Below are positions 1-64,000 of a stretch of DNA of 64,000 bases, in pieces; position 1 is the first letter of the stretch; every line of letters begins with the position of its first letter. The stretch covers positions 2,309,345-2,373,344 of the forward strand of contig NZ_FQZX01000001.1 of the NCBI RefSeq assembly GCF_900142175.1. Reading direction: 5' to 3'. The notes beneath the pieces are model-generated. The model was not told the origin of the DNA and ran no database searches. It worked only from the letters and a program-made list of their open reading frames with translations. The stretch comes from Maribacter aquivivus (GTDB lineage: Bacteria; Bacteroidota; Bacteroidia; Flavobacteriales; Flavobacteriaceae). The translations under genes were made by a program, and so were the position numbers.

Positions 1-1
1 A

Positions 2-187
2 ATTACAAATAACAACGGTTCTTTTGATGTAAAAACGGTACAAGGTGGTACAATTGTTTTATCATTAAGTGGAGATAAAGTAATGTTGAAAGACGAAAAA
101 GGAAACATGACAACTGTTGTAATGGCAGATGTTGCTGCTAGTAATGGAGTTATTCATGCAATTGATGGTGTGGTAATGCCAAAATAA
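2..187 (+). CDS. Fasciclin (FAS1) domain protein, C-terminal fragment
   Basis: Only the last 61 codons are inside the window; the start lies upstream. The fragment reads as the end of a FAS1 domain: the strand segment around DVKTVQGG, a beta hairpin, and the closing H2-box pattern NGVIHAIDGVVMP followed by the stop. FAS1 proteins are secreted or surface adhesion-type proteins that are common in flavobacteria. The fragment ends directly after the domain, so there is no extra C-terminal sorting domain. A strong terminator hairpin follows. The family call is good; the specific role is unknown. Confidence 0.85.
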   Translation: MTNNNGSFDVKTVQGGTIVLSLSGDKVMLKDEKGNMTTVVMADVAASNGVIHAIDGVVMPK

Positions 188-208
188 ATTGAACACGCTA
201 TTGGTAAT

Positions 209-254
209 AAAAATCCCTTTGTAATTCTAAAAATAGAATAGCAAAGGGATTTTT
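209..254. terminator. Bidirectional intrinsic terminator
   Basis: AAAATCCCTTTG (from 209) pairs with CAAAGGGATTTT (to about 253), and an inner ATTCTA/TAGAAT stem extends the hairpin. It has T-runs on both strands and separates the fasciclin gene from the convergent gene at 286-1599. Confidence 0.85.
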
Positions 255-285
255 TCTAAACACTACTTAAAACTTTAAAAATTTT

Positions 286-1599
286 CTATCGTGCAGCCGT
301 ACCGCCATTGATAGATTTATCTTTTCGTAATTGTCTTTGTATTTTTTTGATGGCGGATTCTATAGATTTTTCTGGTTCTATAATATTGTATTCTCCCCAG
401 AAATCTGGATCAGAAAAACCGATAGCTTCGTCACTTAGTATAATAGAAGACTTCATTCTATCTTTAAATTTAGGGAAGGCATTGTCAGTATTCTTTTCCC
501 AATCGGTAATGGCCATTTCGCAGTTCATGCTATATACTGAGTTGAACAAACGCTTATCCCAATTAATTTTGAACTCTAATAATACATTGCTATACCCGTA
601 ATACCATTTGCCATCTTTTTCTCTATAATCTACGCGATAAGATACTTCTGTTGGCCATACTTCTGCATTCTTTGGCTTTCTTCTCACAAACATTTGAGAC
701 GCCAATCTTTTATCTGTAATGTTAAGGGAGTAAATAGCACTGGTCAAAATCTTGTTTTCGGCATCGATGTATAACTTGCCGTTATATAAAGGGTCTATAA
801 TTTCAGGCTTTTGCTTAAAATCTATAACATATATTAATTGGTCATTTACACGTGTAGAAGTGTCAAAAGAGAAATCATAATAGGCTAATGTCTCTGGAGT
901 GAAAATATAATTTGGGTATTTCACCATATCCACGAACAATGTGTTAAACGGACCACCCTGTAGTTTTAATGCTACAGTATCTAATTTTGTATAGTCAGTA
1001 CTTTTTCTTGCCTTGTAAAGTTCAAGAGCATCAGTCTTTTTAGAAGAATAGGGAGTTTTGTAAATATTTACTACAGCCTCAGATAGGCTTACATTTGTTC
1101 TTCTTTTTTTAATGGTTTCTCTGTAAAATGCTGTCATTACAGTACTTTCATTAAGGTAATTGTCACCTTTTTTGTTCAAAGTTTCTTTCACCAGTGCTTC
1201 TGCATCATTGGGGGCATCAATACTAGCTTCTGATAATGCCATAACAAATTCATTCATGAAGATTTTGTTCTTCTTCAACGCTAATTCGGCAATAGCAATT
1301 TGCTTTGTTTTGTATCCTAAAAAAGCAATTGTTAGTTTGTTGTCTTTATACTCATTGGGGACTTTCAAAGAAAATTGGCCTTCTGAGTTGGTGATGGTGG
1401 TTACATTGGTGTTGTCTACGGTAAGCGTAGCGAAAATTAATGGTTTCTTACTATCAGCGTCTAACACTTCTCCTGCATATTCGATGTAATTGATTGTTTG
1501 GGCTGAAATCGAAGTGACTCCTGATCCTGCAAATAGAAGTAGAATCAGTAGATACTTAAAACTATGATGCTTAATAACGGTGTGATGTTTTTTTGACAT
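286..1599 (-). CDS. CarboxypepD_reg-like domain envelope protein
   Basis: A 437-residue exported protein. An N-terminal hydrophobic segment (about residues 15-34, ending ISAQ) looks like a signal peptide. It is followed by a carboxypeptidase-regulatory-like beta-sandwich (about 38-115: AGEVLDADSKKPLIFATL, NSEGQFSLKVP, FLGYKTKQI), the domain that often precedes TonB-dependent barrels in Bacteroidota. The remaining 300 residues are soluble alpha/beta sequence and not a TonB barrel. Proteins of this layout are widespread, envelope-located and functionally uncharacterised. It is a single gene whose ATG lies about 105 bp from the downstream end of rluF. No catalytic motif is visible. Confidence 0.8.
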   Translation of the reverse strand: MSKKHHTVIKHHSFKYLLILLLFAGSGVTSISAQTINYIEYAGEVLDADSKKPLIFATLTVDNTNVTTITNSEGQFSLKVPNEYKDNKLTIAFLGYKTKQIAIAELALKKNKIFMNEFVMALSEASIDAPNDAEALVKETLNKKGDNYLNESTVMTAFYRETIKKRRTNVSLSEAVVNIYKTPYSSKKTDALELYKARKSTDYTKLDTVALKLQGGPFNTLFVDMVKYPNYIFTPETLAYYDFSFDTSTRVNDQLIYVIDFKQKPEIIDPLYNGKLYIDAENKILTSAIYSLNITDKRLASQMFVRRKPKNAEVWPTEVSYRVDYREKDGKWYYGYSNVLLEFKINWDKRLFNSVYSMNCEMAITDWEKNTDNAFPKFKDRMKSSIILSDEAIGFSDPDFWGEYNIIEPEKSIESAIKKIQRQLRKDKSINGGTAAR

Positions 1600-1705
1600 G
1601 GTGTAGCTTTTTGTTTTAAGGTAGTGATTTTTAGTTGATTAAGCATCTTGTTTATGCTTTAATTAACTGAGGTAATCATTAAGGAAAAAAGTGCTGATTG
1701 TGTAA

Positions 1706-2449
1706 TTATTTATTACTATCAAATGTTTTTGATGACGTACTCACCAATCTATTTATTTCTTTCAATTCTTCTTCTGTTAAATCTCTCCATTTACCAACGG
1801 GTACATCTAACTTCACATTCATGATTCTAATACGTTTCAATTTCTTAACTCTATAATCTAAATATTCGCACATTCTACGAATTTGTCTGTTGAGACCTTG
1901 AGTAAGAATGATTCTGAATTGATAAGTACTCACTTCAAAAACTTCACATTCTCTGGTTACTTGATCTAGAACGGGGATTCCTCTTCGCATTCTATTTAAA
2001 AAATCTATCGTAATAGGTTTGTCTACCGTTACCAAATATTCTTTCTCGTGATTGTTTCTGGCCCGTAAAATTTTATTTACAATATCACCATCATCGGTTA
2101 AAAATATGAGTCCCTCACTAGGTTTGTCTAATCTGCCAATAGGGAAAATACGCTTTGGGTAGTTAATGTAATCTATAATGTTATCTTTTTCAACACCGGT
2201 GTCCGTGGTGCAAACAATGCCTATAGGTTTGTTGAATGCTAAATAGGTAGATTTTCCTTTTGGTTCTTTGATTAATTCGCCATCTACTTTAACCACATCG
2301 CCAGCTGAAATTTTAGTGCCCATTTCTGGAACTTCTCCATTAATAGTTACTCTGCCTTGGGCAATAAGTTTGTCTGCAGCCCTACGTGAGCAGTAACCAG
2401 CTTCGCTAAGGTATTTGTTTATTCTAGTTTTATTGGCATTATCTTGCAT
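1706..2449 (-). CDS. rluF: 23S rRNA pseudouridine synthase RluF
   Basis: A 247-residue RsuA/RluF-type pseudouridine synthase. An N-terminal S4 RNA-binding domain (about 8-65: RINKYLSEAGYCSRRAADK) is followed by the catalytic domain with the GRLDKPSEGLIFLT motif, whose Asp is the family nucleophile. The segments VNKILRARNNHEKEYLVTV, LTQGLNRQIRRMCEYL and the WRDLTEEEL end match RluF (the E. coli enzyme for U2604 of 23S rRNA) better than RsuA or RluB. Length is normal for a flavobacterial RluF, slightly shorter than E. coli because the basic C-terminal tail is missing. The ATG is 22 bp after the stop of the upstream serine-hydrolase gene, so the two may be cotranscribed. Confidence 0.93.
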   Translation of the reverse strand: MQDNANKTRINKYLSEAGYCSRRAADKLIAQGRVTINGEVPEMGTKISAGDVVKVDGELIKEPKGKSTYLAFNKPIGIVCTTDTGVEKDNIIDYINYPKRIFPIGRLDKPSEGLIFLTDDGDIVNKILRARNNHEKEYLVTVDKPITIDFLNRMRRGIPVLDQVTRECEVFEVSTYQFRIILTQGLNRQIRRMCEYLDYRVKKLKRIRIMNVKLDVPVGKWRDLTEEELKEINRLVSTSSKTFDSNK

Positions 2450-2471
2450 AGTCAGCTTGCTGTTTCTAATG

Positions 2472-3599
2472 TTATTTTCGATTCACTTCTTGTTGGTAGA
2501 TCTCTCGTCCTAATTGCGCTAAAAACGGAATTCCGATTTCGTCATACTCATAAGCGTCGTCATTAAAGATACCATCTTTGTTTACCAAAATTGTTGCAGT
2601 TAAAAGAAAGTCTATATTCTTTTCTGTGTCTTTTATATATGCGCAGTCGGTTAGCGTACCGTACGCAAATCCTACTTTATTATAAATTTCAATATGCTCT
2701 GGTATGTCTTTCTTGGTATCGCCATACATGAAAAATTTACAATAGGCATCGTAATAAGTTGTTGCATCGTAACCGACTTTTTGAGGTACTGTATGCATCG
2801 CTTTTAATAAATGCGCTCTTTGTTTGGTACTAATATCAAAACGTTCTGATTCAACGAAATTCTTGGGAAATAGTACTCGTTTTAATAGCTTGTGTTGTGA
2901 TGAAATAGGGTAGTAATTTTTTAGGCTAAAATCGAATGGGTCTTCAATTAGCTCTTCATCTTCATAATAACCTATTCCTTTTTCAATTCCTTTTAGTTCT
3001 AGCTTCTTAGGTGTTTTGTTCAGTAAAGACTTTGTGATTCCCGTAGTAGAATCGTTTAAATAAATAATTAGGGGCTTGGTTCTTAAGTCATCTGAATGAT
3101 ACCCTAGTCTATGGCTAAGTCTAACAGGTGATATCCCTTTATTATTTAAACTCTCGTTGATGGCTTCAAATCCTAAGAACTCTATTAATCTATTGTTTGC
3201 TAAATTATCGCTTACCGCAAAAATTTCAGATACATCTTTGGCAACCGTACTTTCAATAGTGTCACCTTCTATGTAATATTTGGTGTTTATAGTTAAGCTG
3301 TCTATTTGGTTAAGCTTTTCTAAAGCTAATACCGCAACTGGGAATTTAACCGTGCTTGCAGGATAAAAATACATGCTGTCGTTTACCTGAAAATCATAGT
3401 CTGTAAAAATGACGCTATCATTTCTTCTATCAATTTGTGTGTATTTAATCTGAACTTGATAGTTTTCAACGCTATCCATTACCTTTTTTATTTTAGGGTC
3501 ATCAGAAGATAGTACAACCTCAAGAAAATTTAAATTCTGCTTTTCTTGAGTGCAAGAAAATAAAAGAACACAACATATGAAAAGAAGAAAGTGCTTCAT
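2472..3599 (-). CDS. Serine hydrolase lipoprotein (class A beta-lactamase fold)
   Basis: A 375-residue predicted lipoprotein with lipobox LLFSC (Cys16). The class A beta-lactamase/DD-peptidase signature elements occur in order: S82-T-V-K85 (SxxK, the nucleophile motif), S130-D-N132 (SDN), and K-V-G in NKVGFAYG in place of KTG. This fits the Pfam Beta-lactamase2 type of serine hydrolase. No omega-loop ExxxN signature is obvious, so antibiotic hydrolysis should not be assumed; a cell-wall or other esterase/peptidase role is equally likely. It lies between the small gene at 3615 and rluF, all on the minus strand with 15- and 22-bp gaps, which suggests one transcript. Confidence 0.85.
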   Translation of the reverse strand: MKHFLLFICCVLLFSCTQEKQNLNFLEVVLSSDDPKIKKVMDSVENYQVQIKYTQIDRRNDSVIFTDYDFQVNDSMYFYPASTVKFPVAVLALEKLNQIDSLTINTKYYIEGDTIESTVAKDVSEIFAVSDNLANNRLIEFLGFEAINESLNNKGISPVRLSHRLGYHSDDLRTKPLIIYLNDSTTGITKSLLNKTPKKLELKGIEKGIGYYEDEELIEDPFDFSLKNYYPISSQHKLLKRVLFPKNFVESERFDISTKQRAHLLKAMHTVPQKVGYDATTYYDAYCKFFMYGDTKKDIPEHIEIYNKVGFAYGTLTDCAYIKDTEKNIDFLLTATILVNKDGIFNDDAYEYDEIGIPFLAQLGREIYQQEVNRK

Positions 3600-3614
3600 G
3601 TTACTATGTTGGTT

Positions 3615-3854
3615 TTATGGGGTGTAGACTTCGCCACGGTGAGGTTTTAATAAATCTCTGACCGTAATCATCTCTTTTTCTTCTACAACCATAAATGCAA
3701 TGCTATACATATCATTTAGTTCTTTGAAACCTGTAATCTTCAAAGAAGTTTTCTCAGAAGCGATGAATTCATTTAGGTGCTTAACATGATGTTCTGCCGT
3801 TTTTAATGCCGCAGGACCTCTAAAATCCCATATTAGTTTTATCTGTCGGTTCAA
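3615..3854 (-). CDS. Conserved small hypothetical protein
   Basis: 79 residues, ending in DLLKPHRGEVYTP. The reading frame opens with TTG (3852-3854); an in-frame stop lies a few codons upstream and no ATG occurs before residue 40, so a TTG start is the best choice. The protein is an alpha/beta mix with no signal peptide, membrane segment or known catalytic motif. Its size and composition recall short flavobacterial cytosolic proteins, but I do not recognise the family. It is first in a probable three-gene transcript with the serine hydrolase and rluF. Confidence 0.6.
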   Translation of the reverse strand: MNRQIKLIWDFRGPAALKTAEHHVKHLNEFIASEKTSLKITGFKELNDMYSIAFMVVEEKEMITVRDLLKPHRGEVYTP

Positions 3855-3901
3855 GAATATGTAGTGTTAGTTTATAAAAGTAAGTAGGCAAATTTACCTA
3901 A

Positions 3902-3944
3902 AAAATGGCAGTTTATAACCAGTTTTGAGTGACATTGCCATTTT
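3902..3944. repeat. Inverted repeat in divergent intergenic region
   Basis: AAAATGGCA (3902-3910) and TGCCATTTT (3936-3944) form a perfect 9-bp inverted repeat with a 25-bp spacer between two divergent transcripts. There is no adjacent T-run, so an operator or cruciform is as likely as a terminator. Confidence 0.4.
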
Positions 3945-4027
3945 GCGAATCGCTATTTTTTAATTGATTATTAGCTATTTGTTATATCTTGTAATCCCTA
4001 AAAACGTGTTAAGTAAATCATTAAGCA

Positions 4028-4058
4028 TTTGCACACGATTTGGTTATTACTATTTTTG
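4028..4058 (+). promoter_or_regulatory. Bacteroidota-type promoter for the PpiC gene pair
   Basis: TTTG (4028-4031), a 19-bp spacer and TATTTTTG (4051-4058) match the Bacteroidota housekeeping consensus TTTG-N19-TAnnTTTG. The implied transcript start near 4065 supports translation from the ATG at 4081. Confidence 0.7.
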
Positions 4059-4080
4059 CTCGATGTTTTTTAAGAAATCA

Positions 4081-4962
4081 ATGTTTTTAATCCGTAAATT
4101 TTATCCTATTGTAACGATAGGGCTCATTTCTATTGTCATTGTTTCATGCGACGGTCTTTTTAAGAAAGATGAAGAGAAAAAGGTGATTGCTAGAGTGGGA
4201 GAGTCTTTTTTGTATCAAGATGATTTGGCTCCGCTATTAACTGAAAATATGACAAAAGGGGATAGCGCTTCTTTTGCAATCAATTATATAAATAATTGGG
4301 CTTCTAAGCAATTGTTGTTATCCAAGGCCAAGATTAACTTATCTGAAGAAAAATTAGCAGAATATAATGCGCTGGTAGATGATTACAGAACAGAATTATA
4401 TACCAGAGTTTATAAAGAGGCATTGGTGGAGCAGGCAACAGATTCTGTTATTACAGACGAGCAACTAAATACGTTCTACGATAATGCTAAAGAGAATTTT
4501 AAACTGAAAGAAAGAATTGCAAGAATACGTTTTGTTGCTCTGCCAAAAGGTTTTTTAGATCAAGATGAGGTAGGTAAGCGATTAAAAAGATTTAAAAAAG
4601 ATGACATTCGTTATTTAGATTCTATTGGTGTTCAGTTTACTAAATTGAATTTTAATGACTCAATATGGGTGCGTTACAATAGAATATTCGAAGAAATACC
4701 GCCGATAACGGCAGACAATGCCAATAAGTACTTAAAAAATTCACAATTTTTTGAATTAGAGGATTCAATCGGGGTATATTTGGGAAAAATAGAGGAAACC
4801 AAAGATGTTAACGACATAGCACCTTTGTCCTTTATTAAGCCTACAATTGAACAAGTATTATTAAGTCGTAGAAAAATGGACTACCTACGCAAATTAGAAA
4901 CTGAATTACTAGATGAAGCAATCAAGGATAATGAATTTGAAGTTTTCGAAAACAAAAAATAG
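4081..4962 (+). CDS. SurA/PpiC-like periplasmic chaperone lipoprotein
   Basis: 293 residues from the ATG at 4081; an in-frame ATG at 4063 would overlap the predicted transcript start, and longer frames run through the promoter. The N-terminus is a lipoprotein signal (ISIVIVSC). The mature part starts with a SurA-like VIARVGESFLYQDDL segment and continues as a long helical region resembling the N-terminal chaperone domain of peptidyl-prolyl isomerases. The recognisable PpiC rotamase core is weak, so chaperone activity without isomerase activity is possible. The stop overlaps the next PpiC gene by 32 bp, indicating translational coupling. The role is probably outer-membrane protein folding. Confidence 0.75.
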   Translation: MFLIRKFYPIVTIGLISIVIVSCDGLFKKDEEKKVIARVGESFLYQDDLAPLLTENMTKGDSASFAINYINNWASKQLLLSKAKINLSEEKLAEYNALVDDYRTELYTRVYKEALVEQATDSVITDEQLNTFYDNAKENFKLKERIARIRFVALPKGFLDQDEVGKRLKRFKKDDIRYLDSIGVQFTKLNFNDSIWVRYNRIFEEIPPITADNANKYLKNSQFFELEDSIGVYLGKIEETKDVNDIAPLSFIKPTIEQVLLSRRKMDYLRKLETELLDEAIKDNEFEVFENKK

Positions 4963-6394
4963 TATTTACATAGGTGCAGTTTTACTGTTCTCAGGTATTG
5001 CAACAGCGCAAGATTCTATACCAAGTGTTTCGGCTAATGAAGCTGAACCAATTGAAGATGTAGCAGAAGTAGCTCCAGTGAAGAAAGACTCATCAATTAA
5101 TTTTAAAAGAATTAAACTAGATGGTATCGCCGCAGTTGTTGGTGATTATGTAATCTTAGATTCTGATATTGAAAAAACACTTATCGACCTTAAAAGTCAA
5201 GGTGCATCTACAGAAGATATTACACATTGCGGACTTTTAGGTAAATTGATGGAAGATCGTTTGTATGCTAACCAAGCAGTTCAAGATAGTATCTTGGTTT
5301 CAGATGATGAGGTAAATGCTACTGGTGATCGTCAATTACAGTCTTTAGTACAACAAATTGGTTCAATGGACAAGGTGTTGAAGTACTATAAGAAAACTGA
5401 CGAAACTAGTTTTAGAGAAGAACTTTATAAGATTAATAAGCTACGTATGCTGTCTGAGCGTATGCAACAAGATATTATTAAAGAGATTGAAATTACACCT
5501 GAAGAGGTTCGTCAGTTCTTTAATAGGATTCCTGAAGATGAACGCCCGGTATTTGGTGCTGAATTAGAAATTGCACAAATTACTAAAGAACCAAAACCAT
5601 CTGAAGAAGAAAAGCAAAAGGTAATAGATAAGTTAAATCAGATTAAAGCAGATGTTGATGATAACGACTCTAGCTTTAGTGTAAAAGCTATTTTATATTC
5701 TCAAGATCCTGGTTCAAAGTCAAAAGGTGGTTTTTATAGTATTACGAAAGACACCGGTTTTGATAAGAAATTTAAAGATGTTGCTTTTAGTTTAAGAGAA
5801 GGTGAAGTTTCTGAGCCATTTGAAAGTGCTTTTGGTTACCATATTATTTATATCGAAAAGATTAGAGGGCAGGAGTTAGATTTAAGACACATTTTGATTA
5901 TACCAGAAATATCACAAAATGTATTGGATGAAGCAAAAGCGGAATTAGATAGTATTCGTAAGAAAATTATAAGTGAAGAATTTACTTTTGCAGAGGCTGC
6001 TTTAAATTTCTCTGATGAGAAAGAAACGAAGTTTGATGGTGGATTGCTACGTAATCCAATAAACTTTGATTCTAAGTTTGAGTTGACTAAAATGGATCCT
6101 ACATTATACAACCAAGTTCAGAACTTGAAGGATAATGAAATTACATATCCGGTACTAGAGGAAGATCCAAGAGGTGGTGCACCAAAATATAAAATTTTGA
6201 AAATTACCAACAGGTATGATGAGCATGTTGCTGATTTCTCTAAAGATTATACAAAAATTCAAGAATTAGCGCTTACTGAAAAGAAATACAACGCCATTAA
6301 AAAATGGATGGATAAGCATATTGAAGATACCTATATTAGTGTGAACGATGAGAACAAAGATTGTGAGTTCGCTAATAACTGGGTAAAAGAATAA
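4931..6394 (+). CDS. Peptidyl-prolyl cis-trans isomerase, SurA type
   Basis: 487 residues from the ATG at 4931 (an ATG at 4913 is also in frame but would lengthen the signal peptide unnaturally). A signal peptide ending IATAQ is followed by the SurA N-terminal motif DGIAAVVGDYVILDSDIE and a helical chaperone region. Two parvulin/PpiC domains follow: about 215-315 (ending EPFESAFGYHIIYIEKI) and 320-420 (RHILIIPEIS, FSDEKETKFDGGLL). SurA-type proteins escort beta-barrel proteins through the periplasm. The gene overlaps the preceding lipoprotein chaperone and lies 4 bp before moxR, so the three are likely one operon. The family call is firm; calling it the functional SurA is inference. Confidence 0.88.
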   Translation: MNLKFSKTKNSIYIGAVLLFSGIATAQDSIPSVSANEAEPIEDVAEVAPVKKDSSINFKRIKLDGIAAVVGDYVILDSDIEKTLIDLKSQGASTEDITHCGLLGKLMEDRLYANQAVQDSILVSDDEVNATGDRQLQSLVQQIGSMDKVLKYYKKTDETSFREELYKINKLRMLSERMQQDIIKEIEITPEEVRQFFNRIPEDERPVFGAELEIAQITKEPKPSEEEKQKVIDKLNQIKADVDDNDSSFSVKAILYSQDPGSKSKGGFYSITKDTGFDKKFKDVAFSLREGEVSEPFESAFGYHIIYIEKIRGQELDLRHILIIPEISQNVLDEAKAELDSIRKKIISEEFTFAEAALNFSDEKETKFDGGLLRNPINFDSKFELTKMDPTLYNQVQNLKDNEITYPVLEEDPRGGAPKYKILKITNRYDEHVADFSKDYTKIQELALTEKKYNAIKKWMDKHIEDTYISVNDENKDCEFANNWVKE

Positions 6395-6398
6395 ATAT

Positions 6399-7352
6399 AT
6401 GTCAGACGTTGCAGCAATAGAACGCCTAGTAGTAAAACATGCTGAGCTTAAAAAGGAAATAGCCAAGGTCATTGTAGGTCAAGATGAGGTTATTGAACAG
6501 ATACTGCTTTCCATTTACACAGGTGGTCACTCATTGTTAATCGGCGTGCCAGGCTTGGCAAAAACTTTAATGGTGAATACCATTGCCCAAGCCATAGGTC
6601 TTGACTTTAAAAGAATACAATTTACACCAGATTTAATGCCAAGTGATATTCTTGGTAGCGAAGTATTAGACCAGAATAGAAACTTTAAGTTCATAAAGGG
6701 TCCGATATTTTCAAATATTGTTTTGGCAGATGAAATCAATCGAACTCCGCCAAAAACGCAAGCAGCTCTTTTAGAAGCTATGCAAGAGCGCGCGGTAACC
6801 ATTGCCGGTCATCAGCATAAATTAGATTTGCCGTACTTTGTATTGGCAACGCAAAACCCAATTGAGCAGGAGGGAACCTACCCTTTGCCTGAAGCTCAGT
6901 TAGACCGTTTTATGTTTGCCATAGAATTAAAATACCCATCTATAGCCGAAGAAATTCAAGTGGTTAAAAATACTACTGCAGATAGAAAGCAAGTGATTAA
7001 CCCGCTATTCAATTCTCAAGATATTATTGCTATACAAGATTTGGTACGTAGAATACCAGTTGCAGATAATGTTGTAGAGTACGCAGTAAAATTGGTAAAT
7101 AGTACAAGACCTAACTTAGACTCAGCTTCAGATTACGTAAAACAGTATTTAGACTGGGGAGCAGGACCAAGAGCTTCTCAGAACCTTATTTTGGGGGCAA
7201 AGGCAAATGCCGCTATTCATGGTAAGTTCTCTCCAGACATTGAAGATGTGCATGCCGTTGTTAAAGGTATACTACGTCATCGTATCATTAAAAACTACAA
7301 AGCGGAGGCTGAAGGTATCAGTGAAGAAGATATTATCAATAATCTACTTTAA
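6399..7352 (+). CDS. moxR: MoxR-family AAA+ ATPase
   Basis: 317 residues. Walker A GVPGLAKT at 49-56, Walker B NIVLADEIN at about 106-114, sensor-1 region LATQNPIEQEGTYPLPEAQLDRF, and a C-terminal lid with a conserved GAGPRASQ segment. These are hallmarks of the AAA_3/MoxR family, chaperone-like ATPases that usually work with a VWA-domain partner in protein maturation or envelope stress. It starts 4 bp after the PpiC gene. The usual partners (DUF58, VWA proteins) do not follow; a 369-bp gap and acnB come next. The link to periplasmic folding genes is therefore by transcription only. Confidence 0.93.
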   Translation: MSDVAAIERLVVKHAELKKEIAKVIVGQDEVIEQILLSIYTGGHSLLIGVPGLAKTLMVNTIAQAIGLDFKRIQFTPDLMPSDILGSEVLDQNRNFKFIKGPIFSNIVLADEINRTPPKTQAALLEAMQERAVTIAGHQHKLDLPYFVLATQNPIEQEGTYPLPEAQLDRFMFAIELKYPSIAEEIQVVKNTTADRKQVINPLFNSQDIIAIQDLVRRIPVADNVVEYAVKLVNSTRPNLDSASDYVKQYLDWGAGPRASQNLILGAKANAAIHGKFSPDIEDVHAVVKGILRHRIIKNYKAEAEGISEEDIINNLL

Positions 7353-7721
7353 TAAATAGCTGACTTTCTGCATTTTTGTGAAGAATTAAACAAAATGATT
7401 ATTAGTATTGTTTGATATCTATCAACTTTTTACATCATTTGAGAAAAAGCGCCTAATCATACTTATTTAATTTTAAATGCGTTCTATATTACGTAATTTT
7501 ACGAAATTGCGTTAACTTAAAATTAATTAACAGATGACATTTGACATTGGTAAGTTTAGAAGAGTATATCTTGTTCTTATGTAATAAAGTATATTCTTAA
7601 AATCAATTCAATCTGTTAATTTGTGGTTACAATGATTCTCATTTCATCATCAAGTCTTCAGAAAGAAATAAGAAATCTAGCTACATGTCTGCATCCAAAT
7701 TAACAAACAAATTACTTTTTA
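7353..7721 (+). other. Intergenic region upstream of acnB
   Basis: 369 AT-rich bases without a convincing gene. It holds a short palindrome CGTAA-TT-TTACG (7492-7503) and a possible promoter: TTTG (7540-7543), 23 bp, then TATCTTG (7567-7573), which would give an acnB leader of about 140 nt. No terminator for moxR is clear. The leader could carry regulation, but I see no recognisable riboswitch. Confidence 0.4.
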
Positions 7722-10496
7722 ATGAGCATTTATAAAGATTACCTTAAGGAGATTGAAGAGCGTAAAAGTCAAGGTCTTCATCCAAAGCCAATTGATGGTG
7801 CTGAATTACTTAGCCAAATCATTGAGCAAATTAAAGATGTGGATAATGAGTATAGAGAAGATTCTCTTAACTTTTTTATCTATAACGTTTTGCCTGGTAC
7901 CACTAGTGCTGCCGGAGTTAAAGCTAAATTTTTAAAAGAAATAGTTCTTGGAGAATCAGTAGTAAAAGAGATTACTCCTGCTTTTGCTCTTGAACAATTA
8001 TCTCACATGAAGGGTGGACCTTCAATAAAGGTATTGTTAGATATCGCATTAGGGTCTGATGAAGCATTGGCAAAACAGGCAGCTGAGGTCTTAAAAACTC
8101 AGGTTTTCCTTTATGAAGCAGATACTTCTCGTTTAGAAGAAGCTTTAAAAAATGGTAGTGCAATTGCGAAAGATATTATAGAAAGCTATGCCAAGGCAGA
8201 GTTTTTTACAAAGCTTCCTGAAATTGAAGAAGAAATAGAAGTAGTTACCTATATAGCTGGTGTTGGTGATATTTCAACAGATTTATTATCTCCAGGGGGT
8301 GATGCACACTCAAGATCAGATCGAGAGTTGCACGGTCAATGTATGTTTGAGCATAACAAAGACATGCAAAAGGAATTATTGGCTTTAAAAAAGCAACATC
8401 CAGATAAGCGTGTTATGCTTATTGCGGAAAAAGGAACAATGGGTGTTGGTTCTTCTAGAATGTCTGGTGTAAACAACGTAGCATTATGGACAGGGGTGCC
8501 TTTTAGCAAATATGTACCATTTATCAATTTTGCTCCGGTTATTGCAGGTACTAATGGTATTGCTCCAATTTTCTTGACGACTGTTGGTGTAACTGGTGGT
8601 ATAGGCTTAGATCTTAAAAACTGGGTAAAGCAAAAAGATGCTGAAGGCAATACTATTGTTGATGCAGATGGTGAACCAATTTTAAAGCAGATGTATTCTG
8701 TAGCAACAGGTACAGTGCTAACCATTAATACTAAAGAGAAAAAACTTTATCACGGTAAAGTAGAATTGAAAGATGTCTCTGCCGCATTTACTCCGCAAAA
8801 GATGGAGTTCATGAAAGCAGGTGGGTCTTACGCCGTTGTTTTCGGTAAAAAATTACAAACATTTGCTTCTAAAGTACTAGGTGTAGATGTTGTACCTGTA
8901 TATGCACCATCAAAAGAAATAACTATTGAAGGTCAAGGTTTAACAGCGGTAGAAAAAATATTTAATAGAAATGCAGTAGGAACATCAGGTGCAACGTTGC
9001 ACGCTGGTTCTTATGTACGTGCAGAAGTAAATATTGTAGGTTCTCAAGATACTACAGGTTTAATGACTTCTCAGGAATTAGAGATGATGGCCGCAACGGT
9101 TATATCTCCAATTGTTGATGGAGCGTACCAATCTGGTTGTCATACGGCATCGGTTTGGGATGATAAGTCTAAGGCTAACATTCCAAGATTAATGAGCTTT
9201 ATGAACGATTTTGGTTTAATTACCGGTCGTGATCCAAAAGGGAAATATTTTCCAATGACAGATGTTATTCATAAAGTATTGAATGATATTACCGTTGGTG
9301 ATTGGGATATCATTATTGGTGGAGATTCGCATACACGTATGTCTAAAGGTGTTGCTTTTGGTGCAGATTCTGGTACAGTAGCTTTGGCGTTGGCTACAGG
9401 TGAGGCAAGTATGCCAATTCCTGAGTCGGTTAAAGTAACCTTTAAAGGACAAATGAAATCGTATATGGATTTCCGTGATGTAGTTCACGCTACGCAGTCT
9501 CAAATGCTAAAGCAGTTTGGTGGCGAAAACGTATTCCAAGGTCGTGTTATTGAAGTTCATATCGGGACTTTAACTGCAGATGAAGCTTTTACATTTACTG
9601 ATTGGACGGCGGAGATGAAAGCTAAAGCATCTATTTGTATTTCTGAGGATGATACCTTAGTTGAATCTTTAGAGATTGCTAAAGGGCGTATCCAAATCAT
9701 GATTGAGAAAGGAATGGATAATGCAAAGGGCGTACTTCAAGGTTTGGTTGATAAAGCTGAAACTAGAATTACAGAACTTAAAACAGGGATTAGACCTTCT
9801 TTAAGACCAGATGCTAATGCTAAGTATCATGCAGAAGTTGTTATTGATTTAGATGAAATTGCTGAACCAATGATTGCTGATCCAGATGTAAATAATGACG
9901 ATGTATCAAAACGTTATACACATGATAACATTAGACCATTATCTTACTATGGCGGTACTAAAAAAGTAGATTTAGGGTTTGTAGGTTCTTGTATGGTTCA
10001 TAAGGGTGATATGAAAATATTAGCTCAAATGTTGAAAAATGTAGAGGCTCAATATGGTAAAGTGGAATTTAAAGCACCTTTAGTTGTTGCACCACCAACA
10101 TATAATATTGTTGATGAATTAAAAGCAGAAGGAGATTGGGATGTTCTAGTAAAATATTCAGGTTTTGAATTTGATGATAATGCACCAAAAGGTGTAGCAC
10201 GTACAGGATATGAAAATATGCTATACCTAGAACGCCCAGGTTGTAACTTATGTATGGGTAACCAAGAGAAAGCGGAACCAGGTGATACGGTAATGGCAAC
10301 ATCTACCCGTTTGTTTCAAGGTAGAGTTGTAAAAGATTCTGGTGAGAAAAAAGGAGAGTCTTTATTATCTTCTACTCCGGTAGTAGTTTTATCTACAATT
10401 TTAGGTAGAACACCTACTATGGCAGAATATGAAGCTGCTGTTGATGGTATTGTATTAACGAAGTTTAAGCCTTCTACCAAGCAATTGGTTAGATAG
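7722..10496 (+). CDS. acnB: Aconitate hydratase B (2-methylisocitrate dehydratase)
   Basis: 924 residues, the normal AcnB length with its N-terminal HEAT-like and swivel domains ahead of the catalytic core, the order that defines AcnB. [4Fe-4S] ligands are Cys757 (VGSCMVH), Cys841 and Cys844 (GCNLCMG). Core motifs such as GGDSHTRMSKGVAFGADSG are intact. It isomerises citrate to isocitrate in the TCA cycle and, in other bacteria, dehydrates 2-methylisocitrate. It is a single gene with its own leader and terminator. A second, unrelated-subfamily aconitase lies 1.9 kb downstream. Confidence 0.97.
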   Translation: MSIYKDYLKEIEERKSQGLHPKPIDGAELLSQIIEQIKDVDNEYREDSLNFFIYNVLPGTTSAAGVKAKFLKEIVLGESVVKEITPAFALEQLSHMKGGPSIKVLLDIALGSDEALAKQAAEVLKTQVFLYEADTSRLEEALKNGSAIAKDIIESYAKAEFFTKLPEIEEEIEVVTYIAGVGDISTDLLSPGGDAHSRSDRELHGQCMFEHNKDMQKELLALKKQHPDKRVMLIAEKGTMGVGSSRMSGVNNVALWTGVPFSKYVPFINFAPVIAGTNGIAPIFLTTVGVTGGIGLDLKNWVKQKDAEGNTIVDADGEPILKQMYSVATGTVLTINTKEKKLYHGKVELKDVSAAFTPQKMEFMKAGGSYAVVFGKKLQTFASKVLGVDVVPVYAPSKEITIEGQGLTAVEKIFNRNAVGTSGATLHAGSYVRAEVNIVGSQDTTGLMTSQELEMMAATVISPIVDGAYQSGCHTASVWDDKSKANIPRLMSFMNDFGLITGRDPKGKYFPMTDVIHKVLNDITVGDWDIIIGGDSHTRMSKGVAFGADSGTVALALATGEASMPIPESVKVTFKGQMKSYMDFRDVVHATQSQMLKQFGGENVFQGRVIEVHIGTLTADEAFTFTDWTAEMKAKASICISEDDTLVESLEIAKGRIQIMIEKGMDNAKGVLQGLVDKAETRITELKTGIRPSLRPDANAKYHAEVVIDLDEIAEPMIADPDVNNDDVSKRYTHDNIRPLSYYGGTKKVDLGFVGSCMVHKGDMKILAQMLKNVEAQYGKVEFKAPLVVAPPTYNIVDELKAEGDWDVLVKYSGFEFDDNAPKGVARTGYENMLYLERPGCNLCMGNQEKAEPGDTVMATSTRLFQGRVVKDSGEKKGESLLSSTPVVVLSTILGRTPTMAEYEAAVDGIVLTKFKPSTKQLVR

Positions 10497-10520
10497 TCAA
10501 GAAATAATTATTTTATATTA

Positions 10521-10553
10521 AAAATGCCTGAGTTAAACTCAGGCATTTTTTTG
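10521..10553. terminator. Bidirectional terminator after acnB
   Basis: AAAATGCCTGAGTT / AACTCAGGCATTTT forms a near-perfect hairpin followed by T-runs on both strands, between the convergent acnB and decarboxylase genes. Confidence 0.92.
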
Positions 10554-10610
10554 TTACAATTCATTTATCAGTACTAGAGTTTAATAGTACAGTAATTTTA
10601 ATAACCAATA

Positions 10611-12053
10611 TTAAACCGCATTTTTCCAATCTAAAAGAATTTGTTCAGCAAATGTTTCGCATTGATTTAAAGTGTCTTTTATATGATTTAATGTAGTATC
10701 TGGGTTAATTAAGCACATTCTTATTACTACTTGATTTTGTAAAATAGTAGTTACTAAAAGTGCTTCTTTTGATGCCACAACTCTCGCTGAAATTTCTTGA
10801 TTTAATTTATCCAGTTTTTTTTCAGATAATTTTGATTCTAAGGGGTTGTATCTAAAATTTATTATAGCCAAAGTTGCTAACGAAACAATTTCCCAATTTC
10901 CGCTTTCTCTTAATAAATCCTCCGTTTTATCGGCTAGGTCAATATTATAAGTAATTGCTTGTTTAAAAGCATCTAAGCCATATGTTTTTATAGACATGTA
11001 AAACTTTAAAGCTCTAAATCTTCTTGTTAGTTGAATACCGTAATCATAAAAATTAATTTCTGATTCGTTACCTTCTATATCTCTTAAATATTCTGGTTTT
11101 TCGCTAAAAGTATTGCTTAGCCATGATGCATCTTTTACCAAAAGACACCCAATTTCATAAGGTTGAAAAAACCATTTATGAGGGTCTACAGTTAAAGAAT
11201 CTGCACGTTCAATACCTCTTAGAGCCTTACTTCCTTTATCTGATAAAATAGCTGCTGCGCCATATGCTCCATCAATATGAAACCAAAGATTTTCTTTTTC
11301 ACAAATATCTGCTAACGTGTCTAAAGGGTCTACCGTTCCCGTATTTGTGGTTCCGGCAGAAGCTATAATACAAAAAGGTTTTCTGCCTTCTATTTTATCT
11401 TTTGCGATTTCATTTTTAAGTTTATTGATGCTTATTTTAAACTCTAAATCTGTAGGTATTATTTTAATCTGTTCTTTTTTAAAACCTAAGACCCTAATTG
11501 CTTTAATGTTAGAAGAATGTGCTTGGTCTGATAAATAAATAATGGCATTAGAAAAATCGTTTCCACATTTTACTCTTCTTGCGGTTACTAAAGCAGTTAA
11601 GTTTGCCATAGAACCTCCACTTGTGAAAATTCCACCACCTTTTTTTATCGGAAAATCGAACATTTTCAACAACCAATTTAAAGTAACGATTTCTAATTCT
11701 GCTGCTGCAGGAGCAACAATCCATCCGCCAGAAAAAATATTAAAACCTGTTGCTAAAGAATCGGAAATTGCACTGATAAAATTACTGGGTCCGGGTACAA
11801 AAGAAAATGATTTTGGATGACCAGAAATATTAGCGTTGGGTATTACATTGTCCATGACAAAGTCTAAAACTTTATCTGCAGGCATACCTTTATCTGGGGC
11901 TTCTTGTAAAAAAATAGAATCCATTTCTTTTCTTGAAGCAATACTTACGGGATTTTTACTCTCAATTTCTGTATAATGCTCAACAATTAAGTCTACAATT
12001 TTATAACCATAAGATTGCATTTCTTCTTTTGATAAGTGAAAAGGTGATTTCAT
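10611..12053 (-). CDS. PLP-dependent group II amino-acid decarboxylase
   Basis: 480 residues from the ATG at 12053; the longer frame starts at a GTG and adds 34 residues with no homology-like features. It is a fold-type I PLP enzyme of the aromatic-L-amino-acid decarboxylase/glutamate decarboxylase group. The PLP lysine is K293 in DPHKW, the PLP-ring Asp is D261 in HIDGAYG, a GTTNTGTVDPL phosphate-region motif is present, and the N-terminal SGHPKSFSFVPGPSNF segment is typical of the family. The substrate cannot be read from the sequence (tyrosine, tryptophan, DOPA or another residue). It is a single gene between two aconitases and convergent with acnB. No transporter neighbour points to an acid-resistance system. 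Confidence 0.88.
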   Translation of the reverse strand: MKSPFHLSKEEMQSYGYKIVDLIVEHYTEIESKNPVSIASRKEMDSIFLQEAPDKGMPADKVLDFVMDNVIPNANISGHPKSFSFVPGPSNFISAISDSLATGFNIFSGGWIVAPAAAELEIVTLNWLLKMFDFPIKKGGGIFTSGGSMANLTALVTARRVKCGNDFSNAIIYLSDQAHSSNIKAIRVLGFKKEQIKIIPTDLEFKISINKLKNEIAKDKIEGRKPFCIIASAGTTNTGTVDPLDTLADICEKENLWFHIDGAYGAAAILSDKGSKALRGIERADSLTVDPHKWFFQPYEIGCLLVKDASWLSNTFSEKPEYLRDIEGNESEINFYDYGIQLTRRFRALKFYMSIKTYGLDAFKQAITYNIDLADKTEDLLRESGNWEIVSLATLAIINFRYNPLESKLSEKKLDKLNQEISARVVASKEALLVTTILQNQVVIRMCLINPDTTLNHIKDTLNQCETFAEQILLDWKNAV

Positions 12054-12392
12054 GAAGTTTTTAATTTTGTGTAAAATACATGAAGTAACCCAATTGGTTT
12101 CAAAAAAAGCTTTAAAATAATAAGGGTGTTTAATCTGCAATTTTTGGTAGTGCACATAGTATAGTAGATTATTAAGTTGCGGTTGAGGGTGTTGTTTTGA
12201 CTAAGGATGTGGCAACTATTGAGATGTATTAAAGGTAATTTATGTAGTATATGTAGCTTGAGTGCTCATAATCAAGCCTTTTTGATTCAATTTTTTATAG
12301 TCATTCTTTATTTCAAATGTGGTTTCAAAATCATCGTACATTTCGTATCTTGTACAGATAAGATAGATTAACAATTTTTATAAATAGATTTT
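12054..12392 (+). other. Divergent intergenic region before the second aconitase
   Basis: 339 bases between the divergent decarboxylase and aconitase genes. The sequence TATCTTG (12346-12352), 40 bp before the aconitase ATG, resembles the -7 box seen upstream of acnB. No clear -33 TTTG is placed correctly. Nothing else recognisable was found. Confidence 0.35.
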
Positions 12393-14666
12393 ATGGCTTT
12401 TGACATAGATATGATTAAAAAAGTTTACGCTTCCATGTCGGAAAGTGTAGGCAAGGCGAGAGAGATTGTAGGTAAGCCTCTAACTCTTTCAGAAAAGATT
12501 TTATATTCTCACTTATGGGATGGCACTCCTAATAAACCATTTACAAGAGGTAAAGATTATGTTGATTTTGCTCCGGATCGTATTGCTTGTCAAGATGCTA
12601 CGGCTCAAATGGCTCTATTGCAGTTTATGCAAGCAGGTAAGCCTAAGGTTGCTGTACCAACTACAGTACACTGTGATCACTTAATTCAGGCTAAAAATGG
12701 TGCTACTGCAGATTTAAAATCGGCAAACACTACAAGTGCAGAAGTTTTTGATTTCTTAGAATCTGTTTCTAATAAGTACGGAATTGGTTTCTGGAAACCA
12801 GGTGCTGGTATTATTCACCAAGTAGTATTGGAGAATTATGCATTCCCAGGTGGAATGATGATCGGTACCGATTCTCATACTGTTAATGCAGGTGGATTAG
12901 GTATGGTTGCCATTGGTGTTGGTGGTGCAGATGCTGTTGATGTTATGGCAGGTATGGCATGGGAGCTTAAATTTCCAAAATTAATAGGTGTAAAGTTAAC
13001 TGGAACTATTTCTGGATGGACAGCACCAAAAGATGTTATATTAAAAGTTGCCGAAATTCTTACCGTTAAAGGTGGAACGGGAGCTATCGTTGAATACTTT
13101 GGTTCAGGTGCAAAATCTTTATCATGTACAGGTAAGGGTACAATTTGTAACATGGGTGCCGAAATAGGAGCAACAACTTCTACTTTTGGTTATGACGAGT
13201 CTATGGAGCGTTATTTGAGAGCTACCGATAGAGCTGATATTGCTGATGCGGCAAATGAGGTTAAAGAGCATTTAACTGCAGATGATGAAGTATATGCAAA
13301 CCCTGAACAATATTTTGATGAGGTTATTGAAATTAACTTGTCTGAATTAACACCATTATTGAATGGTCCTTTTACTCCAGATTTATCTACGAAAGTTGGT
13401 AAAGACATGACAGAAAAGGCTACTGCACACGAATGGCCGTTAGCTGTTGAGTGGGGATTAATTGGTTCTTGTACCAACTCTTCTTATGAAGATTTATCTA
13501 GAGCTTCTTCAATTGCACAACAAGCTATTGATAAAGGAATTAAAATGAATTCTGAATTAGGAATTAATCCTGGTTCTGAACAAGTACGTTATACAGCAGC
13601 CCGTGATGGTATTCTTGGAATATTTGAGAAATTAGATGCTAAGATATTTACTAACGCGTGTGGACCATGTATTGGACAGTGGGCACGTTACAGCGATCCT
13701 AAAAATGCGCCAAAGAATAGTATTGTTCACTCTTTCAACAGAAACTTTGCAAAACGTGCAGATGGTAATCCTAATACGCACGCATTTGTAGCTTCGCCAG
13801 AAATTACAGCGGCAATTGCAATTGCAGGTAGATTGGATTTTAACCCGATGACGGATAAATTAATCAATGAAAAAGGAGAAGAAGTAATGTTCGATGAGCC
13901 TACAGGGTGGGAATTACCTCCTAAAGGTTTTGCAGTGGAAGATGCAGGTTTTCTTGCACCTGATGAAGATGGATCTGGTGTGGAAGTTAAAGTTGCTTCA
14001 GATTCTGAACGTTTACAATTGTTAGAACCATTTACACCTATAAAAGACGAGAGTTTAATGGGTGCCAAATTGTTGATTAAGGCATTTGGTAAGTGTACAA
14101 CGGATCACATTTCTATGGCAGGACCATGGTTACGTTTCCGTGGTCATTTAGATAATATTTCTAATAACTGTTTAATTGGTGCTGTAAACGCATTTGGTCA
14201 TAAGACTAACTTGGTTAAGAATCAATTGAACGGAGAGTTTGGTGGTGTTCCAGATACTGCACGTGCTTATAAAGCTGCAGGTGTAAAAAGCATTGTTGTT
14301 GGTGATCATAACTATGGTGAAGGATCTTCAAGAGAACATGCTGCAATGGAGCCACGTCATTTAGGTGTTGCTGCAGTAATTGTAAAATCATTTGCACGTA
14401 TACACGAAACAAACCTTAAAAAACAAGGTATGTTAGGGTTGACTTTTGCGAATGAAAGCGATTATGACCTTATTCAAGAAGATGATACCTTTAATTTTAT
14501 AGATATAGCAGATTTTGCGCCAGATAAGCAGTTAACGGTTGAGATTGTTCATGCAGATGGTAGTAAAGATGTAATCAAAGTAAACCATACTTATAATGCT
14601 GCACAAATTGGGTGGTATAGAGAAGGTTCAGCTTTAAACGTTATTAAGAGGGAAAACGCCTCATAA
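12393..14666 (+). CDS. acn: Aconitate hydratase, mitochondrial-type
   Basis: 757 residues, shorter than bacterial AcnA (about 890) and matching the mitochondrial-like aconitases of Bacteroidota. [4Fe-4S] ligands are Cys360 (GSCTNS), Cys423 and Cys426 (ACGPCIGQW). Core motifs [15 protein letters not shown] and the C-terminal swivel domain ([22 protein letters not shown]) are intact. It catalyses citrate/isocitrate interconversion. It is a single transcription unit ended by a hairpin at 14691. It overlaps functionally with AcnB; in organisms with two aconitases one is often used in oxidative or stationary phase, but nothing here shows which. Confidence 0.95.
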
Positions 14667-14690
14667 TTCAACAACTCAAAATTTGTAAGG

Positions 14691-14720
14691 AAAACTCCTG
14701 ATATTAATCAGGAGTTTTTT
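14691..14720 (+). terminator. Intrinsic terminator after aconitase
   Basis: AAAACTCCTGAT / ATCAGGAGTTTT hairpin with TTTTTT tail. Confidence 0.92.
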
Positions 14721-14744
14721 AGTTTTGACCCCTATCTAATTTTT

Positions 14745-15311
14745 ATGACCAGACAAACGGTTTTTACCTTATTGATCATTGCTTTTGTAATTTCTTTTTT
14801 CGTCACCCCATTAGGTGATTATAGCAAGATTTTTCTTAACAGGGTTTTTGCCACTTCCCCAACAATTATTCAACCTGAAAAACGAGGTAAGATAACTGAC
14901 TATGATTGGAAATTAAAAGATCAGAATTGGAAGTTTTTTAACTTTGAGGAAGCAAAAGGTAAGGTTGCATTCATTACTTTTTGGACTTCTTGGCATATGC
15001 CTTCTCAGGCGCAGTTAAAAGACGTGCAGTACCTTTACGACACTTACGGCGACAAGATGAAGTTCTATGTGATTACCAATGAAGAAAGAGCTCCTGTAGA
15101 GCTTTTTATGGAAGAGCAGGGCTATACTTTTCCAGTAACTTATCAAATAATTGGTGAGCCAAGTCCAATTTCATTATTAAAACCACCAGGGTCTTACTTA
15201 ATAGATAAATCGGGTTCAATAGTAATACACCAAAATGCCATTGCTGATTGGGATAATGAAAAAGTTGATAAACTTCTTAATCAACTTATAGCTGAAAAGC
15301 CTAGTTTGTAG
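14745..15311 (+). CDS. Thioredoxin/TlpA-fold membrane protein lacking CxxC
   Basis: 188 residues with one N-terminal membrane anchor (about 5-24), so the domain faces the periplasm. The thioredoxin/TlpA-AhpC fold is clear: VAFITFWTSW at the active-site strand, MKFYVITNE after the first helix, the cis-proline region LKPPGSYLIDKSG, and a C-terminal helix. The usual WCxPC site reads W-H-M-P-S: both redox cysteines are replaced by His and Ser, and the rest of the protein contains no cysteine. It cannot act as a classical disulfide reductase; a binding or chaperone role is more likely. It is 79 bp after the aconitase and convergent with crtZ. Confidence 0.85.
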   Translation: MTRQTVFTLLIIAFVISFFVTPLGDYSKIFLNRVFATSPTIIQPEKRGKITDYDWKLKDQNWKFFNFEEAKGKVAFITFWTSWHMPSQAQLKDVQYLYDTYGDKMKFYVITNEERAPVELFMEEQGYTFPVTYQIIGEPSPISLLKPPGSYLIDKSGSIVIHQNAIADWDNEKVDKLLNQLIAEKPSL

Positions 15312-15323
15312 ATTTACCGATTA

Positions 15324-15770
15324 CTATTTCTTAAAATACTTGAAGGGTACAAACAACATACCAAAGCATTCGCCCTCACCTTTGCCTAAATGTTTGTGGT
15401 GCATCTTATGAGCTCTTCTAACACCTCTACTGTACCAATTATTAGCGTTTCTAAATAGTTTAAAGCGTTGGTGTATAAAGATATCATGCACCAAGAAATA
15501 AGCTATTCCATAGGCTAAAATTCCAAACCCTAACGGGTATCCATACCAAAAACCTGTGGTGCCTGAATAAAATAAAGACATACTGACAATTGCATAAAAG
15601 ATGAAGAACAGATCATTTCTTTCAAACCAAGAATCGTGATCCTTCTTGTGATGATCTTTATGAAGACTCCATAAAAAACCATGCATTACATATTTATGAG
15701 TAAACCAAGCCATGAATTCCATGAACAAAAAAGTTCCTAGAAAAATCAATATTCCAATAACTATATTCAT
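15324..15770 (-). CDS. crtZ: Beta-carotene hydroxylase CrtZ
   Basis: 148 residues, integral membrane di-iron hydroxylase of the fatty-acid hydroxylase superfamily. Four histidine clusters are visible: HKYVMH (25-30), HKDHH (37-41), HDIFIH, and HKMHHKH near the C-terminus. It adds hydroxyls at C3/C3' of beta-ionone rings, converting beta-carotene to zeaxanthin. The ATG overlaps the crtB stop (TAATG), so translation is coupled. It is the last gene of the carotenoid operon; no lycopene cyclase gene follows, so cyclisation must be encoded elsewhere. Confidence 0.93.
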   Translation of the reverse strand: MNIVIGILIFLGTFLFMEFMAWFTHKYVMHGFLWSLHKDHHKKDHDSWFERNDLFFIFYAIVSMSLFYSGTTGFWYGYPLGFGILAYGIAYFLVHDIFIHQRFKLFRNANNWYSRGVRRAHKMHHKHLGKGEGECFGMLFVPFKYFKK

Positions 15771-16609
15771 TATACTAAGTTCATTTTAAATTTAACGTAA
15801 GAACGCGCTAGTAAACCAAATTTTTGATAATTAGGTACTCTAATCCGTGCGTTTTTAATTTCTAAAGATGGTGTGCTTTGTAACTTATTCAACAGTTTAT
15901 AATAATATTTATACGCTGTATATACTCCAAATTTTGCATCTGTAGGCAAATTTACAATTCCTTCATATCCTTTTTTGAAATCTGCCTTTATTTCTTCAAC
16001 GATGCGTTTTTTAGATGCTTCATCTAACTCTTTCAAGTTCGTGTTTGGGAAATATGATCTATTTAGTTCCTCAAAATCAGCTTTTACATCTCGCAAGAAA
16101 TTTACTTTTTGAAATGCAGAACCTAATGCCATTGCTGATTCTTTTAATCGGTTATACTCTTCAATATCACCCTTTACAAAAACCTGAAGACACATTAAGC
16201 CAACAACATCTGCAGAACCATATATGTATTCTTTATATTCAGCATCGGTTCGGTAAATATTCTTCACCAAATCCATTCGCATACTTTTCATAAATGAATC
16301 AACCAAGTGCTTAGGTATATTGTAGGTATGATACGTATGCTGAAAAGAGTTTAAAATAGGATTAAGACTTATTTTATCTCGTAACGAAGCTTCAAGTTCT
16401 TCTTCGAATTTATCGAAAAGAACTTCTTTGTCATAATCATGAAAGGTGTCAACAATTTCATCTGCAAAGCGAACAAAACCATATATATTATAAATATGAC
16501 CACGTATAGATGAGTTAAGCATCTTGGTAGCTAATGCAAAAGACGTACTGTATCGTTTTGTAACAATCTTACTGCATTGGTATGAAACTTGATCAAAAGT
16601 ATCTTTCAT
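15770..16609 (-). CDS. crtB: Phytoene synthase CrtB
   Basis: 279 residues, all-helical trans-isoprenyl diphosphate synthase fold. Two Asp-rich motifs are present, DEIVD in VRFADEIVDTFHD and FLRDVKADFEE, which bind Mg-diphosphate in the family. It condenses two geranylgeranyl diphosphates to phytoene, the first committed carotenoid step. It lies 7 bp after crtI and overlaps crtZ by one base. Length is normal for flavobacteria. Confidence 0.94.
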   Translation of the reverse strand: MKDTFDQVSYQCSKIVTKRYSTSFALATKMLNSSIRGHIYNIYGFVRFADEIVDTFHDYDKEVLFDKFEEELEASLRDKISLNPILNSFQHTYHTYNIPKHLVDSFMKSMRMDLVKNIYRTDAEYKEYIYGSADVVGLMCLQVFVKGDIEEYNRLKESAMALGSAFQKVNFLRDVKADFEELNRSYFPNTNLKELDEASKKRIVEEIKADFKKGYEGIVNLPTDAKFGVYTAYKYYYKLLNKLQSTPSLEIKNARIRVPNYQKFGLLARSYVKFKMNLV

Positions 16610-16616
16610 AGGTTAA

Positions 16617-18074
16617 CTAATTATCTTTTATAATTAATTCTGACACTAATTTACCGGAGATTAATGCGGGTGGCACACCGGGACCAGGTACAGTCAGTTG
16701 TCCTGTGAAATATAAATCAACTACTTTTTTACTTCTTAGATTAGGTCTCAAAAATGCAGTCTGTGTTAAAGTATTGGCCATGCCATATGCATTGCCTTTA
16801 TATGAATTGTATCGTTCCACAAAGTCGTTTACACAGAATGTTTCTTTGAATATAATATTTTTTCTAATGTCTTGCCCGGTTCTTTTTTCAAAACGATTCA
16901 TTATTAAATCAAAATATTGACTTCTCAATGCTTCGGTATCTTTAAGAGCAGTAGCTATTGGTACTAGAAAAAATGCTGTTTCGCAACCATCGGGTGCCAT
17001 ACTTGCATCTGTTATCGATGGAAAATTAGCATAGAATAGCGGGTTTGTAGGCCATTTTGGATTGTCGTAAATTTCTTTAGCGTGTAGCTCAAAATCTGTA
17101 TCAAAAAATAGGTTGTGATGCTCAACGTTGTTCAGTTTAGTATCAAGCCCTATGTAAAATAATAATGAAGAAGGTGCAAATACCTTTTTATCCCAGTAGT
17201 TTTGAGAGTATTGCTGGTATTTTTTATCTAATAAGCTTTCTGAGTGATGGTAATCTGCTCCACTTAAAACAACATCTGCAGTAGAGGTTTTTCCATTGCA
17301 CGTAACACCTGTTGCTTTACCGTTGGTTACTTGAATTTTCTCAATGGCCGAATTTGTGTGTACTTTGACGCCAAGTTCTTTTGCAAGACTCTCCATAGCT
17401 TTTATTACTTCATACATACCACCTTTTGGATGCCATGTACCTAAGCCAAAATCTGCAAAATTCATAAAATTATAGAACGACGGAGTATTGCTAGGCTTGG
17501 CGCCAAGAAACAATACAGGAAATTCTAAAGTAGATATCAATTTTGGATTTTTAAAAGACTTACGTACTTGCGAACTAATAGTTTTAAAAAATTGGTCAAC
17601 TTTTAAAATGGTTTCTTTGGTTACCAACTCTAAAGGAGAAAGTCCTGGTCTTAGAACTACTTTGTTGATGGCAATATCATAATTTTCTTGTGCTTTACTA
17701 ATAAACTTTTTTAATGCTTTAGAGCTGCCAGGTTCTATTCTTTCAAACTCCTCACAAATTTTATCCATACTATCACCGATGGTAATAATATCGTCACTAA
17801 AGAAAATTTTATAAGCAGGACTCAGCTTATCTAGTTGGTAATAGTCTGATGTTTGTTTATTGAAATCGGCAAAAAACTTATCAAATATGTCTGGCATCCA
17901 ATACCAGCTCGGACCCATATCGAACGTAAAGCCATCTTTTATGAATTGAGAAGCTCTACCACCTACAGTGTCATTTTTCTCATATATAGAAACATCCCAA
18001 CCAGCTTTTGCCAAGTAACATGCCGCTGATAGTGATGAAAAACCAGAACCAATTACTATGCAGCTTTTATTCAT
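16617..18074 (-). CDS. crtI: Phytoene desaturase CrtI
   Basis: 485 residues from the ATG at 18074; a TTG three codons upstream is in frame but less likely. The N-terminal FAD dinucleotide-binding fold is IVIGSGFSSLSAACYLA, followed by the GGRAS pattern, and the C-terminal signature FTGQLTVPGPGVPPALISG is typical of CrtI. It desaturates phytoene to lycopene in or at the membrane. It is 14 bp after the CarH-like gene and 7 bp before crtB, hence part of the operon. Confidence 0.94.
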   Translation of the reverse strand: MNKSCIVIGSGFSSLSAACYLAKAGWDVSIYEKNDTVGGRASQFIKDGFTFDMGPSWYWMPDIFDKFFADFNKQTSDYYQLDKLSPAYKIFFSDDIITIGDSMDKICEEFERIEPGSSKALKKFISKAQENYDIAINKVVLRPGLSPLELVTKETILKVDQFFKTISSQVRKSFKNPKLISTLEFPVLFLGAKPSNTPSFYNFMNFADFGLGTWHPKGGMYEVIKAMESLAKELGVKVHTNSAIEKIQVTNGKATGVTCNGKTSTADVVLSGADYHHSESLLDKKYQQYSQNYWDKKVFAPSSLLFYIGLDTKLNNVEHHNLFFDTDFELHAKEIYDNPKWPTNPLFYANFPSITDASMAPDGCETAFFLVPIATALKDTEALRSQYFDLIMNRFEKRTGQDIRKNIIFKETFCVNDFVERYNSYKGNAYGMANTLTQTAFLRPNLRSKKVVDLYFTGQLTVPGPGVPPALISGKLVSELIIKDN

Positions 18075-18088
18075 TTGTATCAAAGAGA

Positions 18089-18988
18089 TTATAAATTGTT
18101 AACCAGATTATCTATGGAAGTAAATGTTCTACAAAATTTAGGTTTTGTAGTCTCTTCAATAAAATTTGTTTGTCTTCCTAAGATCCAAAAATTAGGGTTG
18201 TTATATTCGGCAACTAGCTTAGAGAAATCTTCTAAATACTTATTAATCTTATCTTTTTCAGGAAAAACAGTGAAATAAGATACGAAATAGATATCATCGA
18301 AATACTTTAATACATCTTCTAGATTCTCCATAGGTATTGTTGGACCAAGATAAATACACTTATAACCTTTTAAAATAATCTCGTAGTTGATATAAAGTAA
18401 GCCTATATCATGTATTTCATTTTCAGGTAAAAATGCAACAAATACTTTGTCTTTCTTGGTAGGCTCTAAATGTTGAAGCTTTTCTGTATTAAGAAGAATT
18501 TTTTGTTTGATCAAACTACTCATAAAATGTTCATGAGCAGGACTTATGGTGTCCGTTTGCCATAAAAGACCTAATTCGTTCAATAGTGGTACAAATGTTT
18601 CTTTGAAAATTTCTCGGAATGAGTTTTCACTCAATAACGCATTGTATGTATTAAAGAACATAGTTTGGTCAAAGTTGACCATTGCCAATTTAAAAGCATT
18701 GATTGCTTGACTCTTATGACTGTGTTTTGCTACTATTTCGCGAACTACATACGGAATATCTTTATCAGATATCTTTGCGATTTTAGATATTTTATGTCCG
18801 TTATTGTACAACAATGTAACATTGAGTAACTTTTGTAGGCTTGAAAGACTATAGGTTCTAATGTTAGTGTCTGTACGTTCAGGAGACAAAAGATTGTATC
18901 TTTTTTCCCAAATTCTGATAGTATGTGCTTTAATACCAGAGAGGTTTTCAAGGTCTCTAATACTAAATTGCTTTTTTACATTGTTCAT
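18089..18988 (-). CDS. CarH-like MerR regulator with B12-binding photosensor domain
   Basis: 299 residues. An N-terminal MerR winged helix (about 7-75, FSIRDLENLSGIKAHTIRIWEKRY) is followed by a four-helix B12-binding cap (95-175) and a Rossmann cobalamin domain (180-290). The adenosylcobalamin photoreceptor signature W-x9-EH is present (W143, E153, H154), and the lower-ligand motif appears as E191-I-H193-D-I-G196. In CarH these residues bind AdoCbl, and light breaks the tetramer to release the operator. The second glycine of the usual GG motif near 270 is not kept (ILG). It is first in the carotenoid operon, so light-induced derepression of crtI-crtB-crtZ and autoregulation are likely. Confidence 0.88.
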   Translation of the reverse strand: MNNVKKQFSIRDLENLSGIKAHTIRIWEKRYNLLSPERTDTNIRTYSLSSLQKLLNVTLLYNNGHKISKIAKISDKDIPYVVREIVAKHSHKSQAINAFKLAMVNFDQTMFFNTYNALLSENSFREIFKETFVPLLNELGLLWQTDTISPAHEHFMSSLIKQKILLNTEKLQHLEPTKKDKVFVAFLPENEIHDIGLLYINYEIILKGYKCIYLGPTIPMENLEDVLKYFDDIYFVSYFTVFPEKDKINKYLEDFSKLVAEYNNPNFWILGRQTNFIEETTKPKFCRTFTSIDNLVNNL

Positions 18989-19009
18989 GTTTTATGAAAA
19001 AGTATTAAA

Positions 19010-19017
19010 CAAATTTA
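19010..19017 (-). promoter_or_regulatory. -7 box of the carotenoid operon
   Basis: On the minus strand TAAATTTG fits the TAnnTTTG box, 21 bp upstream of the CarH-like ATG. No well-placed -33 TTTG is seen. Two GTATTA copies (19002 and 19032) flank the box at 30-bp spacing and could be part of an operator. Confidence 0.5.
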
Positions 19018-19068
19018 CAATTTATTAAAATGTATTAGGGTACTTGATAGTTAAAATTATCAAAATAA

Positions 19069-19097
19069 AAAAAGGTTAGACCTAAATCTAACCTTTT
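19069..19097 (-). terminator. Terminator of tRNA-Leu
   Basis: Read on the minus strand, CAAAAGGTTAGA / TCTAACCTTTT forms a hairpin followed by a T-run directly after the tRNA 3' end. Confidence 0.88.
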
Positions 19098-19098
19098 G

Positions 19099-19183
19099 TG
19101 CCCACGACTGGATTCGAACCAGCACGTCCTTACGAACACTACCCCCTCAAGGTAGCATGTCTACCAATTTCACCACGTGGGCA
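19099..19183 (-). tRNA. tRNA-Leu (anticodon GAG)
   Basis: 85 nt on the minus strand. The 7-bp acceptor stem is TGCCCAC/GTGGGCA, the T-loop reads GGTTCGAATCC, and the anticodon stem CTACC/GGTAG encloses TTGAGGG (anticodon GAG). A long variable arm (GTGTTCGTAAGGAC) is as expected of tRNA-Leu. No CCA is encoded. Confidence 0.95.
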
Positions 19184-19266
19184 TGCTTGAAGTATATTGA
19201 ATAGCAAATATAGAAACCTCTCATTCAATTTAAAATTTATTGATGATAATAAATGAGGGAACTTTT

Positions 19267-20118
19267 CTATACTACTAGTGACTTTAGATACTGAGTTGGT
19301 GTTAAACCTTTTATCTTTTTAAATTTCTTATTAAAATTAGAAATGGAGTTGAAACCAGATAGGTCAGATATCATATTAATATTCAATTCTTTTTTAGAAT
19401 TTAATAATTGGCACGCATGTTCTACGCGAAGCTCTATTAAAAATTGAAAGAAAGTTTTATTCGTACGTTGTTTAAAAAAACGACAAAAGGCATTTGGAGT
19501 CATGTATGCCATTTTAGAAATGTCATCTAATACTATAGGCTGCTGAAAGTTTTTAAAAACAAAATCAAATATTTCCTGCAAACGTTCACCCTCATTAGAA
19601 CTTAAGGTTTTAGCATAAATAAACTTACTTAATGGCTCTGTAGCTGCATTGCTCAATTGTTCTAATAGCTCTAAAAACGATGTAAAGCGTTTTAGATTTT
19701 GTAGAGATTGTAGCGCTAAGATTTGCTGAGTTAGTTGCTTTTTATTCGACATAACTTTAAAACCAGAAGCAGCATTTGTAAAGAAAGATTGTAAATCTTT
19801 AAAATAAGGTAGTTGAAAGAAGTGAGGACCAAAGGTGTTATGGGTAAAGAAAACGGTAAGCATATGGGCATCTTCAACAGCCGCTATACTTTTAAAAACA
19901 TGAGGTAGATTACTACCAATAACAAATATATCTCCGGCAGAAAAATGGTGTATACTATCACCCACTAACAATTTACCGTTACCATTTATGATATAGCTTA
20001 TTTGAATTTCTTTATGTTGATGTAAGCGATTGTAAAAGATGGGTTGTTTATCTATTTGAACGATTAAATGCTCACTGATTGGTTTCGGTATTTTAAACGG
20101 AAAGACCTTCATATGCAT
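19267..20118 (-). CDS. AraC-family regulator, likely of hydroxyproline use
   Basis: 283 residues. An N-terminal cupin-like sensor domain (about 20-110; IQISYIINGNGKLLVGDS, FSAGDIFVIGSNLPHVF) is joined to a C-terminal double helix-turn-helix (about 185-283) with the family end pattern SDLSGFNSISNFNKKFKKIKGLTPTQYL. It is divergent from the hydroxyproline catabolic operon with a 127-bp gap, the usual place for its activator. The inducer is not known from sequence; hydroxyproline or a pathway intermediate is the natural guess. ATG at 20118 or two codons later. Confidence 0.88.
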   Translation of the reverse strand: MHMKVFPFKIPKPISEHLIVQIDKQPIFYNRLHQHKEIQISYIINGNGKLLVGDSIHHFSAGDIFVIGSNLPHVFKSIAAVEDAHMLTVFFTHNTFGPHFFQLPYFKDLQSFFTNAASGFKVMSNKKQLTQQILALQSLQNLKRFTSFLELLEQLSNAATEPLSKFIYAKTLSSNEGERLQEIFDFVFKNFQQPIVLDDISKMAYMTPNAFCRFFKQRTNKTFFQFLIELRVEHACQLLNSKKELNINMISDLSGFNSISNFNKKFKKIKGLTPTQYLKSLVV

Positions 20119-20214
20119 CTAATTTAGCACTATATATTGTAATTGTATGATTAAGATGGTAAAATAGTACCATGTGTGGATAATATGAAAACAATTAAAT
20201 TCTAATACTACCCG

Positions 20215-20222
20215 TAGATTTG
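20215..20222 (+). promoter_or_regulatory. -7 box of the hydroxyproline operon
   Basis: TAGATTTG matches TAnnTTTG, 23 bp before the ATG at 20246. The matching -33 TTTG is absent, as expected for an activator-dependent (AraC) promoter. Confidence 0.5.
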
Positions 20223-20245
20223 GATATCATCAAAAACAATATAGA

Positions 20246-21163
20246 ATGAGTATTTCATGGACAGGCGTTATGCCAGCAGTTACAACAAAATTTACCGATA
20301 AAGATGAACTTGATTTAGATATGTTCTCGGTCAATATTAAAGCTCAACTAGATGCTGGGGCTAGCGGAATTATACTAGGCGGAACCTTAGGGGAGGCAAG
20401 TACACTAACCTACGACGAGAAAAAGGTTTTAATGAAAGAAACTGTTAAGTTGGTTAAAGGACAGGTACCTGTTATAATTAATATTGCCGAACAAACAACT
20501 AAAGGGGCTATTCATGCTGCTGAAGTTGCCGAAGAATGTGGTGCAACAGGTTTAATGATGCTACCACCAATGCGCTATAAAGCGAATGATCATGAAACGG
20601 TAACCTATTTTAAAGAAACGGCGAATAGTACCGATTTGCCTATTATGATTTATAATAACCCTATTGATTACGGAATTTTGGTAACTCTAGATATGTTAGA
20701 GGAACTTATGGTTTGCGATAATATACAGGCGGTAAAAGAATCTACGAGAGATATATCTAATATAACACGTATAAAAACAAGATTTGGAGATAGACTTAAT
20801 GTTTTAACTGGTGTAGATACCTTAGGCTTAGAAAGTACATTAATGGGTGCTGATGGATGGGTGGCTGGTTTGGTATGTGCTTTCCCGGCAGAAACATGTG
20901 CTGTTTTTGAATTGGCAAGAGCTGGCAGAATTAAAGAAGCATTAGAAATATACAGATGGTTTTTACCATTGTTGGAGCTTGATATAAGTCCGCAATTGGT
21001 ACAAAATATTAAAATGGCAGAAGTTGCTACGGGTATTGGGACCGAGAATGTTCGTGCGCCAAGGTTACCACTAGTAGGTGCAGAACGCCAAAGAGTAGCA
21101 GCGGTTATAAAACAAGGTATGGCTACAAGGCCATCATTGCCAGATTATAAAGGAATTAATTAA
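20246..21163 (+). CDS. DapA-family lyase, probable pyrroline-4-hydroxy-2-carboxylate deaminase
   Basis: 305 residues, class I aldolase/DHDPS TIM barrel. The Schiff-base Lys is in IQAVKEST, the catalytic Tyr in MIYNNP, and the N-terminal GGTLGEASTLT loop corresponds to the substrate-carboxylate motif. With a proline-racemase-family epimerase, a D-amino-acid oxidase-type gene and an aldehyde dehydrogenase beside it, the most probable role is deamination of delta1-pyrroline-4-hydroxy-2-carboxylate to 2-oxoglutarate semialdehyde. True lysine-biosynthetic DapA is less likely in this context. First gene of the operon. Confidence 0.82.
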   Translation: MSISWTGVMPAVTTKFTDKDELDLDMFSVNIKAQLDAGASGIILGGTLGEASTLTYDEKKVLMKETVKLVKGQVPVIINIAEQTTKGAIHAAEVAEECGATGLMMLPPMRYKANDHETVTYFKETANSTDLPIMIYNNPIDYGILVTLDMLEELMVCDNIQAVKESTRDISNITRIKTRFGDRLNVLTGVDTLGLESTLMGADGWVAGLVCAFPAETCAVFELARAGRIKEALEIYRWFLPLLELDISPQLVQNIKMAEVATGIGTENVRAPRLPLVGAERQRVAAVIKQGMATRPSLPDYKGIN

Positions 21164-21210
21164 TTCAACTATTGTTTTATGCCTTAATAGTGTTATTGGG
21201 CATATTTAAA

Positions 21211-21257
21211 AAAGTAAAGAAAGAATCAAAATTTGTTTCGGCTTCTTTCTTTACTTT
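21211..21257 (+). other. Long perfect hairpin inside the hydroxyproline operon
   Basis: AAAGTAAAGAAAGAA (21211-21225) pairs perfectly with TTCTTTCTTTACTTT (21243-21257) around a 17-nt loop, 24 bp before the dehydrogenase ATG. The tail is only TTTTG, so it could be a weak terminator/attenuator or an mRNA-stability element. Confidence 0.7.
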
Positions 21258-21281
21258 TGAGTAACATCAGAAAAATAGAAA

Positions 21282-22859
21282 ATGATAAGCGGTACAAATG
21301 CAATAGGAAGTAAATCTTCTAAGCAAGGAAATAAAACTTTTAAGACTTTTAATCCTAAAGAAAATAAAGAAACAGAATGGACTTTTTACGAAGCATCTTC
21401 AAATGAAATTGATGAGGCGGTAGCCTTAGCTACTGATGCTTTTAAAGTTTATAAAGATTTTTCAGGAGCTAAAAAGGCTGAATTTCTAGAAGCGATTGCT
21501 GATGAAATTGAAGCTCTTGGAGATGAACTTATTGAGACTTATTGTAAAGAATCAGGTTTGCCAGATGGTAGAGCAAGAGGTGAACGTGGGCGTACCATGG
21601 GGCAATTACGTGCTTTTGCCAATTTATTGAAAGAGGGTTCTTGGGTAGAAGCGGTAATTGAAAAAGCCCAGCCTAATAGAGAGCCAATGCCCAAGTCAGA
21701 TATTCGTAAAATGTTATTTCCGTTAGGTCCTGTAGTGGTATTTGGAGCAAGCAACTTTCCATTGGCATTTTCAACGGCAGGTGGTGATACGGCAAGTGCA
21801 CTGGCGGCAGGTTGCCCTGTAATCGTTAAAAGTCACCCAATGCATGCAGCTACGGGTGAACTAGTTTCATCAGCAATTATAAAAGCGGCAGAAAAAACAG
21901 GAATGCCTAATGGAGTATTTTCAAATTTGAACAGTAGCGGTATAGAAGTTGGGCAGCAGTTGGTGAAACATCCAAAAGTAAAAGCTGTTGGGTTTACAGG
22001 TAGTATAAATGGTGGTACTGCGCTTTATAAATTAGCTAATGAGAGAGATGAGCCTATACCTGTATTTGCAGAGATGGGAAGCATTAACCCTGTCGTATTA
22101 CTTCCTTCTGCATTAGAGAATGACGGTGAGGCATGGGCTACTAAATATGCTTCTTCAATAACTATGGGTGCAGGTCAATTTTGTACCAATCCGGGGTTGG
22201 TGTTAGGATTAAAGGGAGCTAAATTAGATAGTTTCATCAATACTTTATCCGAAGAAATTCTAAAGTTAGAACCAACATGCATGTTGCATCCTAATATATA
22301 TGCAAAATACAACGAAGGCAAAAAAGAGCTATCTGCCCAAAAAGGAATTACCGTTACGGCAGATTATAAAAAAGCTACTAATCCAAATACAGCACAACCT
22401 TCTATTTTAAAAGTTAGCGGTGCCGATTTCTTGGCGAATACAAAATTGCACAAAGAAGTTTTTGGTCCTTTTTCTGTGGTAGTTGAATGTGAGAATGCAC
22501 TTGAAATGGAATCTATTTTAAATCATTTAGAAGGTCAGTTAACAGGTACGGTTTTAGGTTCTGAGGATGACTTAGAGAATAATTCTGGGGTTGTAGATGC
22601 GCTGCAGAGTAGAGTAGGGCGTATATTGTTTAATGGTGTACCAACAGGTGTTGAGGTAAACTCATCTATGGTTCACGGTGGTCCTTTTCCCGCTTCTACA
22701 GATGCTCGTTTTACTTCTGTTGGTACCTCGGCAATAAAAAGATGGGTGCGTCCGGTTTCTTATCAAGATTGGCCTAATAAATTGTTACCATTGGCTTTGC
22801 AAAATGAGAATCCCCTGAAAATCACCCGCCTTGTTGAAGGCGAATACACTAAAAACTGA
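21282..22859 (+). CDS. 2-oxoglutarate semialdehyde dehydrogenase (ALDH family)
   Basis: 525 residues of NAD(P)-dependent aldehyde dehydrogenase. The general-base Glu is in FAEMGSINPVVLLP and the nucleophile Cys in MGAGQFCTNPG; a GFTGSINGG cofactor loop precedes them. The length and FCTNPG pattern resemble the 2-oxoglutarate semialdehyde dehydrogenases associated with hydroxyproline and sugar-acid pathways. It would oxidise the semialdehyde from the DapA-like enzyme to 2-oxoglutarate. It is separated from the previous gene by a hairpin and followed by the epimerase after 21 bp. Confidence 0.87.
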   Translation: MISGTNAIGSKSSKQGNKTFKTFNPKENKETEWTFYEASSNEIDEAVALATDAFKVYKDFSGAKKAEFLEAIADEIEALGDELIETYCKESGLPDGRARGERGRTMGQLRAFANLLKEGSWVEAVIEKAQPNREPMPKSDIRKMLFPLGPVVVFGASNFPLAFSTAGGDTASALAAGCPVIVKSHPMHAATGELVSSAIIKAAEKTGMPNGVFSNLNSSGIEVGQQLVKHPKVKAVGFTGSINGGTALYKLANERDEPIPVFAEMGSINPVVLLPSALENDGEAWATKYASSITMGAGQFCTNPGLVLGLKGAKLDSFINTLSEEILKLEPTCMLHPNIYAKYNEGKKELSAQKGITVTADYKKATNPNTAQPSILKVSGADFLANTKLHKEVFGPFSVVVECENALEMESILNHLEGQLTGTVLGSEDDLENNSGVVDALQSRVGRILFNGVPTGVEVNSSMVHGGPFPASTDARFTSVGTSAIKRWVRPVSYQDWPNKLLPLALQNENPLKITRLVEGEYTKN

Positions 22860-22880
22860 AACAAATAATAAACTATTAAT

Positions 22881-23888
22881 ATGGCCAGGAGCACATTTGT
22901 TTGTATTGATGCGCATACTTGTGGTAATCCTGTTAGGGTAGTAAAACAAGGTGGTCCTAATTTGGTAGGCGCGACCATGAGTGAAAAACGCCAGCATTTT
23001 TTAAAGGAATATGACTGGATCCGTAAAGGACTTATGTTCGAGCCTCGTGGACATGATATGATGAGTGGTAGTATTTTTTATGCTCCGAGCGACCCTAACA
23101 ATGATTTTGGAATATTGTTTATTGAAACCAGCGGATGCCTACCTATGTGCGGTCATGGTACTATTGGTGCTATTACCATTGGTATTGAAGAAAGATTGAT
23201 TATACCTAAAACACCTGGAAAAGTTCGTATGGAAACTCCCGCAGGATTAGTACATATATCCTACCAGCAAACGGGTAATAAAGTAGATTGGGTAAAATTG
23301 ACCAATGTGAAGTCTTACTTAGCTGCTTCAGACTTAACAATTGATTCTTCGGCGTTAGGTGAATTAACCTTTGATGTATCCTACGGAGGAAATTTTTATG
23401 CTATAATAGATGCACAAAAGAATTTTACCGGTATACAAGATTATTCCGCAAACCAGCTAATTCAGTTCAGTCAAGAACTACGAGAGAAAATCAATGTGAA
23501 ATATTCAGAGCAATTTATTCATCCGGAGGATAGTACAATAAGGAATGTAAGTCACATATTATGGACGGGGAAAACAATCTCTTTACATGCTACTGCTAGA
23601 AATGCCGTATTTTATGGTGATAAGGCTATTGACCGTTCACCGTGTGGTACAGGTACTTCTGCGCGAATGGCACAATGGTTTGCAAAAGGTAAGTTAAGTG
23701 TTGGTGAAGATTTTATTCATGAGAGCTATATAGGTTCTCAGTTTGTAGGTAGGGTAGAAGAGGAAACGACATTAATAGATAGATCTGCTATAATACCAAG
23801 TATTAAAGGTTGGGCAAAAATATATGGTCAAAACACTATTACCATAGATGACGATGATCCGTACGCATACGGGTTTCAAGTAATTTAA
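22881..23888 (+). CDS. 4-hydroxyproline 2-epimerase (proline racemase family)
   Basis: 335 residues. Both catalytic cysteines of the family are present: one in LPMCGHGTIG and the other in DRSPCGTGTSARMA. A Cys/Cys pair fits proline racemase or hydroxyproline 2-epimerase and excludes trans-3-hydroxyproline dehydratase, which has a Ser or Thr at a catalytic position. The presence of an oxidase, a deaminase and a semialdehyde dehydrogenase in the operon favours epimerisation of trans-4-hydroxy-L-proline to cis-4-hydroxy-D-proline. Confidence 0.87.
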   Translation: MARSTFVCIDAHTCGNPVRVVKQGGPNLVGATMSEKRQHFLKEYDWIRKGLMFEPRGHDMMSGSIFYAPSDPNNDFGILFIETSGCLPMCGHGTIGAITIGIEERLIIPKTPGKVRMETPAGLVHISYQQTGNKVDWVKLTNVKSYLAASDLTIDSSALGELTFDVSYGGNFYAIIDAQKNFTGIQDYSANQLIQFSQELREKINVKYSEQFIHPEDSTIRNVSHILWTGKTISLHATARNAVFYGDKAIDRSPCGTGTSARMAQWFAKGKLSVGEDFIHESYIGSQFVGRVEEETTLIDRSAIIPSIKGWAKIYGQNTITIDDDDPYAYGFQVI

Positions 23889-23904
23889 ATTTTAGTAACT
23901 ACAA

Positions 23905-25152
23905 ATGAAGAATGTACTTATAATTGGCGGTGGCATTGTAGGTTTAAGCACTGCCTATTTTTTAAATAAGGAAGGTTTTGCCGTTACCGTTATTGATAAA
24001 GGTGATATTACCTCTGGTGCGTCTTTTGTAAATGCAGGATATATTACTCCAAGTCATATAATTCCGTTAGCATCACCAGGTATGATTTCTAAGGGAATAA
24101 AGATGATGTTCAATTCTGCTAGTCCGTTTTACATGAAACCAAGACTAGATGCTGATTTTTTAAAATGGTCATGGTATTTTCATAAGTCATCAACACCAGC
24201 TAAGGTAGAAAAGGCTATTCCTTTAATTAAGGACATTAACCTTATTAGTAGAGAACTATTTACTGATATTAAAAATTCGGGCGATTTAGGCGATTTTCAA
24301 CTAGAGCGAAAAGGTTTATTGATGTTGTATAAGACCGAAGCTAGTTATTTACACGAAAAACAGGTTGCCGAAAGAGTTGCTTTTGAAGGGCTAGAGGTAT
24401 CTGATTTAAACAAGACAGAATTACATCAACTAGAACCTAATGTGAATATTGATGCAGAAGGTGCTATACATTACGAGTGCGATGGGCACACGACACCCAC
24501 AGAAATAATGCCCAAATTAATGGCTTATTTAAAGCAACAAGGTGTTGTTATTAGAACGAATGAAGAAGTTTTAGATATTAAAAGTTCCGGTAGCAGTATT
24601 AAAGAGGTAGTTACAAATAAGGGTTCTTATAAACCAGAAGAGGTTGTTTTAGCTGCAGGCTCATGGAGTGGAGAGCTGGCTAAGAAATTACAGTTGAAGT
24701 TACCACTACAAGGTGGTAAGGGGTATAGAATAAATATTGAACGTGATACAGGTATTACGATTCCTGCTATATTGATGGAATCTAAAATAGCGGCTACCCC
24801 TATGAACGGTTTTACAAGATTCGCAGGTACCATGGAGTTTTCTGGTTTAAACGACATTATAAGAAAAGAAAGAGTGACTGCGATTGCCAATGGTGCCCAA
24901 GCATTTTACCCTGATATAAAAATTAACGACACTGAAATAAAGAATGTAAAAACCGGATTGAGACCTGTTTCACCAGATGGGTTGCCTTATATAGGTAAAT
25001 CTTCTAATATAATAAACTTGACTATTGCTACTGGTCATGCAATGATGGGTTGGAGTTTAGGACCTGCTACAGGTAAGCTGGTTTCAGAGTTATTGACAGA
25101 TAATAAAACCTCAATGAACATAGCGGCATTTAGTCCTAATCGCACATTTTAA
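23905..25152 (+). CDS. FAD-dependent D-amino-acid oxidase/dehydrogenase (cis-4-hydroxy-D-proline)
   Basis: 415 residues of the DAO/DadA family. The N-terminal FAD fold is VLIIGGGIVGLSTAYFLN and the C-terminal FAD loop is GLRPVSPDGLPYIGKS...GHAMMGWSLGPATG. It would oxidise cis-4-hydroxy-D-proline to delta1-pyrroline-4-hydroxy-2-carboxylate, passing electrons to oxygen or the respiratory chain. Last gene of the operon, 16 bp after the epimerase. The pathway is complete to 2-oxoglutarate, but no transporter or peptidase is included. Confidence 0.85.
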   Translation: MKNVLIIGGGIVGLSTAYFLNKEGFAVTVIDKGDITSGASFVNAGYITPSHIIPLASPGMISKGIKMMFNSASPFYMKPRLDADFLKWSWYFHKSSTPAKVEKAIPLIKDINLISRELFTDIKNSGDLGDFQLERKGLLMLYKTEASYLHEKQVAERVAFEGLEVSDLNKTELHQLEPNVNIDAEGAIHYECDGHTTPTEIMPKLMAYLKQQGVVIRTNEEVLDIKSSGSSIKEVVTNKGSYKPEEVVLAAGSWSGELAKKLQLKLPLQGGKGYRINIERDTGITIPAILMESKIAATPMNGFTRFAGTMEFSGLNDIIRKERVTAIANGAQAFYPDIKINDTEIKNVKTGLRPVSPDGLPYIGKSSNIINLTIATGHAMMGWSLGPATGKLVSELLTDNKTSMNIAAFSPNRTF

Positions 25153-25186
25153 AAATTGTTAAAAAATACTCATCGGCATAGAATTA

Positions 25187-25256
25187 CCATTCACCGACAG
25201 TAAACTGCCATTCACCTATTGCTGCCATTTTAAGATTGATTAATCTCTAATCTTTG
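25187..25256 (+). promoter_or_regulatory. LytTR-type site A and promoter, before the H-NOX/NosP operon
   Basis: Half-sites CCATTCACCGA (25187-25197) and CCATTCACCTA (25208-25218) are direct repeats exactly 21 bp apart, with the spacer word CAGTAA. The -7 box ends with TTTG at 25253-25256, 45 bp after the second half-site begins. Three other promoters here (36545, 38057, 49553) share the same geometry. Being upstream of the operon that encodes the LytTR regulator, it suggests autoregulation. Confidence 0.75.
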
Positions 25257-25277
25257 TCGTATCAATATAAATGAGCT

Positions 25278-25679
25278 ATGGACATATTACTAATAGAAGA
25301 CGATTTAATAGAAGTTATGAAGTTGAAACGTACAGTTTCTAAACTTAACTTAAAGCATTCAATTATTGAAGCAAAAAATGGTGAAGAAGCGTTAACCTAT
25401 TTAAGGTCTGGCGAAAAATTACCGGATATTATTCTTTTAGATTTGAATATGCCAAGAATGAACGGTATTGAATTTCTAGCTATTTTAAAAGCAGATGAGT
25501 TACTTCAATATTTACCTACAGTTATTTTAACAACCTCAGAAAATAGAGCAGATTTGTTGAAATGTTACCAAGCTGGTATTGCAGGTTATGTAATTAAGCC
25601 ATTAAAATATGAAGATTACGAGTACAAATTAAACGCTGTTTTAGAGTACTGGAATGTTAATCAACTAGTAAAAGGCTAA
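25278..25679 (+). CDS. Single-domain response regulator (CheY/Rcp1-like)
   Basis: 133 residues, a receiver domain only. The acidic pair is E7-D8-D9, the phospho-acceptor D55 is in ILLDLNMPRMNG, the Thr switch in ILTTSEN and the Lys in YVIKPLKYEDY. The motif set is intact. With no output domain it probably serves as a phosphoryl shuttle between the kinases and the Hpt protein encoded in the same cluster. First gene after LytTR site A; 78 bp separate it from the H-NOX gene. Confidence 0.9.
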   Translation: MDILLIEDDLIEVMKLKRTVSKLNLKHSIIEAKNGEEALTYLRSGEKLPDIILLDLNMPRMNGIEFLAILKADELLQYLPTVILTTSENRADLLKCYQAGIAGYVIKPLKYEDYEYKLNAVLEYWNVNQLVKG

Positions 25680-25729
25680 CAAAAAAGCTCATTTCACAAC
25701 ATTTTTTCCTATTTACGTATTAATTTTCC

Positions 25730-25737
25730 TACGTTTG
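25730..25737 (+). promoter_or_regulatory. Possible internal promoter before H-NOX
   Basis: TACGTTTG matches the TAnnTTTG box exactly, 20 bp before the H-NOX ATG. No -33 element is clear. Confidence 0.4.
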
Positions 25738-25757
25738 AGTGTATTTAAAAAAATCAA

Positions 25758-26300
25758 ATGAAAGGAATCGTATTTACCGAGTTTTTAGAAATGGTCGAAT
25801 CTGAGTTCGGTTTAGAGACTGTTGATAATATTATTGAGAAATCAAATTTACCATCAGAGGGTATTTATACTTCTGTAGCTACTTACGAATTTAATGAAAT
25901 GGTAGCGTTGATTACCCAGCTGAGTAAAGAGGTAGATTTACCGGCCGGAGATTTAATTTATGCATTTGGACTATACTTATTCTCAAGTTTAAAAAATGCG
26001 CATCCAGAGGTTATTCAAAGTTACAGAAACCCCATAGGGTTACTATATTCAATAGAGGATCATATACATGTTCATGTAAAAAAACTTTATCCTGAAGCAG
26101 AACTTCCTACGTTTAAGATACTAGAAAAGACTGATAATTCTATTTCCATGATATATTCTTCATCTAGAGGTTTATATAGGTTAGCTCATGGTCTAATTGA
26201 AAAGGCTTTTGAACATTTTAACGGTAAAGCTGATATTACCTATGAACTTCTTAAAGAAGACGGTACTGAAGTAAAATTTGACGTAGTACAACATGGATAA
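25758..26300 (+). CDS. H-NOX (heme nitric oxide-binding) sensor
   Basis: 180 residues, a standalone HNOB domain of normal length. The proximal haem ligand is His104 in DHIHVHVKKLYPEAELPTF, and the haem-propionate motif YxSxR is Y133-S-S-S-R137. The position that carries the O2-stabilising distal Tyr in Caldanaerobacter H-NOX (Tyr140 there) is Leu142 here, so it should bind NO (and CO) but not O2. H-NOX proteins inhibit or switch a partner histidine kinase; the next gene overlaps by 8 bp and encodes one. Cytosolic, no signal peptide. Confidence 0.93.
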   Translation: MKGIVFTEFLEMVESEFGLETVDNIIEKSNLPSEGIYTSVATYEFNEMVALITQLSKEVDLPAGDLIYAFGLYLFSSLKNAHPEVIQSYRNPIGLLYSIEDHIHVHVKKLYPEAELPTFKILEKTDNSISMIYSSSRGLYRLAHGLIEKAFEHFNGKADITYELLKEDGTEVKFDVVQHG

Positions 26301-28656
26301 TAAAGAAGTTCTTCTCTTAAAAAAAGCCCTTGAGCGCCAGAAAAAAGCGCGTAAACAGGCAGAGAATATCTTAGAGGAAAAATCTAAGGAGCTCTATGAT
26401 GTTACTAGTCATTTAAGAGAAACTAATAGTAAACTCGAAAATTTACTAAGCGAAAAAACATCTGAATTAGATGGTATTTTTATAAATATTATCGATCCTT
26501 ACGTGGTAATGGATCTACAATTCAATGTTATTAATATGAACAGATCTGCTAAAGAATTTTTGCAGTTTGATCATAATGATAAGGTAGTAAACCTTTCGCA
26601 ATTTATACATCCAGATTTTATGGAGTATACCCAAGAATCGATGAGATCGATGATTGAGGTAGGTAGCTTAAAAAATTATCGTGCCAAAATTATTCTTGAT
26701 AATGGTGTAGAAAAATGGGTGCAAATTAACGCAAGTCTAGTATATGACAAAAATCAAAGACCAATTGCTGCACAAGGTATCATTAGAGATATTACCCAAG
26801 AAAGCGAAGTAAAAAGACTAGTTGCTGAACAAAAGGCGCAATTAGATATTATAGTAGAGAATTCTCCTTTAGGTATTGTTTTAGCCGTTGACGGAGTAAT
26901 TCTTAAGACCAATAATACTTTTGTTGATATGCTTGGTTATCATGAAAGCGGGCTCAAAAATATTTCTTTCAAATCAATTTCAGAACCAGAAAATGTAGCA
27001 GATTCTCTAAATCAACTTGATGAAATGTGTGCCGGTAGAATTGAAAAATTTACCGAAATTTGGAAGTTTGCTAGAAAAGATGGTTCTACTATAATGGCTA
27101 AAACCAGAATTTCAGCGATACATGATGATCATAGAAAAAAAGATTATCAGGTAGCTATTATAGAAGATATTTCGCATCAACTAGAGGCAGATAGAAAGCT
27201 AGAAGCATCCCAAAATAGATTGGCTGCTCTTATTTCTAATTTACAAACAGGTGTTCTTTTAGAAGACGAGGAAGGTAAAATTGCATTGACCAATCAAAAG
27301 TTCTGTGATTTATTTCATATTAAACAATCTCCTAAGAATATTATTGGCGTTGACTGTGCAGAATCTGAAGAAGAGTATAAAAAGTATTTCAAGAGTCCAA
27401 AAAGCTTTGTTAGTAGAATAGAGGAAATTCTAACTAAAAAAGAAACCGTTTTGGCAGATGAACTTGAAATGATCGATGGTAGAATTTTAGCAAGAGATTT
27501 TATACCTATAGATAATGATGGTGATTACAAGGGGCACTTATGGGCTTATCAAGATATTACCATTTCTAAAAATTATAGAAAGAACTTAGAAAATCAACGA
27601 GAAAAGTATAGTAGTATCATTGCAAACATGAACTTAGGTCTTGTTGAGGTCGATAATGATGATGTTATTCAAATGGTCAACCAAAGCTTTTGTAGTATGT
27701 GTGGCTTTAAAAAAGAAGATCTTATTGGTCAAATTGCTTCTCAAACAATAAAATTTAAGGACGGTAGCCTCATTGAAAAGAAAAATGAAAATAGATTAGG
27801 TGGGGTATCGGATTCTTATGAAGTTGAGGTTTACAATAAAAATAATTCCATTAGACATTGGCTAATTAGTGGTGCGCCTAGGTATGATGATACTGGTGCA
27901 GTTATTGGTTCTATTGGTATACATTTAGATATTACCGATCAAAAATTATTAGAACTTCAAAAAGAAAAATTATTAAAAGATTTAGAGAACAGTAACCAAG
28001 GTTTACAAGAGTATGCCCATATTGTTTCTCATGACCTTAAGTCTCCGTTAAGAAGTATTAGTGCTCTGGCAACTTGGTTAAGTGATGATTATAAAGATGT
28101 TTTAGATGAAGGTGGTAAACAGAATCTTGAGCTTATGCAAGAGAAAGTTGCCTCTATGGATAAACTAATTCATGGTATTTTAGAATATTCTACAGCAAAT
28201 AGTTCTGATTTAGATGATTCTAAAGTAGACCTGAACGAAGTAATAAATGATATAGGCGAGACCATTTATATTCCTGAACATGTGAAATTGGTAATTCCTG
28301 AGACTTTGCCAATTATCATGGCAGATAGAATTAAAGTGCATCAAGTTTTTCAAAATATAATTGGTAATGCGGTTGTGCATATAGAAAGAGAAGTAGGGTT
28401 GGTTGAAGTTCTCTATAAAGACGATGGCGAGTTCTGGCAATTTACCATTAGCGATAATGGGGTAGGTATACCAGAGGAGTATCATAAGAAGATTTTCGAC
28501 ATATTTCAATCTATAGGTAATAATGAAAGGTCTACTGGTATTGGGCTTTCAATAGTTAAGAAAATAGTAGATCGTTACCAAGGTAGCGTTTGGGTAGATA
28601 GCGTTGTTGGGGAAGGAACTCAATTTCATTTTACCATAAAGAAAAACCATAACTAA
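26293..28656 (+). CDS. Multi-PAS histidine kinase, H-NOX partner
   Basis: 787 residues, soluble. A coiled coil (1-55, Lys/Glu-rich) is followed by four PAS-like domains (about 58-175, 180-300, 308-420, 435-555), then HisKA with phospho-acceptor H580 (VSHDLKSPLRSI) and HATPase_c with the N box (NIIGNAV), SDNGVGIP and STGIGLSIVKKI. There is no receiver domain, so it donates phosphate in trans. It overlaps the H-NOX stop by 8 bp, which strongly suggests that H-NOX controls its activity. The PAS domains may add redox or ligand inputs. It has no transmembrane segment, unlike the kinase at 32319. Confidence 0.92.
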   Translation: MDNKEVLLLKKALERQKKARKQAENILEEKSKELYDVTSHLRETNSKLENLLSEKTSELDGIFINIIDPYVVMDLQFNVINMNRSAKEFLQFDHNDKVVNLSQFIHPDFMEYTQESMRSMIEVGSLKNYRAKIILDNGVEKWVQINASLVYDKNQRPIAAQGIIRDITQESEVKRLVAEQKAQLDIIVENSPLGIVLAVDGVILKTNNTFVDMLGYHESGLKNISFKSISEPENVADSLNQLDEMCAGRIEKFTEIWKFARKDGSTIMAKTRISAIHDDHRKKDYQVAIIEDISHQLEADRKLEASQNRLAALISNLQTGVLLEDEEGKIALTNQKFCDLFHIKQSPKNIIGVDCAESEEEYKKYFKSPKSFVSRIEEILTKKETVLADELEMIDGRILARDFIPIDNDGDYKGHLWAYQDITISKNYRKNLENQREKYSSIIANMNLGLVEVDNDDVIQMVNQSFCSMCGFKKEDLIGQIASQTIKFKDGSLIEKKNENRLGGVSDSYEVEVYNKNNSIRHWLISGAPRYDDTGAVIGSIGIHLDITDQKLLELQKEKLLKDLENSNQGLQEYAHIVSHDLKSPLRSISALATWLSDDYKDVLDEGGKQNLELMQEKVASMDKLIHGILEYSTANSSDLDDSKVDLNEVINDIGETIYIPEHVKLVIPETLPIIMADRIKVHQVFQNIIGNAVVHIEREVGLVEVLYKDDGEFWQFTISDNGVGIPEEYHKKIFDIFQSIGNNERSTGIGLSIVKKIVDRYQGSVWVDSVVGEGTQFHFTIKKNHN

Positions 28657-28667
28657 AGATTCACAAA

Positions 28668-29798
28668 ATGAAAATAGTTCAAGGAATAAAAAAACCAAAT
28701 GAATCTTTTGTAATTAAAGATTCTACGCTACTTAATGAACCGTTAGTATTGGTTTTTGGTAATCGATATATTTTAGAAAGTAATCAAATATATACAGAGG
28801 TTAGCAAATTATTTCCAAATGGTCATATCGTTTTTGGTACCACTTCAGGTGAAATTATAGATGATACTGTTTTGGACGGATGCGTTGTTTTAACTGCTAT
28901 TGAATTTGAGAAGAGTTCAATTTTGGTAAAAAGAAGCAATGTGGCAGATTTTAAAAATGATGATAAAAAACTGGGAGAGGGTTTAATAGCTGAGTTCCCT
29001 AAAGAAAATTTAAAGCATTTATTTGTAATATCTGAAGGTAGTACCGTTAATGGTAGTGCTCTTATAGAAGGTTTAGAACATTTAAAAAACACGAGTTTTG
29101 GACTTTCTGGCGGATTATGTGGTGATGATGATCGTTTTGAAAGAACATTGGCATCTTATAATGAAAACCCGAAGGAAGGCGAAATAATAGCTATAGGTTT
29201 TTATGGTGATACCTTAGAAATTACCAGTTCTAATTATGGTGGTTGGACCACTTTTGGACCTGAACGTATTATCACAAAATCTGAAGGTAATCTACTTTTT
29301 GAATTAGATGGTAAACCGGCATTAGATCTTTACAAAACCTACCTAGGTGAAAAGGCAGATGAATTGCCGAAGTCGGCATTGCTTTATCCGTTAAGTGTAA
29401 AAGTAACAGATGATGCAGAGCCTTTGGTTAGAACTATTCTTAATATTGATGAAGTAGAAAATACTATGACACTCGCTGGTGACGTTCCAGAAGGGGCAAG
29501 GGTGCAATTAATGATGTCGTCTGTAGATGATATTGCAAATGGGGCATTTCATGCAGCAGAACTCGCTATGAGTGATAGAAAAAAATCTCCAGAGTTAGCG
29601 TTATTGATTAGTTGTATTGGTAGAAAGTTGGTAATGGATCAACGTACCGAAGAAGAAATCGAAGAAGTTAAAGCAGTAATTGGTGATAATACGGTAATAA
29701 GCGGATTTTACTCCTACGGCGAAATGGCACCTTTTAGCGGTCAAGATAGTTGTAAATTGCACAATCAGACCATGACTCTAACCTTATTTAGCGAATAA
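28668..29798 (+). CDS. FIST-domain protein (NosP-like NO sensor)
   Basis: 376 residues with FIST_N (about 20-215; VFGTTSGEIID, GLSGGLCGDD) and FIST_C (about 220-370; ending GFYSYGEMAPF...LHNQTMTLTLF). FIST proteins of this length are the NosP family, shown in Pseudomonas, Vibrio and Legionella to bind haem and NO and to regulate a co-encoded hybrid kinase. The haem ligand is not settled in the family; the conserved His of LHNQTMT is present here. It is 11 bp after the first kinase and overlaps the second by one base, so it probably pairs with the second. The family call is firm; NO binding is inference. Confidence 0.88.
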   Translation: MKIVQGIKKPNESFVIKDSTLLNEPLVLVFGNRYILESNQIYTEVSKLFPNGHIVFGTTSGEIIDDTVLDGCVVLTAIEFEKSSILVKRSNVADFKNDDKKLGEGLIAEFPKENLKHLFVISEGSTVNGSALIEGLEHLKNTSFGLSGGLCGDDDRFERTLASYNENPKEGEIIAIGFYGDTLEITSSNYGGWTTFGPERIITKSEGNLLFELDGKPALDLYKTYLGEKADELPKSALLYPLSVKVTDDAEPLVRTILNIDEVENTMTLAGDVPEGARVQLMMSSVDDIANGAFHAAELAMSDRKKSPELALLISCIGRKLVMDQRTEEEIEEVKAVIGDNTVISGFYSYGEMAPFSGQDSCKLHNQTMTLTLFSE

Positions 29799-30856
29799 TG
29801 CATTCCCTGTTAAAAAGACAAATTCGAAAATATTTACCAGAAGATCTAAAGGCGCACCCAGAAATGGAAAGTTTTTTAGAAGCTGTAGAAAAATCTTATG
29901 AGAATTTTGATGATAAATTTTCTATGCTTCATAGAGCTTCAGCTATTAGTTCTGACGAACTTTTTGAAGCCAATAAAAGCTTACAGAAAGAGGCATTGCA
30001 ACAAAAGAGTATTCTTGTTTCTCTAGAAAACGCTATTCGTAGTTTAAGAGAGAATTTGAATGATGAAAAGACTATAAAGATTCAAGATGAGTTTAATACA
30101 GAAGAACTTGCAACTTACATAAGTAATTTGGCATCGCAGGTTTCAGAGATGTCAACAGAAAAAGATAAACTTCTAAGTAGTTTAGAAAACCAGAATGAAT
30201 CTTTAAATAATTATGCGCAAATGGTATCGCATGATTTAAAATCGCCTATTCGAAACATCAACGCGTTGATGAGTTGGATAATGGAAGATGAAAAAGATAA
30301 ATTTTCTGATGTTAGTAAAGAAAATTGCTCATTGGTATCTGAAAATCTTACCAAGATGGACAAGCTTATTAGTGGTATTCTAAAACACGCCACAATGGGT
30401 GAAACTGAAGAGCATAAAGTATCGTTTAGTTTAGAAGATAGTCTTAAAGATATTGAACAGACTATTTACGTACCTGAAAACATAACCTTTGAGTATAATG
30501 AAGAATTGCCGGAGATGTTCTTTGAAAGAGCACGTTTAGAGCAATTGTTCATGAATTTATTCACTAATGCTGTAACGGCAACTGAACATGTAGATAAAGG
30601 TGTAATCAAAATTGGTTACGAGCCAGATGACACTTATTGGAAATTCAGTGTTTCAGATAATGGAAAGGGAATACCTGAAAAACATCAAAAAGGAATTTTT
30701 GAGATGTTTAAAAAGCTGGAGACAGCCAATAATGCTACCGGCATCGGACTTGCAATTGTTAAGAAAATTGCGGTACTTTATGAAGGCGATGTTCGGTTAG
30801 AATCAGAAGAAAACGTTGGTACTACGTTTTATATCACATTAAAAAAGAATTCATGA
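29798..30856 (+). CDS. Histidine kinase, FIST/NosP partner
   Basis: 352 residues, soluble. The N-terminal helical region (LPEDLKAHPEMESFLEAVEKSYENFDDKF, then SSDELFEANKSLQ) is the linker commonly found in kinases encoded beside FIST genes. A coiled coil and HisKA with H145 (VSHDLKSPIRNINALM) follow, then HATPase_c with SDNGKGIPE and NATGIGLAIVKKI. There is no PAS, receiver or membrane segment, so sensing must come from a partner. Start codon and FIST stop overlap (TAATG); the stop overlaps the Hpt start by 4 bp. It resembles the C-terminal half of the kinase at 26293, suggesting a shared downstream target. Confidence 0.9.
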   Translation: MHSLLKRQIRKYLPEDLKAHPEMESFLEAVEKSYENFDDKFSMLHRASAISSDELFEANKSLQKEALQQKSILVSLENAIRSLRENLNDEKTIKIQDEFNTEELATYISNLASQVSEMSTEKDKLLSSLENQNESLNNYAQMVSHDLKSPIRNINALMSWIMEDEKDKFSDVSKENCSLVSENLTKMDKLISGILKHATMGETEEHKVSFSLEDSLKDIEQTIYVPENITFEYNEELPEMFFERARLEQLFMNLFTNAVTATEHVDKGVIKIGYEPDDTYWKFSVSDNGKGIPEKHQKGIFEMFKKLETANNATGIGLAIVKKIAVLYEGDVRLESEENVGTTFYITLKKNS

Positions 30857-31173
30857 TAGAACAACCCAACCTTAATTATGTAGATGAACTTGCCGGTGAC
30901 GACATTGCTTTTAGAAATCAGTTTCTTGATATTATTAAAAACGAATTTCCGTTAGAAAAGGAAGAATATTTTGGTCATGTAAAAAATACAAGAGTAAAAG
31001 AAACTGCCGAAATCGTTCATAAGCTAAAACATAAGTTCAATATTTTAGGAATGGAAAATTCTTATAAGCTAGCAGTAGCCTATGAAATGGAATTATTGGA
31101 TGGTAAGCACGATAGTCAATCTAAATTCGTTGAAGTATTAGAAACTATTGAAGAATACATTAAAACAATTTAA
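30853..31173 (+). CDS. Hpt phosphotransfer protein
   Basis: 106 residues, all helical. H56 in EIVHKLKHKFNILGM fits the Hpt motif in which the His is followed by KLK and a Gly nine residues later. Stand-alone Hpt proteins relay phosphate between receivers. Its overlap with the kinase gene and zero-gap join to the LytTR gene place it as the last step from receiver (25278) to regulator (31174). Confidence 0.85.
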   Translation: MIEQPNLNYVDELAGDDIAFRNQFLDIIKNEFPLEKEEYFGHVKNTRVKETAEIVHKLKHKFNILGMENSYKLAVAYEMELLDGKHDSQSKFVEVLETIEEYIKTI

Positions 31174-31884
31174 ATGAACTGTATTATAATCGATGATGAA
31201 GCCACGGCAAGATTAGTTGTAAGGCAATTATGTTCAAAAATACCTGAGCTCGATGTTATTGAAGAATTTGATAATGCCATTTCGGCTATCAAGTTTTTAA
31301 ATCATCAAAATATTGATGTTATCTTTTTAGATATACATATGCCAGGTTTTAGTGGTGTCGATTTTATACAAACGCTTAAGGATCCACCAAAAGTAGTTAT
31401 GACTACTTCTGACACAGATTTCGCAATAGCCGCTTACGAATATGAATGTATTGTTGATTATTTGGTGAAACCCATTACGTTAGAGCGTTTTGAAAAAAGT
31501 ATTGAAAAAATTAAGAATAGTTCTTCTAAAAAGCCACAAGCACAGGTAGCGCCGCAACAAAATTCATCTGAAGATGAAGATTTATATATTAATATTGACC
31601 GAAGATTGATTAAGTTGAAACTCAATGAAATTTTGGTTATCGAAGCCAAAGGCGATTACATTGATGTTAAAACAGAGAAAGAAGACCATAGGGTACATAC
31701 TACCTTGAAAAAAATAAAGGAAAAATTACCTGAAAAGTTGTTTCTGCAAATACACCGATCTTATATCATCAACTTTACCAAAATTATTGATATAGAAGAT
31801 AATAGTGTGCTTATAGCTAAAAATGTGGTGCCCATTAGTAGATCTAATCGTCCAGAATTAATGAGACGTTTAAACCTTCTTTAA
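31174..31884 (+). CDS. LytTR-family response regulator
   Basis: 236 residues. A receiver domain (1-115; D7-D8, phospho-acceptor D53 in FLDIHMPGFSG, Lys in YLVKPITLERF) is linked by a Gln/Ser/Lys-rich hinge (about 116-133) to a LytTR DNA-binding domain (135-236; VIEAKGDYIDV, LQIHRSYIINF, VVPISRSNRPEL). LytTR regulators bind two direct repeats about two helical turns apart. Four matching sites are in this window. It is the only LytTR gene present and the last gene of the H-NOX/NosP operon. It converges with the receiver gene at 31904 with only 19 bp between. Confidence 0.94.
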   Translation: MNCIIIDDEATARLVVRQLCSKIPELDVIEEFDNAISAIKFLNHQNIDVIFLDIHMPGFSGVDFIQTLKDPPKVVMTTSDTDFAIAAYEYECIVDYLVKPITLERFEKSIEKIKNSSSKKPQAQVAPQQNSSEDEDLYINIDRRLIKLKLNEILVIEAKGDYIDVKTEKEDHRVHTTLKKIKEKLPEKLFLQIHRSYIINFTKIIDIEDNSVLIAKNVVPISRSNRPELMRRLNLL

Positions 31885-31903
31885 GCTTTTTATAAAGTCA
31901 TAA

Positions 31904-32317
31904 TCACCAATTTTCGTGGTAAATCTTTTTAAATATTTCTGCTAATTGAACTTTGTTTACAGGCTTAATAACATAACCTGTTAAATCTTCAAAGTCAGAG
32001 GCTCTTTTAATATCGCTATCACGCATAGAAGAGCTTACCATATAGATGTTTACGTCATTATGAATTTTGTCCTTAAGTTTTTTAAACTCGTTTAAAAATC
32101 CCCATCCATCTAAAAATGGCATGTTGATATCTAAGAAAATGACTTCAGGAAGCTCAACTTTTTCATCGGTACATTTAGAAATGTACTCAACAGCTTGTTC
32201 TCCATCCGTAAATGTGCTTACCACCAAATCTTTTGATAATTGATGAATGGTTTTTTCCATTATATATAAATACAGTTCGTCATCATCTACGAGTAAAATA
32301 TTTGGTTTTGTAATCAT
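31904..32317 (-). CDS. Single-domain response regulator
   Basis: 137 residues, a receiver domain only. It has an N-terminal D-D-D acidic cluster, phospho-acceptor D63 in VIFLDINMPFLDGWG, Ser in MVSSSMRD and Lys in YVIKPVNKVQL. It starts 1 bp after the kinase at 32319, so the two form a pair. No output domain is present; it may feed the Hpt or act by protein binding. It has less in common with the receiver at 25278 than paralogues usually do, so it is probably not a recent duplicate. Confidence 0.9.
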   Translation of the reverse strand: MITKPNILLVDDDELYLYIMEKTIHQLSKDLVVSTFTDGEQAVEYISKCTDEKVELPEVIFLDINMPFLDGWGFLNEFKKLKDKIHNDVNIYMVSSSMRDSDIKRASDFEDLTGYVIKPVNKVQLAEIFKKIYHENW

Positions 32318-32318
32318 T

Positions 32319-34106
32319 TTAAAATATTAGTTTAAACGTGGTTCCTACTCCTTCTTTGCTATTAATTGTTATGGTTGCGTTGAGCGCGTCTAGTTGAGAT
32401 TTTACCAGAAATAGTCCCATACCTTTGCCAGAAATATTTCTATGAAATCTTTTGTAGAGTTTAAATACGTTGTCACCATGACGTTCCATATTCAACCCAA
32501 TACCATTATCCCTTACATATAAGACTTTGTGCTTATTTTCTATTGCGGACTCAAATTGTATGTACGAAGAGACATTTTCTCTTTTATATTTAATAGCATT
32601 AGAAATAAAATTATGAACGATGCTTTGCATATAAAATTTTGAATATGAGATATGGTTCCAAGCCGCTAAATTAAGTTGAACTTCAAAACCAGAATTATCT
32701 AAAAGTGTTTCTGTAAATTCATTTTTAACCTCAAGTATCAATTCTTGTAAATCTATATCAACTATTTTTATTTCTTTAGTATCAAGTATAGATACATAGT
32801 CATTTATGTCTTCTGTCAGGTTTGTTATGCTTTTGGCTACTTTATCTAGCTTAGGTAGTAACTGATGTAATATTTCAGGATTTTTTTCTTTTTGTATCAT
32901 CTCAACAATTACAGACATGCTTGTAACTGGTGAGCGTAGGTTATGAGAAATTAAATAGCTGAAATCGCTTAATTGCTTATTTCGAATTTCTAAGCTATTG
33001 TTCATCTCATTGACCATTACATTGTTCTCTTCTAATTGGTCTTTACTTCTAGTCAATAATATATTTTTGCTTTCTAGTTCTTTATAGAATAATTCTTTTT
33101 GTTCTCTATTTTTTTGGTAGATATATGATAACCCAAAAAGAACTAGAATTGTGATAATATTAAATATCATCAGACTTTCATATACAGGTGAAAGGTAATC
33201 TTCGATAACACTTGGTGGTGTTTCTTGCGCAAAAACCCAATTGGTAGGTGTTATTACAGTTAACGAGTCTTTAGAACTACTACCATAAGGCTTTAGCGGT
33301 CCACTTAATACTAATGCTTGTTGAGACCAAATGTGATCGCCATCGACATAGCTACTATCTTTAGTTAAAGTCTTGAATTTGGCAGAGCGAATCTCAGATA
33401 AAATTTTTCCTTTATTGTCGATTTCATAAGGTATGTCTATAGAAGATGTACTTGCAGTTATGATATTTGAATTTTTATCTAATAGATATATATTGTTTTG
33501 TACGATTCGCGACTTCAATTGATCAAGAATTCGCTTCATTTTAAAATTGATAACTACTAAACCAATTTGATTATTTTCGATATCGAAAATTGGAGCAATA
33601 CTTCTAATTACGGGTTTGTAAGGTTTTTCTATAACCCCATTTTCTCGATTCAAACCAATTTGAGATAAATACAATTCATTGCGTTTTAAAGCAAGACCAG
33701 CTTTTACATAATCTCGTTCTCGCTTATTTTGTAAGTTCCCTACCACTATAGAATCTGTACCTTGTCGAACAGCTCTAAAGATTTCTTTACCATGTAGATT
33801 GATTATACGAAATTGGTCGTAATCTGTAATTTTCTTTATCATTTCTAAATACGGTAGCATTATAGCTTCATGCCGCCCCATGGGATCAAAATCTTTTGGA
33901 TATTCTAAAGTTGACCAATAGTGGGTATTATTCAGAAAAGAATGTAATTGTTTTTTAAAATTAATTATTTTGATGGATGTTGCTCGTGCCTGAAATTCTG
34001 ACAATTGCGCTATTTGTTTTTGCTTCTGTGTATAGTATAGAAACACGGTTAAAGCCAATAAAGGAATATATAGGCTAATTAACATTTTAAAAACTCTTTT
34101 CCACAT
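32319..34106 (-). CDS. Membrane sensor histidine kinase with dCache-like domain
   Basis: 595 residues. TM1 is about 8-25 and TM2 about 309-330; between them lies a periplasmic dCache-type sensor (FRIINLHGKEIFRAV, ELYLSQIGLNRENG, PVIRSIAPIFD). A coiled coil leads to HisKA with H388 in SYLISHNLRSPVTS, where Asn replaces the usual acidic residue after His, and HATPase_c (NFISNAIKY, RDNGIGLNM, GKGMGLFLVKSQL). It would detect an extracellular small molecule. It is paired with the adjacent receiver and convergent to the NO-sensing operon, so it may be a second input into the same relay. Confidence 0.88.
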   Translation of the reverse strand: MWKRVFKMLISLYIPLLALTVFLYYTQKQKQIAQLSEFQARATSIKIINFKKQLHSFLNNTHYWSTLEYPKDFDPMGRHEAIMLPYLEMIKKITDYDQFRIINLHGKEIFRAVRQGTDSIVVGNLQNKRERDYVKAGLALKRNELYLSQIGLNRENGVIEKPYKPVIRSIAPIFDIENNQIGLVVINFKMKRILDQLKSRIVQNNIYLLDKNSNIITASTSSIDIPYEIDNKGKILSEIRSAKFKTLTKDSSYVDGDHIWSQQALVLSGPLKPYGSSSKDSLTVITPTNWVFAQETPPSVIEDYLSPVYESLMIFNIITILVLFGLSYIYQKNREQKELFYKELESKNILLTRSKDQLEENNVMVNEMNNSLEIRNKQLSDFSYLISHNLRSPVTSMSVIVEMIQKEKNPEILHQLLPKLDKVAKSITNLTEDINDYVSILDTKEIKIVDIDLQELILEVKNEFTETLLDNSGFEVQLNLAAWNHISYSKFYMQSIVHNFISNAIKYKRENVSSYIQFESAIENKHKVLYVRDNGIGLNMERHGDNVFKLYKRFHRNISGKGMGLFLVKSQLDALNATITINSKEGVGTTFKLIF

Positions 34107-34371
34107 ATAAGCTCGATTAGAGTTTCATTTTCAATTTTTGCTCTCGAATAATAAATGCGTCTTAGACTCACACTAAAGTAAGTAAAATTCTTACAAACAA
34201 TTAATTTTTTATAGAGAAAATCAACTATTTGTGCCTATTTTTTATAAGAACTCTCAAACATTATGTAGGATATATTTATAAGTATCAACTGTGTGGTTTT
34301 ATGCATTGAAATAGTCATTTCAATATCTAAATGATACTATTTAAAATGTAAATTATGCAGTGATATTTAAA

Positions 34372-36432
34372 TTAATCTAAGTTTAACTTTTTGTGGAATA
34401 ATGGTTTACTTAGAAACAACCATTTTGCTTTTAATCCAATTTCTGTAAACTCAAATCCGGCTGCTGTGGCAGAGGCGATATTACTATACTTGCCATACAC
34501 ATTTAAGCTAAATCGTTTTGAGAATTGACGTTGTACAGAAGCTTCAGCCCTAAAAATAGCCGTTTTAGCATCATCCTCTACTTGTTGAATACCTGTGGCC
34601 GCACTAGCCATATACGTTGTTTTTTCTGAGATGTTACCTCGTATATCTGCAAATAATTCGACTGCTTTGTAAACTTCTGGACTAAAGTATATGGTAGGTA
34701 CTTGGTCTTTAAATGTAATATACTGAAAGTTAACCCCCATTTTTAATGCAGGTTTACGCAGCACATTATAGTATAAAGAAGTAAATAATAAATTTCTAAC
34801 GTTGTCATCACTCTGTTGGGTGTGCATTAGTTGCGTATACCAACCAAAATTTACATTAGTACCAAGGTTATAATTAAGACCATAATGGTTTTGTACAATT
34901 TCACGTTCTATTAATTCAGCATTAAAACTCTGTACTTCTCGTTGGTATCCAAGTGTTAAGTTTTGCAATTTAAAAGGTTGCATATCTAATTTAATATCTA
35001 AAACAGGTTGTGTATATGCATCATCTAAAAATCTAGAGTTGTTTAAACCAAGCACTGTTTTTAAAACAGTTTTAGGAAATAACTTGTATTGTAAGCCGGC
35101 CAATAGAACATGAGAGGTTGCTTTATTATCTGTAACACTATTTTCTGTCGTTCTAAAAAAGTAAGAAACCGTAGTTCTAAATTTTGTGCTAAAAGGTACA
35201 TCAACGGTAGTATTGGTGAAAAAGGCAACATTATTACCATTGTCAAAAGTATAGGCTGCATGTTCCTCAATTGTAGGGGTATGCATTAAATTTAGCTTTT
35301 CAATAAAGCCTTTGGCATCTTTTTGATTCTTATAGAATTTTAATGTCTGGTTGGCCATACTGTATGCTGGTATAATCTTGTCAGATGCGAATAATGCATT
35401 TGCCTTACCTAAATTACCATCAAATGAAGCACTGTCATTAACCAAAATTCTATCATAACTTTCAACACTAGATTTAGCATCACCAGTATATAGACCTAAT
35501 GTAGCTTTTAATGCTAGAATCCAATTTTTATTAGGGTAGTGTACCTCTAGACTATCAATCTTATTTCTAGCAGAAATAAACTTTCTGTTCCATATTAATG
35601 CTTGTACATAACGATCGTAAGTACTTTCGGTAAGTTTTACATCATCAATTTTATCAACTTTTACGGTTGCTCCTTTAGAGATAATAAGTGCCTCTTTATC
35701 ATTTTCATCGATATGCTCTGCCAATGCAATACCATTTAATGCGGTAATAGAATCTTTAGGGGTAGTTGCATATCTAACATAAATATCTTTTGCCTTATCT
35801 GCTTGTTTGATAATAAGATATAAGTTTGCCAAGTTTATAAGTACATCTTTATCTTCAGGGAAATCTTCAAAAATCTTTTTTAAAGTTTGCTCTCCTTTTC
35901 CATATTGCTGATTGTTTACAAACTGATTTGCATAGCCTAAACGCATAAATTTTCGAGAGACTTTTGCACTTGCATTTTCTGGATCTAACGCAATTGCCTT
36001 TTCAACCCAACTTAATGCTAATTCATATTCTTTTAAATTACTTAAGGTATTGGCATACCCTAATACTGCACCAAATTTGGTTGGGAATTTTTCTACCAAA
36101 TCTGCATATAAGGGTCTTGCTTGTTCATATTCTTTCGCCCACAAATAAGATTCGTTGTAATTAATTAAGATTTCAAAATCACCAGGGTAATCTTTTAAAA
36201 GGTCTGCGAACAAACCAGTTGATTTTTGTGGTTCGCCACTTAAACCAACCGCACGCCCATAACAGAGCAATGCCGTTTTATTATTTGGGTCTGTTTTAAG
36301 GTAATCACCAAAAAAAAGTTCTGCCTCTTGAAAATCACCTTTCTCTAAAAGACCAAAGCCTTTGGTCATATCAGATTGTGCTTTTAATAAGGATGAGGTT
36401 AAAAGAATAAGGAATACTACTTTACGAATCAT
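34372..36432 (-). CDS. TPR protein with outer-membrane barrel-like C-terminus
   Basis: 686 residues. A signal peptide (1-18, ending LKAQ) is followed by at least seven tetratricopeptide-like repeats (about 20-380; ALLCYGRAVGLSGEPQKS, ALSWVEKAIALDPENA). The C-terminal 290 residues are rich in alternating aromatic strands (TVSYFFRTT, LTLGYQREVQSF, FSLNVYGKYSN) like an outer-membrane beta-barrel. The same order occurs in exopolysaccharide exporters such as PgaA and BcsC. It is divergent from the first flippase with LytTR site B between them, supporting a role in secreting the polysaccharide. Export is inference; the TPR and signal peptide are visible. Confidence 0.72.
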   Translation of the reverse strand: MIRKVVFLILLTSSLLKAQSDMTKGFGLLEKGDFQEAELFFGDYLKTDPNNKTALLCYGRAVGLSGEPQKSTGLFADLLKDYPGDFEILINYNESYLWAKEYEQARPLYADLVEKFPTKFGAVLGYANTLSNLKEYELALSWVEKAIALDPENASAKVSRKFMRLGYANQFVNNQQYGKGEQTLKKIFEDFPEDKDVLINLANLYLIIKQADKAKDIYVRYATTPKDSITALNGIALAEHIDENDKEALIISKGATVKVDKIDDVKLTESTYDRYVQALIWNRKFISARNKIDSLEVHYPNKNWILALKATLGLYTGDAKSSVESYDRILVNDSASFDGNLGKANALFASDKIIPAYSMANQTLKFYKNQKDAKGFIEKLNLMHTPTIEEHAAYTFDNGNNVAFFTNTTVDVPFSTKFRTTVSYFFRTTENSVTDNKATSHVLLAGLQYKLFPKTVLKTVLGLNNSRFLDDAYTQPVLDIKLDMQPFKLQNLTLGYQREVQSFNAELIEREIVQNHYGLNYNLGTNVNFGWYTQLMHTQQSDDNVRNLLFTSLYYNVLRKPALKMGVNFQYITFKDQVPTIYFSPEVYKAVELFADIRGNISEKTTYMASAATGIQQVEDDAKTAIFRAEASVQRQFSKRFSLNVYGKYSNIASATAAGFEFTEIGLKAKWLFLSKPLFHKKLNLD

Positions 36433-36544
36433 TCAAAGTGAGATTAATACTACAAATACCTAACGGTAATTATTGCGATTTATTTGTCTTTTTCAATATT
36501 GTAAAGATAAAATTGACTTCACCGTTACGGAAGTACGATAATTG

Positions 36545-36614
36545 CCATTCGTCTACAGTAATTGGTCATCGACCTAAAGCCTTTAAAATATAAGGGTAGC
36601 CTTCATGATATTTG
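36545..36614 (+). promoter_or_regulatory. LytTR-type site B and promoter, before the first flippase
   Basis: Half-sites CCATTCGTCTA (36545-36555) and TCATCGACCTA (36566-36576) are 21 bp apart with CAGTAA in the spacer. The box GATATTTG has its TTTG at 36611-36614, 45 bp after the second half-site begins. The region is also upstream of the divergent TPR/barrel gene. Confidence 0.78.
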
Positions 36615-36657
36615 ATGTAGAACCAAGTCAATGTTGAGACTTAAAAAAAACATGATT

Positions 36658-37905
36658 ATGACAGCAATTAGAGTAGTACTACACAAAATTTCTCCAGAAA
36701 AATTATTTATGGGGAGCGTACTTTTAGTAAACGGAGGTAATTATCTCTATAACCTTATACTGGGTAGATTACTTGGTCCGGCAGCATATAGTGAGGCTGC
36801 TTTACTTATTACATTACTACTTGTGCTATCTTTTTTAGGAATGACCTTTCAATTGGCAACAGCCAAATTTGCCATATTGTTCAACAATGATGATTGGGTT
36901 GCTTTAAAACAATTGTTATATAAGTATGCTTTAGGTTTTGGTACATTAATAGGTATTTTACTATTTACTTTTGCCGGTAGCTTACAAGAACTATTTCATA
37001 CAGAATCTTCTCTGTTATTTAAAACCTTTGCAGTATCGGTGCCTTTATATTTTTTTATGTCGGTTAATAGAGGAAGGTACCAAGGCAAACAAGATTATCA
37101 GAAACTATCGCTAACCTACCAAACAGAAATGTGGAGTAGGTTATTGATAACACTTGGGTTGCTATGGTTGGTACCTTTTGAGCCTGCTTTTTTAGTAGCA
37201 TTGGGTATTGGATTGTCTTTTGTATTCGGATTAATTCCTACAGATTTTAATATTAAGAGCATTATTCAAACAGTTACCTTATCCAAAGAAAATAAAAGAA
37301 AAGTAATCAGTTTTATAGTATTGACAGCCTGTTATGAACTTACCCAGATTATCATAAATAACAGTGATATTCTTTTAGTAAAACATTATTTCGATACTCT
37401 AAATGCCGGACTCTATTCTTCTTTGGCCATGATAGGGCGTGTCGTTTATTTTGTTGCTTGGATGTTCGTAATGCTATTACTACCTACCGTTGTACAAAAA
37501 CAAAAAGATGGAGAGGCAACAGCTCCTATATTAATAAAGTACGTAAGTTATGTTGGGGTATTGGCTATTGTTATAATTTTCTGTTGTGCTGTTTTTCCTA
37601 AATTAATAATTCAATTAATGTTTGGCGAAGCTTATATTTCAATGGCACCTTTATTATGGCAATATGCCTTGGCTACCTCTTTATTCGCTATCTCAAATAT
37701 ATTTGCCTACTACTTTTTATCACTAGATAAATATATACCTGTAATACTTTCTGGTGTGTTGGGTATATCACAAATTGTTATGATCGTATTCTTTCATAGT
37801 ACCTTATATATGGTGGTACAAGTTCAAATTATAGCCATGGTTACTTTGCTGGTAGCACAGTTGCTTTATTTTGCGCACAATAATATACTGAACAAGACCT
37901 CTTAA
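36658..37905 (+). CDS. Polysaccharide flippase (MOP/Wzx type), copy 1
   Basis: 415 residues from the ATG at 36658, chosen because the paralogue at 40855 starts with the same MTAI; in-frame ATGs at 36652 and 36631 are possible. About twelve hydrophobic segments spread over the whole length with the FMGSVLLVNGGNYLYNLILGRLLGP opening typical of Wzx-like oligosaccharide flippases. It would move lipid-linked sugar units across the inner membrane. LytTR site B lies 82-113 bp upstream. A second copy at 40855 is clearly homologous throughout. Confidence 0.87.
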   Translation: MTAIRVVLHKISPEKLFMGSVLLVNGGNYLYNLILGRLLGPAAYSEAALLITLLLVLSFLGMTFQLATAKFAILFNNDDWVALKQLLYKYALGFGTLIGILLFTFAGSLQELFHTESSLLFKTFAVSVPLYFFMSVNRGRYQGKQDYQKLSLTYQTEMWSRLLITLGLLWLVPFEPAFLVALGIGLSFVFGLIPTDFNIKSIIQTVTLSKENKRKVISFIVLTACYELTQIIINNSDILLVKHYFDTLNAGLYSSLAMIGRVVYFVAWMFVMLLLPTVVQKQKDGEATAPILIKYVSYVGVLAIVIIFCCAVFPKLIIQLMFGEAYISMAPLLWQYALATSLFAISNIFAYYFLSLDKYIPVILSGVLGISQIVMIVFFHSTLYMVVQVQIIAMVTLLVAQLLYFAHNNILNKTS

Positions 37906-37929
37906 TACTTTTATATTAGGTGAGTCTAA

Positions 37930-37957
37930 CCCGAGGAAATCCCCCATCTTCGGGCTA
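37930..37957 (+). terminator. Probable terminator after flippase 1
   Basis: CCCGAGGA / TCTTCGGG (one G-U pair) hairpin followed by a T-rich tract, ahead of LytTR site C. Confidence 0.6.
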
Positions 37958-38056
37958 TTTTATTTATCATACTGTAAACTGTATGAAATTTTCTGTTTGT
38001 TAAGTATTGATTTAAAGATGTGTACTAATTAAATAAGGCTTAACTAGTAATTTCTT

Positions 38057-38126
38057 CCATTCGTCTATAGTAACGCTTCATCCACCTAAAATCACCTAAA
38101 AAGCCTTTGTCATAGTTAGATATTTG
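38057..38126 (+). promoter_or_regulatory. LytTR-type site C and promoter, before GT4 copy 1
   Basis: Half-sites CCATTCGTCTA (38057-38067) and TCATCCACCTA (38078-38088) are 21 bp apart with TAGTAA in the spacer. The box GATATTTG has its TTTG at 38123-38126, 45 bp after the second half-site begins. Confidence 0.8.
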
Positions 38127-38164
38127 TAAAAGAAATAACCCAATAGTATAGTAAACCTTAACCT

Positions 38165-39394
38165 ATGAGACTTGCAATTGTAACAGCCTACCCACCAAGT
38201 AAAGTAACATTGACCGAATACGGTTATCACTTGGTAAAACATTTTAGACTTCAAAAAGAAGTAACAGAAATAATATTGATTACCGATAAGACGGAAGGTG
38301 ATAAGGATTTAAATTTTAAAGAAGACGGATGCAAGATTATAGTTAAGGAGTGTTGGAATTTTAATGACTACAAAAATATCTTTAAGATTAACCGAGCTAT
38401 TTCACAAACAAAGCCCGATGCTGTACTTTTTAATCTGCAGTTTTTAAAATTCGGAGATAAAAAAATACCTGCTGCACTTGGTTTAATGCTACCCTTAATG
38501 TGCAAGCTAAAAGGTATACCTACTATTTCTTTACTACATAATATATTGGAGCAGGTAGATTTAGATAACGCTGGTATTACCTCAAATAAAGTGCTGCAGA
38601 AAGTTTATAATGGTATCGGTAATGTTTTAACTAGATGTGTTTTGGCTTCAGATGTTGTTGCAGTGACTATTAGTAAATATCAAACGATATTAGAAAACAA
38701 ATTTCAATCTAGAAATGTGGCATTAATTCCACATGGCTCATTTGAAACTCCGCCAACCCCAGATTATAGTTTACCTGCAGGACCAAAAAAAGTGATGGCT
38801 TTTGGTAAGTTCGGCACGTATAAAAAGGTCGAAATAATGATTGAAGCGATCGAGTTAATTAGACAACGTACCAATGAAGATATAGAAATTGTAATTGCAG
38901 GTACAGATAGCCCAAATACACCTGGTTACTTAGAAAGTATGAAAAAGAAATATGCACATGTAAACCAATTAGTTTTTACAGGTTATGTTGCAGAAGAAGA
39001 TGTTCCGGTGTTATTTGGTGATAGCGCGTTAGTTGTTTTTCCATATACATCTACAACGGGCAGTTCTGGTGTGTTGAACCAAGCTGGCAGTTATGGTAAA
39101 GCGGTTGCGTTGCCAGATTTAGGTGACCTTAGTATTCTAGTAAAGGAAGAAGGCTATAAAGGCGAGTTCTTTGATCCGGAAAGTACAGCCTCATTAGCAG
39201 ACGCCATTGAAAGTATTTTGTTGCATGATTCTTATAGAACATATTTAGCAAAAGCAAATTATAGAGCAGCGTGTTCTTTTCCAATGGAAGATATTACGAA
39301 AATGTATATAGAATACTTTAAAGTTCTACAAGTTGCCAAAACAAAAGGATTCACTTTAGATGTACCAATGGTAGAAAAAGAATTAATGGCATAA
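38165..39394 (+). CDS. GT4-family glycosyltransferase, copy 1
   Basis: 409 residues, GT-B fold. The N-terminal acceptor domain starts RLAIVTAYPPSKVTLTEYG; the C-terminal donor domain has a GKFGTYKKVE loop and the E-x7-E-like region PYTSTTGSSGVLNQAGSYG followed by a VALPDLGDL segment. It has no transmembrane segment, so it works at the cytosolic face of the membrane. The sugar donor is unknown. It has its own LytTR promoter (site C) and terminator, and a close paralogue at 42176. Confidence 0.9.
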   Translation: MRLAIVTAYPPSKVTLTEYGYHLVKHFRLQKEVTEIILITDKTEGDKDLNFKEDGCKIIVKECWNFNDYKNIFKINRAISQTKPDAVLFNLQFLKFGDKKIPAALGLMLPLMCKLKGIPTISLLHNILEQVDLDNAGITSNKVLQKVYNGIGNVLTRCVLASDVVAVTISKYQTILENKFQSRNVALIPHGSFETPPTPDYSLPAGPKKVMAFGKFGTYKKVEIMIEAIELIRQRTNEDIEIVIAGTDSPNTPGYLESMKKKYAHVNQLVFTGYVAEEDVPVLFGDSALVVFPYTSTTGSSGVLNQAGSYGKAVALPDLGDLSILVKEEGYKGEFFDPESTASLADAIESILLHDSYRTYLAKANYRAACSFPMEDITKMYIEYFKVLQVAKTKGFTLDVPMVEKELMA

Positions 39395-39415
39395 AATTTT
39401 TGGTTAGGTTTTGTG

Positions 39416-39451
39416 AAAAAGGGGGTAGTATGGTTAGCTACTCCCTTTTTA
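39416..39451 (+). terminator. Terminator after GT4 copy 1
   Basis: AAAAAGGGGGTAG / CTACTCCCTTTTT 13-bp stem (one G-U pair), 9-nt loop, T-rich tail. Confidence 0.9.
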
Positions 39452-39483
39452 TTTTTGTTTTTCAGTTTTTGTATTTTCATCAT

Positions 39484-39533
39484 AATGCACACTTTTAAGT
39501 AAGAATTTTTTGAAATTCTTACAATGGTGCATT
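39484..39533. repeat. Nested inverted repeats upstream of receiver-GT2 copy 1
   Basis: Outer arms AATGCAC (39484-39490) / GTGCATT (39527-39533) enclose an inner perfect 10-bp stem GTAAGAATTT / AAATTCTTAC with a TTTG loop. No T-tail is present, so it looks more like an operator or cruciform than a terminator. Confidence 0.6.
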
Positions 39534-39675
39534 TCAACGACTGCTCTGTTAATTAGGGGTAACCAAAGGTTTTACCGTATTCATTTTAAAATTGAAATTG
39601 TAGTTTTCAACTTTAATATTGCAATTTTTACAAAATTATGCGTTATATGTAAGTTAAATCTTACTTACGTAAACC

Positions 39676-40815
39676 ATGAAAATACTAACCATTGATGATC
39701 AACAACTTATTTTATTATCTGTTGAGAAAAGACTTACCGAATTAGGTTATGATGTAAAAACAGCTGATTCTGGTAAAAAAGGAATAGAAGTATATGATTC
39801 ATTTGAACCAGATTTAGTTCTTGTAGATATAAATATGCCAGATATGTCTGGTTTAGATGTTGTTAAACATATTAAAGAAGGCAAACGTAATACTACGCGG
39901 GTATTGGTTATGTCTGGTAACACCGATGAAACCATTATTACAGATGGCTTTACTTTAGGTATTGACGATTATATGAAAAAACCTGTGAGTTTGTCTGAAA
40001 TGGCGGCTCGTATTAAAAGGTTGATCGGCGCGCCAGTTATTGAACTGAATGCACAAGAGTCTACTAGCACTAGAATGCTCCAAAAAAACTGTGTAGGGGT
40101 TGTTATACCTTGTTATAATGAAGAAGAACGTCTTTTAGGAAAAGAGTTCAGAGACTTTGCGCATAGTAACCTTGGGTACCATCTTTGTTTTGTAAACGAC
40201 GGTAGTACAGATAAAACACTAGAAGTTTTAGAAGAATTAAAGAAAGGCAACGAAAGCAATATCAGTATATACGATTGCGAGAAAAATGGTGGTAAGGCCG
40301 AAGCGGTACGCTTGGGTATGCTACACTTGGCAAAAGACCTTCAGTTAGATTATATCGGATTTTTAGATGCCGATCTGTCTACCGATTTTAGGGATTTTGA
40401 CGATTTAGTAGAAACCTTAGATCAATCTGATTTTAAGATTGTTAGTGGTTCTAGAATGAGTAGAATGGGTGCAGATATTACTAAAGAATCTGCACGTAAG
40501 GTTATTAGTATGACTATTAACCTAATCATTAGAACCATTTTAAGAATGCCATTTAATGATACCCAATGTGGAGCAAAAGTGATGGATCGTTCAGTAGTTC
40601 CTTTACTTTTTAGTAAACCTTTTATTACCAAGTGGTTGTTTGATGTTGAAATGTTTATTCGAATGAGAAAATACTTTGGTAAAACCGAAGCGAAAAAACT
40701 TATTTGTGAGCAACCATTAAAAAGATGGATACATGCCGATGGTTCTAAATTATCAATGAAAGATTCTGTCAAAATCGTTGGTCAGTTGGCAAAAATCGCT
40801 TTTGTATATAGATAA
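39676..40815 (+). CDS. Receiver domain fused to GT2 glycosyltransferase, copy 1
   Basis: 379 residues. Residues 1-118 form a complete CheY-type receiver (D7-D8, phospho-acceptor D51 in LVLVDINMPDMSG, Ser in LVMSGNTDE, Lys in DYMKKPVS). Residues about 138-345 form a GT2 domain like dolichyl-phosphate glucosyl/mannosyltransferases: GVVIPCYNEEERL, FVNDGSTD, D231-A-D233 in GFLDADLSTDF, GSR, and TQCGAKVMD. There is no membrane segment. It probably transfers a sugar to a lipid carrier, with phosphorylation of the receiver controlling activity. Lacks a visible LytTR site; 39 bp separate it from the next flippase. Confidence 0.9.
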   Translation: MKILTIDDQQLILLSVEKRLTELGYDVKTADSGKKGIEVYDSFEPDLVLVDINMPDMSGLDVVKHIKEGKRNTTRVLVMSGNTDETIITDGFTLGIDDYMKKPVSLSEMAARIKRLIGAPVIELNAQESTSTRMLQKNCVGVVIPCYNEEERLLGKEFRDFAHSNLGYHLCFVNDGSTDKTLEVLEELKKGNESNISIYDCEKNGGKAEAVRLGMLHLAKDLQLDYIGFLDADLSTDFRDFDDLVETLDQSDFKIVSGSRMSRMGADITKESARKVISMTINLIIRTILRMPFNDTQCGAKVMDRSVVPLLFSKPFITKWLFDVEMFIRMRKYFGKTEAKKLICEQPLKRWIHADGSKLSMKDSVKIVGQLAKIAFVYR

Positions 40816-40854
40816 ATAAGTATTACCAAACCCCCGAAAAACCCTATCAAAATC

Positions 40855-42126
40855 ATGACAGCAATTAAATTGGCCTTAAAGCGGATTTCCCCTAAACATT
40901 TGTTTATGGGCAGTGCTTTGCTGGTAAATGGTGGTAACTATTTATATAATTTACTTTTAGGTAGATTACTTGGTCCTGAGGCTTTTGCCGATGCCGCGCT
41001 TTTAGTGACATTACTTTTAGTGTTGTCTTTTGTTGGTATGACTTTTCAATTGGCAACCACAAAATTTGCTGTGTTATTTACAGATTATACGTGGATTATT
41101 TTTAAGAATACTATGTATAGATATGCATTGGTATTCGGTGTATTTACCGGTATTCTTGTACTCATTTTTTCTAAAAATTTACAAGCACTCTTTAATACGC
41201 AAAACCATTACATGTTCATGATATTTGCTGTGGCCATACCCTTATACTTTGTTATGAGTGTAAACAGGGGTAGGTTTCAAGGTAAGCATGACTTTGGTAA
41301 ATTGGCAGGTACTTACCAAACAGAAATGTGGAGTAGGTTATTGATTACTTTTGCCTTGCTATTATTGCTACCCTTAGAACCCGGAATGTTAATAGCAGTG
41401 GGTATTGCACTTTCTTTTGTATTCGGACTTTTTCCGTCAGATTTTAAAGGTGTTCAAGTTTTTTCTAAAGATAAATTAGCTGCGGTAGATTTAAAACAAG
41501 TCTGGCTTTTTATTGGTCTTACGGCTGGTTATGAGCTTACGCAGATAATAATAAACAATAGTGACATTCTATTGGTCAAGCATTATTTTGATGATAAACA
41601 GGCTGGCTTGTATTCATCATTGGCATTGATCGGTAGGGTAGTGTACTTTGTTGCTTGGATGTTTGTAATGCTATTAATGCCAACGGTTATTCAAAAACAA
41701 AAAGATGGCGAGCCAACGGCTCCGGTACTTTTTAAGTATGTATTCTTTATTGGTGGCTTATCTACCTTTATAGTTTTTGTATGCTTTCTGTTTCCAAATT
41801 TGATCATTACGTTAATGTTCGGGGACGCGTATTTGTCTATTGCACATTTACTTTGGAAATATGCTTTGGCGACATCACTATTCGCAGTCTCTAATATTTT
41901 TGCATATTACTTTCTGTCATTAAATCAATATTCACCTGTAATACTTTCAGGTCTTTTAGGTTTTTCTCAAGTAGCACTCATCATGCTTTATCACGATAAT
42001 CTTGAAACCGTAGTTCACATGCAAATCATTGCCATGGTCATACTATTGGTGGCACAGTTACTATTTTTCATCATCAAGAATAAGAAAGATTCATCAGCCT
42101 TAAAAAAACAAAATAATTTGGTCTAG
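40855..42126 (+). CDS. Polysaccharide flippase (MOP/Wzx type), copy 2
   Basis: 423 residues, about twelve membrane segments, homologous along its length to the protein at 36658 (shared segments such as GGNYLYN, TYQTEMWSRLLIT, ELTQIIINNSDILLVKHYFD, GRVVYFVAWMFVMLL). It has a short Lys/Ser-rich tail. It follows the receiver-GT2 gene by 39 bp and precedes GT4 copy 2 by 49 bp, so the three likely form an operon. Function as for copy 1. Confidence 0.88.
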   Translation: MTAIKLALKRISPKHLFMGSALLVNGGNYLYNLLLGRLLGPEAFADAALLVTLLLVLSFVGMTFQLATTKFAVLFTDYTWIIFKNTMYRYALVFGVFTGILVLIFSKNLQALFNTQNHYMFMIFAVAIPLYFVMSVNRGRFQGKHDFGKLAGTYQTEMWSRLLITFALLLLLPLEPGMLIAVGIALSFVFGLFPSDFKGVQVFSKDKLAAVDLKQVWLFIGLTAGYELTQIIINNSDILLVKHYFDDKQAGLYSSLALIGRVVYFVAWMFVMLLMPTVIQKQKDGEPTAPVLFKYVFFIGGLSTFIVFVCFLFPNLIITLMFGDAYLSIAHLLWKYALATSLFAVSNIFAYYFLSLNQYSPVILSGLLGFSQVALIMLYHDNLETVVHMQIIAMVILLVAQLLFFIIKNKKDSSALKKQNNLV

Positions 42127-42175
42127 CACTGCTTTTCCAAAACAAAATAACCCTGAATACTAAAATTTAGTTCAA

Positions 42176-43405
42176 ATGAAATTAGCAATCGTAACCGCCT
42201 ATCCGCCCAGTAAAGTAACTTTAACAGAGTACGGTTATTACTTGGTAAAACACTTTAGACTTCAAGAAGAAGTGACCGAATTAATTTTGATCACCGATCG
42301 AACCGATGAACCTAAAGATTTAAACTTTGAAGAAAACGGTTGTAAGATTACGGTAAAGGAATGTTGGAGCTTTAATAGCTACAGTAATATCTTTAGTATT
42401 AGCAAGACAATTTCGCAAACAAAGCCAGATGCCGTATTATTCAATCTTCAGTTTTTAAAATTCGGAGATAAGAAAATACCGGCGGCACTAGGGCTAATGC
42501 TTCCATTTATTTGCAAGTCTAAGGGTATACCAACAATATCACTTTTACATAATATTCTAGAACAGGTTGATCTAGAAAATGCAGGTTTTACTAAAAACAA
42601 GCTGTTACAAAGTATCTATAATTTCATAGGTACAACGTTGACCAAATTTGTACTGGCGTCAGATATTCTTGCCGTTACTATTAGTAAATATGTGACAACG
42701 CTTGAAGATAAATATAAGGTTAAGAATGTAGCATTAATTCCGCATGGCGCTTTTGAAACTCCGCCAGAGCCAGACTTTAAGCTTCCGGCTGGTCCAAAAC
42801 AGGTAATGGCTTTCGGTAAATTTGGTACGTACAAAAAAGTAGAAATACTTATTGAAGCCGTAGAAGAAATTAGAGCTCGAACCAATGAAGATATAGAAAT
42901 CGTTATTGCAGGTACAGATAGCCCTAATACCCCTGGTTATTTGGAAGAAATGAAGCAGAAATATAGCCACGTGCCTCAAATTAGGTATACAGGTTATGTA
43001 GCAGAAGAAGATGTGGCTAAAATATTCGGTGATAGTGCGGTAACTGTATTCCCATATACATCAACAACAGGTAGCTCTGGCGTATTGCACCAAGCTGGTA
43101 GTTATGGTAACGCTGTTGCCTTACCAGATTTAGGTGACTTAAGTGTTTTGGTTAAGGAGGAAGGATATGTAGGCGAATTTTTCGATGCACACGATACTTC
43201 ATCTTTGGCAAATGCCATTGAGAAAATTATTACCAATGATGCTTATAGAATTCAATTGGCGAAACAAAATTATAAAGCGGCATGCTCTTTACCAATGTCT
43301 GCAATTACACAAATGTATATAGATTACTTTAAGGCAATCCAGAAATCCAAAGAAAGTGGTTTCAATATTGATATATCAACTATGGAGAAGAAATTGGTTC
43401 ATTAA
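42176..43405 (+). CDS. GT4-family glycosyltransferase, copy 2
   Basis: 409 residues, the same length as the protein at 38165 and closely similar throughout (AIVTAYPPSKVTLTEYGY, GKFGTYKKVE, PYTSTTGSSGVL, VALPDLGDLSVLVKEEGY). GT-B fold, no membrane segment. The equal length and conserved motifs suggest the same donor or acceptor class, perhaps adding a different residue in the repeat unit. Last gene of the operon that begins at 39676, closed by a strong terminator. Confidence 0.9.
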   Translation: MKLAIVTAYPPSKVTLTEYGYYLVKHFRLQEEVTELILITDRTDEPKDLNFEENGCKITVKECWSFNSYSNIFSISKTISQTKPDAVLFNLQFLKFGDKKIPAALGLMLPFICKSKGIPTISLLHNILEQVDLENAGFTKNKLLQSIYNFIGTTLTKFVLASDILAVTISKYVTTLEDKYKVKNVALIPHGAFETPPEPDFKLPAGPKQVMAFGKFGTYKKVEILIEAVEEIRARTNEDIEIVIAGTDSPNTPGYLEEMKQKYSHVPQIRYTGYVAEEDVAKIFGDSAVTVFPYTSTTGSSGVLHQAGSYGNAVALPDLGDLSVLVKEEGYVGEFFDAHDTSSLANAIEKIITNDAYRIQLAKQNYKAACSLPMSAITQMYIDYFKAIQKSKESGFNIDISTMEKKLVH

Positions 43406-43428
43406 GAATCGATATGGTTAGTATTTAT

Positions 43429-43457
43429 AGGCTGGTGTGGTAACCAGCCTTTTTTTA
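43429..43457. terminator. Terminator between GT4 copy 2 and the glycosidase
   Basis: AGGCTGGT / ACCAGCCT perfect stem, 6-nt loop, TTTTTTT tail on the plus strand; convergent genes. Confidence 0.93.
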
Positions 43458-43511
43458 TGCCTTATTTTTCGACACCTATTATTGAATTGGATTGCGCAGA
43501 AAAATGGTTGC

Positions 43512-45050
43512 TTAGTTTTTTATCGCCAGTTCAAAATAGGATGGTTTTTTATTTCCTAAAGAATCTAAACAACCAAAGAAATGTTGCTTTTTGGTTTTCC
43601 AAGGTAGGCTACCCGCAACAGAACTAGGTACTTTTTCAAAATCATACAGCGTCCAAAATAAAAAGGGAATGTTCTCTTTTTCTAAATAGCCTTGCATTTC
43701 TTTATAATAAGCAGCTTGTTTTTCATCTGAACCTAAGAATCCGCTCCACATACCATCATAAGAAGAATCACCATATTCCTGTAAAACAATAGGTTTATTT
43801 GGAGTTAAATACCTTAGAATTTTATAAGATTCTATAAAATATTGCGGTTTTTTATAATAGTGAAAAGAAATAAAATCTACTTCTTTAGATAAGTTCAATG
43901 CCGCTTCAGGGTTAGACCAGCCAATAGTTATAGGGTTCTTTTTATCCCATTTTCTGATTTCTAAAATCATTTGATTCAACCATTGAATTACAGTGTTCTC
44001 TCCACGAGAATCAAAATCTAGGTCGGGTTCATTTTTTATATCCCAACCTAATAGGGCAGGGTGGTCTTTAACGGAATTTACTATGGCTTCTGCATGTCTG
44101 TGAGTGAGTGTCCAGTTAGAAATATCGTAATCCCCATAGAAATCAAATAAAGTTATCAAAACATCTAATTTGTGGTCTTGTGCTTTATCCAAAAGTATCT
44201 TTAAAAGTGCAAGTTTTTTTTCATCGACCCTGTTTTTTCCAAAATCTTCATATTGTAGAAATACACGAATCGTATTTAAACCCATATCTTGAATAATCTG
44301 AAAATCTTGATCAATTATAGTATCATTAAATCTTTTACCAAAAGTATCCCAAGGGGAATCTTTAGGGTAGTAGTTAATGCCTTTCTGGTTCTTTATTTTT
44401 TCAAGTTTGGGTGCTATGTTTCGCTCAATTACTTCAGTAGTATCTGCAGGTGTAGGTATTTCTTTTAAATGTCTAATACGCCAAAATCCGTCCTCTAAAA
44501 GCATCATAATTTGGTAGCTGGTGGTATCTTTTTCTTTAAGTATAAGTGTTTCACCTTCGTACGTTTCTTGGTATTCTTCAACATTATAATCTTTGAAGAC
44601 GACCATTGTACCATCTGCAGTATAAAAATCTAAAGCAGATTTATGGCTTAAGGTTGTACGCTTGTACCAGTGATTATTCTTTTTGTTGAGGTCAATATTA
44701 TCATAAAGTCTAGCTCTTGCACTATCGGTGTAGAAATCTTCAATACCGTAACGGTCATTTTTCTTAAATGCGATATTTCGAACGTGCCATGCGTTCATGT
44801 AATCGTTGGTGATTTCGCCCAATGCTTGCTCTTCCATTGGGCGCCCTGGGTTATCTATATTAGACCATTCTAGATTTGGCTTATACACATCATCCATAGG
44901 TACTTCTAAATGGAGCATAGAAGTTTTATCTGCACCGGTGTTCATAAATGCCCATGCAGCGCCTATTCCGTAGAGAATAAGTCCGTTAATAGCCAAAAAG
45001 GTGACTATCAATACGGTTCTGTATAATGTTTTATTTAACTGTATCGCCAT
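43512..45050 (-). CDS. Membrane-anchored glycoside hydrolase with NTF2-like domain
   Basis: 512 residues. One N-terminal membrane anchor (about 13-35) puts the rest in the periplasm. Residues 75-200 look NTF2-like (DYMNAWHVRNIAFKKNDRYGIEDFY...FWRIRHLKEI). Residues 225-510 are a TIM-barrel hydrolase of clan GH-A, GH5-like: the acid/base Glu is in GWDIKNEPDL and the nucleophile Glu in IVLQEYGDSSYDG. Periplasmic glycosidases of this clan process or release exopolysaccharide in other systems (for example PslG). The start overlaps the lipoprotein gene by 20 bp; last of the three-gene operon running from 49369. Substrate unknown. Confidence 0.85.
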   Translation of the reverse strand: MAIQLNKTLYRTVLIVTFLAINGLILYGIGAAWAFMNTGADKTSMLHLEVPMDDVYKPNLEWSNIDNPGRPMEEQALGEITNDYMNAWHVRNIAFKKNDRYGIEDFYTDSARARLYDNIDLNKKNNHWYKRTTLSHKSALDFYTADGTMVVFKDYNVEEYQETYEGETLILKEKDTTSYQIMMLLEDGFWRIRHLKEIPTPADTTEVIERNIAPKLEKIKNQKGINYYPKDSPWDTFGKRFNDTIIDQDFQIIQDMGLNTIRVFLQYEDFGKNRVDEKKLALLKILLDKAQDHKLDVLITLFDFYGDYDISNWTLTHRHAEAIVNSVKDHPALLGWDIKNEPDLDFDSRGENTVIQWLNQMILEIRKWDKKNPITIGWSNPEAALNLSKEVDFISFHYYKKPQYFIESYKILRYLTPNKPIVLQEYGDSSYDGMWSGFLGSDEKQAAYYKEMQGYLEKENIPFLFWTLYDFEKVPSSVAGSLPWKTKKQHFFGCLDSLGNKKPSYFELAIKN

Positions 45051-46278
45051 GTATACTTTTTGTAAACTCTTTTGTGATGCCTGCAGCCGTTATTTTAAAT
45101 ATATAATCGCCATCCGGTAAAAAATACTCGCCCAAGAAAATATTACAAACTCCGCTTTTAGTGGTTGTAATTTTAGATTCTATAAATGTTCCTTCTGTAT
45201 CATAAATTTCTAGTTGCAATAGGAGTCCGTCAGGAATAAGCTGTTTCATAAAGCTCTCGAACGGACCAATATCTATATTTCTGTTTCCTTTAGAGAAATG
45301 AACAGGATAGTCTTTTATGGCAGCTTTAAACTCAAATTCTGTGGTATTACTTTCTGCGGCACCAGTTACAAAAGCCTGTATTTCCCATGAAGCAGGTTTA
45401 TCTGGGTGCAGTGTTTTCGCCTCTGCAATACCGTTTATAGTGGTACCTATGGTGTATAAGTAAGCGTCGTTTTCATTTTTAATGACAAAGGTTACCAAGG
45501 TACCGTTGGTGACCATATTGCCAAATTCATCTTTTATAATATCTGATGTAAACGTTACAATTTGGTTGCCATCAGCAAAGTTGTGTGCACTAGAACCACT
45601 AATGTTAAAGTTGACCGCATTAGCAGGATAAACAATTGTAGCCAGTTCTTTTGAAGAAGTACCGTTACATTCTGATGTTACCAATATTCTCCCGGATTTT
45701 AAAGTAGATGCCACATTGTACCAAGCAATAAAGCTTTCCGTCATTATTTTTAACTCGTCAATATTCTCTTGAAATTGATATTTAATCGTTACCTCAGTAC
45801 CATCATCTAAGGGGTTGTCATAAGCATCTGTAGGTGATATGGTCAGCATAGAGAAATCATTTCTACCAGCAGTTATACTACGCGGTCCAAAATACGATTC
45901 TACATAGGTGGCTTTAGATGCGTTCGTTGCAATTTCATGGGTGCCGTTACGTAAAGTTTCGCCATGTAATAACAACTTCCACCGAAATGGTCCAGCAATT
46001 CTAGTAAAGTTTGTAGGGATGTTAAAAGTGATGTTTTCAGCAGTTGAATGATCAGGATTCAATAACACATTACCGTATGCGTTTTTTACTTGTAGTTTAT
46101 AATTTGCAGTAGGTATATCTGTACTAAAAGCCAAGGTAATAGCCTCGCCTGCAACACTTGTATTTGTTGTTGTAATTAAAGTAGTATTTGGGGTGTTCGT
46201 TTCCTTTGGTTGTTCTTTCTCTTTACTAGAGCAACCAAGCAGTACAAGACTTAAAATCATTAAAATTTTAATACGCAT
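45031..46278 (-). CDS. Lipoprotein with Ig-like domains
   Basis: 415 residues from the ATG at 46278, one base after the stop of the giant membrane protein; a start twelve codons earlier would lengthen the signal. The lipobox is LVLLGCSS. The body is all beta, with several Ig/invasin-like sandwiches (ISPTDAYDNPLDDGTEVTI, FTSDIIKDEFGNMVTNGTLVTF). These resemble bacterial Ig-like domains, which bind sugars or span surfaces. No catalytic motif. It may tether or sense the polysaccharide made by its neighbours. No precise family recognised. Confidence 0.7.
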   Translation of the reverse strand: MRIKILMILSLVLLGCSSKEKEQPKETNTPNTTLITTTNTSVAGEAITLAFSTDIPTANYKLQVKNAYGNVLLNPDHSTAENITFNIPTNFTRIAGPFRWKLLLHGETLRNGTHEIATNASKATYVESYFGPRSITAGRNDFSMLTISPTDAYDNPLDDGTEVTIKYQFQENIDELKIMTESFIAWYNVASTLKSGRILVTSECNGTSSKELATIVYPANAVNFNISGSSAHNFADGNQIVTFTSDIIKDEFGNMVTNGTLVTFVIKNENDAYLYTIGTTINGIAEAKTLHPDKPASWEIQAFVTGAAESNTTEFEFKAAIKDYPVHFSKGNRNIDIGPFESFMKQLIPDGLLLQLEIYDTEGTFIESKITTTKSGVCNIFLGEYFLPDGDYIFKITAAGITKEFTKSIHGDTVK

Positions 46279-46279
46279 A

Positions 46280-49200
46280 CTATTTAGGATTACCGATATA
46301 ACTGTTAATCTCAAACTTTATGTACTCATATCCTTTTCCTTTGAAAGGCTGTGCCTGCTGCATTCCATGTTCCAATTTTCTATTGGGGAATAATTTATCG
46401 GCTATGGCTTTATTGGGCGAACCGTTTACAAAGCAATTTTCTAAACTACTGCTTACAACTGCTAAACTATCCAAATCTAAAGGTTTGTAATTAAAGAACT
46501 GTTTACGCTGTATGCGCACCCCTTCGGTTACAAATTTATGATCTACCCAAAGTAACTTGCCCTCAGCGTCATAATACGAGATTATAAGCTGCGGAATTGT
46601 CACTTCTTGCACGCCCGAATTAAATAGTACTCCATTGAAACCTTGCTCTGTGTAGACCAAATCTTGTAAAGCAACATGCTTATACAAATCAGTATTGGCC
46701 GTGTTACCTGCAGATTGCAAATTGAATTTTGTGGGTTGTTCTTCAAAACTAACTGGAGTAAACTCGTCTGGATTAAAAGTTGGTGGTAGGGTGTCTTTGG
46801 TAGAAGACCACGCAATACCTTCAAAGTTAATTTTGAACGTTGTCGTTTCTTTCGGCATCAACTTATGCTTAATTTGATGCTTGGCGTTGTAATTTGCCAA
46901 CTCCTTATTATAGTCATTATACAAGGTTGCTTTAATAACGATATCTGCAGGAGTATTGTCAACATTTTGTAACTCGCCAATAATGCTATATTGCCCTTTG
47001 TATTTTACCAGTTTAGCTGATAAAATTTCTAGAACGGGCTGTTTTAATACATCTTCATGATAGGTTTCTTGGGTCGTAATTTTTCGTCTACCGTGGTTAT
47101 AATATGTGGTGCTGTTTGCAGTAAAAAGTTGATCTGGCGGAATGTCATTATCAACTTTTGATGATTTTACGTACCACTTGTTTTTTCGTTTTACCAGTTC
47201 ATGATGGTCGTTGTTGAATACATTTTCTAATGGGGTGATCCACCTAGTTGAAACTTTCGCTTTTGCACTATTTTCAGTTTCATCGTAAATTTCTATTCCC
47301 AACGAATCTAGTTTTGCGTATGAACTTAAAATACCGTCAGTCACGGAAACTTCTAGCATATACTGGGCTATATCAATATGCTGCTCTGGATCTATGTATG
47401 AATGTGCTCTAGAGAATTCTTTAAAATCTAAGGCGTCATAATAAGATTCTACCACATTATTGGGTGATAATTGCGTGACATTTTTTACGTAAAATATGTA
47501 CATGCCATATCCCATACAAATCAATATTAACAATGCCCACCAATGTGAGAAGGTTAATAGCTTTGACGGGAATTTATTGTAAGGCAGTTCTAATTTCATA
47601 AAAGAATGCACCGGTACTTTTTTAGACTTTAGTAGTCGCACCCAAATCATCTGAATATTTACGAAAATTGCAATAAGTACGGTCGATAGCGGAATGATAC
47701 CCCACATAATTTTCATTATGGTGGGTACATCTTGTTTGGGCATGATTTGCGGTATAGGTGCCACATTCAGCTTCTCCCAAACCATAATGCCGTTTTCTAA
47801 TTGTTGCAACCTTTGCCAGCCACAATAGTAGAGGATGGGGTCATAGAATTTATCGTTCGAGAAAATGTACTTTAAATTATATTTTTCGGGTACGGTCAAG
47901 AATTGTTGTAAAGATCCAATACCTTCAACACCTCTAAATTTGGAGTTTTCTATTCGTTCTATCGCTCTGGTAGTTAATTCAGGTAATCGCCGTGCAGAGT
48001 GGTAATTTCCATCTACGGTCATTGCGCCGGTTTGTGCAGAAAGCCAAGCCATTTGATCACCAAAACCAAGCGGTAAATATCGCCATGAATCATGCGAATC
48101 TGCCCCTAGAAAGTTGACAATGGGAAGCATCTTTATTTTTGCAGGCTGCGAGGGTCTAAAATAGCCCAAGGTCATGGTAAATAGTACCATAAATAACATT
48201 CCGCCTGCAATTAATCCGCCTAAGACCCTATGGTAAACTCCGCCGAATCTTTCTTGTATCAATGCTTTTAAATCTCCTTCAACCATCCGGTAGGCAAACT
48301 CTGCGAATATGGGGAGTGCCATAATGGTTGCCCATAACGTAAACCTATCTAACGTAAGAATATTGAAAGCCATTTCACCCAACATCATACGCGGAATAGG
48401 AGTAGTGCCACCGGTTCCTAAGATTGTTAATAGTGCAAAAGACAATCCGAAGAATACATACCTTTTACTAAAATATCTGTAAAAAAAATAGGGTAGAATA
48501 AATAGAAATACTCCCCACGGAATTATAAAGAAAACAAGCCCTGAGGAAGTAATTTCCAAGAAATTATCTCTTGACCCATGAGGTATGGCTACCTGGGTAA
48601 TAGGGTTTCTTTTAGAATTATACCAATACGGAAAAATACAGAATATGAGTAAAAATATTGCGGTACCACCAAACTTGGCTATGCGCCAAAAGTGCTGTAA
48701 AGTGGTGCCCCAAAATACTTTAAATGTAAGCGCTTTGTAAGATTCTACTTTTTCCCTAGCGGCATCCATAACCGCCATACCCATTAAAGGAGCGATGAAG
48801 AATACCATACCAAAAAGCGGAGTTACATGATGTGAGGTAACCGTTACAGCAAGCATAGTCGCTGATGTTATAAAGTACCGTGTTTTATCTGTTTTAATAT
48901 ACAGGTATATTTCGGTCATGGAATGCAGTAGTATCGATAATGCCGAGATACTGGGTAATTGTCCGAAGATATGAAGGGTTTCTACAAATGTAGAAGAGAA
49001 AACAGCCATTACTGCCCCATAACCCGCTATTCGCCGGCTGCCCGTCATTAAAAGTGTAAACCTATATGCCCCAGTAATAAATAGAACGATTGCAATTAAA
49101 GCAACCGTGTACATACCAAATTTTAAGCCGCCTATGTAAGAGAGAATACCAATGAGTTGATGTACTAATGGTGGGTACGACTGTACCGTAAAACCTGTAT

Positions 49201-49369
49201 ACCAGCGATATTCCCACGGATCAAACCAGCTATTGGCATAGTGATCGGCGAAAAATAAATGAATTAATGCATCGTAGGTAGATTCTAACGTAAAGAAAAT
49301 AGCAGAACCGTGAAAAGCAAGCCCTACGATTAAAGCTAATATTAAGAGGGTATTGGTTTTTTTTTCCAA
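46280..49369 (-). CDS. Giant polytopic GT-C-like membrane protein with FxLYD-type domains
   Basis: 1029 residues from a TTG start (49369); an in-frame stop just upstream excludes an earlier start. Residues 1-430 hold about a dozen membrane segments with a conserved acidic/His loop (TYDALIHLFFADHYA, EYRWYTGFTVQSYPPLVH), as in GT-C glycosyltransferases and the 6-pyruvoyl-tetrahydropterin-synthase-related membrane family. A periplasmic domain (430-560), two more membrane segments (near 570 and 625), an NTF2-like domain (645-750) and two FxLYD-like beta domains (760-1000) follow. It could transfer lipid-linked sugars to the growing polymer. It heads an operon with the lipoprotein and glycosidase. 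Promoter region shared with LytTR site D. Confidence 0.72.
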   Translation of the reverse strand: MEKKTNTLLILALIVGLAFHGSAIFFTLESTYDALIHLFFADHYANSWFDPWEYRWYTGFTVQSYPPLVHQLIGILSYIGGLKFGMYTVALIAIVLFITGAYRFTLLMTGSRRIAGYGAVMAVFSSTFVETLHIFGQLPSISALSILLHSMTEIYLYIKTDKTRYFITSATMLAVTVTSHHVTPLFGMVFFIAPLMGMAVMDAAREKVESYKALTFKVFWGTTLQHFWRIAKFGGTAIFLLIFCIFPYWYNSKRNPITQVAIPHGSRDNFLEITSSGLVFFIIPWGVFLFILPYFFYRYFSKRYVFFGLSFALLTILGTGGTTPIPRMMLGEMAFNILTLDRFTLWATIMALPIFAEFAYRMVEGDLKALIQERFGGVYHRVLGGLIAGGMLFMVLFTMTLGYFRPSQPAKIKMLPIVNFLGADSHDSWRYLPLGFGDQMAWLSAQTGAMTVDGNYHSARRLPELTTRAIERIENSKFRGVEGIGSLQQFLTVPEKYNLKYIFSNDKFYDPILYYCGWQRLQQLENGIMVWEKLNVAPIPQIMPKQDVPTIMKIMWGIIPLSTVLIAIFVNIQMIWVRLLKSKKVPVHSFMKLELPYNKFPSKLLTFSHWWALLILICMGYGMYIFYVKNVTQLSPNNVVESYYDALDFKEFSRAHSYIDPEQHIDIAQYMLEVSVTDGILSSYAKLDSLGIEIYDETENSAKAKVSTRWITPLENVFNNDHHELVKRKNKWYVKSSKVDNDIPPDQLFTANSTTYYNHGRRKITTQETYHEDVLKQPVLEILSAKLVKYKGQYSIIGELQNVDNTPADIVIKATLYNDYNKELANYNAKHQIKHKLMPKETTTFKINFEGIAWSSTKDTLPPTFNPDEFTPVSFEEQPTKFNLQSAGNTANTDLYKHVALQDLVYTEQGFNGVLFNSGVQEVTIPQLIISYYDAEGKLLWVDHKFVTEGVRIQRKQFFNYKPLDLDSLAVVSSSLENCFVNGSPNKAIADKLFPNRKLEHGMQQAQPFKGKGYEYIKFEINSYIGNPK

Positions 49370-49552
49370 AGGTTATATTAGAATCAAATTCTATATAAAG
49401 GTATTAAATATATAAGATGATCAATACAATAAAAGGGGATTAGTTGAAATTTTAATAATAGAATACCTACAATATGGTGTTCTGTTATTATCAATTCGTA
49501 ATAATGGCAAGGACTAAAATTTTAAAATTAGATCGTTATCTAATGTTATAAA

Positions 49553-49622
49553 CCACTCGTCTACAGTAAACAGTTATCCATCTTGTTTGAACCCTATTTG
49601 CGCTACATGCCAAGTAAATTTG
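49553..49622 (+). promoter_or_regulatory. LytTR-type site D and promoter, before receiver-GT2 copy 2
   Basis: Half-sites CCACTCGTCTA (49553-49563) and TTATCCATCTT (49574-49584), 21 bp apart, with CAGTAA in the spacer. TAAATTTG (49615-49622) is a perfect TAnnTTTG box whose TTTG begins 45 bp after the second half-site. The second half-site is the weakest of the four. The divergent operon at 49369 shares this region. Confidence 0.76.
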
Positions 49623-49656
49623 TAAACGTAAACCAAGCTTAACCAAAATTATAGTA

Positions 49657-50823
49657 ATGAAAATTCTAGCCATAGACGACCAAAAACTTATTCTACTTTC
49701 TGTTGAAAAACGATTGTCAGAATTAGGATATGAAGTACAAACCGCCAATTCAATTGAATCGGGTATACAGTTGTTTAATTCTTTTAAACCTGATTTGGTT
49801 TTACTTGATATGAATATGCCAGAAATGTCGGGTACAGAATTGGTCTCGTGTACCGGTACTGAAGTTGTAAAATATATTCGAGTATTTATGAAAAACGATA
49901 CGCCTATTCTCGTAATGTCCGGTAATACAGATGAGCATTTAATTATGCAGAATTTTGATTTAGGGGTTAATGATTATTTGAAGAAACCGGTAAGTCTAGA
50001 TGAAATGGCCGCTAGAATAAAAAGAATAATAGGTGCGCCTGAAAATAAGGGAGTAGTTACTTCAAAAAAACCTGATACACGTATACTTCAGAAGAATTGC
50101 GTAGGGGTGGTGATACCATGTTATAATGAAGAAGAGCGCCTTTCTAGTGCAGAATTTAAAGACTTTGCACATAAAAACCTTGGGTATCATTTGTGCTTTG
50201 TAAATGATGGTAGTACGGATAATACATTAGCTGTTCTTCAGCAATTAAAAAAAGATAATGCTGATAACATAAGTATTTATAATTGTAAACAAAATGGCGG
50301 GAAGGCAGAAGCTGTTCGCCAAGGAATTCTACACTTGGTAAAAGATCAACAGTTAGATTATATAGGGTTTTTAGATGCCGATCTATCAACAGACTTTAGA
50401 GATTTTGATGATTTGATAAAAACTATTGAAAGTTCAGATTTTAAAATAGTAAGTGGTTCTCGTATCGCAAGAATGGGTGCTAATATTACAAAAGAATCTG
50501 CTCGAAAGATAATTAGTATGACGATCAACTTGATCATTCAAACTATTTTAGGCATGCCTTTTAAAGATACCCAATGTGGTGCAAAAGTGATGGATCGCGA
50601 GATTGCTTCTAAAATGTTTAATAAGAAATTTGTTACTAAATGGCTTTTTGATGTAGAGCTATTCATGAGAATGAAAAAGTACTATGGTAAAAGTGAGGTG
50701 AAAAGCATGATTTGCGAACAACCTTTAAAAAGATGGATACACGCTGATGGTTCTAAACTGTCTATGAAAGACTCCGTTAAAATTGTAGGTCAACTAGCTC
50801 AAATCGCTGTTCATTACAGATAA
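49657..50823 (+). CDS. Receiver domain fused to GT2 glycosyltransferase, copy 2
   Basis: 388 residues, homologous end to end with the protein at 39676. Receiver 1-128 has D7-D8, D51 in LVLLDMNMPEMSG, Ser in LVMSGNTDE and Lys in DYLKKPVS. The GT2 domain (about 147-355) has GVVIPCYNEEERL, FVNDGSTD, DAD in GFLDADLSTDF and TQCGAKVMD. It differs by an in-frame insertion of about eight residues right after the phosphorylation loop (near 60-67), which looks like a diverged tandem duplication of GTELV/GTEVV. It has its own LytTR promoter (site D) and is a single-gene transcript with a terminator. Confidence 0.9.
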   Translation: MKILAIDDQKLILLSVEKRLSELGYEVQTANSIESGIQLFNSFKPDLVLLDMNMPEMSGTELVSCTGTEVVKYIRVFMKNDTPILVMSGNTDEHLIMQNFDLGVNDYLKKPVSLDEMAARIKRIIGAPENKGVVTSKKPDTRILQKNCVGVVIPCYNEEERLSSAEFKDFAHKNLGYHLCFVNDGSTDNTLAVLQQLKKDNADNISIYNCKQNGGKAEAVRQGILHLVKDQQLDYIGFLDADLSTDFRDFDDLIKTIESSDFKIVSGSRIARMGANITKESARKIISMTINLIIQTILGMPFKDTQCGAKVMDREIASKMFNKKFVTKWLFDVELFMRMKKYYGKSEVKSMICEQPLKRWIHADGSKLSMKDSVKIVGQLAQIAVHYR

Positions 50824-50867
50824 TAAGACTTAAAAATTAGGTTCCCATTTTTTAAGATATATAAAAG

Positions 50868-50898
50868 GTGTTGAGATTTCATTATCTCAGCACTTTTT
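50868..50898 (+). terminator. Terminator after receiver-GT2 copy 2
   Basis: GTGTTGAGAT / ATCTCAGCAC stem (one G-U pair), 6-nt loop, TTTTTG tail. Confidence 0.9.
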
Positions 50899-50934
50899 GT
50901 TTTTATGTAGTTAATGCGTCTTACTGCCAAAGTG

Positions 50935-50942
50935 TATCTTTG
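50935..50942 (+). promoter_or_regulatory. -7 box of the FUSC gene
   Basis: TATCTTTG matches TAnnTTTG; the transcript would start about 9 bases before the GTG at 50958. No -33 TTTG at the right spacing. Confidence 0.45.
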
Positions 50943-50957
50943 TACTTGATTCTATAG

Positions 50958-53186
50958 GTGTTGAACAAAATTCAAAATTTCATTTCTGTTTCTTTAAAAG
51001 AACTACTGCAATATTTTGGTAGTACTAATTTTTCTAAGTCGGTACTTACCGTAGTTGCGGTTATTACACCTTTGTCCATTGGTATTTCTACTGGGTATAC
51101 CGAAATAGGTGTTGCCATATGTTTTGGTGCTTTTTGGTGTAACCCTAGTGATGTAAATGGCAGTCAAAAACATAAAATTTACGGTATACTCTTTTCTGCT
51201 GCTTTAGTAATGGTCGTTAGCTTTATTGGTGGGTATTTACACTATGCTACTTGGCTTGCCCTACTTATTTTAGGGGTTGCAAGTTTTGCTATATCGTTAA
51301 TATCATCTTATGGTTTTAGAGCTTCACTTATAAGTTTTTCTGGACTTTTAGCTTTAGTTTTAAGTTTTGCCCATACTCCCGATAAATTGGAGATTTACGA
51401 ATATGCTTTGCTAGTAGGACTTGGCGGACTCTGGTATTTGGCATTATCCTTATTGTGGTATAAAATAAACCCGAAGGGGCAGACCGAAGAAATTTTATAT
51501 GATACCATAGGGCGTACCGGTAAACTTCTAAAGAAACGTGCGCAGCTAATAGATGAACAATCTAATAGGAAAAAATTGCAGCAGCGGTTGTTTCTACTAC
51601 AAAGTGAACTTACGGAACAACATGATACGCTGCGTGAAATTCTTATTCTATCGCGTAAAAACTCAGGTAGGTCTACCTATAATGGTAAGCGGGTTTTGGT
51701 ATTGGTGCAATTGATAGAAATGCTGGAAACGGCAGGTGCGAATCCGGTAAATTATACGAAGATGGATGAGCAATTTAAACTGTATCCAGAATTTACCAAG
51801 TTGTTTCAAAACCTGACTTTTGAGATGGCTAATCAATTGCAATTAATTTCTGAAATTGGTAACAAGCCTAGTAAAATGCCAAAGCATGATGCGCTAACCA
51901 ATCATTTTGAAGAATTGCGAATTAAGATTTCGGCACTTGGCACTGTAAAAGATGCTAAAGCTTATGAAGCTTTTATTATGTTTCAGAATTTGTTAGAATA
52001 TCAAGAAAAGCAATTCGATAAACTTAAAAGAATGAAGTGGTTGCTTAGTGATTATGATGTAGCCTCAGAAGAATTTATTGATAAAGAAATTCTAAAACGT
52101 TTCTTGATTTCTCAAGATTATAGTCCGCGTATATTATTACGAAACCTCAGTTTTAGGTCTACCATATTTCGACACTCCTTACGTTTAGCGGTTACCTTAA
52201 TGATCGGATTTGTGGTTGGTAATGTATTTGCGTTCCAGAATCCGTATTGGATACTTTTGACCATCATATTAATTATGAGACCTAATTATGGTCTTACAAA
52301 AACACGATCTAAAGACAGAACTATGGGTACAATAATAGGTGGTGTTATTGCCACGGTCATTGTATACCTAGTACAAGATATTTATGTGTATGCAGTGTTG
52401 GCATTAATTTCATTTATAGTTGCGCTATCAATGCTACAGAAAAATTACAAATTGTCGGCAATCTATGTCACCCTTAGTATTGTATTTATCTACGGAATTT
52501 TACAGCCCGATGTAATGACCGTAATTCAATACCGAATTTTAGATACGCTTGTTGGTGCAGGATTATCATATTTAGGATTTCTATTTTTATGGCCCAGCTG
52601 GAGTTTTCAAGAAATACAAAAAGATGTTACCAAAAGTGTTGAGGCAAACCGAATGTACCTAACTGAAATTGCAGATTTTTATAGACACAAGGGTAGTGTG
52701 CCTACTAGCTATAGATTGGCGCGTAAAAGTGCTTTTCTAGAAACGTCGAACTTAAGCTCGGCATTTCAGCGTATGACCCAAGATCCCCATTCAAAACAAA
52801 AAAATCTGAATAAAATATATGAGTTGGTAGAGTTGAACCACAACTTTTTATCATCTCTGGCATCATTAAGTATCTATATTCAGCACCATACCACCACAGA
52901 GGCTTCAGAACGTTTTAATAGCATTGTTTTTAAGATAGATGAAAACCTTAGTTTAGTGATGAAAACGCTTTCTAATAGCATTTCTACTGGCGATGAGCCG
53001 AATTTTGAAGAAGTTGGTTCGTTTGAGAAACAATTGCCTAAGTTCGATTCTGAAAATGTGAATTTAAATGCAGAAGATAATAATGCCTTAAAACGAAATC
53101 ATCAAGAAGAGCAACTAATTTGGGAACAATTGCGCTGGCTATATTCTTTAAGTTCTACGATGATGAAGTTGACTTCAAGTTTGTGA
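50958..53186 (+). CDS. FUSC-family membrane protein
   Basis: 742 residues. There is no ATG near the beginning, so the start is the GTG at 50958 or the TTG at 50961. Two blocks of about five or six membrane segments (about 28-165 and 400-540) flank and follow a soluble helical domain, the layout of YccS/YhfK-type FUSC proteins (aromatic-acid/fusaric-acid resistance superfamily). A soluble helical C-terminus completes the protein. Substrates of this family in Bacteroidota are not known; efflux of small organic acids is the usual guess. Single gene, convergent with the one at 53204. Confidence 0.85.
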   Translation: MLNKIQNFISVSLKELLQYFGSTNFSKSVLTVVAVITPLSIGISTGYTEIGVAICFGAFWCNPSDVNGSQKHKIYGILFSAALVMVVSFIGGYLHYATWLALLILGVASFAISLISSYGFRASLISFSGLLALVLSFAHTPDKLEIYEYALLVGLGGLWYLALSLLWYKINPKGQTEEILYDTIGRTGKLLKKRAQLIDEQSNRKKLQQRLFLLQSELTEQHDTLREILILSRKNSGRSTYNGKRVLVLVQLIEMLETAGANPVNYTKMDEQFKLYPEFTKLFQNLTFEMANQLQLISEIGNKPSKMPKHDALTNHFEELRIKISALGTVKDAKAYEAFIMFQNLLEYQEKQFDKLKRMKWLLSDYDVASEEFIDKEILKRFLISQDYSPRILLRNLSFRSTIFRHSLRLAVTLMIGFVVGNVFAFQNPYWILLTIILIMRPNYGLTKTRSKDRTMGTIIGGVIATVIVYLVQDIYVYAVLALISFIVALSMLQKNYKLSAIYVTLSIVFIYGILQPDVMTVIQYRILDTLVGAGLSYLGFLFLWPSWSFQEIQKDVTKSVEANRMYLTEIADFYRHKGSVPTSYRLARKSAFLETSNLSSAFQRMTQDPHSKQKNLNKIYELVELNHNFLSSLASLSIYIQHHTTTEASERFNSIVFKIDENLSLVMKTLSNSISTGDEPNFEEVGSFEKQLPKFDSENVNLNAEDNNALKRNHQEEQLIWEQLRWLYSLSSTMMKLTSSL

Positions 53187-53203
53187 TAAGTAGAGGTTTT
53201 ATG

Positions 53204-54055
53204 CTATTCATTAGAAATATCTGTACTCTTAAATTCTACACTTTTAGTTTCTAGGTATGCCCAAATTTCTGCCATATTTCCTGAGTCAGATAATGCATTA
53301 AAATCGGGTTGAGAAAGGCAATAGGTAAGAAAGCCGTTAACGTTTGATTCAGGTATGTCAAAATTTTCTGCTATTGTTTGCTTTGAAAATTTATAAATGA
53401 TTTCTTTTTCTAAATTCATGTTTTGGTCTCGCTCCACCATTTCTTCTAATGATTTAGTTCTGCCAGAAACTTTGTTCATGATTTTATGGGTGTTTACTTT
53501 AACACTTATTGCAGCGTAACTGAAAATTTCATTTAGCTTACCGAAATCTTCTATTGTTTGTAGACTTACATATTTTCCTCTATCAGCCTCTTGTAATAGT
53601 CTTTCACTTTGGGTCATTTTGGTGACATCTGCATTTTGTAACCCTAAGGAATATGATGTTACGGTGGGTTCAATATGCAGCCTATCAATATCTCTATCAA
53701 TCTCACCGGTTAAATTATAAGGGGTAACGGTAACCTCATTTAAATCAATAATATTATCAATGAGTTGAATCGTTATCAAACTACTATTTATGTGAGATTC
53801 GCTAATTACTATTTCTTTTGGCAGGTATTGTACGGCAGTAATACGGACCGAGTCTTTTAACTTCACTTCTATAGAAAATATACCAAGGGAATCTGTTATG
53901 GTAGATTTTTTAGAATTGAGATTAACGATTAATACATTAGAGACATCATTTTTAGTACTTGAAACCTTACCCTTTATTAGAGTAGAATTGTCTTGACCAA
54001 ACCCTAAAAAGGAAGCTAGTACTGCTACAAGTATGAATATTAAATGCTTAGGCAA
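53204..54055 (-). CDS. CarboxypepD_reg-like secreted protein
   Basis: 283 residues with a TTG start (54055); upstream in-frame codons contain no ATG before a stop. A signal peptide (ending LGFGQ) is followed by a carboxypeptidase-regulatory-like beta-sandwich (about 26-112: IKGKVSSTKNDVSNVLI, SLGIFSIEVKLKD, LNEVTVTPYNLTGEI) and an uncharacterised helical C-terminus. It has no TonB barrel. It resembles other Bacteroidota envelope proteins of unknown role, including the one at 286-1599 in its N-terminal domain only. Confidence 0.75.
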   Translation of the reverse strand: MPKHLIFILVAVLASFLGFGQDNSTLIKGKVSSTKNDVSNVLIVNLNSKKSTITDSLGIFSIEVKLKDSVRITAVQYLPKEIVISESHINSSLITIQLIDNIIDLNEVTVTPYNLTGEIDRDIDRLHIEPTVTSYSLGLQNADVTKMTQSERLLQEADRGKYVSLQTIEDFGKLNEIFSYAAISVKVNTHKIMNKVSGRTKSLEEMVERDQNMNLEKEIIYKFSKQTIAENFDIPESNVNGFLTYCLSQPDFNALSDSGNMAEIWAYLETKSVEFKSTDISNE

Positions 54056-54140
54056 TGATTGTGTTTGTGCTAAAAATACTACGCCTTTATTAAAAAAATG
54101 AAAAGATTAAGTTAAAACAGGAATACTGATTATTAATGTT

Positions 54141-54779
54141 TTAGAATTGCTTAAGGTGTTTAATAAGCAGGAAATGAGAAATAAAAACTATAGGCACTAT
54201 GCAGGTGGGTAAGAAACTATAGGGGAATTCTAAAAGAGCAATATTTGGTTGTTCAAACGCAAATTGCTGAATTGGTAGCGGAGATGATAATATGGCAATT
54301 ATGACAATGACTGAAAGAAACAATAGTCCAATTACATTCCAAAATAAAAAATACTGTCGTGCTAAATTCTTCTTCTTTACGTATTGATAAATTAAAATAA
54401 CAACGGCAGAAAGCCCGATTAAAATATCAAAATTCCAACCGGTAAAAGTCATAATTTCAGGAATTTGATCTTTAAGAAAAAGTTGATACAGGCATAATTC
54501 TACTGGAATTCTTATAATGTGTATTCCTAGCAAGTAGTTTGTGTTTAGCTTTTCAATTGAAACCATCTTAAAACTCAAAAAAGATAGTAGGGTAGTGGCA
54601 ATGATTGCTAGCGGGAATAATAGCGGCTTTTCATTAAAGACTTCAAAATATGACAAAATCCCTATTAGAATCTGCCAAGCAATAAAAATTAATACTATCC
54701 TTATGTTTTTTCCTGTTCCGGTATAAAACAAGAATAAGGTCAAAAAGGTAATGAGTAAGAATATTGCTTGTAACATCAT
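54141..54779 (-). CDS. Hypothetical polytopic membrane protein
   Basis: 212 residues with about six or seven hydrophobic segments spread evenly (for example IFLLITFLTLFLFY, LIGLSAVVILIYQYV, VIGLLFLSVIVIIAIL) and short loops. No family motif recognised. It lies 6 bp after the DUF1569 gene on the same strand, so they are probably cotranscribed, but the link does not reveal a function. Confidence 0.65.
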   Translation of the reverse strand: MMLQAIFLLITFLTLFLFYTGTGKNIRIVLIFIAWQILIGILSYFEVFNEKPLLFPLAIIATTLLSFLSFKMVSIEKLNTNYLLGIHIIRIPVELCLYQLFLKDQIPEIMTFTGWNFDILIGLSAVVILIYQYVKKKNLARQYFLFWNVIGLLFLSVIVIIAILSSPLPIQQFAFEQPNIALLEFPYSFLPTCIVPIVFISHFLLIKHLKQF

Positions 54780-54785
54780 TTGTTA

Positions 54786-55229
54786 TTATCTGCCAAATTG
54801 CTTTAAATGGTGGTCTGTATGTTTGTAAACAAATATGCCAATTTCGTCATTGGTCATTTTTCCGAAGAATGGATGAATAAAGTTAGTGCTTGAATAACCG
54901 TTATAATCATTTAGTAAACCAATCCATTTTTCTTTCTCATTATTGAAATCTCCGGTTCCAGATATTTTAAATTCCGGATGCGTAGGCTGATTTTTTTTCA
55001 TTGGAAGCTCATTTTTCATAATTCCCTTCAATGCCATTCCGCCAAATAATCTGCCTATAAAAAGCCTTTTGTACTCTTTTTTGCCTTGAAATAATTCTTC
55101 GCCTAACGTACAATGTTTTAGCATTTGATATGGGTCCATTTTGCCCCATTGCGCATTGTCAGATTCTTTCAAAGTTTGAACGCGCTCAATTAATTCGCTG
55201 TTAGTGTTCTTTTCAAATATTGATTTCAT
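54786..55229 (-). CDS. DUF1569 (DinB-like) protein
   Basis: 147 residues, helical. The motif MDPYQMLKHCTLGEEL and the C-terminal YKHTDHHLKQFGR match DUF1569, a DinB/YfiT-like four-helix bundle in which spaced histidines bind a metal. Members are small cytosolic proteins of unknown activity, possibly thiol transferases. Upstream of the membrane protein at 54141. Confidence 0.8.
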   Translation of the reverse strand: MKSIFEKNTNSELIERVQTLKESDNAQWGKMDPYQMLKHCTLGEELFQGKKEYKRLFIGRLFGGMALKGIMKNELPMKKNQPTHPEFKISGTGDFNNEKEKWIGLLNDYNGYSSTNFIHPFFGKMTNDEIGIFVYKHTDHHLKQFGR

Positions 55230-55329
55230 AAAGTGGTTTTATAGTATTCGCCTTTTGAATAGCCGTGGTTATAAAACAAATATATGTGCAACTTTCCACT
55301 GAAAAGTTGCCCTATGGCAAAAACAGATT

Positions 55330-55908
55330 TTATGATGCTATTTCTTTACGAATACGGCTTAACGAATACTTGGTAATGCCCAAATATGTAGCAATGTGTT
55401 GTAGCGAAACGTTTTTTAATATATGAGGTTTCTCTTGAATCAATTGTAGATAGCGTTCTTTTGCTTCATCTGCAATGAACGATACACGCTGATTTTTAAG
55501 TGCAAAATAAGAACTGACCAATTTCTTACGACCCTGCTCTCTAAAGGGTTCAATGCTATGAAAGAGTTGTTGGAAAGTCTCAAAGTCTAATTGCCAACAA
55601 ACAATATCAGTTAATGCCTGAATATTCTCTCGTGTAGGATTGCGAAGAAAAAAGGAAGACCAATCTATAGCAATATCGCCTTGCCCATAAAAGTCTGTAG
55701 TAATATCGTTGCCTTTGGTGTCATTAACAAACGAACGGGCAAAACCACTTTCTATAAACCAATAATAGTTTTCAATTTTACCCTCTTTTAAAAGATAGTC
55801 GCTTTTACTAAAGCTTACTTTTTTAAATTTTGAAATAATGGATTCCAGTTCTTTTTCTGTGAAAGTAGTAGGGGAGAATATATTTTTTAGGAAGTGCTCG
55901 GTTTGCAT
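55330..55908 (-). CDS. Crp/Fnr-family transcriptional regulator
   Basis: 192 residues. A cyclic-nucleotide-binding-like beta roll (about 20-115: LLKEGKIENYYWFIESGFARSF, DFYGQGDIAIDWSSFF) is joined by a dimer helix to a C-terminal HTH (ISLQ-like pattern VSLQHIATYLGITKYSLSRIRKEIA). There are no N-terminal cysteines for an Fe-S cluster and no clear cAMP signature. This subgroup of short regulators is common in Bacteroidota. It may control the adjacent NmrA-like gene or itself. Confidence 0.87.
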   Translation of the reverse strand: MQTEHFLKNIFSPTTFTEKELESIISKFKKVSFSKSDYLLKEGKIENYYWFIESGFARSFVNDTKGNDITTDFYGQGDIAIDWSSFFLRNPTRENIQALTDIVCWQLDFETFQQLFHSIEPFREQGRKKLVSSYFALKNQRVSFIADEAKERYLQLIQEKPHILKNVSLQHIATYLGITKYSLSRIRKEIAS

Positions 55909-56024
55909 TATAAATGGTGGATTTTAAAATAGATTAATGCTGATTAATTTATTTCTAAACTACTTATAATTTGCTTTTGACCGATTACTAACTTTATTTA
56001 ATTTATTAGTTTTTCTTCATTAGG

Positions 56025-56948
56025 TTATCCCTCATTCTTTATTTGCTCAATACCTTCTTGATACGTGGTAACCGCAAAATCTGGGAACCTATTTTTAAAT
56101 TTGGTAGAAACGAATATGTTATCGCTCTTATATCTTGGTAGCAATTCTTGTAATTCTTTCATTTGTGTTTTGAAAACACCACCTATTATAAAAGCAATTT
56201 TAGGCACCACTGAATAACGGAATGATTTGCCATATACTTCAGAAGTTAAAGCGATAAACTGTTTGTAGGTGAGCCTAGAATCATCACAGGGTAGGTGCCA
56301 GGTTTGATTATAGGTATCGGCTGAGTTACCAATTAAAGCCATAGCCTTACTGGCATCTGGTGTCCATATTAATGTTCTTAAAGTCGCATCGCTAATAAAT
56401 ACTTTTAATTTTTTGCCTTGCTTTATATTATCAAAAATGATGGCGTTGGTAATACTCTGTGTTTTTCCAGGACCATAAAATTCAGGTGCCCTACAAATAA
56501 CTGCTTCTAAATTATTTGCAGCCATTTCATCTAAAAGCATGATAGTAATTTCTGCCCTTACTTTTCCTTTTTGTCCCACAGGTGCAAATTCGCTCTCTTC
56601 CGTTAATGGAGTTTCATTTTGCGCATACATATAGGTGTTGTCAAAGAATACCAATTTTGTATGGTGCTTTTTGCAAGCATCGATTACATTACGCATCATC
56701 GTAGGAAACTGATCAACCCACATCTTAGTATTCATTGGTAGACCAACGGTTAGGTAGGCAATTTCACTCCCTTTTACAGCTTCTTCAGTTTTTTGCTTGT
56801 CTAATAAATTGGCAGAAAAAAGCTTGTCGGTATCGTTTACTTTTTTCGGATTTCGACTAACGAGCCTTATGTTAGAAGTGTACTTCTTTTTTAATTCTTT
56901 TGCTAATTCTATAGCGATTTGACCGTTAGCCCCAAGTATCGTTTGCAT
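56025..56948 (-). CDS. NAD(P)-binding epimerase/NmrA-like protein
   Basis: 307 residues, atypical short-chain dehydrogenase fold. The N-terminal dinucleotide motif is slightly degenerate (ILGANGQIAIELAKEL), followed by VSRNPKKV (NADP-binding Arg), LTVGLPMNTK, FFDNTYMYA and ICRAPEFYGPGKT. The catalytic Tyr-x3-Lys is not obvious, so it may bind rather than convert a substrate. It lies 8 bp before a DUF2147 gene in the reverse direction, cotranscribed behind it. Confidence 0.78.
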   Translation of the reverse strand: MQTILGANGQIAIELAKELKKKYTSNIRLVSRNPKKVNDTDKLFSANLLDKQKTEEAVKGSEIAYLTVGLPMNTKMWVDQFPTMMRNVIDACKKHHTKLVFFDNTYMYAQNETPLTEESEFAPVGQKGKVRAEITIMLLDEMAANNLEAVICRAPEFYGPGKTQSITNAIIFDNIKQGKKLKVFISDATLRTLIWTPDASKAMALIGNSADTYNQTWHLPCDDSRLTYKQFIALTSEVYGKSFRYSVVPKIAFIIGGVFKTQMKELQELLPRYKSDNIFVSTKFKNRFPDFAVTTYQEGIEQIKNEG

Positions 56949-56956
56949 TTAACTAT

Positions 56957-57376
56957 TTATTGCTTTCTGATCCAGTACTGGGTTCTTCCTAAAAGCGAAA
57001 AGCCTAAATAACCTCTCACTTTCAATTTGTTAGGTTCTTCGAGTTCTAAATAGCACTTGTATTCTTTACCGTTTTCTGGATCTAGAATAGTACCGTCATT
57101 GTACTCATCACCATCTTTCTTAATGTCTTCGATGATTACTAAACCTCTTATTTTTTGTCCTTTTTTTGATCCTTTACAGTTTTCGCAAACTTTGTCTGCA
57201 TCGCTTTTATAGCTATTAACTATTTTGGCGAAATAGGTGTCGTTTGTTTTATAGATTTCAATGAGTGCTTTTTTCTCGTTTGTTTCCTCATCAAAGGTTT
57301 CCCATTGACCTGTAATTGTTTGTCCGTAGCTAATAAAGCTTACTATCATTAGTAATAGGAAGAATAAATTTTTCAT
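56957..57376 (-). CDS. DUF2147 secreted protein
   Basis: 139 residues with a signal peptide (ending FISYGQ). The mature domain has the DUF2147 pattern: GQWETFDEETNEKKALIEIY, a cysteine pair in VCENCKG, the NDGTILDPENGKEYKC beta hairpins and the final GRTQYWIR. The fold is a small beta-barrel; the function is unknown. It is 8 bp upstream of the NmrA-like gene. Confidence 0.85.
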   Translation of the reverse strand: MKNLFFLLLMIVSFISYGQTITGQWETFDEETNEKKALIEIYKTNDTYFAKIVNSYKSDADKVCENCKGSKKGQKIRGLVIIEDIKKDGDEYNDGTILDPENGKEYKCYLELEEPNKLKVRGYLGFSLLGRTQYWIRKQ

Positions 57377-57619
57377 GTTTGTACGCTATTTTATAATGTT
57401 AATCGATTTATTACCCACTTTTAGTTCCTAAATATTTGAGTTATAGAGGGGAAAAAATAAAGATACTATTTCTTCGAATACTTAAAGCTAATGCAAATTT
57501 ATAGCATTAAAAATTCAATTGAAAATTTAAGATTTTTACAATTTTATTAAACTCTATTTCAGTGGTTTATACTTGGTAAAGAGTAAATTCAACTCTTATA
57601 TTACTTTCCTAACCAACAA

Positions 57620-58153
57620 CTAAGCACTAGCCGTTTGTTTTTTCTTACGCTTCTGTTTAAAATACGCTTTATCAGCGATGTAAATAGTTTTTTTAACCTC
57701 GCAAAATACTTGGGTTTTTTCTTTATTGGTAAGTTGGGTGTTTTTAATAATATCAATTTCTTTCTTTTCGGCTACTTGCGCTCTAATTTCATCAAGCTCT
57801 TTCTCAGAAAAATCGAAGTCTGCATACAAGTTTTCTTTTGCAGGTTTTTTGAAGAATATTTCAGCAGATTTGTCCCAAACTACATAGTCGTTTCCCATAA
57901 TAGTTAATAGCTGAATCATTGGTATAGGATCCACCGCTGAGAACATACTACCGCCAAAAATGGAGTTTACATAGTTTTTGTTCTTGTAGCTCAATGGTAC
58001 TATAATTTTTACATGCAATAGATCTTCTGACACCTCAATTAATTTCGCAGTACTTCTTTTGTACATAGGCGACAGATTGAAGCCATATTTAAATATGGTA
58101 TTTTTCTTAAATACTTTTGATGCTAATGCTTCAACTTTCTGATAAACTGACAT
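57620..58153 (-). CDS. DUF4442 hotdog-fold protein
   Basis: 177 residues. The segments VPLSYKNKNYVNSIFGGSMFSAVDPIPM and DYVVWDKSAEIFFKKPA match DUF4442, a thioesterase-like hotdog domain. The N in KNYVNSIFGGSMFS is where the active-site Asn/Asp sits in related thioesterases. A basic tail (KQKRKKKQTA) ends it. It probably acts on acyl-CoA or a similar thioester in the cytosol. It precedes no gene in operon: 243 bp separate it from the DUF2147 gene. Confidence 0.83.
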   Translation of the reverse strand: MSVYQKVEALASKVFKKNTIFKYGFNLSPMYKRSTAKLIEVSEDLLHVKIIVPLSYKNKNYVNSIFGGSMFSAVDPIPMIQLLTIMGNDYVVWDKSAEIFFKKPAKENLYADFDFSEKELDEIRAQVAEKKEIDIIKNTQLTNKEKTQVFCEVKKTIYIADKAYFKQKRKKKQTASA

Positions 58154-58197
58154 ATTGTTTTTGTAATTATAAAAGGGAGGTAAAATTAATTGAACTT

Positions 58198-59172
58198 CTA
58201 AAGTTCCTCTAATTTTCTAACTGATAATTTTGTCGCCACCACACTAATTATAAGTATTTGTATGGCATGAAACAACATGAGCGGTAATAAGATGATACCA
58301 ATAGATGCCATGTTGCCAAATAGTATTTTTGAGAAAACGGTACCGTGTACTAACGATTTTTTAGTGCCGCAAAATTGGGCGGTAATTTGGTCTTCTTTAT
58401 TTAGATGTAATTTTCTTGAGAATAATTTGGTGAGATAAAAGACAATAGAGAACAAGAGGATGACACCTATTAAAATGAGGAGTAAATCTACTATAGAGAC
58501 AGCACTAAAAATATTCTTTTCAAAAGACTCACTAAAGCTTTTATAGATAATCAATAGAATTATCGATTTATCGAACAGTGTTATTTTGCTTTTATGTTTC
58601 TGTACAAAAGAACCAAAAAAGCGATGTAAAATAAGCCCTATTATTACAGGTATTATGATTTGAACAATTAGTTTAATGTAAATTTCTGTAAAATCGAAGT
58701 CGGTTTGTAAGTCACTAACAAATAGTCCCATCCATAATGGGGTAAAGGCAATGCCTATAATGCCAGAAATACTGGCGTTGAATATTGCTGCTGGTATGTT
58801 CCCTTTTGCTAATGAAACCATAAGAACTGAAGATGATACTGTAGATGGTAATGCAGCTAAAAAAAAGAACCCCAACCATATGTTTTCTTGTTCTTCATTT
58901 TGAATGAATGGATGTATCAGTAAAATCAATAAAGGAAAAAGCAAAAAAGTAGCACCTTGTACCAATAAATGTAATTTCCAGTTTTTGAGTCCTTGCTTTA
59001 ATTTTTCGGGACTTAATTTGAGTCCGTAAAAAAAGAAAATAAGTGAAATGCCTATACTACTAATTGTGTTTAGCGGAAGTTTACTTTCTTGTGTTCCCCA
59101 TTGCGGAAAAAGGTATGCTAATGCTATGGCAATAATTATAAAAAAGACAAACTTATCAATCTTCAATTTCAT
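58198..59172 (-). CDS. SBF-like (bile acid:Na+ symporter family) transporter
   Basis: 324 residues with about ten membrane segments. Features of the SBF-like family are the N-terminal GISLIFFFYGLKLSPEKL, the discontinuous helix AALPSTVSSSVLMVSLAKGN and the later CGTKKSLVHGTVFSKILFG, which correspond to the two crossover helices. Members move organic anions with sodium. The substrate is not deducible. It lies 44 bp after the DUF4442 gene in reverse order and could share its transcript. Confidence 0.88.
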   Translation of the reverse strand: MKLKIDKFVFFIIIAIALAYLFPQWGTQESKLPLNTISSIGISLIFFFYGLKLSPEKLKQGLKNWKLHLLVQGATFLLFPLLILLIHPFIQNEEQENIWLGFFFLAALPSTVSSSVLMVSLAKGNIPAAIFNASISGIIGIAFTPLWMGLFVSDLQTDFDFTEIYIKLIVQIIIPVIIGLILHRFFGSFVQKHKSKITLFDKSIILLIIYKSFSESFEKNIFSAVSIVDLLLILIGVILLFSIVFYLTKLFSRKLHLNKEDQITAQFCGTKKSLVHGTVFSKILFGNMASIGIILLPLMLFHAIQILIISVVATKLSVRKLEEL

Positions 59173-59339
59173 GAATATTCTTTACGGCAAATAACTGAAT
59201 TTTATTTGATTTTCTCTGTGAAGAGGTTTTCCTAAATTGAACGAATTATTATCAACTTAGTAATAACCTTCTGCCGAAAAATAATATGATTTTTGACGTT
59301 TATAATTGTAGCCATTATAAATAGCTTCAGTAGTTTATT

Positions 59340-60200
59340 TTATATGGATTTTTTAATGTTATAGGTGAATTCTAAGACTCTTAAATTCCATAATGTCAAA
59401 GTTTGTATTGCTGTTATTTGTCCATTTTCTGAACTTACCACAAGTTTATCTTTAAATGACTTAATAAACTTAGTCCATAAGTTTCCTTTAGCGTCATGCA
59501 GTAGAAAGTAAAATCCGCTATCTCCAATTTTTTTGCCTGATGAGTTTAAGATCAGTTCTCCATTCTCACCTGCTGTGGGGTTTAATATAACAGTAGCACT
59601 GCCATTTGGTAAAGGGAAAATTGCTTTTATACAACCAGTTCCATTGGGTAGGGTACACGGTTCATAAACACCAGAATACACTACTTGACCAGATTTCTTG
59701 AAAGTCCTGAGCCATATTGTTCGCTTAACTTCTTTGGTTTGTTTGTCTATTAAATGAATAATTTGACTCTGTAATGCTTCGGAGTTTTTATCGGCACCCA
59801 TTGGGATGTTTAACTGCTGAATGCGATTACTGAATAAGATTTTTAATAATCTTCCAAATACTTTGAAAATCGGATTCCATTTTACTCCCAAGTCAAAATC
59901 GTAATTACTTGTGTTTTCGTAAAAGTCAATGACGTCTTTAGATAACTTGTTACGTTGATTTTCGGGTAAGTTTAATTGACTTATAGATTGAAACAAACCT
60001 TTGTCTACCTGTTTGTCATCTAGTAGTAAGTTTTCTTTTTTTGCTAGTTGCTGAATGAATTTTAAGCCGATGCCATTCGTTTCTCCGAAAGGACCAAGTA
60101 ACCACTTGTTTTCAGCCGCATTAATTTTTTTACCAAATAGAATTACCCATTGTTGCGTGATCCAATCTTGAACGTTTTGTTTTAAAGGTGCAAATTCCAT
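59340..60200 (-). CDS. Unknown protein coupled to the CrtA-like gene
   Basis: 286 residues, cytosolic, no signal peptide. I do not recognise a family. The N-terminal half is helical (VQDWITQQWVILFGKK, LSKDVIDFYENTSNYDFDLGVKW) and the C-terminal half is beta-rich (YSGVYEPCTLPNGTGCIKAIFPLPNGS, then FYFLLHDAKGNLWTKFI), which might be a lipid-binding or hotdog-like domain. The ATG is directly next to the stop of the CrtA-like gene with no gap, so the two are translationally coupled and probably act on the same compound. Confidence 0.6.
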   Translation of the reverse strand: MEFAPLKQNVQDWITQQWVILFGKKINAAENKWLLGPFGETNGIGLKFIQQLAKKENLLLDDKQVDKGLFQSISQLNLPENQRNKLSKDVIDFYENTSNYDFDLGVKWNPIFKVFGRLLKILFSNRIQQLNIPMGADKNSEALQSQIIHLIDKQTKEVKRTIWLRTFKKSGQVVYSGVYEPCTLPNGTGCIKAIFPLPNGSATVILNPTAGENGELILNSSGKKIGDSGFYFLLHDAKGNLWTKFIKSFKDKLVVSSENGQITAIQTLTLWNLRVLEFTYNIKKSI

Positions 60201-60920
60201 TTAGCTGGGTTTATTTAATTGCTCAGTTGGAATAAAGTTTTGTTGTCCTTTCCACATGCCAAATTCAGAAATAGGCTTAAAACGTAATGTGGTGAATTCG
60301 AAATGAAAGTCTTTTCTATCTCTTTCTTTCATGGCATTTGAATGTCTTTTTGGTTTGGGCATATTGCTATGTCCATGTACCATATTGGTCATCTCTTTTT
60401 CAGTTTTCCAGATTGAAAATGTCGAAACTGTATTAGGAAATTTAATTGAAGCCAATGAAAATATAGTGCCTTGGTGGTCTCTCACCAGTTTTTCCACAGG
60501 TCTTCCCCATTTTAAGAACCTTGGTATTGCCAAGGGTTTCATTCTAGCAACGGTAACAGCGACTACAGCAGATGATTCATTTTCTAACGTCGCTTTTATT
60601 TGAGGTATTTTGAATCCGGTGATCTTTCCCCATTCGCGCATGAATAATAATCGAACGTGCCAACCATTATTCAATATTTTACCGAACTTTTCATTTCTAA
60701 GATAGTTCTCAAGTGCTTCTTCATTTTCCCATTGTGCAAAAATAGCAACCTGGTTTATTAGAAATCTAGAAGTTGAAATAATGGGTGAACCTAATGTCAT
60801 CGCTGACATATATTCAGAGTGAATTAGACCTTTTGTTTTCTTATCTATGGGATTTGTGAATACCCCCTTAACTGCCAAAGCAAATGGTATTTTGACAAGA
60901 TGATAAGAAAATATAGTCAT
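60201..60920 (-). CDS. CrtA-like (spheroidene monooxygenase family) protein
   Basis: 239 residues. The segments VTVARMKPLAIPRFLKWGRPVEKLV, FSLASIKFPNTVSTFSIWKTEKEM and the His-rich HGHSNMPKPKRHSNAM follow the spheroidene monooxygenase CrtA pattern; these are haem-containing carotenoid oxygenases in purple bacteria. The fold resembles dimeric alpha/beta-barrel monooxygenases. Many non-photosynthetic bacteria have CrtA-like proteins of unverified function, so carotenoid ketolation is a guess. The carotenoid operon is 42 kb away in this window. Confidence 0.7.
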   Translation of the reverse strand: MTIFSYHLVKIPFALAVKGVFTNPIDKKTKGLIHSEYMSAMTLGSPIISTSRFLINQVAIFAQWENEEALENYLRNEKFGKILNNGWHVRLLFMREWGKITGFKIPQIKATLENESSAVVAVTVARMKPLAIPRFLKWGRPVEKLVRDHQGTIFSLASIKFPNTVSTFSIWKTEKEMTNMVHGHSNMPKPKRHSNAMKERDRKDFHFEFTTLRFKPISEFGMWKGQQNFIPTEQLNKPS

Positions 60921-60978
60921 TTTATATATTGTTGAATACTCGTTTTCAAAACGTTAATTTGTGTTGGTCAATACTTTT

Positions 60979-61740
60979 TTAAGTACTCAAATCAGTTTCT
61001 TCCCAGCTGGTATCCTTAGAAACCATATAGGTTAAAGAATGTCTTCGTTCATGAATAACACCACCATTACCCATTGGGTCAAAACCAGCAGGTACTGTAT
61101 CTCTACCTAATTGACCACTTCTAACTGCATTATGCAAGCAATAGAACAAGTCTTCTTTCTGCATCAAATCTTCTTCTGAAACCGTCTCTTTATCTTTTAG
61201 CCATTCTTCTATACTACCATCTAATTTGCATGTATAATTACTTAAAATGTCTTGCATTTGGTCGCCTGACATCATTTCTCCTGTTATTTCCGGTTGTTTG
61301 TATCCGAAATACCAAGCCAAAGGCCAAGCGTTCTCAAATTTCCAACCTATAGCGTTTCTTGCTTGCTCATCATCTCGTGATACCGTTAAGATTGATTTTT
61401 CTTCTGCAGTCATGAAATCTTCAAGATTATTATTTTCAATGAAACTCAAGATCTGTTCTTGCGGCAAGTTTTCTTCAGGTACCATGACCCAAAGAACTAA
61501 TGCTTTTATAGCATGTAATCTTTTGGCAATTTCAATAGAAGGTCTTAAATGTCTGCCTAATTCTGTGGGTAGGCTAGTAGTTGGTTTGAAACCTGCATTG
61601 AAACAGATATCTAAATTTTCTCGTCTAAGGTCTGTCATCCAAGCGATGTCATCATAGGACTTAGAAGATTGTTTATTTTGAATTTCCTTTTTTGGTTCTT
61701 CATTATCTTTTGAACCAAATAGTTTTTTGAATATCCCCAT
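60979..61740 (-). CDS. DUF4272 protein
   Basis: 253 residues from the ATG at 61740 (MGIFKKLFGSK); a start 26 codons upstream adds an Asn-rich stretch and is less likely. The order RRENLDICFNAGFKPTTSLPTE, IAKRLHAIKALVLWVMVP, FMTAEEKSIL and WKFENAWPLAWYFGY is that of DUF4272, soluble helical proteins of unknown function that often sit near nucleic-acid or toxin-immunity loci. No such partner is here. Single gene. Confidence 0.82.
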   Translation of the reverse strand: MGIFKKLFGSKDNEEPKKEIQNKQSSKSYDDIAWMTDLRRENLDICFNAGFKPTTSLPTELGRHLRPSIEIAKRLHAIKALVLWVMVPEENLPQEQILSFIENNNLEDFMTAEEKSILTVSRDDEQARNAIGWKFENAWPLAWYFGYKQPEITGEMMSGDQMQDILSNYTCKLDGSIEEWLKDKETVSEEDLMQKEDLFYCLHNAVRSGQLGRDTVPAGFDPMGNGGVIHERRHSLTYMVSKDTSWEETDLST

Positions 61741-61966
61741 ATTGTTGTTGTTATTGAAGTTTGATTTTCTAACGTATTCGAATATACTTTGTTGCATGTT
61801 TAGATGCAAGAACCTCATTATTTGAGTATATTAGGTAGTGGATTTATCGAAATAAAGATGCTCATTACTTAACCATTAAATATCTCAATAAGCATATATC
61901 AAAATTATCTATGGATAGAAACAAATAAAAAGCTATACCAATATTTTTAGATTACAATATATTGGG

Positions 61967-62962
61967 TTAATTATTAGTCTTGTATAAAAAGGTATTATAT
62001 CTAGAGTTGTAACCACGATTTGAACGCCTATTAGAAAATAAATTAACGCCTAATGTAATTTGATGAAAACCACCATTACCACTAACCAAACCTCCAAATT
62101 CACTTGAGTAGGTATACGAAACTAAATATCTGTCAAACTCTATACCAGCAATAGGAGTAATTAGGTTGAAATTTTTCACATCATTTTTTTCTAAGCTTCG
62201 TCGGTACGAAAGTGCGAACCAAGCTCTTGCTGTGTTGCCAAAAGTTTGATATACTTTGGCATTGATATCTAATAAGTTTTCGCCAGTATTTTCTACATGT
62301 TGAAACATTGCTGACGGCTCAAATTGAAGGTTTTGTCCACGACCAAAAAAATAGCCTACATTCAAAAGGTATCTTCTAAGGTTCAATGATTTAAATTCAG
62401 AATCTTCAGCACTACGAGTGTTAAGCAAAATGTTTTTAGCAGTTAGGTAAACAAATCCATCTAGTTTGTGGTATGCAAAGCTTAAATCGCCATTAAAATA
62501 TGCTTCTGATCGTATTACCTGGGCAACTATTGGGTCAAAATCGGCAAAAGTTCGCTGATCTAAACTATTTATTACATACGAAGCTGCTAGACCAAAGGAT
62601 AATTGATTTAATGCTTCATAATTTCCAAAATTTAGATGATAGGCATACGCACCTTGAAATCCGACTTGAGAATGAAATCCGTTTTTATCATTAAAAATTA
62701 AACCACCTAAAGCAGCGTTATTTCCTATGCTACTGTGCATGCTTATTGTTTGTAATGCAGGTGAGTCGCTAACTCCGTTCCACTGTTGACGATGCGTTAG
62801 TCTTACTTTTGCGCTATTGCCAATACCAGCTGCACTTGGATGCACCATAAATATATTGTCAGATAAATAATCTGAATAGACAGGCAATGTGCCTTGTGCT
62901 CCTAAAAACTGAGTTAAGAACATACTTATTCCTGCCAATAAAAGATAAGTTGATTTTTGCAT
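61967..62962 (-). CDS. PorP/SprF-family type IX secretion membrane protein
   Basis: 331 residues. A signal peptide (ending FLGAQ) is followed by the conserved opening LPVYSDYLSDNIFMVHPSAAGI and a GGLIFNDKNGFHSQ segment; the rest is an outer-membrane beta-barrel pattern ending near the C-terminus. PorP/SprF proteins are coupled to type IX-secreted, CHU_C-bearing adhesins such as SprB. The neighbour 6 bp upstream encodes exactly such a protein, so this is its dedicated partner. Confidence 0.92.
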   Translation of the reverse strand: MQKSTYLLLAGISMFLTQFLGAQGTLPVYSDYLSDNIFMVHPSAAGIGNSAKVRLTHRQQWNGVSDSPALQTISMHSSIGNNAALGGLIFNDKNGFHSQVGFQGAYAYHLNFGNYEALNQLSFGLAASYVINSLDQRTFADFDPIVAQVIRSEAYFNGDLSFAYHKLDGFVYLTAKNILLNTRSAEDSEFKSLNLRRYLLNVGYFFGRGQNLQFEPSAMFQHVENTGENLLDINAKVYQTFGNTARAWFALSYRRSLEKNDVKNFNLITPIAGIEFDRYLVSYTYSSEFGGLVSGNGGFHQITLGVNLFSNRRSNRGYNSRYNTFLYKTNN

Positions 62963-62968
62963 GGTTAT

Positions 62969-64000
62969 TTATCTTTTTATTAAGCTAAAATGTCCTCTTT
63001 CTTGTGCTCCAGAATCATGCACGATGACATACCAGTAATCATCTTCGGGCATTGATTTACCTTTGTAAGTACCATCCCAACCTTCTGATTCAGGTCTGAT
63101 CTGTTTAAGAATTTTCCCGAATCTATCCAGTACATATATGTAGTCAATAGTGTTACCTACATCTTCAATATTCCAAGTATCATGGTAACCGTCATTGTTT
63201 GGGGTAAAGAATGGTGAAATACCTTCTGTGATAGTTTCTATGATTTCTTCTTCTTCTTCTTCTTCTTCTTCTTCTTGTGAAAATTCTTCTGTAGTAAATT
63301 CATTTGCAGAACATAGATCTGACTCTCCCATATTTGTTATCGCGAATACAGAAACGAAGTACGTACTATTCTCATCTAACGAATTGGTTACTGTATATTC
63401 CAGCACATTTTCTACTACAGTTTCTTCTATTTCCGTTCCTCCTAAACTAGTTCCAATAATTACTCTATAGCCTGTAGCCTCATTTACTGCTTGCCAATTA
63501 ATAGTTGGGTTAATTGAGATATCCATACTTTCATCGGCCGGGTAAGTAACTATAGGAGCTTCAGTTCCTGTTACCTCCCATGAACAAGTTGTTGAATTAA
63601 ACGTTACTGTTTGACCACATGAAGCTATTGGTTCAGGATCTTGTGTTCCTGTTACTTCCCACGAGCATGTTGCATTATTAAAAGTAGCGGTTTGCCAACA
63701 TTCAGTTACTGGCTCTGGGTCAGCTGTGCCTGAAACTTCCCAAGAACAGGTTGTAGAATTAAATGTTACTGTTTGACCACAGGATGCCTGTGGTTCTGGG
63801 TCTTGTGTTCCGGTTATCTCCCATGAGCATGTTGCATTGTTAAAGGTAGCTGTTTCCCAACATTCAGTTGTTGGTTCTGGGTCTTGAGTTCCTGATACTT
63901 CCCACGAGCATGTTGCATTGTTAAAGGTAGCTGTTTCCCAACATTCAGTTACTGGTTCTGGGTCAGCTGTGCCAGTAACATCCCAAGAACACGTTGTTGA
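62969..64000 (-). CDS. Large adhesin with CHU_C type IX sorting domain, C-terminal part
   Basis: At least 344 residues; the frame runs off the window edge, so the true start is outside. From the C-terminus: a gliding-motility-associated C-terminal (CHU_C, type B) sorting domain (FFTPNNDGYHDTWNIED, YVLDRFGKILKQI, GWDGTYKGKSMPEDDYWYVI), a run of ten Glu, a fibronectin type III-like domain (GYRVIIGTSLGGTEIEE), and at least five tandem 27-residue repeats with cysteines (TFNSTTCSWEVTGT / TFNNATCSWEVTGT). It is exported by the type IX system and probably works on the cell surface. Its PorP/SprF partner follows by 6 bp. Confidence 0.9.
   Translation of the reverse strand, partial: STTCSWDVTGTADPEPVTECWETATFNNATCSWEVSGTQDPEPTTECWETATFNNATCSWEITGTQDPEPQASCGQTVTFNSTTCSWEVSGTADPEPVTECWQTATFNNATCSWEVTGTQDPEPIASCGQTVTFNSTTCSWEVTGTEAPIVTYPADESMDISINPTINWQAVNEATGYRVIIGTSLGGTEIEETVVENVLEYTVTNSLDENSTYFVSVFAITNMGESDLCSANEFTTEEFSQEEEEEEEEEEIIETITEGISPFFTPNNDGYHDTWNIEDVGNTIDYIYVLDRFGKILKQIRPESEGWDGTYKGKSMPEDDYWYVIVHDSGAQERGHFSLIKR
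63245..63274 (-). repeat. (GAA)10 microsatellite encoding poly-Glu
   Basis: Ten perfect TTC triplets on the plus strand encode Glu10 between the FN3-like and CHU_C domains. Slippage would change linker length without a frameshift. Confidence 0.9.
63567..64000 (-). repeat. 81-bp tandem coding repeats of the adhesin
   Basis: Units begin at about 63567, 63648 and 63729 and continue beyond the window at 81-bp (27-codon) period. Two types, carrying CGQTVTFNSTTCSWEV and CWQTATFNNATCSWEV, mostly alternate. The two B units next to each other after 63810 are nearly identical, indicating recent duplication or conversion. Confidence 0.88.

Follow-up and report, generated by a model that had tools for sequence, protein, structure and literature searches.

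Introduction

LytTR operators such as those of YpdB and the LytTR systems of Streptococcus mutans are direct repeats with a step of about 21 bp that lie 5′ of the promoter, often upstream of the −35 region, and they are often autoregulatory. AgrA and ComE provide further cases. Published LytTR sites, according to the accessible part of PMC4847170, have repeats of 9–11 nt with 11–13 nt between them. AlgR of Pseudomonas aeruginosa, which recognizes the core CCGTTCGTC and also controls an exopolysaccharide, alginate, may use sites that are far off, single, or oppositely oriented, and direct repeats spaced by 12 bp are not required, as far as the accessible text of PMC4064291 goes. CoxC and RcoM, in the parts of the reports available, combine a LytTR domain, three direct repeats, and gas input in one-component regulators whose single chain includes the sensor. 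In the H-NOX kinase networks of Vibrio and Shewanella, H-NOX adjoins a histidine kinase and a phosphorelay controls biofilm; the pathways outlined in the accessible part of PMC8738867 run through c-di-GMP or quorum sensing, and FIST proteins near H-NOX are noted there.

We analyzed a window of 64,000 nucleotides (the whole stretch of DNA) from Maribacter aquivivus, in which an H-NOX phosphorelay operon and polysaccharide genes share a promoter element. The element resembles LytTR operators and differs from them in its 17-bp first half-site, its AlgR-like core, an often present third repeat, and a flavobacterial −7 box whose distance is fixed at 45 bp. The likeness to AlgR is at the motif level only. 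Unlike in CoxC and RcoM, the sensor and the regulator are separate proteins; unlike in the H-NOX networks, there is no GGDEF match, and the outputs would be a LytTR regulator, perhaps joined by receiver-GT2 enzymes. The recurrence of the sites at corresponding genes of many relatives suggests a small conserved switch that would tie a gas-sensing signalling chain to the production of a polysaccharide coat.

Results

Geometry and strength of the four sites

The four sites and the associated promoter elements are as follows.

25166..25176, + strand: weak third half-site, one 21-bp step 5′ of site 1 (11.8 bits)
25187..25218, + strand: site 1, half-sites 25187 and 25208, before the operon head (geometry, genome scan, matrix)
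25253..25256, + strand: −7 box TTTG, promoter 1 (sequence geometry)
36545..36576, + strand: site 2, half-sites 36545 and 36566, before flippase 1 (geometry, genome scan)
36611..36614, + strand: −7 box TTTG, promoter 2 (sequence geometry)
38057..38088, + strand: site 3, half-sites 38057 and 38078, before GT4 copy 1 (geometry, genome scan)
38123..38126, + strand: −7 box TTTG, promoter 3 (sequence geometry)
49553..49584, + strand: site 4, half-sites 49553 and 49574, before receiver-GT2 copy 2 (geometry, genome scan)
49619..49622, + strand: −7 box TTTG, promoter 4 (sequence geometry)

An earlier note on this DNA had described a shared geometry, which was recovered without exception: the starts of the two half-sites are 21 bp apart in all four sites (25187, 36545, 38057, and 49553), AGTAA stands at offset 12 in all four, and TTTG begins 45 bp past the start of the second half-site in all four promoters. 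The closest ORF starts 3′ of sites 1–4 (25278, 36631, 38165, and 49657, respectively) agree with the genes that the note had named, i.e. the signalling operon, flippase 1, GT4 copy 1, and receiver-GT2 copy 2. In regards to the half-sites, the proposed likeness held for the first ones (0–3 differences from CCATTCGTCTA), and the second ones were looser (2–5 differences). AGTAA keeps its fixed place; judging by the column information, the previously proposed reading as a spacer word fits less well than one in which AGTAA forms the 3′ part of a first half-site of 17 bp.

With two repeats of 9–11 nt separated by 11–13 nt and a 21-bp period in 4/4 sites, the arrangement fits the LytTR sites described in the accessible part of PMC4847170, as had been claimed. 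The claimed relation to AlgR was also confirmed: CCGTTCGTC matches the first nine bases of the half-site, CCATTCGTC, at all but one position (PMC4064291, in the part available). The −7 consensus of flavobacteria is given as TAnnTTTG in the available part of PMC9723704.

A scan of both window strands with the 32-bp consensus (≤9 mismatches) returned the four sites only. The matrix refined on relatives scored them at 35.6–43.0 bits, and the top reversed-matrix score in the window was 10.4. Three half-sites in step were found in 50 of 236 arrays of relatives. A structured-RNA reading of the element was rejected: a tRNA was the sole window match at Rfam gathering scores, and the sites lie 5′ of the −7 box.

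Specificity in the genome

The four sites are the strongest matches in the whole 4.58 Mb genome. The pattern scan (≤2 mismatches) gave five matches, four exact ones in the window and one elsewhere with two mismatches, and the reversed-pattern control gave one. The model scan gave four matches with E ≤4e-8, all in the window, followed by four weaker ones and then noise. The four weaker matches may be read as further promoters, three of tandem genes for secreted proteins (86 aa) and one of a kinase/receiver gene, and the regulon thus appears somewhat wider than four promoters. These results indicate that the constrained motif is restricted and not spread over many unrelated promoters. The "small dedicated regulon" of the earlier note stands in that the motif is conserved and tracks the LytTR ortholog; its limit to four promoters does not, given the putative members outside the window. 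The LytTR gene of the operon is the sole one in the window, as had been stated, among 18 LytTR matches in the genome (one with an in-frame stop).

Signalling operon

The operon behind site 1 encodes, in order, the following proteins.

25278..25679, + strand: single-domain receiver (Pfam Response_reg)
25758..26300, + strand: H-NOX heme-NO-binding protein (Pfam HNOB, 136.8 bits; 206 bits against PDB 6bde)
26293..28656, + strand: PAS histidine kinase (Pfam)
28668..29798, + strand: FIST protein, NosP superfamily (Pfam FIST domains)
29798..30856, + strand: second histidine kinase (Pfam)
30853..31173, + strand: Hpt-like phosphotransfer protein, 106 aa (AlphaFold2 pLDDT 95)
31174..31884, + strand: LytTR response regulator, the proposed DNA-binding protein (Pfam Response_reg and LytTR)

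Residues D8, D9, D55, T86, and K107 of the receiver were conserved (≥97% of 77 sequences), as were H102, H104, Y133, S135, and R137 of H-NOX (≥97% of 74 sequences). H-NOX thus carries the HNOB domain, the heme-ligand histidine, and the YxSxR motif, residues that we take to bind heme. The FIST protein was not assigned as NosP (NCBIfam NosP, 56.4 bits against a cut-off of 450). The operon kinases matched HATPase_c and HisKA in the Pfam scan, and the His_kinase family, to which AlgZ-type partner kinases belong, had no match among the operon proteins. The Hpt-like protein is a helix bundle with a conserved HxxK (H56 and K59, ≥97% of 75 sequences); its top Foldseek PDB matches were Hpt domains with a probability of 1.00 at E values of at least 0.06, and it had no Pfam match. 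The LytTR regulator scored 65.2 and 67.8 bits against Pfam cut-offs of 30.2 and 22.6, respectively, its best NCBIfam match was BtsR (127.9 bits, below the cut-off of 246), and its D7, D8, D53, T78, and K99, which include the phospho-acceptor, were conserved (≥97% of 81 sequences).

Polysaccharide genes

The polysaccharide genes near sites 2–4 are as follows.

34372..36432, − strand: TPR protein with a weak BcsC/PgaA-like C-terminus, candidate polysaccharide export porin (Pfam, NCBIfam)
36631..37905, + strand: flippase 1 (Pfam Polysacc_synt_3; 65% identical to the product of 40855–42126)
38165..39394, + strand: GT4 copy 1 (Pfam; copy 2 at 42176 is 76% identical)
39676..40815, + strand: receiver-GT2 copy 1 (Pfam; no own site scoring >5.3 bits)
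49657..50823, + strand: receiver-GT2 copy 2 (Pfam)

Flippase 1 and the TPR porin gene diverge from the promoter region of site 2. The flippase, GT4, and receiver-GT2 genes occur in two copies each, and the matrix scan found no site at the second flippase, the second GT4, or the first receiver-GT2. A Pel or PNAG system was considered and rejected: the PgaA and PgaC models matched weakly, under their cut-offs, and there was no match to the Pfam models that we take to be Pel-specific. The polysaccharide locus was therefore left unnamed.

Conservation and co-occurrence in relatives

Counts for related loci refer to the 80 best among 565 confirmed stretches. In these 80, the matrix gave 287 hits (286 on the LytTR strand) and the reversed matrix gave one; TTTG stood at +45 in 140 of the 287 hits, and among 290 hits to the first half-site alone the best second half-site was at +21 in 197. 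Within 350 bp, a site preceded 73/75 operon heads, 38/54 GT4 genes, 13/43 flippases, 29/345 other ORFs without assignment, 0/57 TPR porin genes, and 0/382 operon-internal genes of the same best 80 loci. Within 900 bp, the counts in these loci were 40/43 for flippases, for which the site in many relatives lies about 400 bp 5′ of the ORF start as taken, 0/55 for TPR porin genes, 0/39 each for FIST and second kinase genes, and 0/73 for Hpt genes. The receiver-GT2 copy 2 site was present in 2/2 scorable loci.

The model R1 combined the four window sites with 48 sites taken from 97 that were eligible and non-redundant. For 198 genomes, a LytTR ortholog was defined as a match with an E value of about 1e-68 or better, and motif status was taken from the best 150 matches listed under stricter filters; G142 (41% identity, E 1.7e-61, motif E 0.07) was set aside. 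Both ortholog and motif were found in 60 genomes, the ortholog only in 6, the motif only in 2, and neither in 130, i.e. the motif was among the best 150 matches listed in 60/66 genomes with the ortholog and 2/132 without it; these numbers are not fully independent, as the training sites for the matrix and R1 came from the neighbourhood of LytTR orthologs, in genomes of which several are also in the set of 198. Within the genus, the corresponding counts on the same 150 matches were 29, 2, 0, and 5. Of these 150 matches, 133 fall within 30 kb of a LytTR ortholog. The sites persist across many genera, and the conservation on which the earlier note had staked its proposal is thus borne out at operon heads and across ortholog-bearing genomes.

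Exceptions were also found. Two operon heads with a LytTR ortholog (L109 and L118) had no site, and their LytTR DNA-binding domain was nearly unchanged; an altered domain in site-less loci was ruled out, as it was nearly unchanged in five loci. Three of these (L107, L108, and L130) are uninformative on the head site because they do not hold the operon head. The ortholog-only genomes (n = 6) were read in sequence apart from G083. G013 keeps the whole operon with a LytTR of 78% identity, and its operon-head site has decayed to one half-site; the search of G013 for GT4 and receiver-GT2 orthologs found none. In G116, which carries the LytTR gene, no site exceeds 15.7 bits. G084 has an operon-head site, with no LytTR gene in the 11.8 kb examined and no ortholog in the genome by the ortholog search. 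A match in G157 (E 7e-4) was taken as noise because no such operon surrounds its best LytTR match, and a dispersed match (G019:C10:761451, L160) had no clear gene behind it. TTTG at +44/45 was lacking in 35 of the 73 site-bearing operon heads. Among loci with the head and no flippase, GT4, or porin gene, the head site was kept in 8/10 (one weak), which rules out loss of the motif wherever nearby polysaccharide genes are absent.

Discussion

It is quite probable that the LytTR regulator (31174–31884) uses the four sites as its operators, at its own operon and at the polysaccharide genes. Binding of this regulator to them is very probable. A different LytTR protein might be the real binder, with the operon LytTR regulating something else, as the genome has 18 LytTR matches, the operator geometry is common to LytTR proteins, and a nearly unchanged LytTR occurs without a site in L109 and L118. 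We regard this as improbable, because the motif co-occurs with the ortholog of the operon LytTR, the protein for which the profile across genomes was taken, because the site stands before this regulator's own operon in 73/75 loci (best 80 of 565), and because no own-genome match with E <0.01 comes within 19 kb of any other LytTR gene. Scans of 3.2 kb around LytTR genes found nothing near the others; they are weak in this respect because they also missed the operon LytTR (−1.5 bits), which lies 6 kb from its operon-head site. The likeness of the promoters could also stem from recent gene duplication, as the two copies each of flippase, GT4, and receiver-GT2 and the tandem origin of the three 86-aa gene promoters would suggest. 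This is very improbable: the genes behind the four sites are of different kinds, the second copies of flippase and GT4 and the first receiver-GT2 lack a site, and sites are kept in many genera; moreover, in relatives the stretch from the second half-site to TTTG carries little information, whereas the half-sites and TTTG carry much (in a set selected for TTTG).

The regulator could instead bind and repress, with relief coming, for instance, from a gas signal. CoxC, which responds to CO, is a LytTR regulator that represses through three direct repeats overlapping the −35 box, according to the available part of PMC11347149. The repeats here, however, end 5′ of the −33 region, where activators usually bind in the sources available, and repression is unlikely; activation by the LytTR regulator is probable.

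The direct-repeat half-sites, two or sometimes three, would lie 21 bp apart on one face of the DNA, and the promoter-proximal one would cover about −53 to −43, just 5′ of the −33 region, if TTTG is −8 to −5. Most likely, phosphorylated LytTR would bind them as a dimer or oligomer and activate transcription, switching on its own operon as positive feedback together with the flippase, GT4, and receiver-GT2 genes. The input would be a multistep phosphorelay in which H-NOX, and perhaps the FIST protein, modulate the two kinases, and phosphate would pass from the receiver to the Hpt-like protein and on to LytTR. We somewhat favour NO as a main input.

The own genome gave no GGDEF match at E 0.001, one of 120 genomes (own included) had such a match, and the locus was not assigned to the c-di-GMP-controlled exopolysaccharide systems, which have a GGDEF diguanylate cyclase in the genome. 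The locus therefore looks like a path from a heme sensor to an exopolysaccharide that bypasses c-di-GMP. The pathways outlined in the accessible part of PMC8738867 would not work as described here because of the missing GGDEF match, and the locus offers a concrete H-NOX-to-polysaccharide route in bacteria without one. An operator, its putative regulator, and a target list are thereby available for testing in a widespread marine family.

Tentatively, and with less than even confidence, we extend this to an exopolysaccharide of Flavobacteriaceae under heme gas sensing without c-di-GMP, in which the H-NOX/FIST relay branches after Hpt to the LytTR regulon and to phosphorylation of the GT2 receivers. 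The receiver-GT2 enzymes may be a second, post-translational output, and with such branching gene dose and enzyme activity would answer one signal. Genes often named "response regulator" are accordingly predicted to be glycosyltransferases under phosphorelay control. The receiver and GT2 domains were paired in the 120 best homologues listed for receiver-GT2 copy 2.

In L087, L091, and L097, receiver and LytTR genes occur together, with sites and without H-NOX, FIST, or Hpt genes; L091 and L097 have a distant kinase match upstream. In several Maribacter genomes, R1 matches lie at a distance from LytTR similar to that of site 4, judged by positions alone.

Architecture and conservation of the motif

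The earlier note described a fixed geometry at four promoters, and inspection of the sequence bore it out: in 4 of 4 sites the direct-repeat half-sites lie 21 bp apart, the AGTAA word stands at offset 12, and TTTG follows 45 bp from the start of the second half-site. The sites and the ORFs downstream of them are as follows.

25187: ORF starting at 25278 (+), the receiver gene that heads the signalling operon (25278-31884)
36545: ORF starting at 36631, flippase 1
38057: ORF starting at 38165, GT4 copy 1
49553: ORF starting at 49657, receiver-GT2 copy 2

First half-sites fit the consensus more closely than second ones do; a third, weak one lies at 25166. A degenerate pattern run over the whole genome (4,578,396 bases, 11 contigs) gave the four sites as exact matches and one match with 2 mismatches elsewhere; the reversed-pattern control gave 1 match.

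Conservation in relatives was confirmed, with sites at the matching genes across 80 related loci, the best 80 of at least 565 around LytTR orthologs (titles including Maribacter, Arenibacter, Zobellia, Cellulophaga, Winogradskyella and Aquimarina). The gene order of the own locus is common to most of them. A position weight matrix seeded from the four sites and iterated on these loci (1.57 Mb) gave 287 matches, versus 1 for the reversed matrix; 286 of the 287 were on the LytTR strand and 140 were followed by TTTG at +45. Three half-sites in step were found in 50 of 236 arrays. A scan with the first half-site alone gave 290 matches, and the best second half-site was at +21 in 197, with a matrix that had been trained on paired sites.

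Sites were present within 350 bp upstream of 73 of 75 operon heads, 38 of 54 GT4 genes (18/20 and 20/34 in the two best-match classes), both genes of the receiver-GT2 copy-2 class (2/2) and 29 of 345 unassigned ORFs. None was found at this distance from the receiver-GT2 copy-1 class (0/14), the best matches to operon-internal genes (0/382) or the TPR porin (0/57; 34372-36432, minus strand, in the window), in whose divergent upstream region the flippase site lies on the opposite strand. The flippase needed a longer reach (13/43 at 350 bp, 40/43 at 900 bp). Within 900 bp, the values were 0/39 for FIST, 0/39 for the second kinase, 0/73 for Hpt, 0/55 for the porin, 1/74 for the PAS kinase and 3/84 for LytTR; the 69/71 for H-NOX arises only because the operon head falls within reach.

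Co-occurrence of the motif and the LytTR ortholog

We ran a sequence-only profile of 52 sites over 198 genomes and regarded E ≤0.001 as motif-positive; 48 of the sites came from relatives and were picked for TTTG at +45, so the invariance of TTTG among them is not evidence. Motif and ortholog occurred together in 60 genomes, the ortholog only in 6, the motif only in 2 and neither in 130 (Fisher p 5e-41, uncorrected for kinship); the corresponding numbers within the genus were 29, 2, 0 and 5. Of the best 150 profile matches, 133 were ≤30 kb from the LytTR ortholog and 10 shared its contig at a greater distance; 6 were on a different contig, and the remaining one came from a genome that lacks the ortholog.

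Five of the 6 ortholog-only genomes were read with the matrix: sites were present in G006, G037 and G098, one decayed half-site was left in G013, and nothing above 15.7 bits was found in G116. The motif-only genomes were G084 and G157. In G084 the site is at the operon head, with no LytTR gene in the surrounding 11.8 kb and no ortholog in the genome by ortholog search. The congeners without the LytTR ortholog (G007, G010, G012, G014 and G025) gave only partial, weak receiver-GT2 matches and, apart from one 24% match in G012, no GT4 ortholog. Within the genus, the regulator, the motif and the targets tend to go together.

Candidate regulator and mode of action

Linkage alone does not prove which protein binds, because the genome has 18 LytTR matches. 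Co-occurrence, the sites of the operon itself, the distance from other LytTR genes and three loci (L087, L091 and L097) point to the LytTR protein of the operon (31174-31884) as the probable binder. The own-genome profile matches with E <0.01 are >19 kb from every other LytTR gene, and the three loci, which lack H-NOX, FIST and Hpt genes, retain sites and keep receiver and LytTR side by side. In 13 loci the analysed stretch lacked a flippase, GT4 or porin gene; the operon head was present in 10, of which 8 kept the head site (weak in L112, 15.4 bits) and 2, L109 and L118, had none. This indicates that the site follows the LytTR operon, not the polysaccharide genes. As counter-evidence, the regulator is kept in L109, L118 and G013 despite an absent or decayed head site, and its DNA-binding domain is nearly unchanged in L109 and L118.

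Another LytTR gene (L011, C1:2378394-2378669) lies ~5 kb past the end of the window, with no comparable site ≤1.5 kb away, and one LytTR match (L012, C2:571460-571711) contains an in-frame TAA and is possibly a pseudogene.

LytTR operators are described in passages of PMC4847170 as 9–11-nt repeats with 11–13 nt between them, and those of LytTR regulatory systems in excerpts of PMC6193735 as autoregulatory and just upstream of -35; binding upstream of -35 with activation is ascribed to most LytTR regulators in an excerpt of PMC11347149. The flavobacterial -7 box TAnnTTTG spans -12 to -5 (excerpt of PMC9723704), which places the proximal half-site of the four sites at about -53 to -43. This position and the published behaviour make activation with positive feedback the likely mode of the predicted sites: the regulator would activate from sites upstream of -35, including that of its own operon. 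The likeness to AlgR proposed earlier held, as the AlgR core CCGTTCGTC (excerpt of PMC4064291) is one base from the half-site; we regard this as resemblance, not as AlgR membership.

Probable further members of the regulon

The motif is not spread over many unrelated promoters: the profile gave the four window sites (E ≤4e-8) and four weaker ones in the own genome, namely C1:2284721, 2285357 and 2285992 (E 6e-6 to 0.0013) and C1:2240749 (E 0.008), and the next match had E 0.1. The proposal of a small dedicated regulon was supported, and the regulon appears somewhat larger than the four promoters, with further probable members outside the window.

Features preceded by the motif outside the window
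C1:2284721-2286050 (locus L148, minus-strand sites 8051, 7416 and 6780): three tandem, nearly identical 86-aa genes, motif before each
C1:2240.7 kb (L152, 4747-6384): PAS histidine kinase and single receiver, motif C1:2240749 before them
L089:11104-13605, L121:11749-14358, L116:10855-14871, L123:11008-13458 (other genera): type IX-tail proteins with DUF4114 or DUF6923, absent from the window

The 86-aa proteins have a signal-like N-terminus and look secreted; they belong to no Pfam family and have 113 database homologues, the named ones from Maribacter or marine metagenomes. Their promoters carry TTTA at +44, and the four genomes read hold 3, 3, 1 and 3 copies (one, in L151, partly masked). 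At the kinase/receiver promoter, which is conserved in G017 and G033, the array comprises three half-sites, and TTTG follows the last of them at 45 bp. A site also precedes a 132–135-aa gene in three other Maribacter genomes (G004, G015 and G022; L161, L162 and L165); judged by its hydrophobic stretches, the product is apparently a membrane protein. Genes for the large type IX secretion-tail proteins lie in the interval from LytTR to the TPR porin and have sites ~85–120 bp upstream. At an E cut-off of 0.05, each of eight Maribacter genomes had 5–10 matches, a count that includes weak ones.

Signalling operon and polysaccharide genes

By Pfam, the operon encodes, in order, a receiver, H-NOX, a PAS histidine kinase, a FIST protein and another histidine kinase, followed by a protein of 106 aa and, last, a receiver-LytTR response regulator. 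The protein of 106 aa had no match in the Pfam scan; it is predicted to form a helix bundle (mean pLDDT 95), Hpt domains are its best hits among solved structures (TM 0.75, probability 1.00, yet E-values of at least 0.06), and H56 and K59 are conserved. Residues retained at at least 97% are D8, D9, D55, T86 and K107 of the receiver (77 sequences), D7, D8, D53, T78 and K99 of the LytTR protein (81 sequences), and H102, H104, Y133, S135 and R137 of H-NOX (74 sequences). The solved structures nearest to H-NOX are 6bde (206 bits) and 6bdd (203 bits), which we take to be Kordia algicida H-NOX. The FIST protein was not filed as NosP because its score of 56.4 bits is under the NosP cut-off of 450.

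The genes 3' of the operon encode, by domain searches, flippases (65% identity between copies), GT4 enzymes (76%), receiver-GT2 fusions (71%) and a TPR protein whose C-terminus weakly resembles BcsC/PgaA. The receiver-GT2 copy-1 class retains D7, D8 and D51 at at least 97% (14 sequences). The fusions (39676-40815 and 49657-50823) have many close Flavobacteriaceae relatives, often named response regulator and in few cases transcriptional regulator.

Passages of PMC8738867 describe H-NOX pathways acting via c-di-GMP or quorum sensing, mention pathways that regulate gene expression, and note FIST proteins near H-NOX. In contrast to the c-di-GMP and quorum-sensing pathways, the H-NOX-headed phosphorelay here would lead to a polysaccharide regulon and, possibly, to polysaccharide enzymes with built-in receivers; from the H-NOX family we infer NO as the signal. 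A GGDEF search gave no match in the own genome and none in 119 of 120 genomes including it. Such a relay would represent a c-di-GMP-free route to polysaccharide outputs. Searches of a mainly open-access body of literature turned up no paper recognizable as describing such an H-NOX/LytTR polysaccharide system.

Between LytTR and the porin, a receiver and dCache kinase pair (31904-34106, minus strand), present in only some relatives, has no site. Beside the signalling operon, genes for a dihydrodipicolinate-synthase-like protein, an aldehyde dehydrogenase, a proline racemase and an FAD oxidoreductase stand in a row (20246-25152), an arrangement suggestive of an operon for hydroxyproline degradation.
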